Shown here one piece after another: positions 1 to 64,000 of a stretch of DNA of 64,000 nt. The notes under the pieces are model-generated. The model made no database searches. It worked only from the letters and a program-made list of their open reading frames with translations, and was not told the origin of the DNA. The stretch is taken from the NCBI RefSeq assembly GCF_000383955.1, contig NZ_KB913013.1, positions 1,952,277 to 2,016,276 on the forward strand. The letters are read 5' to 3'. Every line of letters starts with the position of its first letter. Within the stretch, counting starts at the first letter, position 1. This stretch comes from Rudanella lutea DSM 19387. GTDB taxonomy: Bacteria; Bacteroidota; Bacteroidia; Cytophagales; Spirosomataceae. The translations under genes were made by a program, and so were the position numbers.

Positions 1-533
1 TCAAAAAGATGGAGTACGTGAAGGTCTCGGAGAAAAATCAGGCCCGGCACCGACGCGAAATGGATGAGCTGAACCCTATTTTACTCGCCAAAAACGAAGA
101 ACGCCCGCCCGTTTTCGACCTTCCGGTGACTAAACCTACGGCCCAATTACCGGCAGGCAAGGGCTTTGGCGACTGCCGGACATTTGCCGGGCAGCCCGCC
201 GACCGCCATACCGGCACCGACTACGCCGTGAGCGCAGGCACCCCGGTCAGGAGCGTAGGCAACGGCCGGGTTGTACTGGCCGCCAATCACTTTTTCAGCG
301 GCAACTCGGTGTACATCGACCACGGCAATGGCCTGTTGTCGGAGTATTTCCACCTCAAATCGATTGACGTAAAGCCGAACCAAACGGTAACCAAAGGCCA
401 GAAAATCGGTGTTGTGGGCGAAACCGGCCGCACTACCGGCCCCCACCTGCACTTTGGCGCGCGCTGGCATGGTGAAAAAATAAACCCCGGCTACCTGCTC
501 ATGGACCCGTCGGATATGCCGCAGGTGCAATAA
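1..533 (+). CDS. M23 family metallopeptidase (5' part outside window)
   Basis: Secreted or periplasmic zinc peptidase of the LytM/M23 type, which cuts peptide cross-links in peptidoglycan. The frame is open to the left edge, so the N-terminus is missing; the first in-window ATG is at 9. Counting from it, the zinc and catalytic residues of the family are visible: HTGTD (H67, D71), H115 in SEYFHL and the HLH pair (H146, H148), with the usual glycine-rich beta-strands between them. The stop is followed by a REP-like hairpin, and the next gene is a sodium/proton antiporter with no evident link. The family call is firm; substrate and length are unknown. Confidence 0.88.
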   Translation, partial: KKMEYVKVSEKNQARHRREMDELNPILLAKNEERPPVFDLPVTKPTAQLPAGKGFGDCRTFAGQPADRHTGTDYAVSAGTPVRSVGNGRVVLAANHFFSGNSVYIDHGNGLLSEYFHLKSIDVKPNQTVTKGQKIGVVGETGRTTGPHLHFGARWHGEKINPGYLLMDPSDMPQVQ

Positions 534-540
534 CGAACCG

Positions 541-579
541 GGGACGCGGGCAAACCGTTTGCCGGAGTATCCGCGTCCC
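541..579. repeat. REP-like nested palindrome
   Basis: GGGACGCGG (541-549) pairs with CCGCGTCCC (571-579), and inside it GGCAAAC (549-555) pairs with GTTTGCC (557-563). No T-run follows, so it is not a classical terminator. Read on the minus strand it begins GTAGGGACGCG, nearly the same words as the palindrome inside the YidD-like gene at 57864-57890, which suggests one family. Confidence 0.6.
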
Positions 580-601
580 TACACCACAACGCCCCCACTG
601 C

Positions 602-2206
602 ATGCAAGAAACGTTACTGCTCTGCCTTTTTTTACTGGTTCTGATTTCGTTGCTGGTTACGCTCGGGCAGCGGCTGCGCATCCCAATGCCCATTTTTCTG
701 GTGCTGAGCGGCCTGCTCATCGGTTTTATTCCAGGCATGCCCCTCGTTGAGGTCGACCCCGAGCTGATTTTCCTCCTTTTTCTGCCTCCACTCCTGTACG
801 AAGCCTCCTGGTTTACCTCCTGGCGGGATTTCTGGCGGTGGCGACGCATCATTGTCACGCTGGCGTTTGGGCTGGTAATCATCACCTCATTTGCGGTTGC
901 CTACGTGTCGAGCATCCTGATTCCGGGCTTTACACTGGCGCTGGGCTTTCTGCTGGGTGGCATTATTTCGCCCCCCGACGCCGTAGCGGCTACTTCGGTG
1001 CTACGGGGTGTCAATGTGTCGCGCCGGGTAACGAGCATTCTGGAAGGCGAAAGTCTCATCAACGACGCATCCAGCCTGATTGTATTTCGGTTTGCACTGG
1101 CGGCCGTCCTGTCGGGCACGTTTGTGATTCAGCAGGCTGTGGGCAGCTTTTTTGTGGTCACCTTCGGCGGAATCGGGGTGGGGCTGGCGGTGGCTGGCGT
1201 GTTGTACCTGATTCACCGGTGGCTCCCGCTGCCGGTACGCATCACCATTTTGCTCACGTTTATGGCCCCGTACATGATGTACCTAAGCGCCGAGCGGTTC
1301 CATATGTCGGGGGTGATGGCCGTGGTGAGCGGGGGGCTGTTTCTGTCTAATCAACGGCACGTTATCATGAACCACAGCGCCCGCTTACAGGGCATGTCTA
1401 TGTGGGCCACCATCGTGTTTGCGCTCAACGGGCTGGTGTTTATCCTGATTGGCCTGCAACTACCCACCATCATCAACGGCCTCGGCCGCGACACCTGGTC
1501 GGAGGCCATTGGGTACGCGGTTTTGATTACGCTGCTGCTCATTGTCACGCGGATTGGATCGGCTTTTTTCTTCTCGTCGTTCACGCAGGTAGTTGGCCGG
1601 ATTCTGCCCCATGCTGTAGCCGACCGGAATCCGGGTTGGCGGGGGCCGGTCATTGTGGGCTGGGCGGGTATGCGCGGAGTGGTATCGCTGGCTTCAGCCT
1701 TGTCGATTCCGCTTACCCTCCAGAATGGCGACCCGTTCCCGTACCGTAACCTGATACTGTTTATCACGTTTATCGTGATTCTGATTACGCTTGTTTTTCA
1801 GGGTCTTACGCTGCCCCTCATTGTACGCTGGGTACGGTACGAAGACCCCGACGGGGAAATGCCCCACCATAAGCAGGAGTACGCCATTCGGCTCAAACTG
1901 CTCGACGCGGCCCTTTGCCGACTTGAAGAACACTACCCACCGGGCGCTACGGGCAACGAACTGCTCGAGAATCTACGCCACCGGATGCAGAACGATCATC
2001 ACCTGACTACCCGCCACCTGCAATCGATGGATGGCGATCTCGACAAAATAGCCCACTACAACCGAATCGTAACGGATATACTCGACGCCAAACGCCAGAA
2101 ACTCCGCCAATTGCACCAGAAACAGGAGTTTACCGAGGAGATTATCCGCAAAGAAGAGGCCCGGCTCGACCTCGAAGAAGAGAAACTCGACCACCCGATT
2201 CACTAA
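602..2206 (+). CDS. Na+/H+ antiporter, CPA1 (NhaP/YjcE) family
   Basis: Inner-membrane monovalent cation/proton antiporter for pH and sodium homeostasis. The 534 residues carry about twelve hydrophobic segments over the first 410. CPA1 signatures are present: SPPDAVAAT (D126), EGESLINDASS (E150, N154, D155) and GWAGMRGVVSLA in the late membrane part. The last ~110 residues are a charged, helical cytoplasmic tail, as in bacterial NhaP-like proteins. ATG start chosen because the first membrane helix starts almost at once. The gene stands alone, 68 bases after the M23 gene and 83 bases before a lyase gene. Whether it moves Na+ or K+ cannot be read from the sequence. Confidence 0.93.
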   Translation: MQETLLLCLFLLVLISLLVTLGQRLRIPMPIFLVLSGLLIGFIPGMPLVEVDPELIFLLFLPPLLYEASWFTSWRDFWRWRRIIVTLAFGLVIITSFAVAYVSSILIPGFTLALGFLLGGIISPPDAVAATSVLRGVNVSRRVTSILEGESLINDASSLIVFRFALAAVLSGTFVIQQAVGSFFVVTFGGIGVGLAVAGVLYLIHRWLPLPVRITILLTFMAPYMMYLSAERFHMSGVMAVVSGGLFLSNQRHVIMNHSARLQGMSMWATIVFALNGLVFILIGLQLPTIINGLGRDTWSEAIGYAVLITLLLIVTRIGSAFFFSSFTQVVGRILPHAVADRNPGWRGPVIVGWAGMRGVVSLASALSIPLTLQNGDPFPYRNLILFITFIVILITLVFQGLTLPLIVRWVRYEDPDGEMPHHKQEYAIRLKLLDAALCRLEEHYPPGATGNELLENLRHRMQNDHHLTTRHLQSMDGDLDKIAHYNRIVTDILDAKRQKLRQLHQKQEFTEEIIRKEEARLDLEEEKLDHPIH

Positions 2207-2288
2207 CGGCCGGCCGACGCGTAAACGGGTTGGTCAAACGTCCATTAGTCTTAGGGTAAACACGCCCCGGTTTGTGCCTTTGGTAGGC

Positions 2289-4172
2289 ATGAAAACCACA
2301 ACCCGACTCGCCCTTTTTGCCTTCCTGCTTTTTCTGGTATCGACGCTTAGCCGCGCCCAGACCGACACCGTCCGGACCAACGCCAAACTGCCCGACCACC
2401 CGCGTTTGCTATTGCTGAAAGGCGAGGAAAAAGCCCTGCTCAAATCCATTCAGGCCGACCCGGTCTGGACCAAAGCGCACGGGGCTATTCTGGCCGAGTG
2501 CGACCGCATGCAGAGCCTGCCCCCCGTTGAACGTATTCAGATTGGTCGGCGGCTGCTCGACAAGTCACGCGAGGCCCTGCGCCGGATCTTCTTTTTGTCG
2601 TATGCCTACCGGCTGACGGGGCAGAAACCCTACCTCGACCGGGCCGAGCGCGAACTGCTCGCGGTGTCGGGGTTCAGCGACTGGAACCCCTCGCATTTTC
2701 TCGACGTCGCCGAGATGACTATGGCCGTAGCCATTGGTTACGATTGGCTTTACAATGACCTGTCGGAGACGGCCCGGACGCAAATCCGCGAGGCCATTCA
2801 GAAAAAAGGCATTGAGCCTTCCCTCGAAAAGAAAAATAACAGCTGGCTGACGGCTACGCACAACTGGAATCAGGTTTGCAACGCCGGCATTACGTTTGGC
2901 GCGTTGGCCGTGTACGAAAACAACCCTGAGCAGGGGCGCATGCTGGTGAACCGCGCCGTTCGGACGGTGGTGCGCGCCATGGCCGACTACGCCCCCGACG
3001 GTGCCTACCCCGAAGGCTACGGCTACTGGGGCTACGGCACCACGTTTAACGTACTCCTGATCAGCGCTCTCGAACGCGTTTTCCGCAGCGATTTTGGATT
3101 ATCCCGCCAGCCGGGTTTCATGCAAACGGCCGATTACCTCCTGCACATGACAGGCCCCTCGGGAGCCTCGTTCAATTATTCCGATGCTGGCCGTGGGGGT
3201 GGTGTTCAACCGGCCATGTTCTGGTTTTCGCAGAAGCGCAACGACCCCTCGCTCCTGTGGGTTGAGCGCACCCACCTGACCGCCGACCCTAAACCGATGC
3301 TCGGCGACCGGATTCTGCCCGCCATGATGGTCTGGGGGAAAGGCGTAAAAATAAACCGGATTACCCCGCCAGCCGCTACCCTGTGGGCAGGCAGTGGCAA
3401 AAACCCGGTGGCCCTGTTCCGGTCGTCGTGGCAAGACCCCAAAGCCGTGTATGTGGGCATGAAAGGCGGTTCGCCCTCGGTCAACCACGCCCACATGGAT
3501 GCAGGCTCGTTTGTGCTCGAAGCCAACGGCGTGCGCTGGGGCATGGACCTGGGGATGCAGGATTACAACTCGCTCGAATCGAAGGGGCTGAACATTTGGG
3601 GTAAAGACCAGAACGCCCAACGCTGGCAGGTATTTCGGTACCGCAATGAGGTACACAGCACGCTGACAATCAACAACGAGCTGCAACGGGTAAACGGAAA
3701 CGCCCCCCTGACAAGCTATGCCAGCACACCCGCTTTCCAGAACGCGACCACCGACCTGAGCACGGTGTACCAAGGGACCCTCAAAACAGCCCGCCGGGGC
3801 ATTGGGCTTATGGCGGGTAACTACGTAGTGGTGCGCGACGAGCTGGAAGTGGCAACCCAACCGGCCACCGTACGTTGGTCGCTGCTGACACCGGCCGAGG
3901 TAAAAATTACAGGGCCCAACACAGCCGAGCTGCGGAAAGATGGCCAAACGCTCACCCTGCGCGTGCAGGAACCCGCCCAGGTGACCATGAAAACCTGGAG
4001 CACCACCCCGCCCAATTCGTACGATGCCCCCAACCCCGGCTCGTCGGTGGTGGGTTTTGAGGTGCAGATGCCCGCCGGGTCAACCGGTGCGCTCACGGTC
4101 TTGCTCATTCCCGAAGGAGCCAATGTACCGGCCACCCCAACCCCGGCCCTGAGCAGTTGGCCACGTAAATAA
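2289..4172 (+). CDS. Heparinase II/III-like secreted protein (polysaccharide lyase-like)
   Basis: A 627-residue protein with a Sec signal peptide (MKTTTRLALFAFLLFLVSTL, cut after SRAQ), an alpha/alpha-toroid domain (about 30-350) and a C-terminal beta-sandwich, the layout of heparinase II/III and alginate lyase families that cleave acidic polysaccharides by beta-elimination. A VNHAHMDAGSFVLE segment near residue 400 matches the conserved His-containing region. I start at ATG 2289 since it sits directly before the signal peptide; an in-frame non-ATG start at 2274 would add five residues. A TGCCTTTG box at 2275-2282 could be the -7 element of a nearly leaderless promoter. The substrate is unknown; uronate polysaccharides are a guess from the family. 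Confidence 0.8.
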   Translation: MKTTTRLALFAFLLFLVSTLSRAQTDTVRTNAKLPDHPRLLLLKGEEKALLKSIQADPVWTKAHGAILAECDRMQSLPPVERIQIGRRLLDKSREALRRIFFLSYAYRLTGQKPYLDRAERELLAVSGFSDWNPSHFLDVAEMTMAVAIGYDWLYNDLSETARTQIREAIQKKGIEPSLEKKNNSWLTATHNWNQVCNAGITFGALAVYENNPEQGRMLVNRAVRTVVRAMADYAPDGAYPEGYGYWGYGTTFNVLLISALERVFRSDFGLSRQPGFMQTADYLLHMTGPSGASFNYSDAGRGGGVQPAMFWFSQKRNDPSLLWVERTHLTADPKPMLGDRILPAMMVWGKGVKINRITPPAATLWAGSGKNPVALFRSSWQDPKAVYVGMKGGSPSVNHAHMDAGSFVLEANGVRWGMDLGMQDYNSLESKGLNIWGKDQNAQRWQVFRYRNEVHSTLTINNELQRVNGNAPLTSYASTPAFQNATTDLSTVYQGTLKTARRGIGLMAGNYVVVRDELEVATQPATVRWSLLTPAEVKITGPNTAELRKDGQTLTLRVQEPAQVTMKTWSTTPPNSYDAPNPGSSVVGFEVQMPAGSTGALTVLLIPEGANVPATPTPALSSWPRK

Positions 4173-4233
4173 ATCCGTCGTGCGAGCACACGTTGGCGGG
4201 AACAGTCCGGCTTTTTAACCCGTGTTTTTCGGC

Positions 4234-5424
4234 ATGAAACGTCATAAACGCATTCTTCTCGGCATAGCGGGGCTCGCTTTTGGGACCTCGGTGGTTCTGA
4301 GCTGCCAGTCGGAGCGGCAGGAACGGCTGAGCCGACGAGAGCCGCCCGACGACATATCGGTGCTGGAAGCCCTGCCGTTGCGCGTACCCGAACCCACCGA
4401 CAACCCCGGTACACCCGCCAAAATTGAACTGGGCCGGATGCTTTTTTACGATCCGATTCTGTCGGGAGGGCGGGATGTGGCCTGTGCCACCTGCCACCAC
4501 CCCGACTTTGGGTACGCTGAGTTTTTGCCGGTTTCGATCGGGGTCAATGGGGAGGGAACGGGCAGCAAGCGACACTTCCGCGAGCCCAACACCATTCCGT
4601 TGGTGAAACGAAACTCGCAGTCGGTGCTCAATGCGGCTTTCAACGGGCTGACCCACGAAAACCCCGTCGGGGCCGATCAGGCACCCATGTTCTGGGACTT
4701 ACGGGCCAGCAGTCTCGAAAAACAGGCCCTCGAGCCCATCAAAGCGTTTGAAGAAATGCGGGGCCATACCTACGCCAAAGAGGTGGCCCCCGATAGCGTG
4801 GTGGCCCGGCTCCGGCGCATTGGCGAGTATCGACGCCTGTTTGGACAGGCTTTTGCCGGACCCGAGCCGGTCACGGTACCGAATCTGGCGCGGGCGTTGG
4901 CCGCCTACGAACGGACGCTGGTTGCGAATAACTCCCGCTTTGATCAGTTTATGCGGGGCGACAAATCGGCCCTCTCGCAAACCGAGCAGGAAGGGCTGGC
5001 GCTGTTTCTGAAATCGGGCTGCTCTAAGTGCCACAACGGCCCCATGCTGTCGGATTTCAAGTTGCATACCCTCGGCGTGGCCGATTACGCGGCCCTGCCC
5101 GAATTCGATGCCGGGCCGGATAACCGGTACGCGTTTCGGACACCCACGCTCCGCAACCTGAGCCGCACGGCACCGTATATGCACAACGGCACCCTCCCCG
5201 ACTTGCCCAAAGTGCTGATGTTTTACGAAGATCTGTCGGGCACTACCATTGCTAACCCGCGCGTGCAGGCCGAGCAGCTCGACCCGCTCACCAAACACCT
5301 GCGGGTGCAATTTCGCGACATCAACACGATCATTGAGTTTCTGAATACCCTCAACGATGACTCCTTCGACCGGACCATTCCGAAGCGCGTACCGAGTGGT
5401 TTGCGCGTCGGCGGGAATTTATAA
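4234..5424 (+). CDS. Di-haem cytochrome c peroxidase / MauG family lipoprotein
   Basis: Periplasmic or outer-membrane anchored c-type cytochrome of the bacterial CcpA/MauG superfamily, which reduces hydrogen peroxide or oxidises protein side chains. Two haem-binding sites are visible: CATCH (first Cys at residue 84) and CSKCH (first Cys at 263), about 180 residues apart as usual. The N-terminus is a lipoprotein signal (hydrophobic stretch ending VVLSC). ATG 4234 is preferred over the in-frame GTG at 4222. It lies 61 bases after the lyase gene on the same strand and may be co-transcribed. Bacteroidota carry many paralogues, so the exact electron donor and substrate stay open. Confidence 0.88.
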   Translation: MKRHKRILLGIAGLAFGTSVVLSCQSERQERLSRREPPDDISVLEALPLRVPEPTDNPGTPAKIELGRMLFYDPILSGGRDVACATCHHPDFGYAEFLPVSIGVNGEGTGSKRHFREPNTIPLVKRNSQSVLNAAFNGLTHENPVGADQAPMFWDLRASSLEKQALEPIKAFEEMRGHTYAKEVAPDSVVARLRRIGEYRRLFGQAFAGPEPVTVPNLARALAAYERTLVANNSRFDQFMRGDKSALSQTEQEGLALFLKSGCSKCHNGPMLSDFKLHTLGVADYAALPEFDAGPDNRYAFRTPTLRNLSRTAPYMHNGTLPDLPKVLMFYEDLSGTTIANPRVQAEQLDPLTKHLRVQFRDINTIIEFLNTLNDDSFDRTIPKRVPSGLRVGGNL

Positions 5425-5532
5425 TTGGTTTAGGGTTTTGAGTTTATCGTTTTTGGAGCACGCCGATAACGCTTTTACAATGGCAGGCGGATAACGCTAA
5501 TTTAACGTGGATTATGCATAATGGCTGACGCC

Positions 5533-5604
5533 AGGGCCTTCGACAGGCTCAGGCTGACTGGGGACTCTCAAGCCAAATGTCAGCCTGAGCCTGTCGAAGG
5601 CCCT
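5533..5604. repeat. Perfect 26-nt inverted repeat
   Basis: Left arm 5533-5558 starts AGGGCCTTCGACAGGCTCAG; right arm 5579-5604 is its exact reverse complement; the loop is 20 bases. The CCTTCGACAGGCTCAGG word is, to my knowledge, a widespread extragenic palindrome core in unrelated bacteria. No T-run follows. Confidence 0.75.
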
Positions 5605-5660
5605 AGAGCCAGTAATCATTTGTTAAACAGCTATTTGCACCAAAAATTATTTATAAATCA

Positions 5661-5840
5661 CGCTAATTTAACGGATTCGCGCTGATGAGTAAATCCGTGA
5701 AAATCGGCTCAATCCGTGTTATCCGCGTGCCAATCTTTTACGTGTAAATGGCAGGCGGATAGCGCTAATTTCACGGATTCGGGCTGATGAGTAAATCTGT
5801 GAAAATTAGCTCAATCCGTGTCATCCGCGTGCCATCTTTT
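5661..5840. repeat. Two ~78-base direct repeats, each an imperfect palindrome
   Basis: Copies at 5661-5739 and 5763-5840 share CGCTAATTT, ACGGATTCG, GCTGATGAGTAAAT, GCTCAATCCGTGT and ATCCGCGTGCCA with few differences, at a period of about 102 bases. Each copy can fold because ACGGATT and AATCCGT words face each other. A shorter relative lies at 5482-5515. Confidence 0.7.
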
Positions 5841-5890
5841 GAATTTAAATCAAACGCAGATAACGCTGAAACCACAAACAACCTCAATCT

Positions 5891-7120
5891 GTGAACCGTC
5901 GCTTTTTCATTCGCCAATCGGCTGGGGTGCTGGCCGCACCGGCGCTAACCCTCCCCGAAATTCAGCCACAACCCAAGCCCACCACCGACCGGGCGTACTG
6001 GCTCCAGACCCTGCTCAAAATTGCCGAGCCGGTGCTGGTTGCGGCAGCCGCCGGGCAACTCCGCGAAAAGATGCCCGTAGAGTCGGCGCCGGGGCAGCAG
6101 GCAAGTCGGCAGGCCGTTACCCACCTGGAGGCCCTCGGCCGCACGCTGGCGGGTATTGCGCCCTGGCTTGAGGCTGATGTACCGGCCGACGAAAAAGCCC
6201 GGCAGCAACGTTTTGGCGAACTGGCCCGGCAGGCCATTGCCCGCGCCGTTGACGCCAATAGCCCCGGTTCGTACCTCAACTGGACCAAAAACAACCAGCC
6301 CGTGGTGGATGCCGCGTTTCTGGCCCATGCCCTCGTTCGGGCGCCGAACGCCCTCTGGGCCAGGCTCGACGCCACAGCCCAACAGAACTTACTGGCAGCC
6401 CTCCGCCAAACCCGAACCATCAAGCCTTTCTTTAACAACTGGCTCCTGTTCAGTGGCATGATCGAAACGGCTTTGCTCAAACTGAGCGGTGAGGCCGACG
6501 AAATGCGGCTCGACTACGCCATTCGGCAACATGAGCAGTGGTACAAAGGCGATGGCGTATACGGCGACGGGCCTAATTTTCACTGGGATTACTACAACAG
6601 CTTCGTGATTCAACCGATGCTCGTAGACATTGTGCAGACGTTGCTGCCCTTACGAAAAGTAAGTAAAGCAGCCGTCGACCCGATTATGGCCCGCGCCAAA
6701 CGGTTTGCCGTGGTGCAGGAGCGACTCATTGCCCCCGATGGCTCGTTTGCCGCTTTCGGGCGGTCGCTGGCGTACCGGTGCGGGGCGTTTCAGCACCTGG
6801 CCCAGATGGCGCTGCAACGGTCACTCCCCGACGAGCTACCGGCCCACCAGGTTCGGTCGGCGCTGACGGCCGTGATTCGGCGGACGATGGACGCTCCCGG
6901 CACGTTTGACCCGAACGGCTGGCTGACCATTGGGCTATGCGGGCACCAGCCTTCGATCGGCGAAAATTACATCTCAACCGGGAGCCTGTACCTCTGCACA
7001 GTAGCGTTTCTGCCGCTGGGCCTCTCCCCTACCGACCCGTTCTGGAGCGGCCCCAGTGTCGATTGGACGGCCCGCAAAATCTGGTCGGGGCAAGATATAA
7101 AAGCCGATCATGCCCTGTAA
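5891..7120 (+). CDS. DUF2264 domain-containing secreted protein
   Basis: A 409-residue protein that starts with GTG and a twin-arginine-like signal (NRRFFIRQSAGVLAAPAL). The body matches the DUF2264 family: an all-alpha toroid-like fold with a YGDGPNFHWDYYNSFVIQPM segment near residue 225. The family is found beside carbohydrate-degradation genes; its reaction is not established. The next gene, 125 bases downstream on the same strand, also has a twin-arginine-like signal and a sugar-isomerase fold, so a joint catabolic role is plausible. An upstream in-frame ATG is not available, so GTG is the best start. Confidence 0.8.
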   Translation: MNRRFFIRQSAGVLAAPALTLPEIQPQPKPTTDRAYWLQTLLKIAEPVLVAAAAGQLREKMPVESAPGQQASRQAVTHLEALGRTLAGIAPWLEADVPADEKARQQRFGELARQAIARAVDANSPGSYLNWTKNNQPVVDAAFLAHALVRAPNALWARLDATAQQNLLAALRQTRTIKPFFNNWLLFSGMIETALLKLSGEADEMRLDYAIRQHEQWYKGDGVYGDGPNFHWDYYNSFVIQPMLVDIVQTLLPLRKVSKAAVDPIMARAKRFAVVQERLIAPDGSFAAFGRSLAYRCGAFQHLAQMALQRSLPDELPAHQVRSALTAVIRRTMDAPGTFDPNGWLTIGLCGHQPSIGENYISTGSLYLCTVAFLPLGLSPTDPFWSGPSVDWTARKIWSGQDIKADHAL

Positions 7121-7130
7121 AATTGAGGGA

Positions 7131-7240
7131 GTGAATGAATGTGGATGACGAATGTAAAATGGATAATAAAGAATGATTATCCGGCTGATTATCAAGTCAT
7201 TCATTACCCATTCTACACTATACATTTGATTTTCACGGAT
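7131..7240. repeat. AATGTA/AATAATG inverted-repeat element (copy 1)
   Basis: The left part carries AATGTAAAATGGATAATA and the right part, read inverted, AATGTATAGTGTAGAATG and TAATGAATGA, so the arms pair imperfectly around a TTATCCGGCTGATTAT centre. It lies between two co-oriented genes and belongs to a family with copies near 26.3, 51.3, 53.1, 55.1 and 56.9 kb. Confidence 0.6.
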
Positions 7241-7245
7241 TCCCT

Positions 7246-8184
7246 ATGACACCCTATTCCGATAGCCGCCGAACGTTTCTGAGCCGTCTGGCCACCACAG
7301 CCGCCGTAGCAGCCAGCACCGACCTCTGGGCCGCTACCCCCGCCCCCGAACCACTGCGGATTCAGGTCTTTACTAAACACCTCGACGGGTTTAGCTATGA
7401 CGAACTAGCGGGCCTCTCGGCCGAAGCCGGTTTCGATGGGCTCGATATGACCGTCAGGCCAGCGGGGCATGTGCTGCCCGAACGCGTCGCCGACGACCTG
7501 CCCCGCGCTCTTGAAGCCGCCCGGAAAGCGGGACTTAGCATCCCCACCATCGTGACAGCCCTTACGAGTGCCAGCTCGCCACAGGCCGAGGCCATCCTGA
7601 AAACAGCAGCCGCGCAGGGCGTGCGGGCCTACCGAACCGGCTGGATTGATTACCTACCAAACGAAACCATGGAAGCCGGGGTTGAGCGAATTCGCAAAGA
7701 CCTGATTGGGCTGGCCCGATTAAACCAGAAATACGGGATTCATGGCGGTTACCAGAACCACAGCGGCCAAAAATTTGGTGCCCCCGTTTGGGACCTGGCC
7801 GACGCCCTGCGGGGGCAGGATGCCCGCTACCTCGGTTGCCAGTACGATTTGTACCATGCCACCGTCGAAGGTTCGAACAGTTGGCCGCTGGGTTTCCGGC
7901 GTATTCACCCCTTCGTGCGCACCATCGACGTAAAAGATTTCCGTTGGATGGGCTCGGGTCAGAAGCTGAAAAACCAGTCGGTGCCGCTGGGCGAAGGACA
8001 AACGGATTTTCCGGCTTTTTTCCGGCTCATGAAACAGGTGGGTTTGCGACCGCTGCTATCTATCCATTTTGAGTACCCCATGCCCACCGCCAAAGACGGG
8101 GCTGAGGGGCGTAAACAACTCGTTGCAGGCATGAAACGCGACCTGTCCGTACTCAAAAACTGGCTCTCCGAAGCAGGTCTGTAG
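7246..8184 (+). CDS. Sugar phosphate isomerase/epimerase-like TIM barrel, exported
   Basis: A 312-residue xylose isomerase-like TIM barrel (AP endonuclease family 2 fold). The N-terminus is a twin-arginine-type signal (DSRRTFLSRLATTAAVAAS), so the enzyme is probably exported folded, as many Bacteroidota paralogues are. Metal-ligand positions expected for the fold are present, for example E in LSIHFEYP near residue 273 and D/H in the QYDLYHA and TIDVKDFRW segments. These enzymes isomerise or epimerise sugars or polyols; the substrate cannot be read here. It follows the DUF2264 gene and likely works with it. Confidence 0.82.
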   Translation: MTPYSDSRRTFLSRLATTAAVAASTDLWAATPAPEPLRIQVFTKHLDGFSYDELAGLSAEAGFDGLDMTVRPAGHVLPERVADDLPRALEAARKAGLSIPTIVTALTSASSPQAEAILKTAAAQGVRAYRTGWIDYLPNETMEAGVERIRKDLIGLARLNQKYGIHGGYQNHSGQKFGAPVWDLADALRGQDARYLGCQYDLYHATVEGSNSWPLGFRRIHPFVRTIDVKDFRWMGSGQKLKNQSVPLGEGQTDFPAFFRLMKQVGLRPLLSIHFEYPMPTAKDGAEGRKQLVAGMKRDLSVLKNWLSEAGL

Positions 8185-8235
8185 CCATTCCGGCTTCACC
8201 AAATCCCCAAATCACTCAATCACTTAATCACTCAT

Positions 8236-9219
8236 TCAACTCAGCGTCACGATGTCGCGGCTGTATTTCCGGCGGTAGTCCTGCGGGGTGAGGCCGGTAA
8301 TCTGCTTAAACACCTTCCGAAACGTTTTCACGTCGTTGTAGCCCGCATTGTACATGATGGAGCTGACATCGTCGGCGTTTTTTTCGAGCGCTTTCTTGGC
8401 CGACTCCACCTTCACCCGTTGCAGGTATTCGAGCGGGGTGTTTTGGGTGGCCTGTTTGAAGCGCCGGATAAAATTGCGCTTGCTCATGTTGGCCTGTTCG
8501 GCAATTTGCTCCACCGAAATAGGCAGGTGGTAGTTTTGCTCGATAAAGGTTTGCGCCTTCAGAATGGGCGCATCTTCGTGCTTGCGCTGCCCCTGAAACA
8601 CAACAAAATGCGACTGACTCACCCGGTCGAGGTCGATGTTGAACCGGCGACTGACGCCAATGCTGATGTCGCGCCCGCAAAACTTCTCGATCAGGTACAG
8701 AATCAGATTCCACGACAGCAATGCCCCGCCACTGGTGTAGATTCCGTCTTTGTCGGTCATGACGCTATCGGTCAGCACCTCTATATCGGGGTAGCGGTGT
8801 TGCATATCTTCGAGCGCGGTCCAGTGCGAGGTGCACGACCGCCCGGCCAACAGGCCCGCTTCGGCCAGAAAATAGCTACCCAGACACATACTGGCAATCT
8901 CGGTACCCCCGGCCCGGCGCGCCCGCAACCACTCAATCAGGCGGCCGTTTTTCGACAGGGCCAGCTCAGGGCTGACGTAAAACGCCGGTACCAGCACCAG
9001 ATCGGTTTCGGTCACCTCATCGAACGTACGGGAGCTAATGAACTGAGCCGGCACGTGGAGCTGAATAGGCCCGCCGACATCGCTCACCAGTTCGAGCTGG
9101 AAGGCGGGCTGCTGGCCCATTTGCTGGAGAAATCCGTTGGTGGCGAGGAGGAGATCGATGGCGCCGGAGATCGACGACAGTACCGCGTCTTCGTAGACGA
9201 GCAGGGCAACTTTCTTCAT
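8236..9219 (-). CDS. GlxA-family transcriptional regulator (DJ-1/PfpI + AraC HTH)
   Basis: A 327-residue cytoplasmic regulator: an N-terminal class I glutamine amidotransferase/DJ-1-like ligand domain (about 1-200, with MCLGSYFLAEAGLL at the nucleophile elbow) followed by an AraC-type double helix-turn-helix (about 220-320, ending TGLTPQDYRRKY). ATG 9219 is chosen since MKKVALLVYEDAVL is the usual start; the frame extends 20 residues upstream without family similarity. It is divergent from the small gene at 9364. Targets are unknown; a neighbouring gene or itself is the usual guess. Confidence 0.9.
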   Translation of the reverse strand: MKKVALLVYEDAVLSSISGAIDLLLATNGFLQQMGQQPAFQLELVSDVGGPIQLHVPAQFISSRTFDEVTETDLVLVPAFYVSPELALSKNGRLIEWLRARRAGGTEIASMCLGSYFLAEAGLLAGRSCTSHWTALEDMQHRYPDIEVLTDSVMTDKDGIYTSGGALLSWNLILYLIEKFCGRDISIGVSRRFNIDLDRVSQSHFVVFQGQRKHEDAPILKAQTFIEQNYHLPISVEQIAEQANMSKRNFIRRFKQATQNTPLEYLQRVKVESAKKALEKNADDVSSIMYNAGYNDVKTFRKVFKQITGLTPQDYRRKYSRDIVTLS

Positions 9220-9363
9220 GGTTTTCGGGAAAATAGGTACCCCAAAAATACGCAATTTCATGCCTATTTCGTGGCACAAACGCCCCCGAAAATCGGCACG
9301 CCCGGCCCGTATACGTTTGGAAAATTTTGCCGATTTTTACCGACCGCAAAACAACAAATCCCG

Positions 9364-9615
9364 ATGAACCTCCGAACCGATTTCCCCGAGTCGATCCTGT
9401 TCAAACGACGGGTCGAAGTATTCAAAACCAACGTAGCCGCCCCCCAACAGGCCGACGCCCTCGCCCAACTACTCAGCCGTCAGTTCGGTTTGTACCGGGT
9501 CAACTTCGACCTTGATGATTGCGACAACGTACTGCGGGTTGAGGGTAGCCAAATCAACCCCGACCGAATCATGAGCGTACTACACGCCGTAGGGTATGAG
9601 TGTGATTTATTATAA
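9364..9615 (+). CDS. Small HMA-like protein without metal-binding cysteines
   Basis: An 83-residue protein starting MNLRTDFPESILFKRRVEVF. The pattern of strand (VEVFKTNV), helix (QADALAQLLSRQFG), strand (VNFDLDDCDNVLRVEG) and helix (PDRIMSVLHAVGYEC) fits the beta-alpha-beta-beta-alpha-beta fold of heavy-metal-associated domains, ending in the typical GYE-C-LL. The CxxC motif of copper chaperones is missing, so it is probably a degenerate or regulatory member. It is divergent from the GlxA regulator with 144 bases between the starts. The fold call is by eye; a ferredoxin-like domain of other origin is possible. Confidence 0.65.
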   Translation: MNLRTDFPESILFKRRVEVFKTNVAAPQQADALAQLLSRQFGLYRVNFDLDDCDNVLRVEGSQINPDRIMSVLHAVGYECDLL

Positions 9616-9712
9616 AGAAGAGAGAAAGGAAGGAAGGAGGAAAGGGACGAAAGGAGCGGTTGAGCGCTGTGTACTCTTTCCTTCTCCCTTTCCTCCCTTT
9701 CTCCTTTTTCCC
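9616..9712. repeat. Purine/pyrimidine inverted repeat between convergent genes
   Basis: Bases 9616-9656 are almost pure purine (GAAG, GGAAGG, GGAGGAAAGGG words) and 9670-9722 almost pure pyrimidine (CTTTCC, CTCCC, CCTTTC words), so the strands can pair over about 40 bases around GGTTGAGCGCTGTGTA. It lies between the HMA-like gene and a convergent lipoprotein gene and could act as a two-way terminator or form a triplex-prone structure. Confidence 0.55.
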
Positions 9713-10429
9713 TTATTCCTTCCCTACCGCTGTCACTTTAACCCGGCTGTAGTACAGCGACTGATCGCCTTCGAAGCCCGAATCGGTGCCGACAAAGATC
9801 CAGAGTTCACCGGCTTCGTTCGTTTTCACGGTTAGCGGCTTGTCTTTGTTCGACCGCTGAATCAGGGCGTATCCTTCTTCCTGTTTGCCATTGGCTACGT
9901 TGCCGATAATCACCGCGTTTTTACCCTCATCCGATTGCGACCCTTTGTCGACGCTCAGGTTGTAAAAATCGTCTTTCTTCACTTTTTCGGGCTTCAGCGC
10001 CGAGGCCCCGGCTTTTAGAAATACGCTCGTAGCCGGTGAGCCGCCAATGCCGACGCTATTTTCGGGGTACATCGAGGCCAACTCCACATCGAACAGCAAG
10101 GTATAATCGGTATTCGGGGCCAGGCCGGTCAATTTTTTCCGAACAAACATAAACAGATCGTCGCTGCGGTTGCGGCCATACACGTGCAACGACTTACGCG
10201 TACTGTCGAGCGGGCTGGGCAGTTTTACGTATTCAAACTTGAACTCGATGAGGGAATCCTGCGCGACCCCGTAATCGGTGTATTCACCTTCCCAGCCATT
10301 CTGCCCATTGGCAAACGTTTCGTCCAGCAAAACACCGGTAGTTGGTTTGGGGGTCAGCGACTGATTGTCCTGACAGGCCACGCTCACCAGGGCGAGCAGG
10401 GCCAATACAGACGTGGTTAATCGATTCAT
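9713..10429 (-). CDS. Lipoprotein of unknown function
   Basis: A 238-residue predicted lipoprotein: a short signal with lipobox VSVAC (Cys at about residue 20), then a beta-rich body with FANGQNGWEGEYTDY near the mature N-terminus and a TDYTLLFDVELAS segment, reminiscent of jelly-roll carbohydrate-binding modules. I do not recognise a named family. ATG 10429 is chosen because it opens the signal peptide; the frame runs on upstream without one. It ends against the purine/pyrimidine repeat shared with the convergent HMA-like gene. Confidence 0.72.
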   Translation of the reverse strand: MNRLTTSVLALLALVSVACQDNQSLTPKPTTGVLLDETFANGQNGWEGEYTDYGVAQDSLIEFKFEYVKLPSPLDSTRKSLHVYGRNRSDDLFMFVRKKLTGLAPNTDYTLLFDVELASMYPENSVGIGGSPATSVFLKAGASALKPEKVKKDDFYNLSVDKGSQSDEGKNAVIIGNVANGKQEEGYALIQRSNKDKPLTVKTNEAGELWIFVGTDSGFEGDQSLYYSRVKVTAVGKE

Positions 10430-10653
10430 GCGTGTTGTTAAAAAATAAAACAAAAGGGGTTGAACATCTCCGGAGTGTACCCGATAGACCCCGTTTATTT
10501 GTCGATCGTTGGAATAGAGTATCAAAAAAAATAAGGCTATTTTCTATCCAGAGCCGCAACGTGCATAGAATCAATTTATTAGCATACGGCACATCATTTA
10601 CCAATTAGTGCGTTACATTGGCATTTTCGTCCCATCACCAACACATTCCCTGT

Positions 10654-12138
10654 ATGTCGCACGCCTTTCATTTTCTGAAACGCCCTTTGCTTGCCGTATT
10701 GGCGCTGCTCTCGTTCAGTGCAGCGCAGGCGCAACCCCTACAACCCGGTTTCGACCCGGCCGAGTACATCGAGCTGCTGAAAGTATCGGCCCGCTTCGGT
10801 GACTCCACCTACGTAGCCAGTTTTCCGGCCCCGCAACGTTTTAAGCCTGTGTATCGCTCACCTATCGTGGGGCTCGACAACCGCTGGGACCTCTGGACCG
10901 ATAATGCCCAAACGGCCGTCATCAGCGTTCGCGGCACTACGGCCAACAGCACCAGCTGGCTCGCCAACTTCTACGCGGCCATGGTGCCCGCCAAAGGTGA
11001 TTTGCAGATAAGTGACACGGAGACCTTCGCTTACAACCTGGCCGAAAACCCCAAGGCGGCCGTACACGTGGGCTGGCTGGTGGCTACGGCTTTTTTGAGC
11101 AAGGATATGCTACCCAAACTGGATTCGAGCTACCGGAAGGGCGTCAGAAACATAGTAATTACGGGCCACAGTCAGGGCGGGGCCATTGCGTACCTGCTCA
11201 CCGCACACCTCTACAGCCTTCAGAAAGCAGGGCGGCTACCCGCCGACATTCGCTTCAAAACGTACTGTAGTGCCGGACCCAAACCGGGCAATCTGTACTT
11301 TGCCTACGCCTACGAAGCCATGACGCAGGGCGGCTGGGCCTTCAACGTGGTCAACTCCGCCGACTGGGTACCCGAAGTGCCCCTGTCGATCCAGACCCTC
11401 AACGATTTCAACGCGACCAATCCGTTTTCGGGCGCACCTGACGTAATCAAAAAGCAAAAGCTGCTGAACCGGATTGTGCTCAAGCACGTGTACAACAACC
11501 TGACTAAGCCCGCTCTGAAAGCGCAGCGGAATTATCAGCGATACCTCGGCAACATTGCCTCCAAAACGGTTCAGAAAAACCTGAACGGCTACGTAGCGCC
11601 CGAGTACTACAACAGCAACCACTACGTCCGGACGGGCCAGATAGTTGTTCTCCTGGCCGACTCGGCCTATTACCGGCAGTACCCCGATAGCAAAGAGAAA
11701 ATATTTATCCACCATTATCACCCGCCTTACCTCCTCCTGACCGAGCGGCAGTTTATGGGCAGCTCAGCCGCGCAAACGGGTTCGTCGGGTAGCGGCACGG
11801 GCGCACTGGGCGGCCGTTGGGAGCTGAATTATATATCGGGGCCACGCATTGCGTTTGAAGGGCTGTACCCCGAACAAAAACCTACCCTCACCTTTAGCTC
11901 CGATGGGCGCCTGAGCGGCAATACCAGCTGTAACGCCTTTAACGGCCCCGTGACGGTCAATGGCAACACCATCCGCTTTGCCGAGAATATGGCTACGACC
12001 CGCAAAATGTGCCCCGGCGAAGGCGAAAGCGTCTTTCTGAACACGCTCAAACGGGTAAATCGGTACGCCCTGAGCGACCCCAACACGCTTGTACTCCTGG
12101 CCGACGATGTGGCCGTGATGCGGTTTACGCGGAAATAA
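10654..12138 (+). CDS. Secreted class 3 lipase fused to a META (HslJ-like) domain
   Basis: A 494-residue exported protein. After a signal peptide ending SAAQAQ comes a Lipase_3 alpha/beta hydrolase domain (about 40-280) with the nucleophile elbow GHSQGG and an upstream AVISVRGT strand holding the oxyanion region; Asp and His of the triad lie in the NSADWVPEVP and VLKHVYNN areas. A Ser/Gly-rich linker (SSAAQTGSSGSGTG) leads to a C-terminal META domain (about 390-494) with SGNTSCNAFNG and ATTRKMCP, as in HslJ. It would hydrolyse acylglycerols or phospholipids in the envelope. ATG 10654 is preferred over an upstream TTG. The fusion is unusual as far as I know. Confidence 0.85.
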   Translation: MSHAFHFLKRPLLAVLALLSFSAAQAQPLQPGFDPAEYIELLKVSARFGDSTYVASFPAPQRFKPVYRSPIVGLDNRWDLWTDNAQTAVISVRGTTANSTSWLANFYAAMVPAKGDLQISDTETFAYNLAENPKAAVHVGWLVATAFLSKDMLPKLDSSYRKGVRNIVITGHSQGGAIAYLLTAHLYSLQKAGRLPADIRFKTYCSAGPKPGNLYFAYAYEAMTQGGWAFNVVNSADWVPEVPLSIQTLNDFNATNPFSGAPDVIKKQKLLNRIVLKHVYNNLTKPALKAQRNYQRYLGNIASKTVQKNLNGYVAPEYYNSNHYVRTGQIVVLLADSAYYRQYPDSKEKIFIHHYHPPYLLLTERQFMGSSAAQTGSSGSGTGALGGRWELNYISGPRIAFEGLYPEQKPTLTFSSDGRLSGNTSCNAFNGPVTVNGNTIRFAENMATTRKMCPGEGESVFLNTLKRVNRYALSDPNTLVLLADDVAVMRFTRK

Positions 12139-12141
12139 AGA

Positions 12142-12190
12142 ACCGGGCGGCCGGGCGCTTTCCCTGAAGAAAGTCGCCGGGCCGCCCGGT
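12142..12190. terminator. Hairpin after the lipase gene
   Basis: ACCGGGCGGC (12142-12151) pairs with GCCGCCCGGT (12181-12190), and CCGGGCG/CGCCGG inside extends the stem. It starts 4 bases after the lipase stop. The lack of a T-run makes it either a Rho-assisted terminator or a REP-like element. Confidence 0.5.
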
Positions 12191-12283
12191 CAGCTATGGG
12201 GTCATACCCCTTGGCAGATAATACCCTGTTGATTGGATTCGACAGGGGCCAACTACCCTAAAAACACATCATTTGCGGTTACA

Positions 12284-12463
12284 TCAGGCAACTACGAGGC
12301 TGTTACCCATCAGTTGCCGGTGGCTTTGCCGACACCAGCGTAACAAATGAAGTCGCTCGGCGGGCGTTAACCAGCCCAGAAACTTACGCAACTCCTTACG
12401 AAACAACGCCCGGTCGAACCGCACTTTCTCCAGGACACATTTACTGTATTCGAGCCAGTTCAT
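12284..12463 (-). CDS. Small helical protein, likely target of two-component system 1
   Basis: A 59-residue protein starting MNWLEYSKCVLEKVRFDRAL, rich in Arg, Lys, Leu and Trp, predicted fully alpha-helical (KELRKFLGWLTPAERLHLLR), with no membrane segment. I know no function. Its reality is supported by a dedicated promoter: an 11-bp phased box array and -7 element end 49 bases upstream of ATG 12463, directly behind the kinase gene. An extended frame up to 12514 would start inside the promoter and is rejected. The same regulator-kinase-array-small gene order recurs at 46.7-49.2 kb. Confidence 0.65.
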   Translation of the reverse strand: MNWLEYSKCVLEKVRFDRALFRKELRKFLGWLTPAERLHLLRWCRQSHRQLMGNSLVVA

Positions 12464-12511
12464 CGATTGGGGTGATTTAGGTTGAACGTCTACTACTTGA
12501 ACTTCTTCTCT

Positions 12512-12569
12512 CAAAACAACACCAACAATCTTAAACCGCCCTTACAGATCCATTAGAAAAAACTTAGAA
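12512..12569 (-). promoter_or_regulatory. Phased four-box array and -7 element (array D)
   Basis: On the minus strand TTCTAAG, TTCTAAT, CTGTAAG and GTTTAAG start at 12569, 12558, 12547 and 12536, exactly 11 bp apart. The TTTG of a TTGTTTTG -7-like box starts at 12515, 21 bp after the start of box 4. The -33 position is thus taken by box 4, as expected for an activator-dependent promoter. It drives the 59-residue gene and lies 45 bases behind the end of the kinase gene. Confidence 0.72.
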
Positions 12570-12613
12570 TTAGGGTGTGCACCAACCAACAACCCTAAAC
12601 CCAAAACTCTAAA

Positions 12614-13981
12614 CTAAAGATGCGGCAGCGAAAGCCGGAACGTACTGCCTTCGTTTGGTTTGCTTTCGAGGGTAATCTTGCCCCGGTGCAGCTCGGCAAT
12701 GCGCTGACAGATGGGTAGGCCCAGCCCAAACCCCTCGTACTCGTGCACGTTGGACGCCCGCCGGAAGGGCTCAAAAACGGCAGCCTGCTCACCTGCCGGA
12801 ATACCAATACCCTTATCCTCAACAATCACATGGCACTGCTGATTGTCGATGGTAATACACACCCGCGCCGTATGATCAGGCGAGTATTTACAGGCATTGT
12901 CGAACAGGTTGAGCAATACCCGACGTAAGAGAGTCGCGTTGCCTTCGACCAGCGTTTCGTCGTCGATTTCGGGAGCCTGCCCGTATTGGATATCGACCCG
13001 ATAGTCGGGGTGGCTACTGAGCAACTCGTCGCGGGCTTCGAACACCGCATCATCGATACGAACCGGCTCCAGCGGCATCTGAATCACATCTTCGAGCGAC
13101 CGCGCCAGAAACAACAAACTGTTGGCCAGGCCGATCAGCCGGTCGGTATCGAGCAGCATCGTGTGCAGTACCCGTTCGTGCTCCGCGCGGTCGAGGGGTT
13201 GGCGCAGGGCCAGTTGTATTTCCGATTTTAGGGCCGTGAGCGGGGTGCGTAACTCGTGCGACGCGTGCGAAACAAAGGCCCGTTGCTGGGCAAAGGCTTC
13301 GTCGAGCCGGGCCAGCAGGGCGTTGAAGTTCATTGCCAATTGTTCGAGTTCATCGCGCTGGTTGCCCTCGTCGAGCCGCTGCCGCAGGTTGCGCGCCGTT
13401 ATCGACTTGATCTGCTGATTGAACTCATTCAACGGCCGCAGCGACTGCCCCGCGAAGAAAATCCCCGCCAGAATGGTGAGGCCCACCCCCCCGATAAACC
13501 CCCAGAACAACGTGTTGCGCAGGTGCCGCAGTTCGGTCAGGCCGGGGGCATCCAGGGCCGATGCCAACACCACGAGTTGTTGTTGTTTCTGGGTCGAGGC
13601 AATACCAACCATCTCGTACTGCCCCATCTGCACTTCGAGTTCGCCCTCCTGCCGGATTCGGTTGAGCAAAGCCGGTGGGTGGTCAATCTCCGCATCATCG
13701 ACACTGCTGTAAATGAGCTTATTGGCGTGATCAAACACCAGTACTTTCTCGTCGAACAAGGCCGTGAGCGAGTTCCGGTCAATGATTTTGAGCATGGCCC
13801 GGTCTACCTCTTTCACGTGCACCAGAAACCGCACCGTCGTGCGGGCTTTCTGCTTTAGTCGGTCGTAAAAGTCATCGCGTCGGTACGTCGATGCCGTCAC
13901 GTAAATGAGACTAAACAGCAGCAGCAGAATAGCCGCTACAATGAGCGAAAACCGAAGGGCAATCTGAGCCCGGAGCGTCAT
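12614..13981 (-). CDS. Sensor histidine kinase, two-component system 1
   Basis: A 455-residue inner-membrane kinase. Two membrane helices (about 10-30 and 165-185) flank a periplasmic sensor loop; a HAMP domain follows, then the dimerisation/phosphoacceptor box FVSHASHELRTPLTALKSEI and the ATPase domain with N-box LFDNACKYSPDH, G1 EDKGIGIP and G2 GFGLGLPI. This is the CusS-like architecture. ATG 13981 opens MTLRAQIALRFS; an upstream in-frame start adds only five residues. It lies 34 bases after its response regulator and is surely co-transcribed. The signal is unknown; no metal-binding His/Met cluster is obvious in the loop. Confidence 0.92.
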   Translation of the reverse strand: MTLRAQIALRFSLIVAAILLLLFSLIYVTASTYRRDDFYDRLKQKARTTVRFLVHVKEVDRAMLKIIDRNSLTALFDEKVLVFDHANKLIYSSVDDAEIDHPPALLNRIRQEGELEVQMGQYEMVGIASTQKQQQLVVLASALDAPGLTELRHLRNTLFWGFIGGVGLTILAGIFFAGQSLRPLNEFNQQIKSITARNLRQRLDEGNQRDELEQLAMNFNALLARLDEAFAQQRAFVSHASHELRTPLTALKSEIQLALRQPLDRAEHERVLHTMLLDTDRLIGLANSLLFLARSLEDVIQMPLEPVRIDDAVFEARDELLSSHPDYRVDIQYGQAPEIDDETLVEGNATLLRRVLLNLFDNACKYSPDHTARVCITIDNQQCHVIVEDKGIGIPAGEQAAVFEPFRRASNVHEYEGFGLGLPICQRIAELHRGKITLESKPNEGSTFRLSLPHL

Positions 13982-14015
13982 GATGGTTGGAAACACGGGG
14001 CGGTTAACGGTCAGG

Positions 14016-14702
14016 TTAGTCTACTTTGAGCACATAACCCAGGCCCGACCGGGTATGAATCAGCTTGGGCTCAAAATCTTTGTCGATTTTCTTGCGCAGG
14101 TAATTGATGTACACCTCCACCACGTTGGTGCCGGGATCAAAGTTAAGGCTCCAGACCCGCTCGGCAAGGTCAGCCTTAGTTACCACCCGGCCCCGGTTCC
14201 GCACCAGCTCCTCCAGCAACCGAAACTCCTTACCCGTCAGGTCGATCCGTTGGGTATCGCGGTACACATCTTTGGCGGTCAGGTTTATGGTCAGGTTAGC
14301 CACCCGCACCACCTCGTCGGCAATGTTGGCGTTGAGCCGCTCCGACCGCCGGAGGCAGGTAGCCACGCGGGCACTCAGCTCCCGCCAGTCGAAGGGCTTC
14401 ACCATGTAATCGTCGGCCCCACGCTCCAATCCTTCTACCTTGTCTTCCACCTCGCCCAGGGCCGTGAGCATGATAATGGGCAGGTGCGGCTTGGCCGACC
14501 GCAGATTCCGGCACACCTCAAAGCCGTTGAGGCCGGGCAGGTTGATGTCTAAAATAACCAGATCGACCGGCTGTTGCAAGGCCAGATCACGCCCGTTGTA
14601 CCCTTCGTACGCGATTTCGGTCTGATACCCTTCGGCGGCAAGGCCCCGGCTGATATTCTGAGCAATACGGCGGTCGTCTTCAATAATCAGAATCGTTTTC
14701 AT
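14016..14702 (-). CDS. OmpR/PhoB-family response regulator, two-component system 1
   Basis: A 228-residue regulator: receiver domain (1-120) with acidic pocket EDD at 8-10, phospho-acceptor D52 in LVILDINLPG, conserved Thr/Ala in MLTALG and Lys in YMVKPFDW; then a winged-helix DNA-binding domain (about 130-225) with the recognition helix region NVVEVYINYLRKKID. Such domains bind direct repeats of about 11 bp, which fits the box arrays at 12512-12569 and 15110-15167. ATG 14702 begins MKTILIIEDD. A -7-like TACCTTTG sits at 14972-14965, giving a leader of about 250 bases with an inverted repeat in it. Confidence 0.93.
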   Translation of the reverse strand: MKTILIIEDDRRIAQNISRGLAAEGYQTEIAYEGYNGRDLALQQPVDLVILDINLPGLNGFEVCRNLRSAKPHLPIIMLTALGEVEDKVEGLERGADDYMVKPFDWRELSARVATCLRRSERLNANIADEVVRVANLTINLTAKDVYRDTQRIDLTGKEFRLLEELVRNRGRVVTKADLAERVWSLNFDPGTNVVEVYINYLRKKIDKDFEPKLIHTRSGLGYVLKVD

Positions 14703-14789
14703 AGTGCGGCATAATACCGACCGGTATAGCACCGGCCCAGCCTTCATAGTTCAGTAGTCTTTGTTTCGTCGCAGGAAACCGTAAAGATA

Positions 14790-14837
14790 TCAGACGCCGA
14801 AGGCCGTACCTATCCTTCTCGCGTACCGGCGTCTGAT
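14790..14837. repeat. 11-nt perfect inverted repeat in the regulator leader
   Basis: ATCAGACGCCG at 14790-14800 and CGGCGTCTGAT at 14827-14837 are exact reverse complements with 26 bases between, themselves holding GGCCGTACC/GCGTACCG words. It would lie in the 5' leader of the response regulator transcript. Confidence 0.5.
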
Positions 14838-14964
14838 GTCTCACTACTGGATATTCGGACTTCAGACCCTGGTGTTAGAGGTACTACCATTGTGTAGGGA
14901 GGTTTACCGTCTAGTGTCCAATATCTGGTGTCCAGTACTGAGGTCTAACGTACAGTACCGAAAA

Positions 14965-14972
14965 CAAAGGTA
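14965..14972 (-). promoter_or_regulatory. Candidate -7 box of the two-component system 1 operon
   Basis: TACCTTTG on the minus strand fits the Bacteroidota -7 consensus TAnnTTTG. No TTG at the usual -33 distance was found. No NNCTAA box is placed 21 bp upstream, so autoregulation through the array is not indicated. Confidence 0.4.
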
Positions 14973-15109
14973 TCTTTCTCTTTCAAACGCCCGAAGGGTA
15001 CGCTCTATGACGGGTTCGGGTGTGCTCAGCAAAACAACGCAGACAACATACTAAAAACCAATACCTTGCAATTATAAATTTAAAAATACAGCCCAGGAAG
15101 AAGGCTAAT

Positions 15110-15167
15110 TTCTAAGCTTTTTCTAAGGAAAGTGTAAGCTTCTTCTAACAGACAAATGGTTAGTTTG
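15110..15167 (+). promoter_or_regulatory. Phased four-box array and -7 element (array A)
   Basis: TTCTAAG, TTCTAAG, GTGTAAG and TTCTAAC start at 15110, 15121, 15132 and 15143, an exact 11-bp period. TTAGTTTG (15160-15167) is the -7-like box; its TTTG starts 21 bp after box 4. The sequence variants (G after the core; TGTAAG as box 3) match array D behind the same two-component system. Transcription would run to the ClC gene. Confidence 0.72.
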
Positions 15168-15192
15168 CCAAACCAAATAAGGTCCCACCTAT

Positions 15193-15255
15193 ATGCCGAA
15201 GCCAACCGGCAGAAGGTACCAAAGGACTTTATACTACCTGGTGTTTCTGTTTTGA
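15193..15255 (+). CDS. Possible 20-residue leader or small membrane peptide
   Basis: The first ATG after promoter A opens a 20-codon frame with a basic start (MPKPTGRRYQR) and a hydrophobic end (YYLVFLF) before TGA. It would be read from a transcript that probably ends or pauses at the hairpin at 15350-15380. No ribosome binding site is seen, which is normal for this phylum. It may be a leader peptide, a small membrane protein or chance; the evidence is only position and charge pattern. Confidence 0.25.
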   Translation: MPKPTGRRYQRTLYYLVFLF

Positions 15256-15349
15256 GTCGAGCCCGATCAGTCACGCAGATAACTCAACGTTATGAAGTTG
15301 TCTGTGAGTTGATTTTGCCATTGAAGCGTACTGTAGGGTTACCAGATAG

Positions 15350-15380
15350 CTCCCGACCTCCTGGCCGGGAGTTATTTTTT
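15350..15380 (+). terminator. Terminator-like hairpin in the ClC leader
   Basis: CTCCCG (15350-15355) pairs with CGGGAG (15366-15371), the inner CC pairs with GG, and TTATTTTTT follows at once (15372-15380). It ends 18 bases before the ClC ATG, so it is either an attenuator of read-through from array A or the end of a ~205-base independent transcript. Confidence 0.6.
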
Positions 15381-15397
15381 GTAATTTACCGCCCTCT

Positions 15398-16702
15398 ATG
15401 GCGGCTCGTCTTTTTTCGGTTGCTTCCCTGACGGCCCTGGCCCGATGGGCTCCCGCACTCGTTTTCATGGCCCGGTGGCTGGTTATCTGCACACTTCTTT
15501 CGGTGGGTGTCGGGTCCGCTTCGGCCTTGTTTCTCGTGGCCCTCGACTGGGCCACCCACTGGCGCGAATCAAACCCCTGGATAGTTGCCCTGCTACCCCT
15601 CGGCGGCTTCCTGATCGGGCTGATGTACCACTACTGGGGGCGTTCGGTAGAAGGCGGCAACAACCTGCTGCTCGAAACCATTCACCGGCCCCGGTCGCCC
15701 ATTCCGTTTCGGATGGCACCGCTCATTCTGATCGGCACGGTAGGCACGCACCTGTTTGGCGGCTCGGCCGGGCGCGAGGGTACGGCCCTGCAACTGGGCG
15801 GGGCTATTGCCGACCGGCTTACGCCCGTGTTTCGCCTGCGCCCCCGCGATCGTCGGCTCCTGCTCATTGCGGGCATCAGTGCGGGGTTCGGCTCGGTGTT
15901 TGGAACTCCGCTGGCCGGGGCCATATTTGGCTTAGAAGTGTTTCTGGTGGGTCGGCTGAGCTACGAAGCCCTGTTTCCGGCCTTTGCTGCGGCTATTGGG
16001 GCCGATTACGTTACGCGGTGGTGGCAGGTTGGGCATACCCATTACCACATCCCGGCCGTGCCCGATCTCACACCGGCCTACGCGCTGTATGCCGCCCTGG
16101 CGGGCCTTGCCTTTGGTGCAACGGCCCTTCTGTTCGGCACCCTGACCCACGGTATTGGTCGGGTGTTCAAAGCCCGGCTGGCGTTTGCGCCCCTCCGGCC
16201 GCTGGTGGGAGGTCTGCTGGTGGCCGGAGCCGTGTGGGCCCTCGGCAGTACGCGCTACATTGGTCTGGGCGTGCCGGTTATTGTCGAATCATTTGAACAG
16301 CCCCTTTCCCCCCTCGATTTCATCCTTAAAATTCTGTTTACCGCCCTCACGCTCGGTGCTGGTTTCAAAGGAGGTGAGGTAACGCCCTTATTTTTCATCG
16401 GGGCCACACTGGGCAGTGCCCTCTCGGCCTGGCTCCCCCTGCCCACGGCCCTGCTGGCCGGTATGGGCTTTGTGGCCGTATTTGCGGGGGCTGCCAATAC
16501 GCCCCTGGCCTGTATTCTGATGGCGCTCGAACTATTTGGTGCCGCCTGCGGCCCCTACGTGGCCATTGCCTGTGTGGTGGCGTATCTATGTACCGGGCAC
16601 CGGGGCATCTACGGTGCGCAGGTCATTGGGCAGGCCAAACAGCTGCGATGGGGCCGGCAACAGGGGCAGCGACTGACCGACCTGACCCGGCCGAAGCCCT
16701 GA
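15398..16702 (+). CDS. ClC-family chloride channel or H+/Cl- antiporter
   Basis: A 434-residue inner-membrane ClC protein with about ten to twelve helices. The selectivity-filter signature GGSAGREGTALQLG holds the gating glutamate E127 (the usual GREGP reads GREGT here). The second signature GAGFKGGEVTPLFFIGA also fits. The short variant lacks CBS domains. Members move chloride, nitrate or fluoride; the fluoride-type signature is not present. The gene is preceded by the phased promoter array A and a terminator-like hairpin, so it may be controlled by two-component system 1. Its last 80 bases overlap the 3' end of the convergent GT2 gene. Confidence 0.92.
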   Translation: MAARLFSVASLTALARWAPALVFMARWLVICTLLSVGVGSASALFLVALDWATHWRESNPWIVALLPLGGFLIGLMYHYWGRSVEGGNNLLLETIHRPRSPIPFRMAPLILIGTVGTHLFGGSAGREGTALQLGGAIADRLTPVFRLRPRDRRLLLIAGISAGFGSVFGTPLAGAIFGLEVFLVGRLSYEALFPAFAAAIGADYVTRWWQVGHTHYHIPAVPDLTPAYALYAALAGLAFGATALLFGTLTHGIGRVFKARLAFAPLRPLVGGLLVAGAVWALGSTRYIGLGVPVIVESFEQPLSPLDFILKILFTALTLGAGFKGGEVTPLFFIGATLGSALSAWLPLPTALLAGMGFVAVFAGAANTPLACILMALELFGAACGPYVAIACVVAYLCTGHRGIYGAQVIGQAKQLRWGRQQGQRLTDLTRPKP

Positions 16703-17618
16703 ACACCCGCCGGACCCGATACGGCTTTTTCCCCTGCGATTCGTGGTAGGTGCGCAGTTGCATCTCGGCCAGTAACCCCATACCGGCCAGTTGCAGGCTA
16801 CCCAGTATAGCCACCGCCCCGAGTGTTACGGGGCTGAACGATTCGGGCCGGAAGCCCAGCCCCTGGCCTACCCACAGCAGTACCCCCACGACCGCCAACA
16901 ACAAACTCAGCCCCCCAAAGAGGTGCATAGGCTTGTGCCGATAACGTTTCAGAAAGTACAGGTAAATCAGATCGCTCAGCACCCGGAAGGTGCGACTCAG
17001 ACCATACTTCGATTGCCCAATGGTGCGCGCATGATGCCGCACAGGCACCTGCACAATGCGCGCGCCCTCCAGATACGCCAGAACCCCCACAAACCGGTGC
17101 ATTTCACCGTAGAGCCCGATGGATTTGGCCAGCTCGGCCCGGAATAGTTTGATTCCGCAACCATTGTCCTGCACAGGCGCTTTGAGCACCCAACGCACCA
17201 GCGCATTGGCCAGTTGACTGGGCAGTTTTCGTAGCCAGAATCCATCCTGCCGGGCCTGCCGAATACCCATGACCAGGTCCACGTCCTGCCGTTCGGCGGT
17301 TTCGAGCATCCGCAGAATATCGGTCGGGTCGTTTTGGCCATCGCCGTCCATCGTGACGATAAAGGCCCCCGTGGCTGCGTCGATACCGGCAGCCAGAGCC
17401 AGACTTTGCCCGTAGTTTTTTTGCAGATCAAGTACCGTCAGACGTCCGTGGGTCGTGGCCTTCAGCTCGGCCAACGTGGCATCAGTCGAGCCATCATTCA
17501 CATAAATCAGCTCGTAATCGACGGGTTCGAGAGCCGCGCTCAACTGACCAATCAGCGGGGCAATGTTGCCAGCCTCGTTGTACACCCCCACAACAACCGA
17601 GAGATATGGTTTTTTCAT
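16623..17618 (-). CDS. GT2 family glycosyltransferase (ArnC/GtrB-like) with membrane anchor
   Basis: A 331-residue polyprenyl-phosphate glycosyltransferase. The GT-A domain shows SVVVGVYNEAGN, YVNDGSTDAT and the metal-binding MDGDGQNDP; two membrane helices follow at about 235-300 (LLLAVVGVLLWVGQG and a second). Such enzymes load a sugar on undecaprenyl phosphate for later transfer to surface glycans. The start overlaps the stop of the epimerase gene by four bases (ATGA), showing translational coupling. The C-terminal ~27 residues are encoded in the overlap with the ClC gene and look atypical (Ala/Val/Gly rich). Confidence 0.9.
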   Translation of the reverse strand: MKKPYLSVVVGVYNEAGNIAPLIGQLSAALEPVDYELIYVNDGSTDATLAELKATTHGRLTVLDLQKNYGQSLALAAGIDAATGAFIVTMDGDGQNDPTDILRMLETAERQDVDLVMGIRQARQDGFWLRKLPSQLANALVRWVLKAPVQDNGCGIKLFRAELAKSIGLYGEMHRFVGVLAYLEGARIVQVPVRHHARTIGQSKYGLSRTFRVLSDLIYLYFLKRYRHKPMHLFGGLSLLLAVVGVLLWVGQGLGFRPESFSPVTLGAVAILGSLQLAGMGLLAEMQLRTYHESQGKKPYRVRRVFRASAGSGRSVAAPVAGPIAAVWPAQ

Positions 17619-18577
17619 AAAAGAGATAGTACGGTAGGTTGTCCCAACTGCTCAACCATGTGTGTCAGGCCTTCGCGCAGATTAGTAGCCGGTACATAGC
17701 CGAGCAACCGCCGGGCCTTGTCAATGTTGGCATAGGTCAGCGGAACATCGCCCGGCTGCTCGGCCTGCCATTCAATAGGCGAATGCCGCCCGGTAATGTC
17801 ACGCAGCAAACACACCAGTTCGAGCAGCGATACCGGGGCCGCGCTACCCAGGTTGATCACCTCGTACCCACTCACGCGCCGGATTGCCCGCACCATGCCG
17901 TCGACAATGTCGTCCACGTACGTATAATCACGCTGACTGTGGCCGTCGCCGAAAAGCCGGACGGGCTGCCCCCGGTATAGTTGATGCAAAAACCGCGAAA
18001 TGGCCATATCGGGCCGCTGCCGGGGGCCGTACACCGTAAACAGCCGCAAACAGTACGCATTGAGGCCATACAAACGGCTGTACTGACTGCACACCAGCTC
18101 GACCGCCCGTTTGGAAAGAGCGTAGGGCGACACCGGCTCGTCGGTGGGGTCGGTTTCGAGAAACGGCCCCTGTGCCCGGTTGCCGTACACCGACGACGAC
18201 GAGGCCACCACCACCCGACTAACGCCCGTATCGCGCATGGCGTCGAGCAGAACCGTAGTACCGTTGAGGTTATGATCGAAGTAAGCGGTTGGGTTTTGCA
18301 GGGATGGCCGCACACCCGCCAGGCCCGCCAGATGCACCACCACGTCGACAGCCTCGTGCCGGAGTACGTGCCGCATAAAGGGCGGTTGTCGCACGTCGCC
18401 CTCGTACACCATTACCGAACCGGCCGGACCTATACGCCGGATGTTCTGACGTTTCAGGGCCGGGTCGTAGGCCCCGTTGAAATTGTCGACAATACTCACC
18501 CGATGCCCTTCACGCAGCAGTCGGCCCGCCAATGTTGATCCAATAAAACCGGCTCCTCCCGTAATCAGTACATTCAT
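17615..18577 (-). CDS. NAD-dependent nucleotide-sugar epimerase (SDR family)
   Basis: A 320-residue extended short-chain dehydrogenase of the UDP-glucose/glucuronate 4-epimerase type. The Rossmann motif is TGGAGFIGS near the start; the catalytic pair is Ser/Tyr with YALSK (YxxxK), and VYGPRQRPDMAISRF is the usual substrate segment. It probably makes a precursor such as UDP-galacturonate or UDP-galactose for the exopolysaccharide. ATG 18577 begins MNVLITGG. It forms a two-gene operon with the following GT2 gene and is divergent from the cpsB-like gene. Confidence 0.9.
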   Translation of the reverse strand: MNVLITGGAGFIGSTLAGRLLREGHRVSIVDNFNGAYDPALKRQNIRRIGPAGSVMVYEGDVRQPPFMRHVLRHEAVDVVVHLAGLAGVRPSLQNPTAYFDHNLNGTTVLLDAMRDTGVSRVVVASSSSVYGNRAQGPFLETDPTDEPVSPYALSKRAVELVCSQYSRLYGLNAYCLRLFTVYGPRQRPDMAISRFLHQLYRGQPVRLFGDGHSQRDYTYVDDIVDGMVRAIRRVSGYEVINLGSAAPVSLLELVCLLRDITGRHSPIEWQAEQPGDVPLTYANIDKARRLLGYVPATNLREGLTHMVEQLGQPTVLSLL

Positions 18578-18823
18578 AACGCACAACTAATGAGCGGTTT
18601 AACTCACAAACCAATACACACTAAGGGGATAGTTTAGAACTCTGTATGCAATTTAATATGAACATTTAATAAAATTACCTTTTTTTGTTATGCCAAACCA
18701 AAGTAGGTCGACTCAATCGATCGCTGTGGCAGCTAAAGAAACTCTCTTTCGGAGAGAAGAGTACGTGTACAAAAGCGGTACGGTGGTATGAAGGGTTTGG
18801 CGTTTTTGAGCGTATAGAAAGGT

Positions 18824-19585
18824 ATGTGGGAGTATTTTCGACGGTGGCGTATGGGAAAACCCGACGATGGCCCTTTTCAGGAGCGCATGGCGGCTACATG
18901 GCCCGTGGATATGCACAATCACTTGCTACCGGGTGTCGACGATGGGGTTAAAACCCTCGAAGAAACCATGACTTGCCTCCGGCAGTATGCACAGTGGGGT
19001 ATCCGGCGGGTAGTTTGCACCCCACACATTAGCCAAGATTACCACCCCAACACGGTGGCACTTCTGCGCGAGAAAGAAGCCCTCGTGCGGGGGGCCATTG
19101 CCGAAGCCCAACTGCCCATTACGTTTAGTGTGGCGGCTGAGTACCTGCTCGATGAGAACTTTGACCAGCATCTCCGGGCCGATACACTCATGACATTCGG
19201 CGAGGCCCAGTACGTGCTGATCGAGACAGGGTGGGCGGCCGCGCCCCGGCAACTCACCGACTGGATTTTTGCCATGCAGGTGAAGGGCTACACCCCCGTG
19301 TTGGCCCATCCTGAGCGGTACCGTTATTACCAGACCGAGCCGTATTTGCTCAAGCAGCTCCGGGCGCAGGGATGCCACATGCAACTCAACCTGCTGTCGC
19401 TGACGGGGCGGTATGGCTCCCGAACCCAGCGATTTGCGCAATCGCTCCTGCAGGAACACTGTGTCGATTTTCTGGGCAGCGACCTCCACCGGGAGGCTGA
19501 TCTGGCCTGTTTGCCCGCTGTATTCACCTCGGCCGATTGGGACTTACTTTCGAAACAGCCCCTTGTGAATCAGAAGCTTTTATAA
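18824..19585 (+). CDS. CpsB/YwqE-type tyrosine-protein phosphatase
   Basis: A 253-residue PHP-fold, metal-dependent phosphatase that removes phosphate from the tyrosine cluster of Wzc-type kinases and so controls capsule length and output. The metal-ligand motifs are in place: DMHNHLLPGVDDG (about 28-40), CTPHIS, AHPERYRYY and GSDLH. Its partner is the Wzc homologue at 31635-33956 in the same locus. ATG 18824 is taken; an alternative at 18851 would also keep the first motif. The 246-base gap before it is divergent with the epimerase gene and has a weak TACCTTTT box at 18676. Confidence 0.9.
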   Translation: MWEYFRRWRMGKPDDGPFQERMAATWPVDMHNHLLPGVDDGVKTLEETMTCLRQYAQWGIRRVVCTPHISQDYHPNTVALLREKEALVRGAIAEAQLPITFSVAAEYLLDENFDQHLRADTLMTFGEAQYVLIETGWAAAPRQLTDWIFAMQVKGYTPVLAHPERYRYYQTEPYLLKQLRAQGCHMQLNLLSLTGRYGSRTQRFAQSLLQEHCVDFLGSDLHREADLACLPAVFTSADWDLLSKQPLVNQKLL

Positions 19586-19669
19586 CGCGAGTTTATAAAG
19601 ATCGGCGGTTCGGCTCAGTGCCCTGCCCAAGACCTTCAAAGCCAGTTTCCACGTAATCATAAACCCCAA

Positions 19670-19750
19670 AACGATAAACGGAAACGCCAACCACTCCAAA
19701 AATCCGGACCTTACCCCGAAACGATAAACCAGAAACCAAAAACGATAAAC
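19670..19750. repeat. Three AACGATAAAC words in a short gap
   Basis: AACGATAAAC occurs at 19670, 19720 and 19741, each after a C/A-rich lead (CCCCAAA, CCCCGAA, CCAAA). The extended form CCAAAAACGATAAAC (19736-19750) is the exact reverse complement of 5442-5456. Confidence 0.55.
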
Positions 19751-19756
19751 CAGTCA

Positions 19757-20560
19757 ATGTCCAGTTTCTCAAACGGTTCGCCCATGTGCGCTCAGCAGCC
19801 CGAACGAGCGCCCGTGATTAGCCTCAACGTCTCCCTCGGTTCGTACGACCACATTCGGGAGTCGATTATCCGGGCCGCTCAACAGGGCGAGTCGCGGACG
19901 GTCTGCTTTGCCAACGTGCACATGACTATTGAGGGCCAACAAAAGAAAGAGTTTGCCGAACTGGTCAACGGGGCCGATTGGGTGTGTGCCGATGGGGTAC
20001 CCCTGACCTGGGCCATCCGGTTGCAACGCCAGATTCGGCAGGACCGGGTAGCCGGTATCGACATGCTGCCCGACCTGGTTCGGCGGGCGGCCGACGAAAA
20101 CCTGCCCGTTTTTTTCTACGGCTCCACCCCCGACGTCCTGGCCAAAACCGTAGCAGTTTGCGAGCAGCGGCACCCCGACCTGCGCATTGCGGGCGTACTG
20201 TCGCCCCCGTTTCGGGCGCTCACCCCGGCCGAGGAAGAAGCCACCGTTGCCCAGATCAACGCGTCGGGTGCCCGGTTGGTATTTGTGGCCCTCGGTTGCC
20301 CCAAGCAGGAACGCTGGATGGCACAAATGCGGGGCCGCATCGGGGCTGTGATGCTTGGTATTGGTGGGGCTCTGCCCATTTTGGCCGGCGTGCAGTCGCG
20401 GTCGCCCCTCTGGATGCAGCAAAACGGGCTCGAATGGGCCTATCGGCTCGCTATGGAGCCCCGGCGGCTATTCAAACGCTATGCCGTGACCAACTCGCTG
20501 TTTCTATTGCACCTGGCCCGGCACTCGTTCCGGCTCATGCTCAATCCCCAACGCTCATGA
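19757..20560 (+). CDS. WecG/TagA/CpsF-family glycosyltransferase
   Basis: A 267-residue cytoplasmic GT26 enzyme that adds the second sugar (often ManNAc, ManNAcA or glucose) to a lipid-linked glycan primer. Family motifs are clear: FANVHMTIEG, ADGVPLTWAIRL, RVAGIDMLPDL, FFYGSTPDV and ALGCPKQERWM. It would act right after the priming sugar transferase at 30900-31580. Its stop overlaps the ATG of the next glycosyltransferase gene by four bases. Confidence 0.92.
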   Translation: MSSFSNGSPMCAQQPERAPVISLNVSLGSYDHIRESIIRAAQQGESRTVCFANVHMTIEGQQKKEFAELVNGADWVCADGVPLTWAIRLQRQIRQDRVAGIDMLPDLVRRAADENLPVFFYGSTPDVLAKTVAVCEQRHPDLRIAGVLSPPFRALTPAEEEATVAQINASGARLVFVALGCPKQERWMAQMRGRIGAVMLGIGGALPILAGVQSRSPLWMQQNGLEWAYRLAMEPRRLFKRYAVTNSLFLLHLARHSFRLMLNPQRS

Positions 20561-21486
20561 ACGCCCCTCACTCATTAGCCCCGATTGTGTTGTTTGGCTA
20601 CAAACGCCCCGCCGAAATTCGCCAGACACTCGACGCCCTCCGGGCCAATTACCTGGCTTCCCAGAGCGACTTGCACGTGTTTATCGACGGCCCCAAAAAA
20701 CCGGCCGATGAGCCCAAAGTGGCGGCTGTGCGGGCTATTGTCGACGCGGCCGGGGGATTCCGAAATGTGTACCGGCACTATGCATCCGAAAACCGGGGGT
20801 TAGCCACCTCGGTCATTACGGGTGTGTCGGCCGTGATGGCGCAGTATGGGAAGGTCATCGTGCTGGAAGACGACCTGCTTACCACCCCTAATTTTCTCGA
20901 TTACATGAACGCGGCACTCACGCACTACGAGCATGAGCCGCAACTGTTTTCTATTTCCGGCTATACCTTTCCGTTTACCAAACCCGCTAATTATCCGTTT
21001 GATGCGTACGTATTCCCCCGCACGAGTTCGTGGGGGTGGGCAACCTGGGCCGACCGATGGGCCAAGGCCGACTGGTCGGTAGCCGATTACGACGAGTTTG
21101 TGGCCGACAAAACCCGCTACCGCCAGTTTGCCTACTACGGTAGCGACCGCCCCCGCATGCTCCGGCGCTGGCGCACCAAAGAAATTGACTCGTGGGCCAT
21201 CCGCTGGTGCTACGCGCAGGCCAAACACCAGGGCGTAACCCTCTACCCTACCGTATCGAAAATTCGGAACATCGGTTTCAGCCTCGACTCGACCAACACC
21301 TCAGGCTACAACCGCTACGAGACCCTGCTGGACCCCGGCACCGGCCAAACGTTCACGTTTCCCGATTCGCTCATTTGCGCCAATCATTACGTGCGAGGTA
21401 TGCGGCAACGGTTTAGCCTGCCCACCCGCCTGACCAGCCGGGTATTGTCTGACCTGACCCGTATGCGCCGACATCTTTCTTTTTGA
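20557..21486 (+). CDS. Glycosyltransferase, GNT-I-like GT-A fold
   Basis: A 309-residue cytosolic transferase. The N-terminal PIVLFGYKRPAEIRQTLDAL, the nucleotide-binding and metal-binding VIVLEDDLLTTPNFLDYMN, and the acceptor segment SWGWATWADRW resemble bacterial homologues of GNT-I-type transferases. The sugar is unknown. ATG 20557 overlaps the preceding stop (ATGA); the frame is open further upstream but antisense-like and without family similarity. It is followed after 24 bases by wzi. Confidence 0.82.
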   Translation: MNAPHSLAPIVLFGYKRPAEIRQTLDALRANYLASQSDLHVFIDGPKKPADEPKVAAVRAIVDAAGGFRNVYRHYASENRGLATSVITGVSAVMAQYGKVIVLEDDLLTTPNFLDYMNAALTHYEHEPQLFSISGYTFPFTKPANYPFDAYVFPRTSSWGWATWADRWAKADWSVADYDEFVADKTRYRQFAYYGSDRPRMLRRWRTKEIDSWAIRWCYAQAKHQGVTLYPTVSKIRNIGFSLDSTNTSGYNRYETLLDPGTGQTFTFPDSLICANHYVRGMRQRFSLPTRLTSRVLSDLTRMRRHLSF

Positions 21487-21510
21487 CCCCTCCGTTTGCA
21501 AACTCTCTTC

Positions 21511-23010
21511 ATGAAACGACTTTTCTTCGGTGGCCTCACGGCCATTGCCGCTCTGACTCCTAGCCTGGCGCAGCAGATTCCGGACACCACCCAACGGGGG
21601 CAACGGGTATTTGCCGAGGCCGGGGGGCTGGTGGCTTCGGGCTCGTCGACACCCTTCTGGCTCCGCTCGCGGCAGTACGGAATTGTTCCGCTCAATGCCC
21701 CGGCCGGTCTGGTACGGGTTGGCGGGGTTCAGTTTCTGGGCGATCCCGACAACTCCAAACAGGTACACCTGAAACTAGGCCTTGAAGCCGTGGGCACAGC
21801 CGCGCCCGGTGCCGCTCGGGTAATGCTCCCCGAGGCTTACGCAAGTGCCCGGCTCGGTGCGTTTGAACTCTACGTCGGCAAACGGCGCGAGGTGTTTGGC
21901 CTGGGCGACACCCTGCTGACGTCGGGTAGCTACGCCTGGTCGGGCAATGCTATGCCCATCCCGAAACTACAGATTGGCACGCGGGGGTTTGTGCCCATCG
22001 GCTTCACCAAAGGTATTCTGGCAGTTTCGGCCCTGTACGCGCACGGCTGGTTCAGCAATACCGACTCGGTGCAGGGCTCGTTTCTGCATCAGAAAGCCCT
22101 CTTTGGCCGGATCAGTCTGTTTCGCAACCGGGTTCGGCTGTTTGGGGGCGTCACGCACCATGCGCAATGGGGTGGCCGGTCCGAAGCCGTGGGAAAACTC
22201 GCTCCCGGTGGGCGGCTCCCCAGCTCGCTCCGCGATTACTGGCGGGTGATCACCGTAGATCAGCCCCCCGCAAGCGACTCGGCTCAGTACAGTCAGTTTG
22301 ACCTGCTCAACCGCGTGGGTAATCACCTCGGCTCTATCGATCTGGCCCTCGAACTGGCCGGTAGCCGCGCCAACTGGTACCTGTACTACCAGCACCCGTT
22401 CGAAGATAAATCGGGGGTGGCTATGCAAAATATGCCCGACGGGCTATATGGTCTGCGGTGGCGCAACGCTACCCCCGAAATCGGTTCGGGTTTCCGGCTC
22501 CAGCAGGTTACGGCCGAACTCCTGACCACCATGAATCAGGGCGGATTTACCATCGACACCAAAAACCGGCAATACGACGGAGCTGACGACTACTTTAACA
22601 ATTACCAGTACCGCGATGGCTGGACACATCAGCAGCGGGTGCTGGGCACCCCGTTTCTGACGCGCTACCTCGATACCCGCCCCGACCTGCGCGACTTGCG
22701 CGGGGGGTTCGGCCGCATGATGATCAGCAACAACCGGGTGCAGGTGCTGCACCTGGGCCTGTTGGGCGGCTGGCCATCGGGCGTGCAGGTACGGGCGCTG
22801 GTATCGCACAGCCGCAACTTTGGCCGCCCTATCTGGCACGACCCGCGTACCCCACGTACGCAGCTATCAGGCATGGCCGAGGTGCTCGTGCCCGTGCGTT
22901 GGGGCACCCAGTCGCAGGTGCGGCTCACCCTCGCTGCCGACGAGGGACGTTGGCTCAACAACAGTCTGGGAGCCATGCTTAGTTTTCGTACTCTTTTATC
23001 CCAACGTTGA
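21511..23010 (+). CDS. Capsule assembly Wzi-like outer-membrane protein
   Basis: A 499-residue outer-membrane beta-barrel with a signal peptide ending PSLAQ. The family feature is a Wzi-like barrel that binds exported polysaccharide and fixes it to the cell surface; segments such as AEAGGLVASGSSTPFWLRSR, LYVGKRREVFGLGD and SNNRVQVLHLGLLGG are typical for Bacteroidota members. ATG 21511 opens the signal peptide; a TTG five codons upstream is rejected. Presence of wzi argues that at least part of the glycan stays cell-bound. Confidence 0.85.
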   Translation: MKRLFFGGLTAIAALTPSLAQQIPDTTQRGQRVFAEAGGLVASGSSTPFWLRSRQYGIVPLNAPAGLVRVGGVQFLGDPDNSKQVHLKLGLEAVGTAAPGAARVMLPEAYASARLGAFELYVGKRREVFGLGDTLLTSGSYAWSGNAMPIPKLQIGTRGFVPIGFTKGILAVSALYAHGWFSNTDSVQGSFLHQKALFGRISLFRNRVRLFGGVTHHAQWGGRSEAVGKLAPGGRLPSSLRDYWRVITVDQPPASDSAQYSQFDLLNRVGNHLGSIDLALELAGSRANWYLYYQHPFEDKSGVAMQNMPDGLYGLRWRNATPEIGSGFRLQQVTAELLTTMNQGGFTIDTKNRQYDGADDYFNNYQYRDGWTHQQRVLGTPFLTRYLDTRPDLRDLRGGFGRMMISNNRVQVLHLGLLGGWPSGVQVRALVSHSRNFGRPIWHDPRTPRTQLSGMAEVLVPVRWGTQSQVRLTLAADEGRWLNNSLGAMLSFRTLLSQR

Positions 23011-23013
23011 CGT

Positions 23014-24207
23014 ATGCGGATCCTCTTTATTCATAATTATTACCAGCAGCGCGGTGGCGAAGACGTCATTTTTGAACAGGAAGTGGATGCGCTGCGGCAG
23101 GCAGGCCTGCCGGTCGAAACGGTCACATTTACCAACGAAGGGTTCGATGGGTCGTTGCTGGGCAACTTGAGCGGGGCCATCCGGTCGTTACGGCACAGTG
23201 GGTCGGCCCGGCGGGTTGGAGAAGCCCTCGATCGGTTCAAACCCGACGTGGTACACATTCACAACCTGTTTTACACGGCCTCGCCGGGCGTGATCGACGA
23301 GATCAAAAAGCGGGGGATTCCGGTCGTGATGACCCTCCATAACTACCGCCTGGTGTGCGTGGGTGGTACGCTGATGCGCCCGGGTGAGGTGCCCTGCGAG
23401 CGCTGCCTCACCCAGACGCTTCCGCTCGATGGCATCCGGTTCGGCTGCTTCCGCGACTCAAAGGCACAATCGGCTCAACTCACGGCCATCACGGGCCTGC
23501 ACAAGCTCCTGGGCACCTGGCAACGAATTGATCGGTTTATCAGCCTCACCGAGTTTGGCCGGAAAAAGATACTCCAGTCGTCGCTGAAGCTCAAGCCCGA
23601 GCAGGTGGTCGTCAAACCCAATTTTGTACCTGATCTGGGGTACTCTGGCCCCGAAAACCGCGACGATTTTTTCCTGTACGTAGGGCGGTTATCGCCCGAA
23701 AAAGGGATTCAGACCCTGATCGACGCGGCCCGGTTGGGCACCCACCCCATCCGAATCGTGGGCGATGGGCCCCTCCGGCCCCTGGTTGAACAGGCGGCCG
23801 CCGAGTTGCCTCATCTGCAATACGTAGGCAAGCTTACCCGCGACGAAGCCGCCGAACAGCTGAAACGTTGCCGGGCGTTTGTGATTACCTCTATCTGTTA
23901 CGAAGGCCTCCCGACAACGATGCTCGAAGCCTTTGCCACCGGAACACCCATTGTTACCTCGGATGTCGAAAATCTGCTGACGATTATCCGGCACGGTAAA
24001 CTCGGCACGGCCTTCAAGGCTGGCAACGCCCAATCGTTGCACGAGGTCCTGACTCACACGCGCCAACAGCCGCTAACAACCTCCCTGACCGAGTCGCTCT
24101 ACCGCGAGTTTCGGGAGCGCTACGCAGCCGACCGCGTACTCAACGAGGTATTGTCTATCTATGAATCGGTAGTCAACGAGAATACATTCGCTCAACGCCC
24201 GGCATAG
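23014..24207 (+). CDS. GT4 family glycosyltransferase
   Basis: A 397-residue GT-B transferase. The N-terminal MRILFIHNYYQQRGGEDVIF and the acceptor-side HIHNLFYTASPGVI motif are typical; the C-terminal donor site shows YVGRLSPEKGIQTLIDA, VGDGPLRP and the E-x7-E segment SICYEGLPTTMLEAFATG. It begins 3 bases after wzi and ends the plus-strand glycan operon before a strong terminator. A CxRC cluster at about 125-165 (VPCERCLTQT) is a recurrent feature of this subfamily. Donor sugar unknown. Confidence 0.92.
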   Translation: MRILFIHNYYQQRGGEDVIFEQEVDALRQAGLPVETVTFTNEGFDGSLLGNLSGAIRSLRHSGSARRVGEALDRFKPDVVHIHNLFYTASPGVIDEIKKRGIPVVMTLHNYRLVCVGGTLMRPGEVPCERCLTQTLPLDGIRFGCFRDSKAQSAQLTAITGLHKLLGTWQRIDRFISLTEFGRKKILQSSLKLKPEQVVVKPNFVPDLGYSGPENRDDFFLYVGRLSPEKGIQTLIDAARLGTHPIRIVGDGPLRPLVEQAAAELPHLQYVGKLTRDEAAEQLKRCRAFVITSICYEGLPTTMLEAFATGTPIVTSDVENLLTIIRHGKLGTAFKAGNAQSLHEVLTHTRQQPLTTSLTESLYREFRERYAADRVLNEVLSIYESVVNENTFAQRPA

Positions 24208-24730
24208 CAGCCAACTAAAGGCTACCCAACACGCGTAGCCAACCGCATCGGTCACCAGCCCCCTAATGTGCTATTCAGGCATGTTAGGGGGTTTTGCGTA
24301 TGCTATTATCTGTAACTCACTTTCGTTAGCTTTCTAAAGCGCAGATACGAGCTATTGGCCTTAAAAAGTACAATTATTAAATCCGGATTAACGAAAATAC
24401 ATACAGGTAAAGTACAACATTTATTAGTTTGTAAAATTCACGTAAGGCCAAATTTTATTTTTAAATATTATTATAATTTAATATATAATTATGTTTTTAA
24501 TCCCGCTTTAAGATTCAAATCCAAATAATTAACTTATTGTCATTTATACAGAATAACCATACGAGATTAAACCTCTTTTAATAGTGCAATTTTTACCCTT
24601 TTCTCAAAACCAATTTTGTGCAATATCCTGCCAAAAAACCGGCGGATTCTGCAACTCATCGAATTAGACCCCTCCTCCCCTCTTTTAGAGGCCAATTTTG
24701 ATCAGGCAACGCGCTAAAACGATCAAAAAC
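24208..24730. other. AT-rich gap with terminator and promoter
   Basis: These 523 bases have no gene and are far more AT-rich than the surroundings (for example 24400-24560). A strong terminator is at 24259-24295. CAATTTTG at 24611-24618 could be the -7 box of the beta-helix gene, giving a ~105-base leader. A single TTTCTAA at 24331 is not part of a phased array. Confidence 0.6.
24259..24295 (+). terminator. Rho-independent terminator of the wzi-GT4 operon
   Basis: CCCCCTAA (24259-24266) pairs with TTAGGGGG (24284-24291), the stem goes on through TGTGC/GCATG with wobble pairs, and TTTT follows (24292-24295). Confidence 0.85.
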
Positions 24731-26149
24731 ATGGCACTCTCTACCGCTAACACTCTTATCCAAGTTCGTCTGACCAGCTCAATTATCCGCTCCGCGGTAT
24801 TGGCGATTACGGTTCTGATGAGCGGTTTGCTGACGAGCTGTAACCCTACCTCCGACGAAGTAGCCCCGCAAGCCGTAGCAGCTCCGGTGGTTGAGGCCGT
24901 AGCGGCCCGGGTGAGTGTTCAGATCGATGCAAATGCGGTTGACGTACGGACGTTTGGCGCAAAAGGCGACGGGCAGGCCGACGATACCGAGGCTATCCGG
25001 AAAGCACTGAAAGCAAGCATGGGTAAGCAACTGCTGTTTGGCGCGGGAACCTACAAGCTGACGCAAGTAATCAAACTGGAGGTGTCGAACGTGGAGCTGG
25101 TAGGCGTTGGAGAGGCCAGGCTGGTAACGACTGAGCGCACCATTTTTGATCTGGGCTCGGTAACGAACGTCGCGTTTACCAACCTGACGTTTGAAAGCAG
25201 CAGCCGCGACGGAAGCACGTATTACTTCGGGCTGGTATCGGGCAACCGCAAAGCCATTAAAGGGTTGTCGTTTACGGGTTGCACATTTACGGCCCCTTAC
25301 GGTGCTACCTCGGGCATCAAACTGGTTACCGACGCCGTAGGAGCCTCGGTAAGCGACCTTCGGGTAAACAACTGCACGTTTGCCAATCTGGGTAACATGG
25401 GTATCGAGATTCAGAATCACCTGACCGACGGGGTTGTTCGGTTCAGCAACATTGAGGTTCGGAACTCGGTATTTCGGAACCTGGGCCTGAACGAAAACAG
25501 CGCGTACCACCACGGCATGGCGGTTAGCCTGTCGGGCAAAGGAAGCGAGGTTGTCATTGCCAACAACACCATCAGCAACCCCTACGATTTGGGTATCGAG
25601 TTGGCCGGAGCTGTTAAAAACGCGCAGATCCTGCAAAATGTGTTCACAGCCCTGAACCGCACCAATGTGGAAGGCAACCGCCCCACAGCCATCATCGCCA
25701 TCTCATCGCTGAAAGGTGATTTTCACGAAAACGTGACGATCAGCGGCAATCAAAACACAGGTGCCAACGACAATGCCTACCTGTTTCTGGGTAACATGCT
25801 CCGCTCAACCATCGAAAACAACACGTTCAATACGAGCCTGTTCGTACAGATCCGCAATGTGTCGGACAGCAACTTCAACAACAACCGGATCACGAGCCGG
25901 GGCACCTGTGCCGTTAGCATCGAATCGACGAGCTTTAACTGCCAGAACAACACCTTCATCAACAGCACCATTAGCTGCGAACAAAGCAAATCGGCCACGG
26001 CCATCGTGAAATTCACGGGTGCTAAAACCAGCCGCAACGTAATCAGCAACAGCCAGTTGAACCGCAAAGGCACGTCGGCCAAGTTTATGCACGAAAGTGA
26101 ATCGGCCACGGGCAACATCCTGAAAGACTGCACGCTGGCAAACAAGTAA
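24731..26149 (+). CDS. Right-handed beta-helix lipoprotein (pectate lyase 3-like)
   Basis: A 472-residue predicted lipoprotein (hydrophobic signal ending LLTSC, Cys about residue 37) with the N-cap DVRTFGAKGDGQADDTEAIR typical of Pectate_lyase_3/glycosyl hydrolase 28-like proteins, followed by about ten beta-helix rungs marked by NNT/NCTF-type asparagine ladders (VNNCTFANLG, ANNTISNPYD, ENNTFNTSLF). It may cut, epimerise or bind a polysaccharide at the surface. ATG 24731 is chosen over an upstream non-ATG start. Its place at the meeting point of the two glycan gene arms suggests it acts on this exopolysaccharide, an inference. Confidence 0.8.
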   Translation: MALSTANTLIQVRLTSSIIRSAVLAITVLMSGLLTSCNPTSDEVAPQAVAAPVVEAVAARVSVQIDANAVDVRTFGAKGDGQADDTEAIRKALKASMGKQLLFGAGTYKLTQVIKLEVSNVELVGVGEARLVTTERTIFDLGSVTNVAFTNLTFESSSRDGSTYYFGLVSGNRKAIKGLSFTGCTFTAPYGATSGIKLVTDAVGASVSDLRVNNCTFANLGNMGIEIQNHLTDGVVRFSNIEVRNSVFRNLGLNENSAYHHGMAVSLSGKGSEVVIANNTISNPYDLGIELAGAVKNAQILQNVFTALNRTNVEGNRPTAIIAISSLKGDFHENVTISGNQNTGANDNAYLFLGNMLRSTIENNTFNTSLFVQIRNVSDSNFNNNRITSRGTCAVSIESTSFNCQNNTFINSTISCEQSKSATAIVKFTGAKTSRNVISNSQLNRKGTSAKFMHESESATGNILKDCTLANK

Positions 26150-26179
26150 TCAGCACACAAGACAAACCCTACCCAAACG

Positions 26180-26220
26180 CACCGGGGGCCGACTCTTTCG
26201 AATCGGCCCCCGGTGTCTTT
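26180..26220. terminator. Strong terminator after the beta-helix gene
   Basis: CACCGGGGGCCGA (26180-26192) pairs perfectly with TCGGCCCCCGGTG (26203-26215); TCTTTT follows on the plus strand. Confidence 0.88.
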
Positions 26221-26249
26221 TAGGGGTTAAGGTTTACTGAATAAATAGT

Positions 26250-26350
26250 AAGTAAATGAACAATGTAAAATGCAAAATAAACAATTGTATTACCTGCTGA
26301 TAATCAGCCATCTCATTGTACATTTTGCACTATTCATTTTACATTTAATT
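26250..26350. repeat. AATGTA/AATAATG inverted-repeat element (copy 2)
   Basis: The left arm has AACAATGTAAAATGCAAAAT; the right arm, read inverted, AATGTAAAATGAATAGTGCA and AATGTACAATGAGATGGC; the centre is CTGATAATCAG. It lies between the ends of convergent genes and may also stop transcription from both sides. Confidence 0.6.
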
Positions 26351-26376
26351 CTGTCTGACTACTTGTATGGCCTGCT

Positions 26377-27273
26377 TCAGACCCCCGCTTTGAGCGTACG
26401 AGCCTTATACCGGCGCACGGTGTAGCCAGTAAACATGCGGGCTACATCGAGCAAAAAGTAAAGCAAATGGGTAGGCGAGTGCCGGAGAGCAAAGTAGAAC
26501 CGGGGCTTGAGGTAAGTAGCCGACCGCATCGAAAACATACCCCGGACAAACTGCCCCAACGACAGTGTTCCTTTCACATCGAGGCCGGTAGCGTGTACGT
26601 GTTCGCGCACGACAGCCAATACCGAGACCATGAGCGGAAAACCGGCCTTGTGCGCACGAACGCTAAACTCAATGTCGGCCATGTAGTGCGTAAACCGGCG
26701 CGAATCGAACAGGCCAATTTCGTGCAGCACCCGAAACGGAATGAGCACACCCCGGCCCGGTAAACTATCAGAACGGAGGGCCGTTGGGCCGTGTTTCAGG
26801 CGGTTGTACTGATTCTGATACTGCTGACTAGCCAGATCGACTTCGCCCGTCCAGCGCAGGTTTACGCGGGTACCGGCGTATTCGAGCCGGGCCGGATTGG
26901 CCGAATCCACACTGACCGAGCCCACCAGACAGGGTCCGTGCTCGCGGTAGGTAGCCAGCAGCTGGGCCACGTAATCGGGGCCAACTTCGGTATCGTCGTT
27001 GAGCGTCAGAATAAAGTTTTCTTCGTCGGCAGGTGCCTTGTGAAACGCGTACCGGATCCCTACGTTGGTGGCCTCAGTCCACCAGAGGTTACCGTCGCCT
27101 TTGAGCAGCACCGCTTCGGGAAACTCGGCCTGTACCATGGCGTCGGTACCATCGGTAGAGCCATCGTCTACGATAATGGTTTGCACCGATGGGTGCGTTT
27201 GCCCGCGCAGGCATTGCAGGCAGGTACGGGTGTACTGTTTGCGGTTATGAACGGGAATAACGACGTAAATCAT
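26377..27273 (-). CDS. GT2 family glycosyltransferase
   Basis: A 298-residue cytosolic GT-A transferase: MIYVVIPVHNRKQYT at the N-terminus, IVDDGSTDGTDAMV, LTLNDDTEVGPDYV as the metal site, and PGRGVLIPFRVLHEIGLFD in the acceptor half, as in rhamnosyl- and galactosyltransferases. ATG 27273 is chosen; the frame continues upstream into the preceding polymerase gene, with which the CDS overlaps by 29 bases. It is the last gene of the minus-strand glycan operon. Confidence 0.9.
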   Translation of the reverse strand: MIYVVIPVHNRKQYTRTCLQCLRGQTHPSVQTIIVDDGSTDGTDAMVQAEFPEAVLLKGDGNLWWTEATNVGIRYAFHKAPADEENFILTLNDDTEVGPDYVAQLLATYREHGPCLVGSVSVDSANPARLEYAGTRVNLRWTGEVDLASQQYQNQYNRLKHGPTALRSDSLPGRGVLIPFRVLHEIGLFDSRRFTHYMADIEFSVRAHKAGFPLMVSVLAVVREHVHATGLDVKGTLSLGQFVRGMFSMRSATYLKPRFYFALRHSPTHLLYFLLDVARMFTGYTVRRYKARTLKAGV

Positions 27274-28636
27274 GACGAACAAGATAAGGTACGGCAGGCT
27301 GCGGGTTTTTTCGGCCCAGGACCAGATTGAAAACAGACAACAGGGCGTACAGATAAGCCAGTACGGTGAGGCACCCGCCCCAAACGGATAGCTGCCCAAA
27401 AACGGTCAGGAGCGTGAGCCCGTACACAATGGCCAGCAACACCAGATGGCTGAACCGGCTCGCTTTGAGCAACGCATTGCCCAGGGCGCTGATGCCGTAC
27501 CCAATGAGGGCCATCAGCAACAGGCCGGCAAAATCGTAGGCGAAATACACTTCCGAAATCAGGCCCGTTCGGATGCCGAGCGCATTGTTGTCGTCGAAGA
27601 GTTTCATCCAGGCGGTGGCGCTATCCTGACTGATCAGCTCGGTCTTATCGAAACCCGCCAGCCGGATTAGCGACGAGTTGAGCATCTGCCCGAGGGTACT
27701 TGTGAGCAGGTCGTAGTTGGCAATATCGCCGGGCCCGAAGCTGTTCACGGTTCGGATGTACTCTCGAAACTCGACCCCCACGGGTAAGCCCTGACTGGAA
27801 TACTTACCCACATCGCTATTGCCAAGCCGGACACTTTGGAGGCCACTGTACATGACAAGGGCAAACAATCCGGCCACAATCATCCCTTTGTTGATCCGAA
27901 AACTGCGGGTGGTCATCTGCTCGTAGACCATAATGGCCAGGATCGTCAGCAGGAGAAAGAGCCGCTTGCTGTCGAACGACATAATGAGCAGAACGATCAG
28001 CAATATCAGCCCCCAGAGCACTTTGGCCATCAGGGCCCGGCTCATGCGTAGTTTGCGGTACACCACCAGCGCACTCACGCAGTTGTAGAGGCCGTAGCCA
28101 TAAATGTATCCGTACTGAATCTCATACATGCTGTCGGTAATGTCTTTACCAGCCAGCAGCGGAATAAAGCCAATGTTGCTGTAGATAATGGCAATCCAGA
28201 TAAACGGATAGGCCACAAAGCCGTACTCCAGATACCCCAAATCGTACGATACCGAGGTGTGCATGGCTTTATGGATGGCTCCGTGAATCCGTTGCGGGTT
28301 GCTTTGCTCATACAGCAGCATCCCAGCCGACAGAGCCGCCAGAAAGAGGGCGTAGATAAGGCAACCCTCGGCCTGCGCGATGTAATACGGGTTGTGCTCG
28401 TAATACGACAGAATAAACGTTTCGCCAACCAGCAACCAGGCCACCCAAACCGACAGAAAGAACCGGGTAAAGAAGTTACGGAGGGTAAAAATGGCAATAA
28501 TGGGCAGCAGAAGGGGCAAATGACTCTCGACGGAAGGGTACAGGTACGATTCGCCAAACCCGAAGTAAAGTTCGAGGGCGTACGGAAACGCCAGTACCCC
28601 CGCGTACATGAGCAATATGTAAGGTAAATTCTTCAT
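27245..28636 (-). CDS. Wzy-like polysaccharide polymerase (multi-pass membrane protein)
   Basis: A 463-residue hydrophobic protein with about eleven to twelve membrane helices and a large extracytoplasmic loop near residues 250-310 (rich in Ser, Arg, Tyr). Sequence is poorly conserved, as is normal for O-antigen/oligosaccharide-repeat polymerases; the call rests on topology and position between an acyltransferase and a glycosyltransferase of a Wzx/Wzy-type locus. It would join lipid-linked repeat units in the periplasm. It overlaps both neighbours (4 bases upstream, 29 downstream), so the operon is tightly coupled. Confidence 0.72.
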   Translation of the reverse strand: MKNLPYILLMYAGVLAFPYALELYFGFGESYLYPSVESHLPLLLPIIAIFTLRNFFTRFFLSVWVAWLLVGETFILSYYEHNPYYIAQAEGCLIYALFLAALSAGMLLYEQSNPQRIHGAIHKAMHTSVSYDLGYLEYGFVAYPFIWIAIIYSNIGFIPLLAGKDITDSMYEIQYGYIYGYGLYNCVSALVVYRKLRMSRALMAKVLWGLILLIVLLIMSFDSKRLFLLLTILAIMVYEQMTTRSFRINKGMIVAGLFALVMYSGLQSVRLGNSDVGKYSSQGLPVGVEFREYIRTVNSFGPGDIANYDLLTSTLGQMLNSSLIRLAGFDKTELISQDSATAWMKLFDDNNALGIRTGLISEVYFAYDFAGLLLMALIGYGISALGNALLKASRFSHLVLLAIVYGLTLLTVFGQLSVWGGCLTVLAYLYALLSVFNLVLGRKNPQPAVPYLVRHDLRRYSRS

Positions 28637-29262
28637 TGGTCGACCGCTTTGATGAACTTGGCCGGGTTACCCGCCCAGATTTCGTAGGGGGGAACAGTAC
28701 GCGACACTACCGACCCGGCCCCGATCACGGCCCCCCGGCCAATGGTCACGCCTTTCAGAATGGTCGAGTGCGCCCCGATAAACACATCGTCTTCTATACG
28801 CACCGGCTTTTTGGCGGCCTGCTCGGCATGGGCACCCCGGCGCCGACCCTCAGCCGTAATCGGGTGGAAATCGGTATCGTAAATGGCCGTATTACCTCCG
28901 ATCAGCACATGGTTGCCAATCGTGATGCCACAGTGGCAGATCAGAGCCGTACCGCTCATACCCACGTGGTTCCCGATGGTGATTACCCCGCCGTAGTTGG
29001 CCACAAACATGCACCGCTGCTGCCGACCTATCCGGTTGTAATTCAGCCCGTTATTGAGCGACACATTATCACCCATACGCATGGAAGCCGGGTGCCGAAT
29101 GTCGACAATTGGCACGCCATTGCTGCGAAAATTGGCCCCGTACTCCACCATATTGGCCCGGAGCAGCAGCTTACTCAGCCCCTGACCGGTAGCGCCCCGC
29201 ACGAGCCGGTATCCATAGCGTAGCAACCGGTAGAGGGTATTGAGCAAAGAGGGCTTTTTCAT
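28633..29262 (-). CDS. Left-handed beta-helix acyltransferase (hexapeptide repeat)
   Basis: A 209-residue transferase of the WcaF/NodL/maltose acetyltransferase type. Hexapeptide rungs start near residue 70 (VITIGNHVGMSG, GITIGNHVLIGG, VTIGRGAVIGAG), with the catalytic-loop DTDFHPI and the closing WAGNPAKFIK. It probably adds O-acetyl groups to a sugar of the repeat unit, in the cytosol. ATG 29262 gives a four-base ATGA overlap with the flippase stop; the extension upstream lies inside the flippase gene. Confidence 0.88.
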   Translation of the reverse strand: MKKPSLLNTLYRLLRYGYRLVRGATGQGLSKLLLRANMVEYGANFRSNGVPIVDIRHPASMRMGDNVSLNNGLNYNRIGRQQRCMFVANYGGVITIGNHVGMSGTALICHCGITIGNHVLIGGNTAIYDTDFHPITAEGRRRGAHAEQAAKKPVRIEDDVFIGAHSTILKGVTIGRGAVIGAGSVVSRTVPPYEIWAGNPAKFIKAVDQ

Positions 29263-30650
29263 AGCGTTGCCAGCGATTTTTGGTATTCGTACCGGCAACA
29301 CAGGGTCAGCAACAGGCACCAGGCCGTACTTACCCACACCACACCCGACAGCCCTAGGCCCAGCACCTCAATAAACAGGTAGTTGAGCGGAAAAAAGAGC
29401 ACGCAGCCCACCGCCGACACCACCGTAGCGAGCCGCAGCCGACCCACCGCGTTGGTGTAATAGTTGTAGTTACTCAGGAGTACATACGCCCCCGAATAAA
29501 CCGTGAAGGCAAACGCCAGCTCAAACGGGATCGTGACAGCATTGCCCAGCCAGATCTGGCACGCGACATTGCTCATCAGGAGCATACCAGCCGCCACCAC
29601 TACCGTAGCTACACAGAACCGGTGTAGCCGGCTCATGGTACCCGTAATCCAGAGACGATCGCGCTTCAGAAACGCTTCGGCAAAGGCCGACCAGTAGGGC
29701 GCAATCACGATACCGTAGATGGTCGGAATCAGACTGTAATACTTGGCCGTAACGGCATAGGTAGTCACTTCCGTAGCCGAGAAATACCGGGCCACCACCA
29801 GGCTACCCGACGTAAACATGAGCGTACTCACGAGCTGTAACACAAAAAAGCTACCGCTGCGGCTCAGTACCGAGCCGATACGCACCTTCGCCCAGTGCCC
29901 CAGGTTGGGCATCAGCCGGGCGTAGGTCGTCCGAAAGCCGTACGCCAGAAAGCCCCCGTACACCACAATGGGCATAAAGCTCTGAATAGCCGAGAATACG
30001 AGCAGGGAGTTAATCTGAAAGTAGGCCAGCAACAGAATCGCAACAAAGCTGATCAGATTACAGGTCAGCAAACTCACCGATGTTAGGTACACCTTATGGT
30101 CGGCGAGTAGCACCCCGTTGTACAGTTTCATCATCATCTGCAACACGTGCCCGACCAGTACCACCCCAAACGCCTGTTGCACCCCCGGTTCGTTGATCGA
30201 AAGCAGGCTGAGCAACGGACTAAGCCCACCCATCAGATAGGCCACACCAGCCACGCCAACCAAGACCAGCGCAATAAGCGCGGCCGTAGCCACCGCCGAG
30301 GCCACCACCTGCCCGGCCCGGTCGGTATCGTCAGCCACAAAACAGGCAATCAGTTCGTTGCGCAGGTAATTGATAACCGCCGTTTCGACAATGGCCAGCC
30401 AGTTGACCATCGAAAACAACACCATCCAGATTCCGAACTCATGCCGGGAGAGCGTCTGAATAGCCAGTGGAATAAACAGAAACGTAACGGCTATGCTCAG
30501 AAACCGAACCCCAAACGAAACCACAATGCTCCGGTTGATTTTCGATTCGAGTGCCGCACTGGATGGTGCCGCACCATCCAGTGCGGCACCGTCTACCAAG
30601 TTGGCAGGTCGTTGCTGGCGAAACCGAAGCGCATTAATTACGGCGAGCAT
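29259..30650 (-). CDS. Wzx-like flippase / polysaccharide biosynthesis membrane protein
   Basis: A 463-residue MATE/MOP-superfamily protein with about twelve to fourteen helices. The family start is recognisable as SKINRSIVVSFGVRFLSIAVTFLFIP (motif interrupted here by me only for naming: SKINRSIV then FLSIAVTFLFIP). It would flip lipid-linked repeat units to the periplasm. The first 40 residues are odd: they include DGAALDGAAPSSAA, encoded by a perfect 39-base palindrome (30551-30589). ATG 30650 is the only ATG before the first helix, so the palindrome seems to be translated. It is followed by the acyltransferase gene with an ATGA overlap. Confidence 0.85.
   Translation of the reverse strand: MLAVINALRFRQQRPANLVDGAALDGAAPSSAALESKINRSIVVSFGVRFLSIAVTFLFIPLAIQTLSRHEFGIWMVLFSMVNWLAIVETAVINYLRNELIACFVADDTDRAGQVVASAVATAALIALVLVGVAGVAYLMGGLSPLLSLLSINEPGVQQAFGVVLVGHVLQMMMKLYNGVLLADHKVYLTSVSLLTCNLISFVAILLLAYFQINSLLVFSAIQSFMPIVVYGGFLAYGFRTTYARLMPNLGHWAKVRIGSVLSRSGSFFVLQLVSTLMFTSGSLVVARYFSATEVTTYAVTAKYYSLIPTIYGIVIAPYWSAFAEAFLKRDRLWITGTMSRLHRFCVATVVVAAGMLLMSNVACQIWLGNAVTIPFELAFAFTVYSGAYVLLSNYNYYTNAVGRLRLATVVSAVGCVLFFPLNYLFIEVLGLGLSGVVWVSTAWCLLLTLCCRYEYQKSLATL
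30551..30589. repeat. Perfect 39-base palindrome inside the flippase gene
   Basis: The 19-nt left arm (30551-30569, starting GTGCCGCACTGGATGG) and the right arm (30571-30589) are exact reverse complements around a single C at 30570. It is translated in frame near the N-terminus of the flippase. It looks like an inserted REP/MITE-like unit. Confidence 0.85.
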
Positions 30651-30745
30651 GAAAAGCTTTCGTGTTTTTCGGAACGGCAATCAATGCCTTTCCGGGTTAT
30701 ATCGCAGTCTGATACCTGCGTGTTTTACCTGATCGTAGCGGCTTA

Positions 30746-30873
30746 CCCCCCCAACCCCCTCCTTGAACTAAGGAGGGTGAATTGTTCACAACCAACTTGA
30801 CCTATTGAAGGATACCTGTAGGTAAACTGTCTGTCTGTTCCCCCTCCTGTTTTTCAGGAGGGGGTTAGGGGGT
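30746..30873. repeat. Nested C-rich/G-rich palindromes before the flippase gene
   Basis: A small hairpin CCCTCCTT/AAGGAGGG (30757-30764/30770-30777) and a larger one CCCCCTCCTG/CAGGAGGGGG (30840-30849/30855-30864, T5 loop) lie 62 bases apart, and the outer arms (30746-30763 CCCCAACCCCCTCCT; 30856-30873 AGGAGGGGGTTAGGGGG) also pair. It separates the sugar transferase stop from the flippase start within the glycan operon and could trim or weaken downstream transcription. Confidence 0.7.
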
Positions 30874-30899
30874 GGTCAGTCCCTGCCGGTGGTCAGTCA

Positions 30900-31580
30900 C
30901 TACCAGGCATTAACATTACCCTTGATCATGCACTTCACCGTAGCGAGGCACAACTTAACGTCGAGCCCCAGCGACTCACGCCGAACGTACAGCAGATCAT
31001 AATCAACCCGGTGTTTCATATTGATCAGTTCACGGGTTTCGCCCCGTGCGCCACGTACCTGCGCCAGGCCCGTAATACCCGGCCGCACCAGGTAGCGCTT
31101 ATGGTAGCTCGGAATCCGGGTCCAGTACATTTCGTCGTGCTGAATAGCATGTGGCCGGGGCCCTACAATGCTCATGTCGCCCCACAGTACGTTCAGAAAC
31201 TGCGGCATTTCGTCCAGATTGGTCCGGCGCAAAAACCGGCCAATGGGTGTCACGCGGGAGTCATGCTGTCGGCACTGGGCAAAGTTCCCTTTGGGGTTGT
31301 AATACATCGTCCGAAACTTGAGGCATCGAAATACCTGCCCCCGCCGACCCGACCGCACCTGCCTGAACAAACCCGGCCCCGGTGAGGTAATCCGAATAAG
31401 CAGGCACACAATGGGCAGCAGCCACGAGAGCACAAAGAGCGTGACAAGCGAAGCCACCGTAATATCAAACAATCGCTTGCCGTATTGCGAATACCAGGAT
31501 GATTGTAAACCGGTAGCTACCGCATCAACATCACGACGAACGTCGTGAACCTTAGCATAAGTTGAATCGATGGAAAGCAT
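30900..31580 (-). CDS. Priming sugar transferase (WbaP/RfbP C-terminal type)
   Basis: A 226-residue polyprenyl-phosphate hexose-1-phosphate transferase of the bacterial sugar transferase family, which starts the repeat unit on undecaprenyl phosphate. One membrane hairpin lies at about 38-62 (LFDITVASLVTLFVLSWLLP), then the conserved CLKFRTMYYNP, FLRRTNLDEMPQFLNVLWG, MSIVGPRP and the LVRPGITGLAQVRG motifs. The short form without the N-terminal regulatory half is complete. It follows wzc by 54 bases in the same operon. Confidence 0.93.
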   Translation of the reverse strand: MLSIDSTYAKVHDVRRDVDAVATGLQSSWYSQYGKRLFDITVASLVTLFVLSWLLPIVCLLIRITSPGPGLFRQVRSGRRGQVFRCLKFRTMYYNPKGNFAQCRQHDSRVTPIGRFLRRTNLDEMPQFLNVLWGDMSIVGPRPHAIQHDEMYWTRIPSYHKRYLVRPGITGLAQVRGARGETRELINMKHRVDYDLLYVRRESLGLDVKLCLATVKCMIKGNVNAW

Positions 31581-31634
31581 GGGAACAAAACGAAATAATT
31601 GGCAGTATAACCCGGAATAAAAAAGTAGTTGGCG

Positions 31635-33956
31635 CTAGGCTCGTTTGCCGGTTCGCGCCGGTTTTTTCTCGTCGTAGTACCCCCCGTAGCTGTAGCTATT
31701 GTAGTATGCTTCGCCATCGCCCACGGCATTCAGAATCACGTTGAGTTTCTGGAACCGCTGCTCCCGATACCACGTGTCCAGCTGCTTCAGGTACAGTTTG
31801 GGCGTCAGGTCATGGCGCACCACATACAGCGTAGCGTCGGCCAGAGGGGCAATCAGTTGCGCATCGGTCACCAGGCCAATCGGCGGTGAGTCAATCAGTA
31901 CATAGTCGAAATGCTCTTTGAGGGCATTTATCAGCTCGGTCAGCTTCGGGGTGCTGAGTAGTTCGGCGGGGTTGGGCGGAATTGGCCCGCTGGTAACAAT
32001 AAAGTAGTTGTCGTGGCCCGGAATCTGCCGCAGTATCTCTTCTACCGTCGCGTCACCAATGAGGTAATTGCTAATGCCCGACCCGTGTGCAATACCCAGA
32101 TTCTTGTGCAGCTTGGGTTTCCGAAGGTCCATTTCCAGCACCACCGTCCGGCGGCCGGTCAGGGCCAGGCTGGCCCCCAGGTTGAGCGAGATAAACGACT
32201 TACCCTCACCACTGATGCTCGACGTAAACAACAGAACCTGACTACGCTCGGCATCGGTCCGCAAAAACTGGAGGTTGGTCCGCAGCGTCCGGATTTGTTC
32301 GGCCAGAATCGACTGGCTCCGGCCCCGAATCACGATAGCCTCCCCATTTTTGTTCTTGATCAACTCGCCCAGAATCGGTGCCTGCGTCTGATCTTCCACA
32401 TCGGCCCGGCGCAACACCCGGTTGTTGAGCGCGTCGCGGCCCGCAATCACCCCAATGGGCAACAGCAGCCCCAGCAGGCCAAATACCAGGAAGAAAAACC
32501 GCCGAACCGGCTTAATGGGCAGGTTACCCGCGCGGGCAGCATCAATCGTGCGGCTGTCCGAAATGGTCGAGGCAAACGAAACGGCTGTTTCTTCGCGCTT
32601 CTGAAGCAGGTACGTGTACAAGCCATTTTTGATCGACTGTTGCCGCGTAATATCCAGCAACGACCGCTCCTTGGCCGGAATCGTCCGAATCATGCTCTCC
32701 ATGCGGCCATTGTTGGCCATCAGCTGCTGCTGGGTGCTCGCCAGCTGCTTTTTCATGGTTTCTACATTCTCCGTAATGTTGGTACGGGTTTCTTTGATCT
32801 GTCCGTCGAGGGTTTGTACAATCGGGTTCAACTCCGAGGTCGTCCGCACGGCCTGCTCCCGCTTCAGTTCCAGTTCCGACAGCCGGTTTACCATACCCAA
32901 CAGTACCGGATCGGCCAGGCCGAGGGTAGCCGGTGCCAGCCCCTGGCTGCTCGACTGACTCTTCAGATACCGGTCGAGGTCGTTGAGGGCGCTCATCTGA
33001 ATCTTTACCTGATTCATCTGCACGTCGTTCTGCTGCACCGTCGCCAGAAAATTCTGCGCCTGCGCCCCCAGGTCGGTAATTCCCTGGTTCGACTTATAAC
33101 GCTCTACATCTTTCTCTACCGACGCCAGTTCGCTCGAGATCAGGGCCAGCCGCTCTTCAATAAAGCGCAGGGTGTTGGCCGCCATCTTGTTTTTGTCGGC
33201 AATGGCCGCCTGATTGTATTCTTCGATCAACTCATTGAGCATAGCCTCGCCCCGGTGCGGTACGGCGTCTTCGAGGGTCAGCATAATCACGCTCGATGCC
33301 TTTGAGGTTGGCTCGGCCTTGAGCTTCTTCAGAAAGTCGGTGACGGCTTCGGTTTGCGTCACTACCTGCACCCGAACCGGCTCCGTGTTGGCCCCCACGG
33401 GCTTCCGATTGAACACCCGCAAACGACCATAGGGCGTCTGTACACTTTCGTTCAGAGGGTACACCTTGCCGTTGATGTCGACCGTCTGATCCGACATAAA
33501 GGCAAAATTCAGTTCGCTCTCGTACAGCCTGGGCGTTGGCTTCTCCACAATCAACCGAAAGGGGGCCTCGTACACTTCGCGGTACCCAAACGTAGTCGGC
33601 TTGTAGTACCGGGTTGTCAGTTGGAGCCGCGATACAATCTTGTCCATCAGTGTGTACGACTTCAGAATCTCGATCTCATTGTCGACCACCTTCTTGGGGG
33701 TAAAGATTTCGAGCTCTTTCAGCACATTGCTCTGATCGAGGCCTTTCTTTTCGTCCTTGATCAACAAACTGGCCTGTACTTTATACACCGGCTGCTGATA
33801 CAGCAGGTACACGTAGGCAGCCGCCAGCGCGATAGCCATACTCGCCAAAAACCAGGGCCAGTTGCGGGCATATCGCATAAGTACCGCCCGTAAGTTTTTC
33901 GATTCGCCCTCGACCATTTGGTACGGGACGTAAGAATAAGTTGAGTCGTTGTTCAT
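31635..33956 (-). CDS. Wzc-type tyrosine autokinase and chain-length regulator
   Basis: A 773-residue inner-membrane BY-kinase. A Wzz domain with a first helix at about 33-53 and a second near 485-510 (FFFLVFGLLGLLLPIG) flanks a long periplasmic coiled-coil region (about 220-440). The cytosolic kinase has Walker A SISGEGKSF near 585, Walker A' VLEMDLRKPK, Walker B VLIDSPPIG, and a C-terminal tyrosine cluster (YYNSYSYGGYYDEK). With Wza it spans the envelope and controls polymer export and length; the CpsB phosphatase at 18824 is its antagonist. The gene is 14 bases after wza. Confidence 0.95.
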   Translation of the reverse strand: MNNDSTYSYVPYQMVEGESKNLRAVLMRYARNWPWFLASMAIALAAAYVYLLYQQPVYKVQASLLIKDEKKGLDQSNVLKELEIFTPKKVVDNEIEILKSYTLMDKIVSRLQLTTRYYKPTTFGYREVYEAPFRLIVEKPTPRLYESELNFAFMSDQTVDINGKVYPLNESVQTPYGRLRVFNRKPVGANTEPVRVQVVTQTEAVTDFLKKLKAEPTSKASSVIMLTLEDAVPHRGEAMLNELIEEYNQAAIADKNKMAANTLRFIEERLALISSELASVEKDVERYKSNQGITDLGAQAQNFLATVQQNDVQMNQVKIQMSALNDLDRYLKSQSSSQGLAPATLGLADPVLLGMVNRLSELELKREQAVRTTSELNPIVQTLDGQIKETRTNITENVETMKKQLASTQQQLMANNGRMESMIRTIPAKERSLLDITRQQSIKNGLYTYLLQKREETAVSFASTISDSRTIDAARAGNLPIKPVRRFFFLVFGLLGLLLPIGVIAGRDALNNRVLRRADVEDQTQAPILGELIKNKNGEAIVIRGRSQSILAEQIRTLRTNLQFLRTDAERSQVLLFTSSISGEGKSFISLNLGASLALTGRRTVVLEMDLRKPKLHKNLGIAHGSGISNYLIGDATVEEILRQIPGHDNYFIVTSGPIPPNPAELLSTPKLTELINALKEHFDYVLIDSPPIGLVTDAQLIAPLADATLYVVRHDLTPKLYLKQLDTWYREQRFQKLNVILNAVGDGEAYYNSYSYGGYYDEKKPARTGKRA

Positions 33957-33970
33957 AGTACTTCTTGAGT

Positions 33971-34771
33971 TTACCAGCGTGAAGCAATAATGGCCAGAAA
34001 GGATAGGGCACTCAGCACAATAGGGGTGATTTGATACACCCGGTCGACACTCGCGACCCGCGCCTTTACGGGTTCTACATACACCACATCGTTGGGGTGC
34101 AGGTAGTAGTAAGGCGACTGAAACACATCGCGCCGGGTCAGATCGAGCCGCACGGAGGTACGCTTTCCGTTTTCTTCACGGATGACAAGCACATTATCGC
34201 GCCGACCGTACACGGTCAGGTCGCCCGCCAGCCCCAGGGCTTCGGGCAGAGAAATTTGTTCGTTCGAAATGTTGAAGAGCGATGGCCGGGCCACCTCACC
34301 CAGTACCGTGATGCGGAAGTTCAGATTCCGCAGGCTCACCGTTGGTTCTTTGAGATAATCTTTCAGCCGGGTCTGAATCTGGCTAGCTGCCTGCACGTTG
34401 GTCAGGCCCGCTACCGCCACCTTACCAATCAGAGGCAGGGTAATGGTATTGTCGGGGGCTACCAGATAGCCGTTGTAGGCCGGCAGGGGCGTTGTTGAGT
34501 TCAGCGTCGACGGGGCGGCCGTAAGCGGCTGAGCCGGGTGCGGATTAAAAAAAGCCGACGCTTCGGGGTTGAGACTGCTCACCTGCACCGAAAGCAGATC
34601 GCCCGGCCGAATGGTCGCCGAGAAGGGCGCCAAACGAATCGAATCGGGCGTACTCGATATGTCCTGAAAATAGACCAACTGTTTAGGGCTCACGCAACCC
34701 GACAACCAGACTAGTAAGAAAAGTCCAGTGATAAATACTCGCTTGCTCACCTCAACAGAAAAACTTGACAT
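33971..34771 (-). CDS. Wza-type polysaccharide export lipoprotein
   Basis: A 266-residue outer-membrane lipoprotein: signal with lipobox LSGC, then a Poly_export domain (RPGDLLSVQVSSLNPEAS) and an SLBB segment (VTVLGEVARPSLF, LPEALGLAGDLTVYG), and a single C-terminal membrane stretch (ITPIVLSALSFLAIIASRW), which in Wza-like proteins forms the outer-membrane alpha-barrel. ATG 34771 opens the signal peptide. A -7 box TATCTTTG (34858-34851) gives a leader of about 75 bases, so this is likely the first gene of the export operon. Confidence 0.93.
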   Translation of the reverse strand: MSSFSVEVSKRVFITGLFLLVWLSGCVSPKQLVYFQDISSTPDSIRLAPFSATIRPGDLLSVQVSSLNPEASAFFNPHPAQPLTAAPSTLNSTTPLPAYNGYLVAPDNTITLPLIGKVAVAGLTNVQAASQIQTRLKDYLKEPTVSLRNLNFRITVLGEVARPSLFNISNEQISLPEALGLAGDLTVYGRRDNVLVIREENGKRTSVRLDLTRRDVFQSPYYYLHPNDVVYVEPVKARVASVDRVYQITPIVLSALSFLAIIASRW

Positions 34772-34850
34772 ATGAATATAAATTATATTAAAAAACAAAT
34801 TTTATTCCTGCTTTTAGGGCGAATCCCGTCAGAACTTTCTTCCAAGCAGT

Positions 34851-34858
34851 CAAAGATA
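34851..34858 (-). promoter_or_regulatory. Candidate -7 box of the wza-wzc operon
   Basis: TATCTTTG on the minus strand fits TAnnTTTG. It lies 80 bases before the wza ATG in an AT-rich 233-base gap. No good -33 TTG was seen, and no phased NNCTAA boxes precede it. Confidence 0.45.
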
Positions 34859-35004
34859 AGGCCCGAACAGGATATATAGAAATTATGACTTTATGTTCAT
34901 GTAATTTTTTTCCAAAAAAACATTACCTACACAAAAGCCATTTACCTACTTAGTCCAGCAAAATAGTACACAGAATATTACTTACACTCAGAAGTGGGTG
35001 GTTA

Positions 35005-36141
35005 TCAGAGAGAATACCCCAAAACGAGCTGAATATTCTTCGTATCATCGCCATAGGCCTTTACCGCCACTCCTCCCGTCAGGCCCGATCGGCTTTTGGC
35101 CAGCAGGCTGTACTTCTGGTACGTTATCGGATTATACGTAGGGGGGCGGACCACATTCCAGCCCATATGCGCGGTCAGACCGAAGGGCCCCATCCAACAT
35201 TCGTAGCCCGCCAGCATGGTTACCTGCCGATGCGGCTGATAACTCCCATGCCACCGCCGAAGCTGCTCCCGAAAACTCCGATCGTCGAGCACCTCTACCC
35301 CACCCGACAGATAATGGCTCCGCCAAACGGCATACCCGCCCACCAGATTAAGCCCCCAGATGGAGTAGCCGCGCTCCGGGCGGTCGGTGGTGGCCGGCAA
35401 AACCCGCGTCGACCCCAGCATGACCATCCGGGCAAGCAGCCGTTTACCCGGTACACCCGGAAGGCATTTGGGCCGTTTGGCCAACTGTGCCCCCGACGCA
35501 CCGGTAAAATAGGTCATACCAACCGTGAGTGCGGGCGTATTGAGGCCCTGATTCGGTAACCGAACCCCCGCGTTTGACAGGTGTTTTCCTTCCAGCCCAG
35601 CCAGCAGCCGCCACCCGGGAGCCACCACGTACCGGGCCAGCAACCCTGCCCCAATCAGGCCATTCAGGGCTGTACCAATGGCCCGGTTGGTCGGGTTGGT
35701 TTCGGCATTATAGTGCCGACTCACGTACGAGACACCTGCCAGAATCCGGCCCGAGACTGCCAAACGGCCCCAGCTGAACAGTTGTGGCTCGTAAAACAGC
35801 GCGGCCCCCAATGAATGCCCCAGCACGGCCGGGTTCCGAAACGAATAAGCCTGTGCAAAAACACCCGCTCGGGCAAGCGGCCCGCACGGCACACCGTTCT
35901 GCTGCCGAACCAGCAGCCGGTTAAACGAAGCCTCTACCCCTACCGCAGCCCGCTCACTGTTGGGCACAAACCGGGCCGGGCTGCCAAGGCCCACCTGCGT
36001 ACTGAGGCCAAGCTCCCGCTCGTCGGGTACAAGCCGAACCTGCGCCTGTACATCCGTGCGGGCGAGCGCCAGCAGGCTCCCGAGCGTCCCGACGGCCTGC
36101 GCAAATCGACGTCTTAGGGGGTTTCTACGGCGTGGAATCAT
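35005..36141 (-). CDS. PagL-like acyloxyacyl hydrolase (lipid A deacylase family)
   Basis: A 378-residue outer-membrane protein with a signal peptide (cut after VQAQ). The central barrel holds the PagL signature HLSNAG (H187, S189, N190) followed by PNQGLN, the catalytic His/Ser pair of lipid A 3-O-deacylases. The C-terminal ~170 residues repeat a barrel-like pattern, so it is about twice the length of PagL, which is common in Bacteroidota homologues. Its start overlaps the end of the ArnT-like gene by 17 bases, so the two form an envelope-lipid operon placed upstream of wza. Function is inferred from the motif only. Confidence 0.8.
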   Translation of the reverse strand: MIPRRRNPLRRRFAQAVGTLGSLLALARTDVQAQVRLVPDERELGLSTQVGLGSPARFVPNSERAAVGVEASFNRLLVRQQNGVPCGPLARAGVFAQAYSFRNPAVLGHSLGAALFYEPQLFSWGRLAVSGRILAGVSYVSRHYNAETNPTNRAIGTALNGLIGAGLLARYVVAPGWRLLAGLEGKHLSNAGVRLPNQGLNTPALTVGMTYFTGASGAQLAKRPKCLPGVPGKRLLARMVMLGSTRVLPATTDRPERGYSIWGLNLVGGYAVWRSHYLSGGVEVLDDRSFREQLRRWHGSYQPHRQVTMLAGYECWMGPFGLTAHMGWNVVRPPTYNPITYQKYSLLAKSRSGLTGGVAVKAYGDDTKNIQLVLGYSL

Positions 36142-37744
36142 GGTCTCTAAACTGGATTACGTAGGCCGAATGCCGATCAAACAGGGTTATTGGGCGTACA
36201 ACCCGGTATTGCTCGCCCACCAGATTGGCCGAATCGGCGATGTAGTACGCCCCCGGCACTTTTTGCGAACTACGCCGGAGCACATCGCCCCGTAAGGCCT
36301 CAATATGAAATGTGTTGAGGTCGGCACCGCCATCAAACACAATCGTGTTTCGGTACGCATACAGCGGCTTACCCAGCGTGGCCTGAACGGCCTCTTCGGT
36401 CTGCTGCTTATACAGCGTACGTTTGGCGGCCCGGCCGGGCAGTACCAGCCAATTGAAGCCTAACCGAATAACCAGCATCACGGCCATTAGCCAGACTAAC
36501 CGGTTGGCCGACTGCCGGGCCATCTGCACACTCAGTAGGGCCAGCCCAACCGATATACAGCCTGTTTTCCAGACCACGCCGGGCAGTTGTTGGGTAGCCG
36601 GCACAAACAGTGTGGCCCAGCACCCAACCGCCAGAATACCGGTAGCCGCCAGCCAGATCCGCTCCACCCAGAACCGGGTTGGCTCGGTTGGCGTACTGTG
36701 GTTGGCGTACAGATAAGCCAGCACAGTCAGGAGCAACGGCATCAGGCCAATTAGGTAACGGCCGTAAGTTTGGGGTGAGGTCCAGTACACCAACACGGTA
36801 AGCCCAAACGTCAGCGCATTGAACGCAATAAAGGAATGCTGCCGAATAAGGGCGCGAGTTCCGGGCCGGAATAACAGAGCAACCAAAAGCAGGTAGGGCG
36901 CAAAGTGGTACAAAACCTCGACCGGAAATGTAAACAGGTGCAGCACGGTTGGCCCAATCCCGAAATGAGCAACCGTCCGTTTTGCACTCTCATTGAACAG
37001 TACGCCAGCCACCTCGGCGAGCGGAATCGGGTTACGGCTGAAGTAAGCCGCGTAATACGTGCCCAGCAATCCGGCAAATAGCAACACCCCCGCCAGATGC
37101 GCCGGATGCAGCAACCGTTTCCATTGCCGGGTGTATCCCAACCAACCAACCAGTGTCAGCACCTCAAACGCGATTGACGGTAGCCCTTTGAGCATAAACC
37201 CAACCGCTGTGAGGGCATAGCTGCTCAGGTACATGAGCGTGTATTTTTGCCGTTGTTCGAAGTGAAACACCAGCAGCATGGCCGTGTACGTAACCCACGA
37301 GTAGGTAATCTCGATTAAGCCGAACAACGAATCGTACAGCAATACCCGGCCGGTGGTGAGCGTCATCAGGGCCGCCAGAAACGCGACCGTGGGTGAGGTG
37401 TACCGGCACACAAACCCGTAGATTGTCAGCCCGAACAGGAGCAACGAGACAAGCATCGGGAAGCGCAGGGCAAAGGACGAATACGTGCCAAACAGGGCGT
37501 ATGAACCCAGAATAATCCAGTTGTAGAGGGGCGGTTTGTTGAAATACCGCTCACCGTTGAGGGTTGGTGTGAGGTAATCGCCCGACAGTTTCATTTCGAG
37601 CGCAACCAGCGCCCGGCGCGATTCATCGCCCGGATCAAGCGGCATTAACCCCAAGTGCGTTGTCAGGACAACCAGCAAGCCCGCAACCAGTAGTATAACC
37701 AGTTGATTCGTAACAATAGGCTTGTTTAGTAACGGTGACGACAT
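36125..37744 (-). CDS. ArnT-like GT39/PMT family membrane glycosyltransferase
   Basis: A 539-residue protein with about eleven to thirteen helices of the GT-C fold. The first extracytoplasmic loop carries the family motif DPGDESRRALVALEM and NGERYFNKPPLYNW, with the acidic pair needed by polyprenyl-phosphate-sugar transferases. ArnT homologues add sugars to lipid A or other surface acceptors. It precedes and overlaps the PagL-like gene, which supports a lipid A or glycolipid decoration role. The exact donor (for instance the product of the GT2 gene at 16623) is a guess. Confidence 0.87.
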   Translation of the reverse strand: MSSPLLNKPIVTNQLVILLVAGLLVVLTTHLGLMPLDPGDESRRALVALEMKLSGDYLTPTLNGERYFNKPPLYNWIILGSYALFGTYSSFALRFPMLVSLLLFGLTIYGFVCRYTSPTVAFLAALMTLTTGRVLLYDSLFGLIEITYSWVTYTAMLLVFHFEQRQKYTLMYLSSYALTAVGFMLKGLPSIAFEVLTLVGWLGYTRQWKRLLHPAHLAGVLLFAGLLGTYYAAYFSRNPIPLAEVAGVLFNESAKRTVAHFGIGPTVLHLFTFPVEVLYHFAPYLLLVALLFRPGTRALIRQHSFIAFNALTFGLTVLVYWTSPQTYGRYLIGLMPLLLTVLAYLYANHSTPTEPTRFWVERIWLAATGILAVGCWATLFVPATQQLPGVVWKTGCISVGLALLSVQMARQSANRLVWLMAVMLVIRLGFNWLVLPGRAAKRTLYKQQTEEAVQATLGKPLYAYRNTIVFDGGADLNTFHIEALRGDVLRRSSQKVPGAYYIADSANLVGEQYRVVRPITLFDRHSAYVIQFRDHDSTP

Positions 37745-37934
37745 AGCAAAGAGTCCAGTGAAGTAGTAGACTACTTTCCCCCAAAGTTGGAACTCACAGC
37801 TATTTTATCAAAAATTTATTTGTTAATTTTTTCATATATAATCTAATCTTAACGCCTAAGCTGCTGGCTTGAAGCTGACAAGCGGCCTCAGAGATGTCGT
37901 CTTGTTTAAAAAGAAGCGCCCATAGAAAACAAAA

Positions 37935-37967
37935 GAGATGTCATCTTTCCAAACAAGATGACATCTC
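37935..37967 (-). terminator. Terminator of sprA with GAGATGTC stem
   Basis: GAGATGTCATCTT (37935-37947) pairs perfectly with AAGATGACATCTC (37955-37967). On the minus strand the hairpin is followed by TTTTGTTTTC, 20 bases after the sprA stop. A second copy of the arm (GAGATGTCGTCTTGTTT) at about 37892-37908 could form an alternative pairing. Confidence 0.8.
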
Positions 37968-37986
37968 AATACGGTAGCAATACTGC

Positions 37987-40900
37987 TTATTCGGCCAGGT
38001 TGAAACGCACCTGTACCCCACCGGCCGTGGTTGCCCGACGGTACGAATTGAGCACGAGTGGATCGTTGAATGTGCGGTCGAAATAGAAATTCAGGTTCAA
38101 TCGGCGGCTCACGACGTAATTGATCGTGGGGCGAATCTGGAAGTTGTAGTTACCCGACGTCACAATCTGTTCGGCATCGAGCTTACGCTGAATGGCCCGG
38201 GTGTCGCGCAGAGTGAACTGAAACTGGAACGTCATATCGTTTTTCAACCGCCGACGCTGCCCGTTAACCATAAAAGGCAACCGGAAATTGTTTTTGGTGT
38301 ACCCTACCGTTGCCGTAATGTCTTTGTTAGTCAGATCGGCCACCTGCGCGTTGGAGAGGTTGAGCGCTACATCGCGGCTTTGGTTATACTCAAACCGGCC
38401 CGACCAGCGGTTTTTGGTCTGGAATTGCACACCCAGCAAGGGGGCAAACCGCTCGGTCATCTGGATCGTGCTCATGACAAACACCGGAATGTACAGGCCT
38501 TCGAGCGTGGCCCGGCTCGCCAGTGGGTAGTCCATTACAGCCAGATTGACCAGCATAGCCGAGTAGTCGAGGGCCGACACAAAGTTGCCTACGCTGTAAT
38601 TCGACGTGTAGCTGTGTGCCAGCGTAAACGAGTTGAACCGTTTACGGAACATCGGCAAGCTGCTCAACCCCGTGTAGTCGATACGCCAGTTGGGCAGGGG
38701 GAAATTGTAGAACGGCGACAGGCTCGTTTTCTTCACACTCTGCCCGCTGTAGGCGGCAAAAAACGCCGGAATCAAGACATCCTGCGAGTTGAGCGTATAG
38801 CTGCCCGGTCGGCCCGGCTCGGTGGGGTTTACCTGCTGCAACCGCGCCAGAATCTCTTTCCGGTTGTCTTCAAACCGCTTAAACAGGGTCGATGCATTGT
38901 TGTTTACCCGCGAGCTAAAGCCCAGATCGTTGAAGGCCGTTCGGAACGACCAGAACGACATGCTGAACTGACCGTTACGCACCGGGCTTTGGCTCTCGAA
39001 GTTGCCACCTACGGTTGAAGGCCGGTAAAACTCCTGATACGAGTCGGCACGGGTGAGCCGCATCTGCACGTTCATCCGGAAATCCTTGAACGGCTCCAGG
39101 TTGGTGGTTGCCGTGAAGTTTTTGGCAATACTCTGCTGGAACGCCGTGTTGAGCACGGTGCTGTTGGTGAGCCAGCCCCGCTCGGCTGCCTTAATCTGAA
39201 TCTGCCGATCCTGCGCACCCAGCACAAACGGAAGCCCCGGCGCGCCCGCGCGGTCGAGCCCGAAGAACCGGGGTGTGCTCAGAAAACCGGGCAGAATTGT
39301 CGACTCCTGAATGGTGTAGTTGAAGTTGATGCCGCGCACGGTCAGCAGCACCCGCGTGGCCGACTTAAGCAGGCGGTTTTCGTTCCGCACAATTTCCTCA
39401 ATATCACCAGGACTACGGGCAAAGTTTTTCCGCACCGGCGAGGGCGTATTGGCCCAGCGCAAGGCCCTGATTTTGTTGTACAGCAACACCAGGTCGATAC
39501 GCCCCGTAATGCCCCGCTCCCGGTTGTTGCGCAGTACGTTGCCAAACGACGCTCCGGTGGAGTCGGTCAGGCCGAAGGCGTTGGCCTGAAACTGGTAGCC
39601 CATGCCATAGTTGACATCGGCCGCAATCCAGTCGGTGAGCGGGAGTTTGTCGAGCGGAAGCCGGTAGGTAAACCGCAGATCCTGCTGGTAGTTTTTGATC
39701 CGCCCCAGTTTCTGCACGCTCTGCCAGATCGAGTCCCGTTTCCAGGTCCGATCAATGTCGCCCGCTGGCTCGTCGATGATGGCGTTAGCCTGCGACTTGT
39801 AGGTGAGCAACAGGTTTTTGGTCAGGTTCCAGGTAATGTCGTAGTACCGGTTGAACAGGAAGTATTTCTCAAACAACGGAGCCACACCGAGGGTAGTCAG
39901 ACCCGTTCCGCCACTGCCCGCAGCAGTGGGATCAGCATTGCGGAGCTGGGTTTTGATGAAACTCCGGTCCATATCTGTCCGTATCGACACCACGGAGGGT
40001 ACCAGGCTCAGATTGAAATCTTTCAGCCAGAACAGGTACTTGCGCTCCAGACTTTTCACGTTCCTGAACGGCTCAATCACGCGGGGTTGCGGGCTGTACG
40101 TGTACGTAATGCCCCCCCGGTACTGCCGTTGCAGGTACTGATCGGTCAGAATATTGGTACGCTCAATGTCATTAAAGGCATACGAGAACCCGAAGTTTTC
40201 GACGTCGTAAAAATGATTCTTCGCGTTGGGGTTAGTTTTCACCTTCCGCACGTTGGAGAGGTTAATACCTCGGCGCATGGTGCGGTCTTCAACCATCCGG
40301 CGGTAGGCCGACCGGGCCGAGCCATCGGGGAAGGCCAGCAACGACTGTTCGAGCTTCACGTCGGGGTCGAGCGGGTCAAACTGCGGGGCAATCCGGCGGG
40401 AATCGACGTTGAAATACATCGGAATCCGAAGGCCCCACTTTTCGGGGAAGAGCTTGTCGATCGACACCGCCGACGATACCCCGTACTCCACCGTGAGGTC
40501 GCGCGTGCGCTCGCCTACTTTGGTTTGCACCCCGCCAAACCCGAAGGTTGTAAACTTACCGGAGGCCGTCACGTTGGCAAAGTCGGCCAGTTTAACGTTC
40601 ATGGCCACTACCCCGGCCTTACCGGCGGTTTGGTCGTAGCCGTTGGTACGGAGTTCGTTCACCCAGATCGTAAACGTTTTGGGTTGCTGATCGGCCGAAC
40701 GCGGGTTGCGCACTCCGATCATCACCGACTGCACCGCGCTTAGGTCGGGGTTACCCACTACCGTAATCTTGTACACCTTCGACGGGTCGTCGGGGTCGAC
40801 GGCCTGTCCCTCGTAAGGCACCGCCGACCGACGGGTCAGCTCCCCATTCCGCCGGACTTTCAGGTCGATCAGGTCCTGTAGAAGAATATCTATTTCGTTC

Positions 40901-43900
40901 TCGTTGGGCCATACTTCGGTATCGGCAATGGCCGACGAAGGGGTGGCCCGCAGACCGGGCGTTTCAATTTCGTAATAATTGTCGGTAAAGTCAGTACCGA
41001 TCCGCATGAAGGCCGCTACCTGTCCGCTTTCGTCCTGCTCGTTGTGCATGTGCACAAACATCTTGAGCCGCTTGCGGAATTGCAGGTCGAGGTTGGTGAT
41101 GCGGAAAGCGCCCCGCGAGTCGCCATCGCGCAGGTTGGTTACGCTCAAGGCCATCGACTGCTCGTTGAGCTCTACGTTGGCAATCTGCGTAAAGTCGCGG
41201 TCGCGCTGGAAGCCCGGCGGCACCGTGTACCGATATTTAGTTTGCGCCACCCCACCCCCGGTAACGGCCGTTGTGCTTTGGCTGTTTTCTTCGATATTGA
41301 CCGTAGTTACTTTAAACTGAGCGTCGTACGGCTCGGGCACCTCCTGCAAACCACGCTGATTCAGGTCGCCCGTAAACCGGCGATATTGGTTCGCTTCCAG
41401 TTGAAGCTGCCCAAACCGAAGCACTACGGGCTCCTGAAAATCAGTCAGGTACATCCGAATAAACCGGATCGATTTGAAGCCGTTGATGTTGCCGACCTTC
41501 CGGGCAAAGTCGCGCACCGGAATCCGAAACTGGTACCAGGTAGTCCCCTCCGTTTCGATTTTATCAACAATGTAGCCCCGACCCACCTGCAACTGTCCCG
41601 GCCGCAGATCAATGGGGTACTCGTAGTAGGCTTCGTTGTCGTTGATGGTATTGTCGACGTTCAAATCCTCAATATCGGGCAGGTTGGTCGACGATGGCGT
41701 CAGAAACTGGTTGCGGTTGTTGAGGTCTTTGGAGTTGCCATCCATGCCCATAAACTGCTTATACCGGGCTACGATGTACTTAGCCGAGTCGGCCTGCGGT
41801 CCGAGGTAGAACCGGAAGTCGTCGTTGGAGGGGTCGCTCTGAATCTGCTCAAAGGCATCGGCATTGACCCGGGGCCGAATCTGGGTGAGGAAGTCCGCAA
41901 ACTTCTGCTGCTCTTCAGCATTGGTTAACCCGTCGAGGCCCACGTCCTGCCGTTCGAGGTCACCGGCCTGATTTGAGAAGGCATTGGTCACAAACTGCTG
42001 CCGGGTCACCTTACCCCAGGCCGTGGTGTCGTTGTCGGGGCCCCGGTCTTCGGGATTTACTTTCAGGCCGTTCTCAAAATTGAACCGACCATCTTTCACC
42101 ACGTCTTCCGAAATATCGCCGAGGTTAAAAATCAGCCGCCCGCCCGTCGTGTTGGGCTTGTTGCGCGAGTCGTCGGGGAAAGCCCGCACCTTGCCCCGCT
42201 CACCGGGCAAAAATGGGTCCATCATCCAGAAGGTCAGCGTTTCGACGTTGGCATTGTCGAAATCAATATCCGAACCCACAGCCCGCGTTACCGAACCGAA
42301 GTTCTGGCGTGGGTTGGGCAGAAAGCCCTCGCGGGTCAGGTTGGGGTTATAGTTGTACATACCCCGCTCGCTGGGGAAGTAGGCTACGTCGAGGATTTGG
42401 GTTGGCAGTACAACGGTTGGCGTTGAGCGACCGGGAAACAATTGATTGGGCAAAAAGTACTGCTCGTAGAAATTCCGCTTGTCTTCTTCCGACAGGTTGA
42501 GCGGAATAGCCCCCGGCAAGGTATTGTTGTAAATGGTCTGGTCGACGCTGTACACCGAAATTTTGGCGCGGTTGTAGGCGTACTCCAGCGGATTCTGAAT
42601 CGTCCCCTGCGGAAACTGGAGCGGGGTGGCTCCCAAACGCCAGCGAGTCGGCTGCCGGGTCAGGTCGAAGATGGTCCGGGCAGCCTCGAAATCATCGATA
42701 AAGGAGTTATCGTTCACGCGGGGCGCCACGCCGGGAAAAAGCTGAGCCACCTCGGCCTGTAACGCGATGGTCGACAGCTCTTTGGTTTGGAGGAACGGTA
42801 GCTTGTCGACGAAGCGGGTCAGGCCGGGCAGTTCTTTCCGGAGGTTCAGGTTGAAGCCCAGAATCGTGTTGTTGACCGGCTCGTTGCCGATGGCCACGCG
42901 GGTCAGAAAACCGGCGGGGGTCTCGCGCATGTTCATGGCCGTCATACCCACCGAAATGTCGGGACTGATGGCGTAGTCGAGCCGGGTACCGATGAGTCGG
43001 CGAATCTGGTTCTGGAACAAGTCGGGCTGTTCGTAGGCAATCCGGATTTCGCGGCCCGATGCCACCACACTCTCATTCAGAATTCGGAGCTGGCCCGTCG
43101 AAGCCTCGAAAATATAATCGGCCCCGGCCGATAAAGGAACGCCCCCGGCCGATACCTGCACCGATTCTTCTTTCACCCCAAACGGCAACTGCACGGACGG
43201 CCCTACGCCCGACTGCACACTTCCTTTGAGGAAAAACTTGTTGCGGTCGGGTACCTGAATGGCATCGGCCAGGGTCAGGCGGTACAGCTCGTTGAATACG
43301 TACTTGGCCCGCAGGTCTTCTTCGGCATCGGTAAACTGCCGCGACAGGTACGAGCCAAACGGTTCGAGCACGGGAAAGATAATCCGGCCGAAGCGCGGAT
43401 CGACGGTTACGTTTTCGACAAAGTCGAAGTTGCCGTCGGGCTGCTTATCGAGCTGCTGGTTCAGCTGGTCCATGTTGAACACCTGCACCAGCGGCCGGTC
43501 GCGCAGGTTCTGCCCCTCCTGCAAATTGGGGTTATCGATACCCGTCTGATCGTCTTTGTACACGATTCGGAGCTGAAAGCCCTGCCGGTTGATCTGCTGA
43601 CCAGCCATCGCACCGGCCCCGCCCATGCCCCCTACCCCGCCGAGGGTATAGATGTTTTTCATCATCAGGTCCCACATCGGCAGTTGCAGGTTGTTGCGGA
43701 TGGTGGCCGACTTCAGCATTTTCAGCACCAGCACCTCATTGTCGCGCCGGTTCTGGTAGTCTTCGGTCAGTTCACCCACCTTGTAGCTCCGCCCCTGATA
43801 GGTGTATTCGAAGGCAACGGCCAGTACCTCGTCGTTGCGCAAGGGCGTCAGCAACGAGATGTAGCCCAGCTCAGGATGAAATTTATACTCCCGGTCGGTC

Positions 43901-45603
43901 AGGCGTTTGGCCCCCCGCAACAGGTCGTAGTCGACGCCTTTCTGGAAACCAAACTGCCCATCGAGCACAAAGCTTGCCCGGTCAACCTGCCGAATATCGG
44001 GGTTATTCCGAAGGCGGTCGTACAGCGTATTCGAGCGGTTGTCAGCCGTAGCCGAGCCAGCAATAATCTGCACATTCGGGTTGTTGGGGCTGTTGAGCCG
44101 CCGGTTTTCGCCCAGATCGGAGAAAGCCGCCAGGTTACGTAGGGTTTCGGTGGTATTGGTCCGGTTGGTAACGTAGACCTCCAAACGCGTAATGGTCACA
44201 CCCGTAGTAATCATGGGCAGCGACCGTAAACCCCGCTCGTAATTGTCGCGGAAAAACTGCGACAGGAAGAAGTGTCGGTTCTCGTCGTACTGATCGGCCC
44301 GGAGTTCGTAGGGCCGCCCAATGGTGCCGCCCCGCAACACAATCTCCTGCTTGCGTGAGCGTTGCTGCGAGCCCACCAGCGTAGCATTGAGCCGCCCAAA
44401 CCGGAGCTGCGATTTGAAACCGAAGAGATTTTGCACCCCCGGAATCAGCTGACTGTTGATGGGCCAGCTAATGTTTCCCAACTCAAGGCCTTGAATGATG
44501 CTTTCGTTCTTGGGCGTAAAATCAGGAATCGAAGGCGCTCCCAGCCCCTGCGTGAGGTTACGCCCATTGGGCAAGCCACCGGGTAAACCACCAGGCAGTC
44601 CGCCGGGCAAACCGGGTGGAAGCAGGCCCTGCGGTTTGTAATTCAGCTTGAGGGCATTCTCAAAGTTAAAGCTCGCTTTGGTATCGAAGTTGGCCAGCAT
44701 ACCGAGCCGCTCACCAATCTTACCATTGAAGTTGATGTTGATCTGCTCGTTGAAGATAAAGTTGCCCTGCCGCCGTTGCTGTACCGGAATGGCCGGGTTG
44801 TCGATAAACTGATGCAGATACCCAAAGTCGAGCATCACAAACCCATTGGGTTTAAAATCGACCTGCGAACCACCAAACAACCGGTCGACCACAGGCGGCA
44901 ACTCCAGTTTGGGAAGCAACCCACGCCCCCGAACGGCACTTTGTCCGTCGCGCTGCGCACTGTAATCACGCCAGAGCGACTGCTGTGCGCGCCCGTTTTG
45001 CAAACGCTGATACTCACTAAATGGAATACTCTCGGCCGGCCGAAACGGCAATGTACCGACGCCCGGCGTGGCCACGCCGGGCGGGTTTGTATTGGAGACC
45101 GGAGCCTGTGGAGAAACACCGGGCGTCGCCACGCCCGGCGTACCGACGCCCGGCCGTACCTGTTCGTAAACCGACAGGCGATCACGGCTGTCGAGCCGAA
45201 TATCGGTCGCTACGCCCTGCGGGTCGCGCAGGATAAACGGGGAGCGGGATGTGCGTTCGGAAAACCGGGTGGCGTAGCGGTCGGGCCAGTTAACGGTAGG
45301 TCGCCGATTGGCCGAGCGGGCCGCCCGAATGCTATCGGCGCGTTCCTGAGCGGCCAGACGGGCATTGGCACGACGGGTCGAGTCGGCCTGTTGGGCTGCC
45401 TGAGCCGCCGGGGTGGTATTGCGCCGGGGTACGGTTCCGCGCCGACCGCTTTGGGCCAGTGCGTTCGTATTCAGCACGCTAACGGCCGAAACCCCCAGCG
45501 TTGCACACAGCAGCCATTGGGCCACAGCCTGCCGCCTGATCCGGCGTTGAAGCGTAGTCACAGAGGTAAACAAGAAGTCGTGAACAAGGTAAGGGTTCAC
45601 CAT
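37987..45603 (-). CDS. sprA: SprA, type IX secretion system outer-membrane translocon
   Basis: A 2538-residue protein, the size of SprA/Sov, the very large beta-barrel through which type IX secretion cargo (CTD-tagged enzymes, adhesins, gliding SprB) crosses the outer membrane. After a signal peptide ending NALAQ comes an Ala/Arg-rich region, a linker with repeated PGVATPGV units (from about 170) and PGGLPGGLPGG repeats (about 330-345), then the long barrel with the usual SprA segments (VMLDFGYLHQFIDNPAIP, ENALKLNYKPQGLLPPGLPG, RFNLAE at the C-terminus). ATG 45603 is taken; an upstream in-frame start adds 17 non-signal residues. The gene follows ruvA, as in many Bacteroidota. The palindromic DNA under the PGV repeats is unusual. 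Confidence 0.96.
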   Translation of the reverse strand: MVNPYLVHDFLFTSVTTLQRRIRRQAVAQWLLCATLGVSAVSVLNTNALAQSGRRGTVPRRNTTPAAQAAQQADSTRRANARLAAQERADSIRAARSANRRPTVNWPDRYATRFSERTSRSPFILRDPQGVATDIRLDSRDRLSVYEQVRPGVGTPGVATPGVSPQAPVSNTNPPGVATPGVGTLPFRPAESIPFSEYQRLQNGRAQQSLWRDYSAQRDGQSAVRGRGLLPKLELPPVVDRLFGGSQVDFKPNGFVMLDFGYLHQFIDNPAIPVQQRRQGNFIFNEQININFNGKIGERLGMLANFDTKASFNFENALKLNYKPQGLLPPGLPGGLPGGLPGGLPNGRNLTQGLGAPSIPDFTPKNESIIQGLELGNISWPINSQLIPGVQNLFGFKSQLRFGRLNATLVGSQQRSRKQEIVLRGGTIGRPYELRADQYDENRHFFLSQFFRDNYERGLRSLPMITTGVTITRLEVYVTNRTNTTETLRNLAAFSDLGENRRLNSPNNPNVQIIAGSATADNRSNTLYDRLRNNPDIRQVDRASFVLDGQFGFQKGVDYDLLRGAKRLTDREYKFHPELGYISLLTPLRNDEVLAVAFEYTYQGRSYKVGELTEDYQNRRDNEVLVLKMLKSATIRNNLQLPMWDLMMKNIYTLGGVGGMGGAGAMAGQQINRQGFQLRIVYKDDQTGIDNPNLQEGQNLRDRPLVQVFNMDQLNQQLDKQPDGNFDFVENVTVDPRFGRIIFPVLEPFGSYLSRQFTDAEEDLRAKYVFNELYRLTLADAIQVPDRNKFFLKGSVQSGVGPSVQLPFGVKEESVQVSAGGVPLSAGADYIFEASTGQLRILNESVVASGREIRIAYEQPDLFQNQIRRLIGTRLDYAISPDISVGMTAMNMRETPAGFLTRVAIGNEPVNNTILGFNLNLRKELPGLTRFVDKLPFLQTKELSTIALQAEVAQLFPGVAPRVNDNSFIDDFEAARTIFDLTRQPTRWRLGATPLQFPQGTIQNPLEYAYNRAKISVYSVDQTIYNNTLPGAIPLNLSEEDKRNFYEQYFLPNQLFPGRSTPTVVLPTQILDVAYFPSERGMYNYNPNLTREGFLPNPRQNFGSVTRAVGSDIDFDNANVETLTFWMMDPFLPGERGKVRAFPDDSRNKPNTTGGRLIFNLGDISEDVVKDGRFNFENGLKVNPEDRGPDNDTTAWGKVTRQQFVTNAFSNQAGDLERQDVGLDGLTNAEEQQKFADFLTQIRPRVNADAFEQIQSDPSNDDFRFYLGPQADSAKYIVARYKQFMGMDGNSKDLNNRNQFLTPSSTNLPDIEDLNVDNTINDNEAYYEYPIDLRPGQLQVGRGYIVDKIETEGTTWYQFRIPVRDFARKVGNINGFKSIRFIRMYLTDFQEPVVLRFGQLQLEANQYRRFTGDLNQRGLQEVPEPYDAQFKVTTVNIEENSQSTTAVTGGGVAQTKYRYTVPPGFQRDRDFTQIANVELNEQSMALSVTNLRDGDSRGAFRITNLDLQFRKRLKMFVHMHNEQDESGQVAAFMRIGTDFTDNYYEIETPGLRATPSSAIADTEVWPNENEIDILLQDLIDLKVRRNGELTRRSAVPYEGQAVDPDDPSKVYKITVVGNPDLSAVQSVMIGVRNPRSADQQPKTFTIWVNELRTNGYDQTAGKAGVVAMNVKLADFANVTASGKFTTFGFGGVQTKVGERTRDLTVEYGVSSAVSIDKLFPEKWGLRIPMYFNVDSRRIAPQFDPLDPDVKLEQSLLAFPDGSARSAYRRMVEDRTMRRGINLSNVRKVKTNPNAKNHFYDVENFGFSYAFNDIERTNILTDQYLQRQYRGGITYTYSPQPRVIEPFRNVKSLERKYLFWLKDFNLSLVPSVVSIRTDMDRSFIKTQLRNADPTAAGSGGTGLTTLGVAPLFEKYFLFNRYYDITWNLTKNLLLTYKSQANAIIDEPAGDIDRTWKRDSIWQSVQKLGRIKNYQQDLRFTYRLPLDKLPLTDWIAADVNYGMGYQFQANAFGLTDSTGASFGNVLRNNRERGITGRIDLVLLYNKIRALRWANTPSPVRKNFARSPGDIEEIVRNENRLLKSATRVLLTVRGINFNYTIQESTILPGFLSTPRFFGLDRAGAPGLPFVLGAQDRQIQIKAAERGWLTNSTVLNTAFQQSIAKNFTATTNLEPFKDFRMNVQMRLTRADSYQEFYRPSTVGGNFESQSPVRNGQFSMSFWSFRTAFNDLGFSSRVNNNASTLFKRFEDNRKEILARLQQVNPTEPGRPGSYTLNSQDVLIPAFFAAYSGQSVKKTSLSPFYNFPLPNWRIDYTGLSSLPMFRKRFNSFTLAHSYTSNYSVGNFVSALDYSAMLVNLAVMDYPLASRATLEGLYIPVFVMSTIQMTERFAPLLGVQFQTKNRWSGRFEYNQSRDVALNLSNAQVADLTNKDITATVGYTKNNFRLPFMVNGQRRRLKNDMTFQFQFTLRDTRAIQRKLDAEQIVTSGNYNFQIRPTINYVVSRRLNLNFYFDRTFNDPLVLNSYRRATTAGGVQVRFNLAE
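44568..44622 (-). repeat. In-frame GLPG tandem repeats in sprA
   Basis: Units of 12 bases encode PGGLPGGLPGGLP. Similar PG-rich insertions vary in number among SprA proteins; slippage could change the copy number. Confidence 0.7.
45060..45158. repeat. Cluster of GC-rich palindromes inside sprA
   Basis: A perfect 24-base palindrome with core GCCCGGCGTGGCCACGCC lies at 45060-45083. A second hairpin CCGGGCGT/ACGCCCGG (45119-45126/45131-45138) and a further GACGCCCGG half follow. All are translated in frame as PGV(A/G)TPGV repeats of the N-terminal linker. Confidence 0.75.
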
Positions 45604-45659
45604 TGGTAATGCGTCAAATCGGTGGTGTGACAGATCACGATACGGCAACTGCACAGGTC

Positions 45660-45885
45660 TTCACTTCAAACGGCGAACATCGTGCCAATCGTATAAACAG
45701 GGAACAATGAACAACGAACAATGAACAGTTATCAACGAACAGTGAACAACGAACAATCCGGTACTCAGAAAGCGCAGATGAAAAGCAGTGTATGAGCTTC
45801 TAAAAAAATAATGCACTAATCATCAACAACAAAGGATCACCATTTAGCGCCAACTGTTCACTGCTCGTTGTTCGCTGTTAGTTTT
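45660..45885. repeat. Degenerate GAACAATGAAC repeats between sprA and ruvA
   Basis: Near 45705-45755 the word (G)AACAATGAACAACGAACA recurs in variants, and an inverted TGTTCACTGCTCGTTGTTCG stands at 45851-45870, giving an imperfect long hairpin. It resembles the AATGTA/AATAATG family in style but not in exact words. No other gene is seen in these 288 bases. Confidence 0.5.
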
Positions 45886-45891
45886 TGGTTG

Positions 45892-46488
45892 TCAGCGCAG
45901 TGCCCGACGAATTACGTCTTCAACGCTCAGGTCGGCACCATCGGCACTTTGCAGAATAGAATCGACATTTTTCTCGGCCAATGGGCGCTGAAAGCCGAGG
46001 GCCATCAGAGCAGCCAGGGCTTCTTCGCGGACGGGATTAGCACCCGCCACCTGCCGGTACGTGGGCCCGTCGGGGATAACACCGGCCTTCTTCATCTTGT
46101 CTTTTAACTCCAAAATAATACGTTGGGCCGTTTTGGCACCTACCCCTTTGATGCTTTGCACCACCCGGACATTCTCCGACAAAATAGCCATGCGGAGGTC
46201 AGACGGGCTCAGGGCCGACAAGGCCATCAGGGCGGTATTAGGCCCCACCCCCGACACGCTGATTAAGTCCTGAAACAGGGTTTTTTCGTCGCCACTCGCA
46301 AATCCGTAGAGGAGTTGGGCATCTTCCCGAAAAATATGGTGGGTAAACAGCTTCACCTTGTCGCCCCCGCCGGGAAGTGTTGAGTACGTGGCCAAAGAGA
46401 TATGAACCGCGTAGCCTACGCCTTTCACGTCGATGATAGCGTAAGTTGGCTCTTTGTAAGCCAGCGTTCCGTCTAAGTATGCAATCAT
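45892..46488 (-). CDS. ruvA: Holliday junction branch migration protein RuvA
   Basis: A 198-residue protein of normal RuvA length. Domain I (OB fold) starts MIAYLDGTLAYKEPTYAIIDVKGVGY; two helix-hairpin-helix motifs follow (SVSGVGPNTALMAL and IKGVGAKTAQRIILELKDK), and the C-terminal domain III (about 150-198, EEALAALMALGFQRPLAEK) would contact RuvB. RuvA binds four-way junctions and loads RuvB in recombinational repair. It is upstream of sprA, as common in the phylum, with a 288-base repeat-bearing gap that makes co-transcription uncertain. Confidence 0.97.
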   Translation of the reverse strand: MIAYLDGTLAYKEPTYAIIDVKGVGYAVHISLATYSTLPGGGDKVKLFTHHIFREDAQLLYGFASGDEKTLFQDLISVSGVGPNTALMALSALSPSDLRMAILSENVRVVQSIKGVGAKTAQRIILELKDKMKKAGVIPDGPTYRQVAGANPVREEALAALMALGFQRPLAEKNVDSILQSADGADLSVEDVIRRALR

Positions 46489-46698
46489 GCCTTAATGGCG
46501 TCTCGTTTAGAGGGTTACTAATCGGTAAATATACACAAAAAGGGGGAGAATAACCCAACGTATACTATACCGGTCTGCAAGCCATGACAAAGATTATGCC
46601 TCTCCATTTATGACACATGTTGAATCCGAAAATTTTTAAACTTTCCTGAATTGAATGTCGTATATGGAATATTCCATTCACAATCATTACTTTCTACC

Positions 46699-47391
46699 AT
46701 GGCCCCTATTGCCCGCCTGCTTGTTGTTGAGGATGAAGTTAAGGTCGCTACATTTATTAAAAAGGGACTCGAAACCCAGTCGTACTCTGTTGATGTAGCC
46801 TATGACGGCCGCGAAGGCAAACGGCTTTTCTCGTCTGATGCCTACGACCTAATTGTGCTCGACGTAAACCTCCCCTTTTTGAGTGGCCTTGAGCTGGCTG
46901 AATATATCCGCAGCAAGAATGCATCCCTCCCTATTCTGATGCTGACAGCACTCGACACAACCACCGATAAACTGTTGGGTTTTGAAGCCGGTGCCGACGA
47001 TTACCTGGTGAAACCATTCGAGTTTCTGGAATTAATAGCTCGGGTGAAAGCGCTTCTGCGTCGGCACAGCGGTCCGGCCGATGGACGGAAACAAAAACTA
47101 CAATTCGCCGATCTTGAATTGGATCTCGACGCCAAAGTGGCCCGCCGACAAGGTGACGTCATCGAACTGACCGCCCGCGAGTTTACCTTGCTCGATTATT
47201 TGATGCAGAATCCGGGCCGGGTTGTTTCACGGATCGATATTGCTCAACATGTATGGGACATCAATTTCGACACGGGCACCAACGTCATTGACGTATACGT
47301 AAACTATTTACGTAACAAAGTTGACAAGCCTTATAACCAGAAACTGATTCATACGGTCATTGGCATGGGCTATGTCCTGAAAGATAAATGA
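46699..47391 (+). CDS. OmpR/PhoB-family response regulator, two-component system 2
   Basis: A 230-residue regulator: receiver with acidic pocket EDE (11-13), phospho-acceptor D55 in LIVLDVNLPF, LTALD and the Lys in YLVKPFEF; then a winged-helix domain with TNVIDVYVNYLRNKVD in the recognition region, very like that of the regulator at 14016-14702. ATG 46699 gives MAPIARLLVVEDE; the frame is open 16 codons upstream. Its stop overlaps the kinase ATG (ATGA). Likely targets are the phased promoters at 48785-48842 and 49430-49487. Confidence 0.93.
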   Translation: MAPIARLLVVEDEVKVATFIKKGLETQSYSVDVAYDGREGKRLFSSDAYDLIVLDVNLPFLSGLELAEYIRSKNASLPILMLTALDTTTDKLLGFEAGADDYLVKPFEFLELIARVKALLRRHSGPADGRKQKLQFADLELDLDAKVARRQGDVIELTAREFTLLDYLMQNPGRVVSRIDIAQHVWDINFDTGTNVIDVYVNYLRNKVDKPYNQKLIHTVIGMGYVLKDK

Positions 47392-48761
47392 ACGTTATCC
47401 TGACTATTCGCGCCCGACTTGCACTCCTTTTCACGGCGGTTGTGTCGTTGTTGCTACTCATCTTTTGTCTTCTGATTTATACCGTTGCAGAGCGTTTTCG
47501 GCAGCGCGAATACAAAGAACGGCTCCGCGAAGAAGCCCTCACGTCTGTGGAGCTCCTGTTTGGGAAAGAAACGATCAACCCCGACCTGTTTAAACTCCTC
47601 GACAGGAACCAGATGACAGTTCTTAATCAGGAAGAAATCATTATCTACAATCATCGCAACCAGATTATTTATGAAAGCGGCTCCGACTACCTCGATGTAA
47701 GCAAACATCAGCTCGATCAGATACGCCTTAAGGGCGAGTTGTTCTGGCGCGAAGGAGACCGCGAAATTGTGGGTGTTCCGTATGCCGACCGGCTCAATCG
47801 GTTCGTGGTGGTTACTTCAGCCATCGACAAGTACGGATTCAGCAAGCAGCGCGGGTTAGCTATTATGCTGGCGGTGGGTTGGCTACTCGCAACGGTCGTT
47901 GTGGCTGTTACAGGCTACTACTTTGCCCAGCGTATGCTACGGCCTATTCAGCGAATGGTACAAGAAATTGACTTGATCACGGCCTCGGCCCTCAACCGAC
48001 GACTGCACGAAGCCAACAACAACGACGAACTGACCCAGCTGTCGCGTCGGTTCAATCGGATGCTCGACCGGCTCGAAGAAGCGTTTCGTATGCAGCGGGC
48101 CTTTGTCTCCAATGCCGCCCACGAACTCCGCACCCCCCTGACAGCCATCACGGGTCAGCTGGAAGTATCGCTCATGACCGACGAAAGCCCGGCTGACCTG
48201 AAGGCAACCATTATCTCGGTTCTCGACGACGCGAAAGGTCTTAACCGATTGGCCAATGGCCTGATGAGCCTCGCCAACGCCAGCCTCGACGAGTCGGCCG
48301 TGCGGATGCAACCGGTAGCTGTGGATGAGGTTCTCTGGCAAGTACGCCAAACCCTGAGTAAACAACATCCCAACTATGCCGTGCTGCTCGAACAGCCCAC
48401 GTCACAGCCAAGCTATGCCTGGCAAATAACAGGTAACGATAGCTTGTTGCAGTCGGTGTTTTATAACCTGCTCGAAAACGGGGCCAAGTTCTCGCCCAAT
48501 CATACGGTCAGGGCCCGTTTGAGTGCCAGCACTACTGAACTGACTCTTTGGATACAAAACGATGGCCCACCCCTACCGGCCGATGAATTACCGCATATTT
48601 TTAAGCCTTTCCGGCGGGGCAGCAACGGCAAAGACATTCATGGTCACGGCATTGGACTCTCACTTACCGAGCGTATTGTACGGTTGCATCGTGGCCGCAT
48701 CAGTGTTGAGTCGAGTACCGAACAGGGGACTATTTTCACGCTCGTGCTCCCCCTTCAATAG
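47388..48761 (+). CDS. Sensor histidine kinase, two-component system 2
   Basis: A 457-residue inner-membrane kinase, paralogous to that at 12614-13981: first helix about 10-30, periplasmic sensor loop, second helix about 155-178, HAMP, phosphoacceptor box FVSNAAHELRTPLTAITGQL, N-box FYNLLENGAKFSPNH, and HGHGIGLSLTERI as G2. The G1 box is weak (IQNDGPPLPADEL), a deviation also known in other CusS-like kinases. The signal is unknown. It is translationally coupled to the regulator, and an array-bearing promoter starts 24 bases after its stop. Confidence 0.92.
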   Translation: MNVILTIRARLALLFTAVVSLLLLIFCLLIYTVAERFRQREYKERLREEALTSVELLFGKETINPDLFKLLDRNQMTVLNQEEIIIYNHRNQIIYESGSDYLDVSKHQLDQIRLKGELFWREGDREIVGVPYADRLNRFVVVTSAIDKYGFSKQRGLAIMLAVGWLLATVVVAVTGYYFAQRMLRPIQRMVQEIDLITASALNRRLHEANNNDELTQLSRRFNRMLDRLEEAFRMQRAFVSNAAHELRTPLTAITGQLEVSLMTDESPADLKATIISVLDDAKGLNRLANGLMSLANASLDESAVRMQPVAVDEVLWQVRQTLSKQHPNYAVLLEQPTSQPSYAWQITGNDSLLQSVFYNLLENGAKFSPNHTVRARLSASTTELTLWIQNDGPPLPADELPHIFKPFRRGSNGKDIHGHGIGLSLTERIVRLHRGRISVESSTEQGTIFTLVLPLQ

Positions 48762-48784
48762 GTTAAACGCCCCCTGCTGATAAC

Positions 48785-48842
48785 TTCTAATTTATTTCTA
48801 ATAGCTCCCTAACATACGCTTAATCAGGCCTTTTTAGATTCG
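48785..48842 (+). promoter_or_regulatory. Phased four-box array and -7 element (array B)
   Basis: TTCTAAT, TTCTAAT, CCCTAAC and GCTTAAT start at 48785, 48796, 48807 and 48818, exactly 11 bp apart. TAGATTCG (48835-48842) is the -7 box; its TTCG starts 21 bp after box 4. The array lies directly behind the kinase gene and 39 bases (from the -7 box) before the small membrane protein gene. Confidence 0.72.
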
Positions 48843-48880
48843 CAGCGTAGCACCTTGAGTAAACAGCCCTGCCGACGCTT

Positions 48881-49204
48881 ATGAATCGTTATGTTATCGA
48901 TCACTCCGCCAATCATCACGCCCGTCCGCCGGCTGGTAGCCCCCCCAACCGACGGGTGCGGGTAGCCCTACCGTGGTGGGTGTTGTTGGTTTGCTGCTTC
49001 GGTTGCGCCATGAGCCTGGCGGGCTGGGTACATTCAAACCGGGCCAATCGGCAACTACAGCAAGCCCATGATTTTCTTCGGGTTCGGTACGACTCGCTGC
49101 TGGCCAGTCAACTCGAAACCGAACGACAGCATCTGCAATTTCGGCAACTACTCGACTCACTAAACAATCGGGCTACGGCACCCTCGCAACCGGCCCAACC
49201 ATAA
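48881..49204 (+). CDS. Small single-pass membrane protein, likely target of two-component system 2
   Basis: A 107-residue protein of unknown function. A Pro/Arg/His-rich N-terminal tail (1-29) is followed by one membrane helix (about 30-50, WWVLLVCCFGCAMSLAGWV) and a hydrophilic, probably coiled-coil helix (QLQQAHDFLRVRYDSLLASQ and on to about 95) ending in a Pro/Ala tail. Positive residues before the helix favour a cytosolic N-terminus and a periplasmic coil. Its own activator-type promoter and position behind the kinase suggest it is induced by, and perhaps feeds back on, the two-component system. No homologue is recognised. Confidence 0.7.
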   Translation: MNRYVIDHSANHHARPPAGSPPNRRVRVALPWWVLLVCCFGCAMSLAGWVHSNRANRQLQQAHDFLRVRYDSLLASQLETERQHLQFRQLLDSLNNRATAPSQPAQP

Positions 49205-49576
49205 AGTATTTTACTCTCTTTCAGTAGCATACCTCCTTTTTACGCCTGCTGATACCTGACCCCGGCTGCCTGAAGTTGTTCGGGGCTTTACCCGTGCCGC
49301 TTATCGGTACGGGCGGTTTGTTACGGCCTATTGTTAAATGCTATCACGTTGCAACCCTCGGGGCCGTCCTGTGGCAACGCCAAAGCATTGGGCAGTACAC
49401 GCTCTCGGGTCTACCGTTGCCACGGTAAACTCTAATTGCTTTCTAATTAGAGACTAATTCAAGCCTAACCCCTCTGTCTCACCTTTGTTCTGTCAATCAA
49501 CGACAGGCTAATGAACCAAACAACTTGCACCGGACATCCGGGTAAGACGCCATAAACTAAACAACAAATAACCATC
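49205..49576. other. Gap with hairpins and array C
   Basis: These 372 bases hold no gene. CCCCG/CGGGG (49260-49264/49281-49285) followed by CTTT and the stronger CCCGTGCCG/CGGTACGGG (49291-49299/49305-49313) are candidate stops for the small membrane protein transcript. Array C lies at 49430-49487, giving the downstream lipoprotein gene a leader of about 80 bases. Confidence 0.6.
49430..49487 (+). promoter_or_regulatory. Phased four-box array and -7 element (array C)
   Basis: CTCTAAT, TTCTAAT, GACTAAT and GCCTAAC start at 49430, 49441, 49452 and 49463, exactly 11 bp apart. CACCTTTG (49480-49487) is the -7 box; its TTTG starts 21 bp after box 4. The first two boxes also form a CTCTAATT/AATTAGAG hairpin. 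The promoter reads into the prohibitin-like lipoprotein gene. Confidence 0.72.
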
Positions 49577-50365
49577 ATGAAACCCCAATCATTCATCATA
49601 GCTGGTATGGCCCTCCTAACTCTCAGTAGCTGCGCGGTAGTCCGTCAGGGTGAGGTAGGCGTAAAGCGCACTCTTGGTAAAATTCAGCCGACGGCCCTCT
49701 CTGAAGGCCCCAAAGTCTTCAATCCGTTTATTACGCGCATTATTAAAGTACCTACCCGCACCGTCAATATTGAAGTTCGTTCTCCATTACCTTCCAAAGA
49801 GGGTCTGACGGTTCAGTCGGATGTATCTATTCTGTACCGGGTAGAAGGTGCTCAAGCCCCCAAGATTGTGGAGCAGATTGGTCGCTCATACGAAGAAGTC
49901 GTGATTCTGCCCGTATTCCGCTCGGCCGTAGCCGATGTAGCCTCTCGCTATTTTGCGAAAGACATGCACACGGGGCAGCGGGCCGAAATTGAAAAGGCCA
50001 TTCGGGAGCTAATGACCCAACAACTCAAAGGGCGGGGATTCCTGGTAGAATCGGTACTGCTCAAAAGCATTTCGTTGCCCCCCGGCCTGACCAAGGCAAT
50101 TGAAGATAAACTGGCGGCTGAGCAGGATGCCCAACGCATGCAGTTTGTACTCGACAAGGAGCGGCAGGAAGCGCAACGCCGGGTCATCGAAGCCGAAGGT
50201 GTACGCGATGCTCAGAAGATCATCAATGAGGGATTAACCCCTATGCTGATCAAGTTCAAGTCGATTGAGGCTTTTAATAAGTTGGCTAATTCGCCCAACA
50301 CCAAGGTTATTTTCACCAATGGCGATGCTCCTCTCCTGATGGCGCAGGACGCCAAACTGGAATAA
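49577..50365 (+). CDS. Prohibitin/SPFH-domain lipoprotein
   Basis: A 262-residue Band 7/prohibitin-family protein, normally a scaffold of membrane microdomains that guards membrane proteases. The SPFH domain (about 22-190) has VRQGEVGVKRTLGKI and the LPPGLTKAIEDKLAAEQDAQRMQF hinge (split: LPPGLTKAIEDKLAAEQ then DAQRMQF), followed by a coiled coil (RQEAQRRVIEAEGVRDAQK). Instead of the usual N-terminal membrane helix it begins with a lipoprotein signal whose lipobox is LSSC (Cys at about 19), so it should be lipid-anchored on the periplasmic side. Its promoter carries array C, which suggests envelope-stress control by two-component system 2. Confidence 0.9.
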   Translation: MKPQSFIIAGMALLTLSSCAVVRQGEVGVKRTLGKIQPTALSEGPKVFNPFITRIIKVPTRTVNIEVRSPLPSKEGLTVQSDVSILYRVEGAQAPKIVEQIGRSYEEVVILPVFRSAVADVASRYFAKDMHTGQRAEIEKAIRELMTQQLKGRGFLVESVLLKSISLPPGLTKAIEDKLAAEQDAQRMQFVLDKERQEAQRRVIEAEGVRDAQKIINEGLTPMLIKFKSIEAFNKLANSPNTKVIFTNGDAPLLMAQDAKLE

Positions 50366-50437
50366 CACAATCTCACCAAGCTCCTGTTGACCTTACTCAG
50401 ACTTGAGCTCATCCATACCCTTCATACCTTCTTTTTT

Positions 50438-50472
50438 AGAGATGGCATTTCAGTAAGGGAGATGCCATCTCT
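50438..50472. terminator. Hairpin with GAGATGGC stem after the prohibitin-like gene
   Basis: AGAGATGGCAT (50438-50448) pairs with ATGCCATCTCT (50462-50472). T6 stands before it, so the T-run follows only when read on the minus strand. The stem words match the hairpins at 37935 and 60012. Confidence 0.55.
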
Positions 50473-50525
50473 TCATGTACAGCCCCAAAAACCTTAAAAA
50501 AGTACAGAAAATTATACAGTTCATC

Positions 50526-51272
50526 ATGACAACTATATTACGGTCCGTTGTGGCCATGCTTGTAGGGATTATTGGTTTGGGTTTGAGTGCCAAGGCTCAA
50601 CAAAACCTCTTCAACATTCCCTCTGGCGATATTACGCCCGAAAAGAAAGTCTTTTACCAGCATCAACTCAATGTGTACACAAAACAAATTGAATCGAAAG
50701 GGCACTTTGTGTATGGCTTGGGCAAAGGCTGGGATGCCGGTGTAAATGTGGTAGGCAAAGCGGCCTATTTTCGGCCACGATGGCGGTTAAATCACAACGA
50801 CGAACGTCGGCTGGGGTCGGTTTCGCCTATTGTACTGGCTACACTTCAGAAACAGTTTAAGGTATCGCCCCGGGTAGCGGTCAATCTCGGTACCCAATCG
50901 GGAACCAACCTGTTTAGCCATACCACCCGGCGTGAGTTTGCGCACTTTACTTACGGGCTGGTTAAATACGAACTCAGCCCCGGCCGTAAGGTAGTAGCCG
51001 GGCCTTACGTCAGTAACTCAGCCTTTGCCGGTGCTGGCAACCATACAGGTCTGATGCTGGGTTATGAATGGAAACTAAATGATAAATGGTACCTGATGGG
51101 CGACTGGATTTCGGGGCGCAACGAGCAAAGCGTAGGCGTAGCCGGCGTCATGTATTGGGCTACCAAACACGTGCAGTTTTGCGCCGGAGCCATTCTGCCC
51201 AACCCCCAAACACCCAAACAAAACGGAATTGTGTTTGAAATCAATATTCTGGGCTGGGATGCCGACCATTAA
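50526..51272 (+). CDS. Secreted, probably outer-membrane barrel protein of unknown function
   Basis: A 248-residue protein with a signal peptide (cut after LSAKAQ). The body is rich in aromatic, alternating strands (FVYGLGKGWDAGVNVVG, AYFRPRWRLN, WKLNDKWYLMGDWISG, HVQFCAGAILPNP), as in small outer-membrane porin-like proteins. I do not recognise a named family. ATG 50526 is chosen because it opens the signal peptide. It stands 160 bases behind the prohibitin-like gene, beyond a hairpin, so it could be read through or separately. Confidence 0.75.
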   Translation: MTTILRSVVAMLVGIIGLGLSAKAQQNLFNIPSGDITPEKKVFYQHQLNVYTKQIESKGHFVYGLGKGWDAGVNVVGKAAYFRPRWRLNHNDERRLGSVSPIVLATLQKQFKVSPRVAVNLGTQSGTNLFSHTTRREFAHFTYGLVKYELSPGRKVVAGPYVSNSAFAGAGNHTGLMLGYEWKLNDKWYLMGDWISGRNEQSVGVAGVMYWATKHVQFCAGAILPNPQTPKQNGIVFEINILGWDADH

Positions 51273-51289
51273 TATCACGCCAATAAATC

Positions 51290-51400
51290 CTTAAGTGAAT
51301 GAATAATGTAAAATGCATAATTGAATTTCCTACTCAAAACCAGTCATTTAATTGTACATTTCACTTTGTTCATTATACATTTAATTCAGTCTGAGTACTT
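51290..51400. repeat. AATGTA/AATAATG inverted-repeat element (copy 3)
   Basis: The left arm has GAATGAATAATGTAAAATGC; the right arm, read inverted, AAATGTATAATGAACAAAG and AATGTACAATTAAATGAC. It separates two convergent genes. A GGCTATTCG/CGAATAG type hairpin (about 51440-51468: ACGAATAGACCCG and CGGGCTATTCGT) follows and could act as a terminator. Confidence 0.6.
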
Positions 51401-51496
51401 AATTCCTGTAAATCATAAACTAAGGATTCAGCCTTTTACACGAATAGACCCGTTTACCGGGCTATTCGTATAATCTAAGCAGGCTCAAGATAGCCA

Positions 51497-53044
51497 CTAC
51501 CCCACAATGAGTTTCTGGCCTGGCTTGAGGGCATTGCCCCGGATTTTATTAACTTTCTTCAGTTGCTCAATCGTCAGGCCGTCGTACCGCTGGGCAATGT
51601 TCCAGAGGGTGTCGCCCTGCTGTACCCGGTGGTAACGGGTTTTGATCGGCTTGCGGGCGGCTACCGACTTCGTTTTGGTGGCTTTCGACGTACCCTGATC
51701 GGCCAGGGCTTCGGCCTGGGTTTCGCCTACATCGCTCAGGATAACCAGCTTTTGCCCTACCGCAACGGTGTTCGACGTAAGCTTGTTCCACTTTTTCAGG
51801 TCGTACAGCTCTACCCCAAACCGCTCGGCAACCCGGAATAGCCCTTCACCTTTCTTCACCACGTACGTGATCTTTTTGGGCTTCTGCACCAACACTTCGT
51901 CCACATCGTCGGGGGCGGGTTCGTCATCACTCAGGATGGGCGCATTTGAGGCCAACAGTGTCGTGGGCTGTTGCGCACTTAACCGCGACAACGAAAACCG
52001 GTCGTTATCCTGCACCTGTTTGAGGGCATCGTACTGAACTCCCTCGGCATCGGCCAGCAGAATATGATCCATCACGTTGGGCATCCGGCTCGCCGAATCC
52101 AGAATTGCCTTCCGATGCCGCTCAAAATACGCAAACTGATCGCTGGGCACACGGAGCATAAAGTTGCGCGTGTACGGAGGCAACACCCCCGTTGTGATGT
52201 GCGGGTTCAGTTTCTGCATATCAGACACGGGAATGCCGGTCTGTTTGGCAAACGTGACTACGTTGAAGTAGTTGTTCACGTGAATCGTATCGAACGGAAT
52301 AGGATAATCAGGCGCTTCGGGCGTAATACCGTGGTCGGCGGCATAGTTAATTACGTACGTAAAGGCGATAAACTGCGGTACGTAGGCCCGGGTTTCTTTG
52401 GGCAGGTAGTCGTAAATCGTCCAGAACGAGTCGCCCCCCGACCGGCGCATGGCGCGCTTCACGGTGCCGGGCCCCGAGTTGTAAGCCGCCAGAGCCAGCG
52501 GCCAGTCGCCGAAAATACGGTACAAGTCGCGGAGGTACTTACAGGCGGCTTCGGTCGCTTTTACGGGCTCCATCCGCTCGTCAACGTAATCGTCCTGATA
52601 CAAACGCATATCGCGGCCGGTGCCGGGCATAAACTGCCAAAGACCACCCGCACCCGCGTGCGACACGGCTCGGGGATTAAGCCCCGACTCCACAATCGAG
52701 AGGTATTTCAGTTCGTCGGGGAGGTTGTACTGAGCCAGCAAACGCTCATACAGTGGGAAGAACATCGGCATCCGCTCCAGCATGGTGCGGGTGTAGCTGG
52801 GTTTCCTGAACAAAAAGTGATCGACAAACCCATGAACCGTTTTATGGTACGGCAGCGGAATGGTTTTCTGCAACTTGGGCAGCCGTTCCTGCAGGAGCGC
52901 TGCGGGTACCGAGGGGGTACTGGTGTATTCTTCAACCACCACCACTGAATCGGCGCGGGTGGTATCGGCCGCAAACGGGCGGGCCGCCAAACAAACTGTA
53001 CTGAAACCAAGCAGGCTCACAATCACAACGGCTGCTTTCCTCAT
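51497..53044 (-). CDS. MltD-like lytic transglycosylase with two LysM domains
   Basis: A 515-residue exported murein hydrolase. A signal peptide (STVCLA) is followed by a Pro/Ala/Thr stretch, then the SLT domain (about 115-260) with the catalytic Glu in SIVESGLNPRAVS, GLWQFMPGTGRDM and YNSGPGTVKRAM. Two C-terminal LysM modules (YVVKKGEGLFRVAERFGVE near 405 and HRVQQGDTLWNIAQRYDG near 470) bind glycan strands. It cleaves peptidoglycan with 1,6-anhydro product formation during wall growth or machine insertion. ATG 53044 opens the signal peptide. It seems to be a single-gene unit between two repeat copies. Confidence 0.94.
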   Translation of the reverse strand: MRKAAVVIVSLLGFSTVCLAARPFAADTTRADSVVVVEEYTSTPSVPAALLQERLPKLQKTIPLPYHKTVHGFVDHFLFRKPSYTRTMLERMPMFFPLYERLLAQYNLPDELKYLSIVESGLNPRAVSHAGAGGLWQFMPGTGRDMRLYQDDYVDERMEPVKATEAACKYLRDLYRIFGDWPLALAAYNSGPGTVKRAMRRSGGDSFWTIYDYLPKETRAYVPQFIAFTYVINYAADHGITPEAPDYPIPFDTIHVNNYFNVVTFAKQTGIPVSDMQKLNPHITTGVLPPYTRNFMLRVPSDQFAYFERHRKAILDSASRMPNVMDHILLADAEGVQYDALKQVQDNDRFSLSRLSAQQPTTLLASNAPILSDDEPAPDDVDEVLVQKPKKITYVVKKGEGLFRVAERFGVELYDLKKWNKLTSNTVAVGQKLVILSDVGETQAEALADQGTSKATKTKSVAARKPIKTRYHRVQQGDTLWNIAQRYDGLTIEQLKKVNKIRGNALKPGQKLIVG

Positions 53045-53079
53045 GCTGCGTTTTGGTTTTAGGGGTTTATCAGAAAATG

Positions 53080-53172
53080 CATAATGAATAATGGATGATG
53101 AACAACAAGTAGTTACACTGATTATCAATCCCTTAAATATTCATTGTACACTATACATTATACAGTCAGTTC
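53080..53172. repeat. AATGTA/AATAATG inverted-repeat element (copy 4)
   Basis: Left words ATAATGAATAATGGATGATG; right words, read inverted, TATAATGTATAGTGTACAATGA; the centre is CTGATTATCA. It lies between gatA and the transglycosylase gene. Downstream, near 53224-53262, a GGGCGGCC and a CAAAGACCTTACAGGTTT remnant follow. Confidence 0.6.
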
Positions 53173-53248
53173 TAACCGGACACTCAAATTTACGAATTGG
53201 TTAAAACTCAAACCAGTAATCCGGGCGGCCGGAAACGTCTCAAAGACC

Positions 53249-54697
53249 TTACAGGTTTAACGTAATCTCCTGTGCTATAGCCACCAATGAGGCTTCCGCG
53301 AAAGGTGGAGCCATCAGTTGCAGGCCAATGGGCAAACCCTCGGGCGTAGTACCGTTGGGAATCGATATAGCCGGGTAACCCACCACATTAGCCTGAACGG
53401 TGAAAATGTCGGCTAAGTACATCTGAAGCGGGTCGTCGTCGGGATTTCGTCTGGTTTTTTCACCCAATTTAAATGCCGGGCTGGGCGTAGTAGGCGACAG
53501 GAGAAAATCGTACTCGGCAAATAACCGCTCCGTCTCTTCCCGAATCAGCCGACGAACCTGCTGCGCCTTGGTGTAATAGGCGTCGTAATAGCTGGCACTC
53601 AGGGCAAACGTCCCGAGTAAAATCCGCCGACGTACCTCAGCCCCGAAGCCCTCAGTCCGGCTCTTTTTGTACAGCTCAATCAGATCGGTGGCCTCGGCGG
53701 TCCGGTGGCCGTAGCGCACCCCATCAAACCGCGACAGGTTCGAGCTGGCTTCGGCGGTTGTCAGAATATAATACGTAGGCAACAGCGAATCGAGCAGCGA
53801 CAAGCTCACCGGTTCTACCGTATGGCCAGCCGCCCGCAGGGCATCGAGCGTTCGCTGGGTGGCTTCGCGAATGCTTGCATCCACACCGGGGCTCTCTACC
53901 CCATCGCGGAGGTACGCAATGCGCCGGGGCTTAGAAGCCGTTTGGGTAGCCTCACTGTAGGCTTCCACCGGACGGTTCGACACGGTGCTGTCGAATTCGT
54001 CGGGGCCGGCCATGATTTCGAGCAGAAGGGCGCAATCAGCGGGGGTATGCGCAATGGGCCCCACGCAATCGAACGAGGACGCGTAGGCAATCAGGCCCCA
54101 GCGGCTGATACGCCCGTAAGTGGGCTTGAGACCTGTAACGCCACAAAAAGCGGCCGGCTGCCGAACCGAGCCCCCCGTATCGGAGCCGATACTGGCTAAA
54201 CAAAGACCTGCCTGCACAGCCACCGCCGAGCCACCACTCGACCCACCCGGCACCCGCGTAGGGTCGGCCGCGTTACGGACGGGCCCAAACGCCGACGTCT
54301 CGTTCGACGACCCCATGGCAAACTCGTCGCAATTTTGGCGGCCTATCACAATGGCGTCTTCATCGAGCAACCGTTGTACGGCCGTGGCCGTAAACTGAGC
54401 CACGAAGCCATCGAGCATGTGGCTACCCGCCTGCAAGCCATGGCCAGTATGGCTGAGTACATCTTTCAGGCCGATGACCATCCCCGCCAGCCGTCCTACC
54501 GGTTGGTTGGCCGCCCGGCGCCGGTCAAGGTCATCGGCACGTTGGCGGGCCTCCTCGGCATAGACCTCCGTAAAAACGTTGAGATGCTGGTTCTGCTCAA
54601 TACGGGCGAGATACCCATCCACCAGTTGACGGCAGGTAATGATACCCGCCCGGAGGTCGGCCTGAACCAAAGAAAAGCTACGGTAGTAATCGGTCAC
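53249..54697 (-). CDS. gatA: Aspartyl/glutamyl-tRNA amidotransferase subunit A
   Basis: A 482-residue amidase-signature enzyme. The catalytic triad is visible: K78 in GLKDVLSH, S153 in PGGSSGGSAVAV and S177 in SDTGGSVRQPA; the QNCDEFAMGSSNETSAFGP and GPDEFDSTVSN segments are typical for GatA rather than other amidases. With GatB and GatC it converts misacylated Glu-tRNA(Gln) or Asp-tRNA(Asn). I choose GTG 54697 (TDYYRSFSLVQ); the in-frame TTG at 54718 is less likely. gatB and gatC are not in this window. Confidence 0.93.
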   Translation of the reverse strand: MTDYYRSFSLVQADLRAGIITCRQLVDGYLARIEQNQHLNVFTEVYAEEARQRADDLDRRRAANQPVGRLAGMVIGLKDVLSHTGHGLQAGSHMLDGFVAQFTATAVQRLLDEDAIVIGRQNCDEFAMGSSNETSAFGPVRNAADPTRVPGGSSGGSAVAVQAGLCLASIGSDTGGSVRQPAAFCGVTGLKPTYGRISRWGLIAYASSFDCVGPIAHTPADCALLLEIMAGPDEFDSTVSNRPVEAYSEATQTASKPRRIAYLRDGVESPGVDASIREATQRTLDALRAAGHTVEPVSLSLLDSLLPTYYILTTAEASSNLSRFDGVRYGHRTAEATDLIELYKKSRTEGFGAEVRRRILLGTFALSASYYDAYYTKAQQVRRLIREETERLFAEYDFLLSPTTPSPAFKLGEKTRRNPDDDPLQMYLADIFTVQANVVGYPAISIPNGTTPEGLPIGLQLMAPPFAEASLVAIAQEITLNL

Positions 54698-54746
54698 GAT
54701 ATGAAAGTCAAAAGCCAAAAATCGCTATGGAGGGGCAAAAAGTCAA

Positions 54747-54815
54747 AAGTCGCAGATCAAAAGTCGACCTACGCAGTCATGATGAATGCGTCAACCGACT
54801 TTTGATCTGCGACTT
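54747..54815. repeat. Perfect 20-nt inverted repeat between gatA and tatA
   Basis: AAGTCGCAGATCAAAAGTCG (54747-54766) is mirrored exactly at 54796-54815. The 29-base loop holds a further ACGCA/TGCGT pair (54771-54775/54787-54791). Shorter AGTCAAAAG words at 54706-54715 and 54741-54750 repeat the arm, so the element seems to have grown by word duplication. Confidence 0.75.
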
Positions 54816-54846
54816 CAGGCCGCGTGGGCGGCTCGACAAATTCTGC

Positions 54847-55050
54847 TTATTTCGTTTCTCTCAGTCCGTCCTCGATGTTCTCGCGAACGTCTTTCGTAGC
54901 ATCCTTAAACTCACGGATGCCTTTCCCCAGACCACGGGCCAATTCGGGGAGTTTTTTCGCGCCGAACATCAGGACGATCACTGCAAAGATCAGAATCAAT
55001 TCTCCTGTGCCCAGTCCTCCAAGGAAACCTAAAATGGATGCGAAAGTCAT
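54847..55050 (-). CDS. tatA: Sec-independent translocase protein TatA
   Basis: A 67-residue TatA/E: short N-terminus, one membrane helix (GTGELILIFAVIVLMFGAKK), the FG hinge and the amphipathic helix LPELARGLGKGIREFKDA, then an acidic tail. It forms the pore of twin-arginine translocation, which fits the two proteins with twin-arginine-like signals at 5891 and 7246. ATG 55050 is chosen; the frame runs on upstream without similarity. A -7 box TAACTTTG lies at 55081-55074, 24 bases before the ATG. tatC is not in the window. Confidence 0.95.
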   Translation of the reverse strand: MTFASILGFLGGLGTGELILIFAVIVLMFGAKKLPELARGLGKGIREFKDATKDVRENIEDGLRETK

Positions 55051-55073
55051 AATTTTTGGGATTTGAATATATG

Positions 55074-55081
55074 CAAAGTTA
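55074..55081 (-). promoter_or_regulatory. Candidate -7 box of tatA
   Basis: TAACTTTG on the minus strand matches TAnnTTTG; the leader would be short (about 18 bases). Confidence 0.5.
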
Positions 55082-55089
55082 AAGTAAAA

Positions 55090-55189
55090 GAACGTAAAAT
55101 GAATAATGCAGAATGAATAATCAACTGTCTGACAAGTCGGCCCAAAGCCCCTTATCAACCATTATTCATTAACCATTCCTCATTACAGG
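55090..55189. repeat. AATGTA/AATAATG inverted-repeat element (copy 5)
   Basis: Left words AAAATGAATAATGCAGAATG; right words, read inverted, GTAATGAGGAATGGTTAATG and AATAATGGTTGATAA. The centre is not conserved (CTGACAAGTCGGCC). It lies between the DUF1232 gene and the tatA promoter. Confidence 0.55.
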
Positions 55190-55615
55190 TTAGCCAATCG
55201 GGATAATATCCTTCCGGCTCTCCCACTGCGCAAACTTCTCCAGGTCGTCTTTCACCGAACTGAAAAGCCACACCAGCAGGGCAATATCGTCGGTCAGACC
55301 AATTACCGGCAGCAAGTCCGGAATAAAGTCCAGGGGCGACACAAAGTAAATCAGTACCGCCAGCATCCGGAGCAGTGTTTTCCAGGGTATCTCGCGATAC
55401 TCGCCCGACGCGTACGCTTTGAGCAGGCGGGTCAACAGGCTAAGCTGCGCGCGAAGGCCTGCGTTGGCTCCCGAGAGGCCACCCGACTTCTGAAGGGCGT
55501 CCTGTACTAATTTCAGGATACTGCGGCTGTTTTTGGCCGTTCGGTAAGCGCGACCGCCTGCCGACCGAAAAAAAACTGATTTGAGCACACGCGACAAAAG
55601 ACTGCTTTTTTCCAT
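55190..55615 (-). CDS. YkvA/DUF1232 family membrane protein
   Basis: A 141-residue protein. The family core is YFVSPLDFIPDLLPVIGLTDDIALL (named in two parts: YFVSPLDFIPDLLP and VIGLTDDIALL) at about 90-118, with one or two short membrane segments; the N-terminal half is basic and helical (SAGGRAYRTAKNSRSILKL). The biochemical role of the family is unknown. It is divergent from mdh. Confidence 0.88.
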   Translation of the reverse strand: MEKSSLLSRVLKSVFFRSAGGRAYRTAKNSRSILKLVQDALQKSGGLSGANAGLRAQLSLLTRLLKAYASGEYREIPWKTLLRMLAVLIYFVSPLDFIPDLLPVIGLTDDIALLVWLFSSVKDDLEKFAQWESRKDIIPIG

Positions 55616-55815
55616 CTATACTTTTGTTGGCCGGTTGTTTGGGTGAAAAGATCATGGTGGAACCGTCCAGCCGTATAACATCAAACAGGTCGAATATATT
55701 TCAAAACCGAGCCACAGGCCCAATTTATTTTGCAAGGCCGGAGCGCACCGTGGGCGGCAAACCGGTTTACAAAAAGATGTGGGCGGTTTACCATATCTCT
55801 TTCAAAATAGATTGG

Positions 55816-55843
55816 TTTGTCCACAATCCAGGCTGTAATTTTG
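55816..55843 (+). promoter_or_regulatory. Promoter of mdh (-33 and -7)
   Basis: TTTG at 55816-55819 and TAATTTTG at 55836-55843 fit the Bacteroidota -33/-7 pair, with 16 bases between (slightly short). The leader would be about 42 bases. Confidence 0.55.
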
Positions 55844-55892
55844 CGGCCGGTTTCAAAACGTCAAAACCCGGACAGCAGTCCTTTATAACCGT

Positions 55893-56834
55893 ATGAAAAT
55901 AACCGTAGTAGGAGCGGGTGCCGTTGGGGCAACCTGCGCCGATAACATCGCCCGCCGTCAGCTCGCTCAGGAAGTCGTATTGCTCGACATCAAAGAAGGT
56001 CTCAGCGAAGGCAAGGCACTCGATATGTTTCAGACGGCCACCCTTTGTGGCTTCGATACCAAAATCACGGGTTCTACCAATGATTACGCAAAAACAGCGG
56101 GTTCAGATGTAGTCGTGATCACGTCGGGTCTGCCGCGCAAGCCCGGTATGACGCGTGAAGAACTGATTGGCACCAACGCCAATATCGTGAAAGGCGTGAC
56201 CGACAACATCCTGAAACATTCTCCCGAAGCGATTATCATCATTGTGTCGAACCCAATGGACACCATGACGTACCTGTCGCTCAAAACATCAGGGCTGCCC
56301 AAAAACCGGATCATCGGTATGGGTGGTATTCTTGACTCGGCCCGGTTCAAAACGTATCTGTCACTGGCTCTCGACTGCCCCCCCAACGATATTCAGGGCA
56401 CGGTAATTGGCGGTCACGGCGATACGACCATGATCCCGCTGACGCGCCTGGCTACCCGCAACGGTATTCCGGTTGGTCAGTTCCTCGACGGTGAGACCCT
56501 CCAGAAAGTGGCGGCCGATACCATGGTGGGTGGTGCTACCCTGACCAAACTGATTGGTACGTCGGCCTGGTACGCACCGGGTGCTGCCGTTGCCGAACTG
56601 GTTGAGAGCATCGTGCGCGATCAGAAACACATTTTCCCCTGCTGCGTAGCCCTCGACGGAGAGTACGGTCAGTCAGACATCTGCCTCGGTGTACCCGTGG
56701 TAATCGGCAAAAACGGCTGGGAGCAAATTATCGACTACAAACTGAACGACGAAGAGCAGGCGGCCTTCAACAAGTCGGCTGATGCCGTTCGGAACATGAA
56801 CGACGTACTGAAGACCCTCGATCTGGGGATTTAA
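55893..56834 (+). CDS. mdh: Malate dehydrogenase (LDH-like type)
   Basis: A 313-residue NAD-dependent malate dehydrogenase of the tricarboxylic acid cycle. The Rossmann motif GAGAVGAT is at 7-14, the substrate loop SGLPRKPGMTREEL holds the arginines specific for malate, and the catalytic H175 is in GGHGDTTM. Length and sequence are typical for Bacteroidota MDH, more similar to lactate dehydrogenases than to the E. coli enzyme. It has its own promoter and is followed by a repeat element. Confidence 0.96.
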   Translation: MKITVVGAGAVGATCADNIARRQLAQEVVLLDIKEGLSEGKALDMFQTATLCGFDTKITGSTNDYAKTAGSDVVVITSGLPRKPGMTREELIGTNANIVKGVTDNILKHSPEAIIIIVSNPMDTMTYLSLKTSGLPKNRIIGMGGILDSARFKTYLSLALDCPPNDIQGTVIGGHGDTTMIPLTRLATRNGIPVGQFLDGETLQKVAADTMVGGATLTKLIGTSAWYAPGAAVAELVESIVRDQKHIFPCCVALDGEYGQSDICLGVPVVIGKNGWEQIIDYKLNDEEQAAFNKSADAVRNMNDVLKTLDLGI

Positions 56835-56837
56835 TTT

Positions 56838-56925
56838 AATGTACAATGGGTAATGTGTAATGAACACTGATTGCCAGTCCATTCATTATTCATTGTACAT
56901 TACCCATTATACATTACCTCAAGTC
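56838..56925. repeat. AATGTA/AATAATG inverted-repeat element (copy 6)
   Basis: This copy pairs best: ATGTACAATGGGTAATGTGT (from 56839) faces ATTGTACATTACCCATTATA (from 56900) in inverted order, with GAACACTGATTGCCAGTCC and CATTCATTATT words between. It starts 4 bases after the mdh stop and may serve as its transcript end. Confidence 0.65.
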
Positions 56926-57006
56926 GTTTCGGGGTTTTAGTGTAGGGTTCATGGTTCTCTCCCTCATGCATCCTTTCAATGCACTAAGAACCCAAACTAC
57001 CTAACT

Positions 57007-57054
57007 GAGTGATTGAGTGAAAACTACCTTTGGGATGGCGTTCGCTCAATCACT
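57007..57054. promoter_or_regulatory. Inverted repeat flanking a -7 box
   Basis: GAGTGATTGAG (57007-57017) is mirrored by CTCAATCACTC (57045-57055). Between them lies TACCTTTG (57025-57032), a full match to TAnnTTTG, 37 bases before the LolA-like ATG. The layout would let a hairpin or a dimeric regulator cover the promoter. Confidence 0.5.
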
Positions 57055-57069
57055 CCCTATTTTTCATCC

Positions 57070-57768
57070 ATGAGAAACGTTCTTTTCGCCGGGCTCCTGT
57101 TGAGCCTGTTTGCGTTTATAGCGGCCCCGCAAACGGTTGAGCGACTGTCGGCTACGATGACAACCCGGCAGGTTCAGAAAGGCAAATCGGTGACGGTCCG
57201 GGGCGAGGTGTACTACCAGCGCAATGGCAACATGGTCACGCATTTTACCTTTCCGCAGGAAGTGATCATTCTGGCCAACAAGCTGGGAGAAACCCGCATT
57301 TACGACCCCCGCCGGAACGCCGTCATGCGATACCAGAACAATGCGTTCAGCACCTCAACTACCCAATTGGCGTACTTCCTGACGGGGGCTACTGCCGATA
57401 TGGGCCTTATTCAGCTCGGGTTTGTGCAAGACCGCACTTACAATACCGGCAAACTGCTCGTGACCGAGTGGCGACTCAAAACACCCGACCCCAAGGCCGC
57501 CATCCAGCGGGTCAAAGTGGTTTTTGATAAGGCCAACCCGATCTACATGGATTATAAAAACACGGCCGGTAAACTTATCCGCAAGGTGTTTTACTACAGC
57601 TACCAACCCATTGACGGGCGTCCGTTTCCGATGGCAACCACCGAGATTGTGTACGACGGGGCCGACTCGACCGTAGCCAAGACCACCTATGGCGGCATCA
57701 AAATCAACGGCGATGCCAACAGTCCGTATTTTCAGTACAGCATACCGGCTAATGCCCGTGTTGAATAA
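57070..57768 (+). CDS. LolA-like outer-membrane lipoprotein carrier family protein
   Basis: A 232-residue exported protein: signal peptide (ending FIAAPQ), then a half-barrel fold suggested by alternating strands with GEVYYQRNGNMVTHFTFPQE and ETRIYDPRRNAVMRYQNN, where LolA has its conserved arginine region. LolA ferries lipoproteins across the periplasm; Bacteroidota have several divergent members. ATG 57070 opens the signal peptide; an upstream in-frame start at 57013 lies within the promoter. The next gene begins 55 bases downstream. Confidence 0.72.
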   Translation: MRNVLFAGLLLSLFAFIAAPQTVERLSATMTTRQVQKGKSVTVRGEVYYQRNGNMVTHFTFPQEVIILANKLGETRIYDPRRNAVMRYQNNAFSTSTTQLAYFLTGATADMGLIQLGFVQDRTYNTGKLLVTEWRLKTPDPKAAIQRVKVVFDKANPIYMDYKNTAGKLIRKVFYYSYQPIDGRPFPMATTEIVYDGADSTVAKTTYGGIKINGDANSPYFQYSIPANARVE

Positions 57769-57823
57769 CTCTCTAAAGTGTAGAACCACAACCTATTGTG
57801 GCTTCTTTGCGCGAGCCTTTATC

Positions 57824-58324
57824 ATGGTGAAAACCCCGACCAAGACGCAAAACCTATTGCAGGGTAAGACGCGAAGTATCGCGTCTCTACTGATGCTGCT
57901 TTGCTGCTACCCGGCGCTGGCTCAGAACCGTCAACAAGCCGATCTTCAACTCATTGCCAGCCGGGATTTCCGAACGGGCGACGAGTTTGCGCAATACCGG
58001 CGGGCGGGCAACAGCACCCGCACCCTGGCTACCCGGCGGCAAAGCTGGCTGGCACGTTATAACCCGGTGTCGCTCACCCTCAAGGGGGCTATGCTTGGCT
58101 ATCAGCGGCTCATGTCGCAGCAGTTGGCCCGCTCCTGCCCCTATGAGCTCACCTGCTCTAACTTCAGCAAAAGCGCGATTGAACAGTACGGCCTTGTGAA
58201 AGGCGTTTTTCTGAGTGCCGACCGCATCACCCGTTGCAACCGCATCGGATTGCTCGACGTACGGCCTATCAACATCAACGAACAGGACGGTACCGTTCTG
58301 GATTCACTCAGCTGGTACCGATGA
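57824..58324 (+). CDS. YidD-like membrane protein insertion efficiency factor with signal peptide
   Basis: A 166-residue protein with the YidD core at about 95-150: SCPYELTCSNFSKSAIEQYG, GVFLSADRITRCN, including the conserved cysteines. YidD helps YidC insert membrane proteins and is normally ~70-90 residues and cytosolic. Here an N-terminal signal peptide (cut after ALAQ) and ~60 extra residues precede the core, so the location may be periplasmic. A hairpin palindrome (57864-57890) encodes KTRSIASLL of the signal. The stop overlaps the next ATG by four bases. Confidence 0.78.
   Translation: MVKTPTKTQNLLQGKTRSIASLLMLLCCYPALAQNRQQADLQLIASRDFRTGDEFAQYRRAGNSTRTLATRRQSWLARYNPVSLTLKGAMLGYQRLMSQQLARSCPYELTCSNFSKSAIEQYGLVKGVFLSADRITRCNRIGLLDVRPININEQDGTVLDSLSWYR
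57864..57890. repeat. REP-like palindrome within the YidD-like gene
   Basis: AGACGCGA (57867-57874) pairs with TCGCGTCT (57879-57886) around AGTA; GTA/TAC at the ends extend the stem with one bulge. The minus strand reads GTAGAGACGCGATACTTCGC. It is translated inside the signal peptide. Confidence 0.75.
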
Positions 58325-59190
58325 AATGGCTTATCTGTTGGATGGGCTTGCTCTGGGTGGGCGTGTCGGGTGTGTGTGCACAAACCCGCGCTTCGTTTGG
58401 GCGCGAGTGGCAGTTTGCGCAGTACCTGGCCGACAAAGAGGCCGTCACTGAAGCCGTTTACGTCCTCGATCAGCTCGAACCACTGGCCCGCAACACCGCT
58501 CAGCGCGACTCACTCCATTATTTTCGGGGATGGCTGGCCTACACCAGCAAAGACCTGACGGTAGCGCATCAGAAACTCCTGTCGGTATCGGCAGCCTCGC
58601 CATTTTATACCAAATCGCGCTACTTTGGCGCGTACTGCCTCGCTTTTGCCGGCAACCGCGACTCGGCCCGTGTGGTCATGCAAACCTTACCCACGCCCGA
58701 CTCTGCGTTTCGCGAACTTAAAGCCCTGCAATTGGGTGGGCTGGCCTTGTTACAACGCCGACATGCCGAATATGAAACTCACAAACAGGCGTTTACGTAC
58801 CGCTCATACGCCCTTGTCAACGAACAGCAACGGCTCAATCGCTACGATTCCACGCTGCGCGCCGAAAAACGCCGGTCGCCATTGGTAGCGGGTTTGTACA
58901 GTGCTGCGTTGCCGGGCTTAGGCAAAATTTACGCGGGCAAAACGAAACAGGGTATTGCTGCCTTTCTGCCTATTCTGTCGCTTGGGTTGCTCACGTACGA
59001 GGGCCTGCGGAAAGATGGCCCACGCAGTGCACGGTTCATTGGCTTCGGGTCGTTGTTTACGGTTTTTTACGTCGGCAACATCTGGGGGAGTGTTTTATCC
59101 GTGAAAGTCAAACGCAACGAATTCAGGCGCGAGTATGATAACAAGATTCTGTTTGATATGCACATTCCTGTGCGTAACCTGCTTAACTAA
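58321..59190 (+). CDS. Exported DUF5683-like protein with TPR-like N-terminal region
   Basis: A 289-residue protein: signal peptide (GVCAQ), a helical repeat region (about 25-190), and a C-terminal membrane domain with two to three helices (GLYSAALPGLGKIYAGKTKQ at about 210-230, then LPILSLGLLTYEGL). The PGLGKIYAGK motif is typical of small TM2/DUF5683-like modules. Function unknown. It overlaps the YidD-like gene by four bases and the next gene by 56, so the three are an operon. Confidence 0.7.
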   Translation: MKWLICWMGLLWVGVSGVCAQTRASFGREWQFAQYLADKEAVTEAVYVLDQLEPLARNTAQRDSLHYFRGWLAYTSKDLTVAHQKLLSVSAASPFYTKSRYFGAYCLAFAGNRDSARVVMQTLPTPDSAFRELKALQLGGLALLQRRHAEYETHKQAFTYRSYALVNEQQRLNRYDSTLRAEKRRSPLVAGLYSAALPGLGKIYAGKTKQGIAAFLPILSLGLLTYEGLRKDGPRSARFIGFGSLFTVFYVGNIWGSVLSVKVKRNEFRREYDNKILFDMHIPVRNLLN

Positions 59191-59986
59191 CGGGCAGTCG
59201 CTGGCGCAGTGGTGGTTGCAACAGGCCGACTCGCTGGCCGGGTCCGGGCGTTTTTTCGAAGCCGGTATCGCCTACGACCGGGTTGGCTTTGAAGAAGCTG
59301 ATTCGGCGGCCCGGTTGTCGGCTGTGCTCGGCAAGGTGCACTGCCTGAAACAACAGGGGCGGTTTGCCCCCGCCGTGCAGTACCTCAACGGCGAAGTAAC
59401 CAACGCCTACCCCGACTCGGTGTTACTGATGCTTCGGCACGAGCAAATTACCTGTGCGTATCTGGCCGGGCAATTCGAAAACGCCCTCTCGCTGTTGGAG
59501 CGGCTGCCCTACCTCCACCCCGACCGCCCAACCGAAACTCCACTGACGCGTGTAGTACGGATTCTGTCGCTCAACGAACTACAACGCTGGCCCGAAGCTG
59601 GTGCCGCCTATCGGCAACTACTTGCTCAGACCGGTGCCGACACTACGAAAACCCCTTATGGGCAACTGCCCCGGCTGAAAAGCGAACAGAAGGCCGAGCG
59701 ACTGTCTACGTTTATACCCGGCGGGGGGCAGTTTTATGCAGGCAAACCGGGCGAAGCCATCCTGAGCATTCTGGTGCAGTCGGCGGGATTATATTTCGGT
59801 GTGACTAACTTTCTGGCGGGGTATTATCTGTCGGCCTGGGGGGTGGGTGCCGCCCTGTTTGGGTCATTTCACGCGGGGGGTATTCGCCGGTCGCAACATC
59901 TCGTCAGGGAATACAACAGTCGGCAGGTGCGGCAGTTCAATGAAACTGTAAAGAAGGAAGTGCTGCAACAAGTGGGCAATCAATAA
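59135..59986 (+). CDS. Exported TPR protein with DUF5683-like end, paralogue of the preceding gene
   Basis: A 283-residue protein with a signal peptide (ending LTNGQ), TPR-like helices (AGIAYDRVGFEEADSAARLS, ENALSLLERLPYLHPD) and a C-terminal FIPGGGQFYAGKPGEAILSI module like PGLGKIYAGK of its neighbour, plus two membrane helices. The pair looks like a tandem duplication that diverged. The 56-base overlap with the upstream gene, in another frame, is long but ATG 59135 directly opens the signal peptide. Function unknown. Confidence 0.72.
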   Translation: MITRFCLICTFLCVTCLTNGQSLAQWWLQQADSLAGSGRFFEAGIAYDRVGFEEADSAARLSAVLGKVHCLKQQGRFAPAVQYLNGEVTNAYPDSVLLMLRHEQITCAYLAGQFENALSLLERLPYLHPDRPTETPLTRVVRILSLNELQRWPEAGAAYRQLLAQTGADTTKTPYGQLPRLKSEQKAERLSTFIPGGGQFYAGKPGEAILSILVQSAGLYFGVTNFLAGYYLSAWGVGAALFGSFHAGGIRRSQHLVREYNSRQVRQFNETVKKEVLQQVGNQ

Positions 59987-60011
59987 ATCGATCCCGAAAA
60001 AGGGCATAAAA

Positions 60012-60044
60012 AAGAAGACATCTCACCCGGTGAGATGTCTTCTT
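60012..60044. terminator. Bidirectional terminator with GACATCTC stem
   Basis: AAGAAGACATCTCACC (60012-60027) pairs perfectly with GGTGAGATGTCTTCTT (60029-60044). A-runs before and CAATTT after fit a two-way stop between convergent genes. It shares the GAGATGTC word with the sprA terminator. Confidence 0.8.
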
Positions 60045-60066
60045 CAATTTCATAAACTATGAGCCC

Positions 60067-60507
60067 TTACTTAGCCCACATGAAGAACTTCGGATTGTCG
60101 ATATAAGGCGACAGGTTGTCGTTGTTGATGATCAGCACGATCAAGTCAACAAGGGGTACAACACCAAAGATACCACCACACGTCAGGATGTAGCCGATCC
60201 AGGTAAGTGGCTTAGTACCCAAGTACAGACGGTGAATACCCAGACCACCCAGGAACAGGTTCAACAACAGAGCCGGAACAAACTCTTTGTTGGCTTTCAC
60301 CTGCGCAGGAGCAGCCGTCATGGCGGTCATTGCCGACTGGTTTTGCAGCATATCGTTCTGCACAACCGACAGGCTGATGTCTTCGCTCTGGGCGATCAAC
60401 TGCTCTACTTGCTGGTCATCGACCATGTACGCTTCAACGGATGCATCGGCAGCAAAAGCACTCATGCTGGCTACGGTGAGCATCAAGAAAAGGAATAATT
60501 TTTTCAT
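60067..60507 (-). CDS. TM2 domain protein with signal peptide
   Basis: A 146-residue protein: signal peptide (MSAFAADA), a Gln/Met/Ala-rich linker, and a C-terminal TM2 domain with two helices (FVPALLLNLFLGGLGIHRLY and a second after GYILTCGGIFGVVPLVDLI). The GxHRxYLG motif is seen as GIHRLYLG. TM2 proteins occur in many bacteria without a known role. The DUF5683-like modules of the convergent operon are distantly similar in style. Confidence 0.85.
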   Translation of the reverse strand: MKKLFLFLMLTVASMSAFAADASVEAYMVDDQQVEQLIAQSEDISLSVVQNDMLQNQSAMTAMTAAPAQVKANKEFVPALLLNLFLGGLGIHRLYLGTKPLTWIGYILTCGGIFGVVPLVDLIVLIINNDNLSPYIDNPKFFMWAK

Positions 60508-60652
60508 GAATGAATTAGTAATAGTGAACCGCGTAAAACTAGGATGAAAAGCAGTACCTCACAAACACAAATGTCTATTTTCAACATGAATTGATTCGAA
60601 CGGCGGGTGAACCCGCCAACGTGATCGACAAACCGGACTATGGGGCTACAAA

Positions 60653-60681
60653 AAACCCCGCCTGGTGACCGGGCGGGGTTT
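60653..60681 (-). terminator. Terminator of the cold-shock gene
   Basis: AAACCCCGCC (60653-60662) pairs with GGCGGGGTTT (60672-60681); on the minus strand the stem is followed by TTTTTTG. It is 34 bases after the csp stop. Another small perfect hairpin GGCGGGT/ACCCGCC lies at 60602-60617. Confidence 0.88.
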
Positions 60682-60714
60682 GTATGTTGAAAAGTCAGGG
60701 ACAAGTCCCCTTCC

Positions 60715-60909
60715 TTACAGTTTCTGTACTTTAACGGCGTTGAGGCCTTTCTTGCCATCAACTACTTCGTACTGTACCTGATCGTTTTCACGAATCGTGA
60801 CGCCGTTCAGGCCGGTGATGTGTACGAAGATTTCTTTCTTCGACTCATCATCAACAATAAAACCGTACCCTTTGCTCTCGTTGAAAAACTTAACTACTCC
60901 TGTTTGCAT
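60715..60909 (-). CDS. Cold-shock domain protein (CspA family)
   Basis: A 64-residue CSD protein. RNP1 KGYGFIV and RNP2 EIFVHIT are both present in MQTGVVKFFNESKGYGFI and following. It binds single-stranded RNA/DNA and melts mRNA structure. ATG 60909 is the usual start (MQTGVVKFF); nine more codons are open upstream without similarity. The upstream 300 bases hold no other gene and may include a long regulatory leader as is known for csp genes. Confidence 0.96.
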   Translation of the reverse strand: MQTGVVKFFNESKGYGFIVDDESKKEIFVHITGLNGVTIRENDQVQYEVVDGKKGLNAVKVQKL

Positions 60910-61234
60910 GATTGTAAAAAGTAAAAAATAGAACATTAAAAAGGCACTTTCTTACAAAGGACGCAATAGGCACCAAAGACGCAAACAAGAGTACTTGGCA
61001 ATCAACTGAACGCACTTTGTCAGGCAGTGTGTGGCATCTTGATAAGATAACCGACTCCCTTTGAACACAAAAGAAGTAAATTTGTTCCACACAACCGCAA
61101 AACTTTTCACTAATTTAAGGCCGTTAAATAAATGGTTTATTTTGAGTAACAGGCCACTAAACAAAATCCTGTAGGTTGTCGTTGTGTAGTACCGAGTTCA
61201 ACGTATATACATTGCCCAGCAGGCGCTTAGCTTC
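60910..61234. other. Divergent gap between csp and PspC genes
   Basis: No gene is seen in these 325 bases. TTTG (61060-61063) and TAAATTTG (61077-61084) may be a plus-strand promoter for the PspC gene, though the spacing of 13 is short. No TAnnTTTG match was found on the minus strand for csp. Confidence 0.45.
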
Positions 61235-61456
61235 ATGAACAAGATCAGATACTTCGTCGAAAAACAAGCTTTTGGTGTTTGCTCAGTTCTGGGTGAACGC
61301 ATGAATATCTCCGCCAGCAGCATCCGGCTGTATTTCATTTACACCTCGTTTCTGACGCTCGGCTCACCCGTTATTATTTATCTGGTGCTGGCATTCTGGA
61401 TGGAGATGAACAAACACCTCCGGCGCCACGCCCACCCGACCATCTGGGAATTGTGA
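61235..61456 (+). CDS. PspC domain protein
   Basis: A 73-residue protein of the phage-shock-protein C family. It shows the PspC pattern FGVCSVLGERMNISASSIRLYF followed by one membrane helix (SPVIIYLVLAFWM); named in parts: FGVCSVLGERMN and ISASSIRLYF. PspC-like proteins sense or bind membrane stress effectors. It stands alone between cold-shock and glycosyltransferase genes. Confidence 0.88.
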   Translation: MNKIRYFVEKQAFGVCSVLGERMNISASSIRLYFIYTSFLTLGSPVIIYLVLAFWMEMNKHLRRHAHPTIWEL

Positions 61457-61530
61457 TAGGGGTTTTACGGGCCTGTGCTAACAAGCCCCGCAAGGAAGGT
61501 CACCCAAAGGCTACAATGAGAGCAGCCTGA

Positions 61531-62559
61531 TCAATCCATTACTTCGGCGTAGGTTTTCTTCTTATTGGCAAAATACTGCCAGACAATGCTCTGTTGCACC
61601 ACCGGCAGCTCCGAAAGTTGCTGTTGGGGTTTCAGCGCCCGGCGTTGCCTGGCGAGAGTAGGCAGGTGCCCGTAGAAAGCAAAGTGCGCCCGAATAATGG
61701 CCCAGACATCGGCAATCTGCCCCTGTTTCAGAAACAAAACCGACGACAGACCGTCGAGTACCAGCCGAAACAGCAACTTGGGCCACAACCAACCCGAAGG
61801 CAGGTTTTTGTACAGCATATACAAGCTGTTGCGGTAGTTCAGATAGGTTTTGTGCGGGTTCACTTTGGGTAGGGTGCCCCCACCAACGTGGTACACCGTC
61901 GACTCACCACACGCCCAGGCCTCGTAGCCCAGCCGCTGTATGCGCCAGCACCAGTCGATTTCCTCCATGTGGGCAAAAAAATGGGCATCAAAGCCACCCG
62001 ACTGGTGAAACACGTCGGCCCGAACTACCAGACAAGCTCCCGTTGCCCAGAACACACGCCGGTTGTCATTGTACTGCCCCCGGTCGGGCTCGAAGGTGGC
62101 AAACACGCGACCCCGGCAAAACACGTAGCCGAGATAGTCGATGTAGCCACCGGCTGCACCAGCATGTTCGAACAGGTCGCGCCGGTTAAAATCGCGGATT
62201 TTGGGTTGGCAGGCCGCTACACGCGGGTTAGCGTCCATCAGGCGCAGAATCGGCTCAATCCAGCCCGCAGTCGGTTCAATGTCGGAGTTGACCAGTGCGT
62301 AATACGTAGCCCCGCCATGTACCTGCCGAATCTGTTCGAGGGCTTCGTTGTAGCCACCCGCATAGCCGGTATTGCGTGTGAGCCTGACGACCGTTACGCC
62401 CGGAAAATTGGCCTGCAAATAAGCCACCGACCCATCGGTCGAGGCATTGTCGGCCACAAAAACCGGGTGCCCGTCGGCGTGTTGGAGTACAAGCGGCAGA
62501 AACTGCTGGAGAAATGTTTGTCCGTTGTAGTTAAGGATAACTAAGGCAAGCCGGGTCAT
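61531..62559 (-). CDS. GT2 family glycosyltransferase (rhamnosyltransferase-like)
   Basis: A 342-residue cytosolic GT-A transferase: LALVILNYNGQTFLQQFLP, VADNASTDGS, LVNSDIEPTAGWIEP as metal site, FWATGACLVVRADVF and FFAHMEEIDWCWRIQRLGY, the HxEExDxxxR-type motif of WcaA/RfbF-like enzymes. The C-terminus (about 260-342) is amphipathic and basic. It lies outside the main glycan locus, so it may serve another surface glycan such as the O-glycan of secreted proteins, which is a guess. Confidence 0.92.
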   Translation of the reverse strand: MTRLALVILNYNGQTFLQQFLPLVLQHADGHPVFVADNASTDGSVAYLQANFPGVTVVRLTRNTGYAGGYNEALEQIRQVHGGATYYALVNSDIEPTAGWIEPILRLMDANPRVAACQPKIRDFNRRDLFEHAGAAGGYIDYLGYVFCRGRVFATFEPDRGQYNDNRRVFWATGACLVVRADVFHQSGGFDAHFFAHMEEIDWCWRIQRLGYEAWACGESTVYHVGGGTLPKVNPHKTYLNYRNSLYMLYKNLPSGWLWPKLLFRLVLDGLSSVLFLKQGQIADVWAIIRAHFAFYGHLPTLARQRRALKPQQQLSELPVVQQSIVWQYFANKKKTYAEVMD

Positions 62560-62646
62560 TCAGGTGGTTTGCGGCTTACCCGTCTGGGTGTGCAGCAGCA
62601 GGCAACTGCCAACTGTACACGCTAACCGGTAAGCTATGTTAAAAAA

Positions 62647-63009
62647 TTACGGCATCATATTGCCCAGATCCATTCCGGGAATGTTGGGCAGAAGGCCTTC
62701 GGTCGATTTGCGGAGGTGTTCGCGGATTTTGGGCTCCATGGTCTCCATAGCCTTATTGATGGCAGCGACCACCAGATCCTGAAGCATCTCGCGGTCGTCG
62801 TTGGAGGTGCCAATCGACTTCACCATGTCCGGATCAATTTCCAGTTTGATTACCTGCTTGAGACCGTTGACGGTGGCCCGAACCATACCCGCCCCCGACT
62901 CACCCGTTTCGGTAAGGGTAGAGAGGCTTTGCTGGGCTTCCTGCATTCGGGCCTGAATGTCTTTCATCTTCCCGAACATGTCCATCATATTTCCTAAGTT
63001 CCCGAACAT
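62647..63009 (-). CDS. YbaB/EbfC family nucleoid-associated protein
   Basis: A 120-residue DNA-binding protein: Met-rich N-terminus (MFGNLGNMMDMFGKMKDIQ), a helix, the central beta-strands with VRATVNGLKQVIKLEID and a C-terminal helix LVVAAINKAMETMEPKIREH. It forms dimers and binds DNA; often next to dnaX-recR in other phyla, not here. The C-terminal tail (LLPNIPGMDLGNMMP) is a Bacteroidota feature. Confidence 0.93.
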   Translation of the reverse strand: MFGNLGNMMDMFGKMKDIQARMQEAQQSLSTLTETGESGAGMVRATVNGLKQVIKLEIDPDMVKSIGTSNDDREMLQDLVVAAINKAMETMEPKIREHLRKSTEGLLPNIPGMDLGNMMP

Positions 63010-63131
63010 ATCTTTCTAAAGTTTTCAGTTTAGAGTTTATAGTTTTCAGTTGCTGACGCCTGATTACTCATCCACGCCCCAGCTATACTGTAAACCACAA
63101 ACAGGTGAACGCTCACCACCAAAACTGTCTT

Positions 63132-64000
63132 TTACCGAATCAGCAGTACTGAATCTGATTTGACGGTCTTTCTACCCGATCCATCGGTCACCTCAACGCG
63201 CCAGACGTAGGTACTCGCCGGAGCGGGTTGCCCGTTGAGGGTGCCATCCCAGCCGTCGTTTTCGTCGGAACTCGTGGTGCTGTAAATCACCGATCCCCAG
63301 CGGTCGAAGATAGTCAGCCGGTAGTTGTCGGTGAAAAACCCTTTCGCCTGGAAGCGGTCGTTTTGGCCATCGCCGTTCGGGGTAAAGGCCGTCGGTGCAA
63401 AGATACCGGCTTCGAGGTTCAATTCATACGGGTTCGAGCGGCTACTAAACCCATTAGCCGCTGTGGCCACAATCACAAACCGGTACAAGGGCAGGTCGGG
63501 GTCGCTGCGGTCGGGCTCAAAATGGGTGTTACTGCCCACCGGTTGCCGGCGCAACACGTTGCCCGTGATCCGGTCAATAATCTCGACCTCGTACTCGACT
63601 ACGGCAATCGGGCCAAAGGGCGAGTCGGCGGTCCAATCGAGGGCACCCGGCGAATCGGAGCGCAGCCAAATGGTACAGGCCGAAGCCGAGGGGGCCGACT
63701 CCTGCCCGCAGGCATTGCGGTACACCACCCGGTAACAATACGCCTGACTACTCGTTTTGGCCGATTTGTCGATAAAAATGGCGTCGTTCGTCGTTTGCCC
63801 CACGACATTGAACGGCCCGTTTGGCGAGTCGGCGCGGGAGATGATCGTGGTAAAATTGGTGGTAGCCCCCACGCTCGGCTGTAACGCCTGATACCGAACC
63901 GACCCATCACTTTCGACACTCACCCGAATATCGGTCATAGGCTGGGGCGGCTGTCCGTTGGAGCCCGTCACACAGAGCGAGTTCGAAACAAGGGTTGTCA
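63132..64000 (-). CDS. Gliding-motility/T9SS type B (CHU_C) protein, N-terminal part outside window
   Basis: The last 289 residues of a larger cell-surface protein; the frame is open to the right edge. Two fibronectin/Ig-like beta-domains (with NACGQESAPSASACT) precede a C-terminal CHU_C domain: IFAPTAFTPNGDGQNDRF, YRLTIFDRWGSVIYST, GWDGTLNGQPAPASTYVW and a final VLLIR strand. This domain directs export through the type IX system and surface attachment, so it is a likely client of the SprA coded at 37987-45603. Confidence 0.92.
   Translation of the reverse strand, partial: TTLVSNSLCVTGSNGQPPQPMTDIRVSVESDGSVRYQALQPSVGATTNFTTIISRADSPNGPFNVVGQTTNDAIFIDKSAKTSSQAYCYRVVYRNACGQESAPSASACTIWLRSDSPGALDWTADSPFGPIAVVEYEVEIIDRITGNVLRRQPVGSNTHFEPDRSDPDLPLYRFVIVATAANGFSSRSNPYELNLEAGIFAPTAFTPNGDGQNDRFQAKGFFTDNYRLTIFDRWGSVIYSTTSSDENDGWDGTLNGQPAPASTYVWRVEVTDGSGRKTVKSDSVLLIR

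Follow-up and report, generated by a model that had tools for sequence, protein, structure and literature searches.

A 64,000-nucleotide stretch of the Rudanella lutea DSM 19387 genome (hereafter the window, always at its full length) encodes two pairs of response regulator and histidine kinase, and four promoters close to them carry similar four-box repeats. We asked whether these repeats are a common control code read by the neighbouring regulators. Direct reading of the letters agreed with the positions and design originally claimed: each array has four NNCTAA-type boxes with a period of exactly 11 bp, and in 4/4 arrays the distance from the first base of box 4 to that of TTTG (TTCG in array 3) is 21 bp. 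On its own strand, array 1 (12512..12569, minus) reads TTCTAA, TTCTAA, CTGTAA and GTTTAA, followed by TTTG at 12515-12512, and array 2 (15110..15167, plus) reads TTCTAA, TTCTAA, GTGTAA and TTCTAA with TTTG at 15164-15167. Array 3 (48785..48842, plus) consists of TTCTAA, TTCTAA, CCCTAA and GCTTAA before TTCG at 48839-48842, and array 4 (49430..49487, plus) of CTCTAA, TTCTAA, GACTAA and GCCTAA before TTTG at 49484-49487. Arrays 1 and 2 are conserved in a relative, G001.

Such arrays might be an accident or a simple-repeat artefact of A+T-rich intergenic DNA, which we consider exceedingly improbable. The window holds four matches with at most 2 box mismatches and at most 1 TTTG mismatch, and 200 pooled dinucleotide shuffles hold none; pairs of CTAA at a distance of 11 bp number 7, where the shuffles contain 0.95 on average and never more than 4. 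With a weight matrix built from outside the genus, arrays 1 to 4 score 40.3, 39.7, 36.9 and 46.8 bits, no other site in the 64-kb window reaches 9 bits, and 1.28 Mb of resampled sequence contains no site of 6 bits or more. Across the whole genome, a search for four CTAA boxes and a TTTG at +21, allowing no more than 3 mismatches overall, gave 10 matches compared with 0 for the reversed control, and the same search in four genomes of the genus gave 29 compared with 2. The boxes without TTTG, at up to 3 mismatches, were not enriched genome-wide (36 versus 65 in the control). The signal resides in low-mismatch arrays and in boxes combined with TTTG; of the proposed comparison with shuffled sequence, the part concerning boxes with TTTG thus stood clear of the shuffled and reversed controls, and the loosest box-only scan amounted to noise, as expected under chance.

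We extended the search to 150 genomes of the family, looking for 11-bp arrays with TTTG within 30 bp. There were 131 matches, spread over 68 of the 150 genomes, with no exact match in the other 82. The reversed pattern gave 8 matches, and in the same draw a period of 10 bp gave 1 and a period of 12 bp gave 3, one of the 12-bp matches being a repeat. Some matches at the level of the order are likewise plain tandem repeats (G275), as expected of an artefact, whereas the spacers between boxes of the family's +21 arrays are only weakly conserved, which argues against one. Equal counts in the wrong-period or reversed controls, which would have spoken for chance, were looked for and not seen. The original prediction had held that the fourfold identity of spacing is hard to get by chance, and the shuffled, reversed, wrong-period and matrix controls all bear this out; the design, which is found again in related bacteria next to one family of stress-sensing regulators, looks like a common readable control code.

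The phase of TTTG relative to box 4 is fixed well beyond the window, since 110 of the 131 family-wide arrays have it at +21, with 11 at +32/+33 (about one helical turn further) and 3 at +20. Of the distinct +21 arrays, 108 in number, 79% have the A of TAnnTTTG, which was not part of the query. When sites were picked by two boxes only, leaving out the arrays used for fetching, 3-4 of the 4 letters of box 3 were present in 33/45 and 3-4 of the 4 letters of box 4 in 24/45, some of these being register shifts. A separate operator of the +32 class was partly rejected as a candidate, because L174, L187 and L192 are longer arrays whose last box stands in the usual register; this explanation fails for the +33 arrays.

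With respect to genes, the arrays lie where promoters would be expected. In a set of 158 arrays, 124 are no more than 250 nt upstream of the start of an ORF on the same strand, compared with 11.6% of random points, and none lies wholly within an ORF, compared with 74% of random points; enrichment before genes was thus confirmed. The arrays also tend to lie near two-component genes, 104/158 having a homologue of the window's CusR-like OmpR/PhoB regulators or kinases no more than 3 kb away and 46/158 starting between -60 and +250 bp from the stop of a same-strand kinase gene, that is, directly behind it.

In the window, RR1 (14016..14747, minus) and RR2 (46651..47391, plus, with a later ATG at 46699 as the likelier start) are OmpR/PhoB-type response regulators, in both of which the receiver (PF00072, Response_reg) and the C-terminal winged helix (PF00486, Trans_reg_C) score above the Pfam cut-offs. 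Residues E11, D12, D55, T83 and K105, which we take to be the set formed by the acidic pair, the phosphoacceptor aspartate, the threonine and the lysine of the receiver, are invariant across seven aligned regulators. Their partners, also recognised by Pfam, are the sensor histidine kinases HK1 (12614..13996, minus; HAMP, HisKA and HATPase_c) and HK2 (47388..48761, plus). Array 1 starts 45 bp past the HK1 stop, array 3 starts 24 bp past the HK2 stop, and array 2 is divergent from the RR1 gene. In a tree of 70 regulators, all 11 array-linked proteins fall in a single 22-row clade (99/99), to which RR1 and RR2 belong and which is composed entirely of Bacteroidota, and none is found among the 48 others (Fisher 3e-7, with rows that are not independent). 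Inside this clade, explaining the distribution of the array label takes 8 changes, of which the starred branches force at least 5, and for 3 of the 8 clade members in the R. lutea genome no array reaching 9 bits lies within roughly 6 kb. Linkage of arrays to this one clade is seen in several orders of the phylum, and the order regulator, kinase, array recurs in Dyadobacter, Neolewinella, Chitinophaga and Flavobacterium. Sister regulators with matching recognition-helix letters occur in Omnitrophota and Nitrospira MAGs. A check for arrays joined to another kind of promoter showed no box-only array at up to 2 mismatches in any of 65 non-Bacteroidota loci, so the presence of arrays cannot be predicted merely from the letters of the recognition helix.

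Array 4 probably serves an SPFH/Band_7 protein (49577..50365, plus; Pfam); of the 17 homologues found for it, 15 are immediately preceded by an array. Array 3 probably serves a 107-aa protein (48881..49204, plus), for which this holds in 8/8 homologues. The probable target of array 1 is a 59-aa protein (12284..12463, minus) starting about 50 nt past TTTG; it matches no Pfam family at E 0.01, and among 99 fetched loci 11 contain a homologue, which in 2 cases is immediately preceded by an array. For array 2 a CLC chloride channel (15398..16702, plus; Pfam), 230 nt downstream, is a possible target. CLC-like homologues behind arrays in L147 and L148 are weak (35 bits) and lack Pfam confirmation, and the channel could not be upheld as a sure target. 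An insertion of about 1.5 kb between array 2 and the CLC gene in G001 makes this assignment weak.

The head-to-tail half-sites about 11 bp apart are those of an OmpR/PhoB operator, and the closest parallel in letters is the PmrA box, in which the hexamers CTTAAT and CCTAAG are arranged head to tail (PMC3973317) and almost equal the NNCTAA(T/G) of the arrays. The homologues of RR2 with a solved structure include BasR. PmrA boxes differ in having two half-sites rather than four and in belonging to Proteobacteria promoters, and the PmrA recognition-helix residues His193, His195 and Asn196 named in PMC3973317 correspond, if the residues are paired as we assume, to Tyr, Asn/Ser and Tyr/Phe/Leu here. 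RR1 and RR2 score 161.7 and 170 bits with the PmrA/BasR model NF007928, below its cut-off of 330. The best NCBIfam model for RR1-RR4 is that of the heavy-metal regulators CusR/CopR/SilR (TIGR01387), with 247.6, 248.9, 245.8 and 233.6 bits, all below the cut-off of 279.2; for the three kinases scanned, TIGR01386 was best, at 186-217 bits against a cut-off of 293. Escherichia coli CusR binds an inverted repeat, in contrast to the direct repeats of our arrays.

Could some other DNA-binding protein with an 11-bp geometry occupy the arrays, their nearness to two-component genes merely reflecting shared stress islands? The 54/158 arrays with no regulator or kinase homologue within 3 kb, such as a carbonic-anhydrase array at G000:C1:861469, would fit such a protein. 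We nevertheless regard it as very unlikely, because the arrays are tied to one clade and no other among the 70 regulators, the recurrent gene order extends across several families, and both the half-site geometry and the PmrA letters are those of this regulator class. The original view of the arrays as targets of the adjacent regulators was right in essence, supported by gene nearness and the single clade, although the operators remain putative, being predicted from sequence.

In one respect the original prediction was wrong, namely in placing box 4 over -33. The Bacteroidota -7 box runs from -12 to -5 (PMC9723704). If TTTG starts at -8, box 4 occupies -29 to -24, and -33 belongs to the spacer that separates box 3 from box 4. 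The arrays still show one hallmark of a class II activator-dependent promoter, in that the putative activator site covers the -35/-33 region with constant spacing to the core promoter: the phase is +21 and boxes 3 and 4 flank -33. They resemble Bacteroidota sigma-A promoters in the TTTG with its upstream A, and differ in that no in-register TTTG is conserved in the spacer before box 4 (positions 26-30 of the +21 arrays), where B. fragilis promoters are described as having a -33 TTTG (PMC7366714); the array stands there instead. The -33 box is perhaps not universal in the phylum, and in the accessible text of PMC7366714 only the -7 box is mentioned as confirmed for F. johnsoniae, so the absent -33 box speaks only weakly for activation.

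The same regulators might instead act on the arrays as repressors or dual regulators, blocking polymerase at the -7 promoter. Boxes 3 and 4 do sit where polymerase binds, and repression is the expected outcome for Salmonella PhoP boxes that overlap the -10 or lie beyond the transcription start (PMC3335776). However, box 4 of the +21 arrays ends 11 nt before TAnnTTTG and does not overlap it, which matches the activating PhoP architecture I, where a directly oriented box precedes the -10 by about 12 nt, and the +32/+33 class, 11-12 nt further out, matches the activating 21-23 nt class (architecture III). According to the same source, PhoP direct boxes lie 11-12 or 21-23 nt from the -10, helical phasing is required, and architecture I follows class II logic. 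The lack of a conserved TTTG before box 4 also counts against repression, with the reservation on the -33 box given above. PhoP differs in its half-box, (T/G)GTTTA, its sigma-70 promoter and its box, a pair, where four boxes precede a -7 TAnnTTTG here. Taken together, we consider repression unlikely.

We conclude that the arrays are likely operators, each taking up two regulator dimers in tandem at a sigma-A -7 (TAnnTTTG) promoter and serving activation in the class II manner. They would be read by the phosphorylated CusR-like OmpR/PhoB regulators encoded alongside, RR1 presumably acting on arrays 1 and 2 and RR2 on arrays 3 and 4, a pairing that we infer from adjacency and a base bias. Two dimers would lie next to each other on the four boxes, both on the same side of the helix. 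The one bound to boxes 3 and 4 would take the place of the -33 element and keep polymerase, together with the housekeeping sigma factor, at the -7 box, and a signal from the kinase would thereby turn on the next gene.

This activation mechanism is already known from PhoB, PmrA and PhoP. What appears to be new is the motif itself, the way its four boxes suit the Bacteroidota promoter, and its use by more than one paralogue. No description of the motif in Bacteroidota occurs among the literature matches listed, a weak absence given that subscription journals fell mostly outside their scope; the TTCTAA in a Bacteroidota regulator paper (PMC3646045) belongs to a primer. Several paralogues in one cell would use the same CTAA core. 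The nucleotide that follows CTAA (G or T/C) differs between paralogue groups, as does the spacing to the -7 box, and these differences may prevent cross-talk. After CTAA of box 2, G is found in 0/53 RR2-linked arrays versus 16/29 RR3-linked arrays. We suggest tentatively, as a proposition slightly short of evenly balanced, that a Bacteroidota regulator clade has a common four-box 11-bp TAnnTTTG operator in which this base and the -7 distance (21, 20 or 33) separate the paralogues. If so, sequence could reveal, throughout the phylum, which regulator goes with which target.

To our knowledge, regulator binding sites have seldom been described in Bacteroidota beyond a handful of models. A motif recognisable from sequence alone, and tied to one clade and to recurring targets, SPFH proteins above all, would make it possible to predict two-component regulons in Cytophagales, Chitinophagales and Flavobacteriales. 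In addition, the arrays would supply ready-made inducible promoters for species with few genetic tools, and would offer a natural test of how paralogous regulators with one core motif avoid cross-talk.

By direct reading, each of the four arrays in the window (array 1, 12569-12512, minus strand; array 2, 15110-15167, array 3, 48785-48842, and array 4, 49430-49487, all plus strand) consists of four NNCTAA hexamers, or variants in one letter of CTAA, in 11-bp steps, and a TTTG (TTCG in array 3) that starts 21 bp from the start of box 4, as the original prediction had described. Array 1 begins 45 bp past the stop codon of the kinase gene HK1 (12614-13996, minus strand) and array 3 begins 24 bp past that of HK2 (47388-48761, plus strand). 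Array 2 is divergently oriented to the gene of RR1, the response regulator paired with HK1, and stands on its upstream side; array 4 precedes an SPFH/Band_7 gene. In the relative G001, array 2 is separated from the CLC gene by an insertion holding an ORF (L072:7980-9146) of TnpB-like appearance. The window also contains a 2555-aa ORF on the minus strand (37987-45654).

Could such arrays be the product of chance? With up to two mismatches in the boxes and one in TTTG, the window contained four arrays, compared with none in 200 dinucleotide shuffles. Against a weight matrix for which the family's other genera supplied 101 arrays, the four scored 46.8, 40.3, 39.7 and 36.9 bits; with this matrix the remainder of the window held no site of at least 9 bits, and no site in 20 first-order resamples of the window reached 6 bits. 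In the 6.55-Mb genome, boxes plus TTTG at up to three mismatches gave 10 sites, and the reversed pattern gave 0. Boxes without TTTG count on the other side, with 36 matches at the same limit vs 65 in the control, and loose box-only matches therefore carry no meaning. For complete arrays, the shuffles and the reversed pattern bear out the expectation that such identity of spacing hardly arises by chance.

Across 150 genomes of the family, a query of CTAA, CTAA, nTAA and CTAA in 11-bp steps, then TTTG after a gap of 1-30 bases, gave 131 matches, spread over 68 genomes, compared with 8 for the reversed control; the same query gave 1 match at a 10-bp period (control 9) and 3 at a 12-bp period, one a plain tandem repeat (control 2). 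Relative to the first base of box 4, TTTG began at +21 in 110 of the 131 matches, at +33 in 6, at +32 in 5, at +20 and +7 in 3 each, and at four further distances once each. The A of TAnnTTTG, absent from the query, was present in 79% of 108 distinct arrays. The four-box form is not created by the search pattern alone: when 45 sites were chosen by nTCTAA-N5-TTCTAA alone in 80 fetched family loci (973 kb), with the fetching arrays set aside, three or four letters matched at the box-3 place in 33 and at the box-4 place in 24, and TTTG stood at +20 to +22 in 18. Some of the 45 sites are longer or different arrays read in a shifted register. The +33 arrays are candidates for a second promoter geometry, further out. 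Six of them (L115, L118, L119, L120, L127 and L151) have no fifth box in register, and the genes next to those in L115, L118, L119 and L127 resemble outer-membrane efflux genes by eye. In another family of the order (f12; G177, G192, G290, G371 and others), the -7 box is often CTTG at +21.

The window and 97 fetched loci together yielded 158 de-duplicated arrays. None lay wholly within an ORF (minimum length 90 aa), compared with 74% of random points, and 124 had a same-strand start within 250 nt (11.6% of random points), at a median distance of 50.5 nt. A homologue of the window's regulators or kinases lay within 3 kb of 104 arrays (104 of 147 in a count over 80 loci that included register shifts), and 46 of the 158 start just past the end of a kinase gene on the same strand. 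Both the enrichment before genes and the closeness to kinases and regulators expected from the original prediction are thus seen. In the window's own genome, 8 of 10 arrays with boxes plus TTTG lie within 3 kb of a regulator or kinase of the window's kind; the array at 336499 is 7.5 kb away from a kinase, and the 20-kb stretch around the array at 861469 holds no such regulator or kinase.

Their domains place RR1 and RR2, the partner of HK2, in the OmpR/PhoB family. The nearest models are of the heavy-metal CusR type, and since the regulators score under the cut-offs we claim no metal role. Eight of the genome's 13 OmpR-type regulators fall in one clade, and four of these have an array within their 3.2-kb locus. 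Beside a fifth, RR5 (G000:C1:2401689), stands a TTAA-type array (L294:6642-6699) that scores 23.3 bits and has TTTG at +21, perhaps a drifted form of the code; around the other three, no array reached 9 bits over a distance of about 6 kb. Pontibacter likewise has a TTAA array at the +21 distance from TTTG (L195, near 8072). A profile scan of named genomes found at least 80 regulator loci. Among the 80 listed, seven carried a strict array, all Bacteroidota (Dyadobacter, Neolewinella, Chitinophaga twice, Chryseobacterium at +33, Flavobacterium, and Hymenobacter at +32), or 7 of the 15 Bacteroidota loci as counted from titles; the other 65 listed had not even a box-only array at up to two mismatches. 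A midpoint-rooted tree was built for 70 regulators, namely the genome's own 13 and 57 from the named loci, 23 non-Bacteroidota loci of the 80 having been filtered out. In it, all 11 array-linked regulators fell in one 22-row clade, Bacteroidota throughout, with support 99/99; outside it lay five regulators of the own genome and a single other one from Bacteroidota (L274). The array label needs eight changes on this tree, at least five of them on starred branches, and arrays therefore come and go within the clade. The order regulator, kinase, array was found in Dyadobacter, where the gene after the array runs in the opposite direction, and in Neolewinella, Chitinophaga and Flavobacterium; in Hymenobacter a kinase of this type was not seen beside the regulator. 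An order-wide draw, family included, gave matches at up to one mismatch in 60 of 291 genomes (control 9), some being plain tandem repeats, and a phylum-wide draw gave exact matches in 6 of 395, four outside the order (control 0).

Because most of the 99 fetched loci were chosen for holding arrays, only same-strand placing directly upstream is informative about target genes. Homologues of the SPFH protein occurred in 17 of these loci, with an array directly upstream in 15; the corresponding counts were 8 of 8 for the 107-aa protein encoded after array 3, 2 of 11 for the 59-aa protein encoded after array 1, and 4 of 7 for a 265-aa protein (50475-51272). In the own genome, arrays also lie ahead of a TreZ-like gene (under the model cut-off), an OtsAB gene (over the cut-off) and a carbonic anhydrase gene, and a poorer array lies ahead of an RND efflux pair. 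A kinase without a regulator sits next to the TreZ-like and OtsAB genes (L066:8498-15976; G000:C1, about 336.5-344.0 kb), and an orphan regulator lies about 4.9 Mb away from it (L069:9504-9561), each with an array. Since a matching pair stands together in L083, the two look like halves of a separated two-component system whose regulon includes the trehalose genes.

Both operators made of direct repeats and class II promoters are already known in kind. With TAnnTTTG at -12 to -5, as in a flavobacterial start-site mapping (PMC9723704), box 4 spans -29 to -24 and box 1 starts at -62. Contrary to what had been proposed, box 4 does not cover -33, a position that lies in the gap separating it from box 3. 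The geometry, phase, placement and regulator linkage of the arrays are observed. From PhoP promoters with direct boxes and from PmrA half-sites we infer that two regulator dimers would occupy the boxes head to tail, that the dimer on boxes 3 and 4 would contact sigma, replacing the -33 element, and that binding would activate the promoter. At PhoP promoters, a direct box activates when its distance to -10 is either about 12 nt or 21-23 nt, and half-turn shifts leave little expression (PMC3335776); PmrA binds its half-sites, CTTAAT and CCTAAG, in head-to-tail order (PMC3973317). The same sites might instead be used for repression, and the missing -33 TTTG lends activation weak support, because this box is perhaps not universal in Bacteroidota (PMC7366714). 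Less probably, a different protein with 11-bp geometry might bind the arrays in place of these regulators. In the open-access literature, surveyed mostly by listing, we found no description of a four-box CTAA operator common to one Bacteroidota clade together with a TAnnTTTG promoter.

Of the 158 arrays, 97 had a regulator no more than 3.5 kb away and were grouped by whichever was closest; 61 had none. A G after box 2 was found in 0 of 53 RR2-like arrays vs 16 of 29 arrays near homologues of RR3, a further regulator of this type (Fisher 2e-9, for arrays related by descent), and a G after box 3 in 20 of 53 vs 24 of 29. The +33 arrays with a regulator nearby had an RR5-like one (50-54% identity) in four cases and an RR3-like one in one. 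As a matter of correlation only, the base after the boxes and the distance to TTTG could possibly serve as an insulation code between paralogues.
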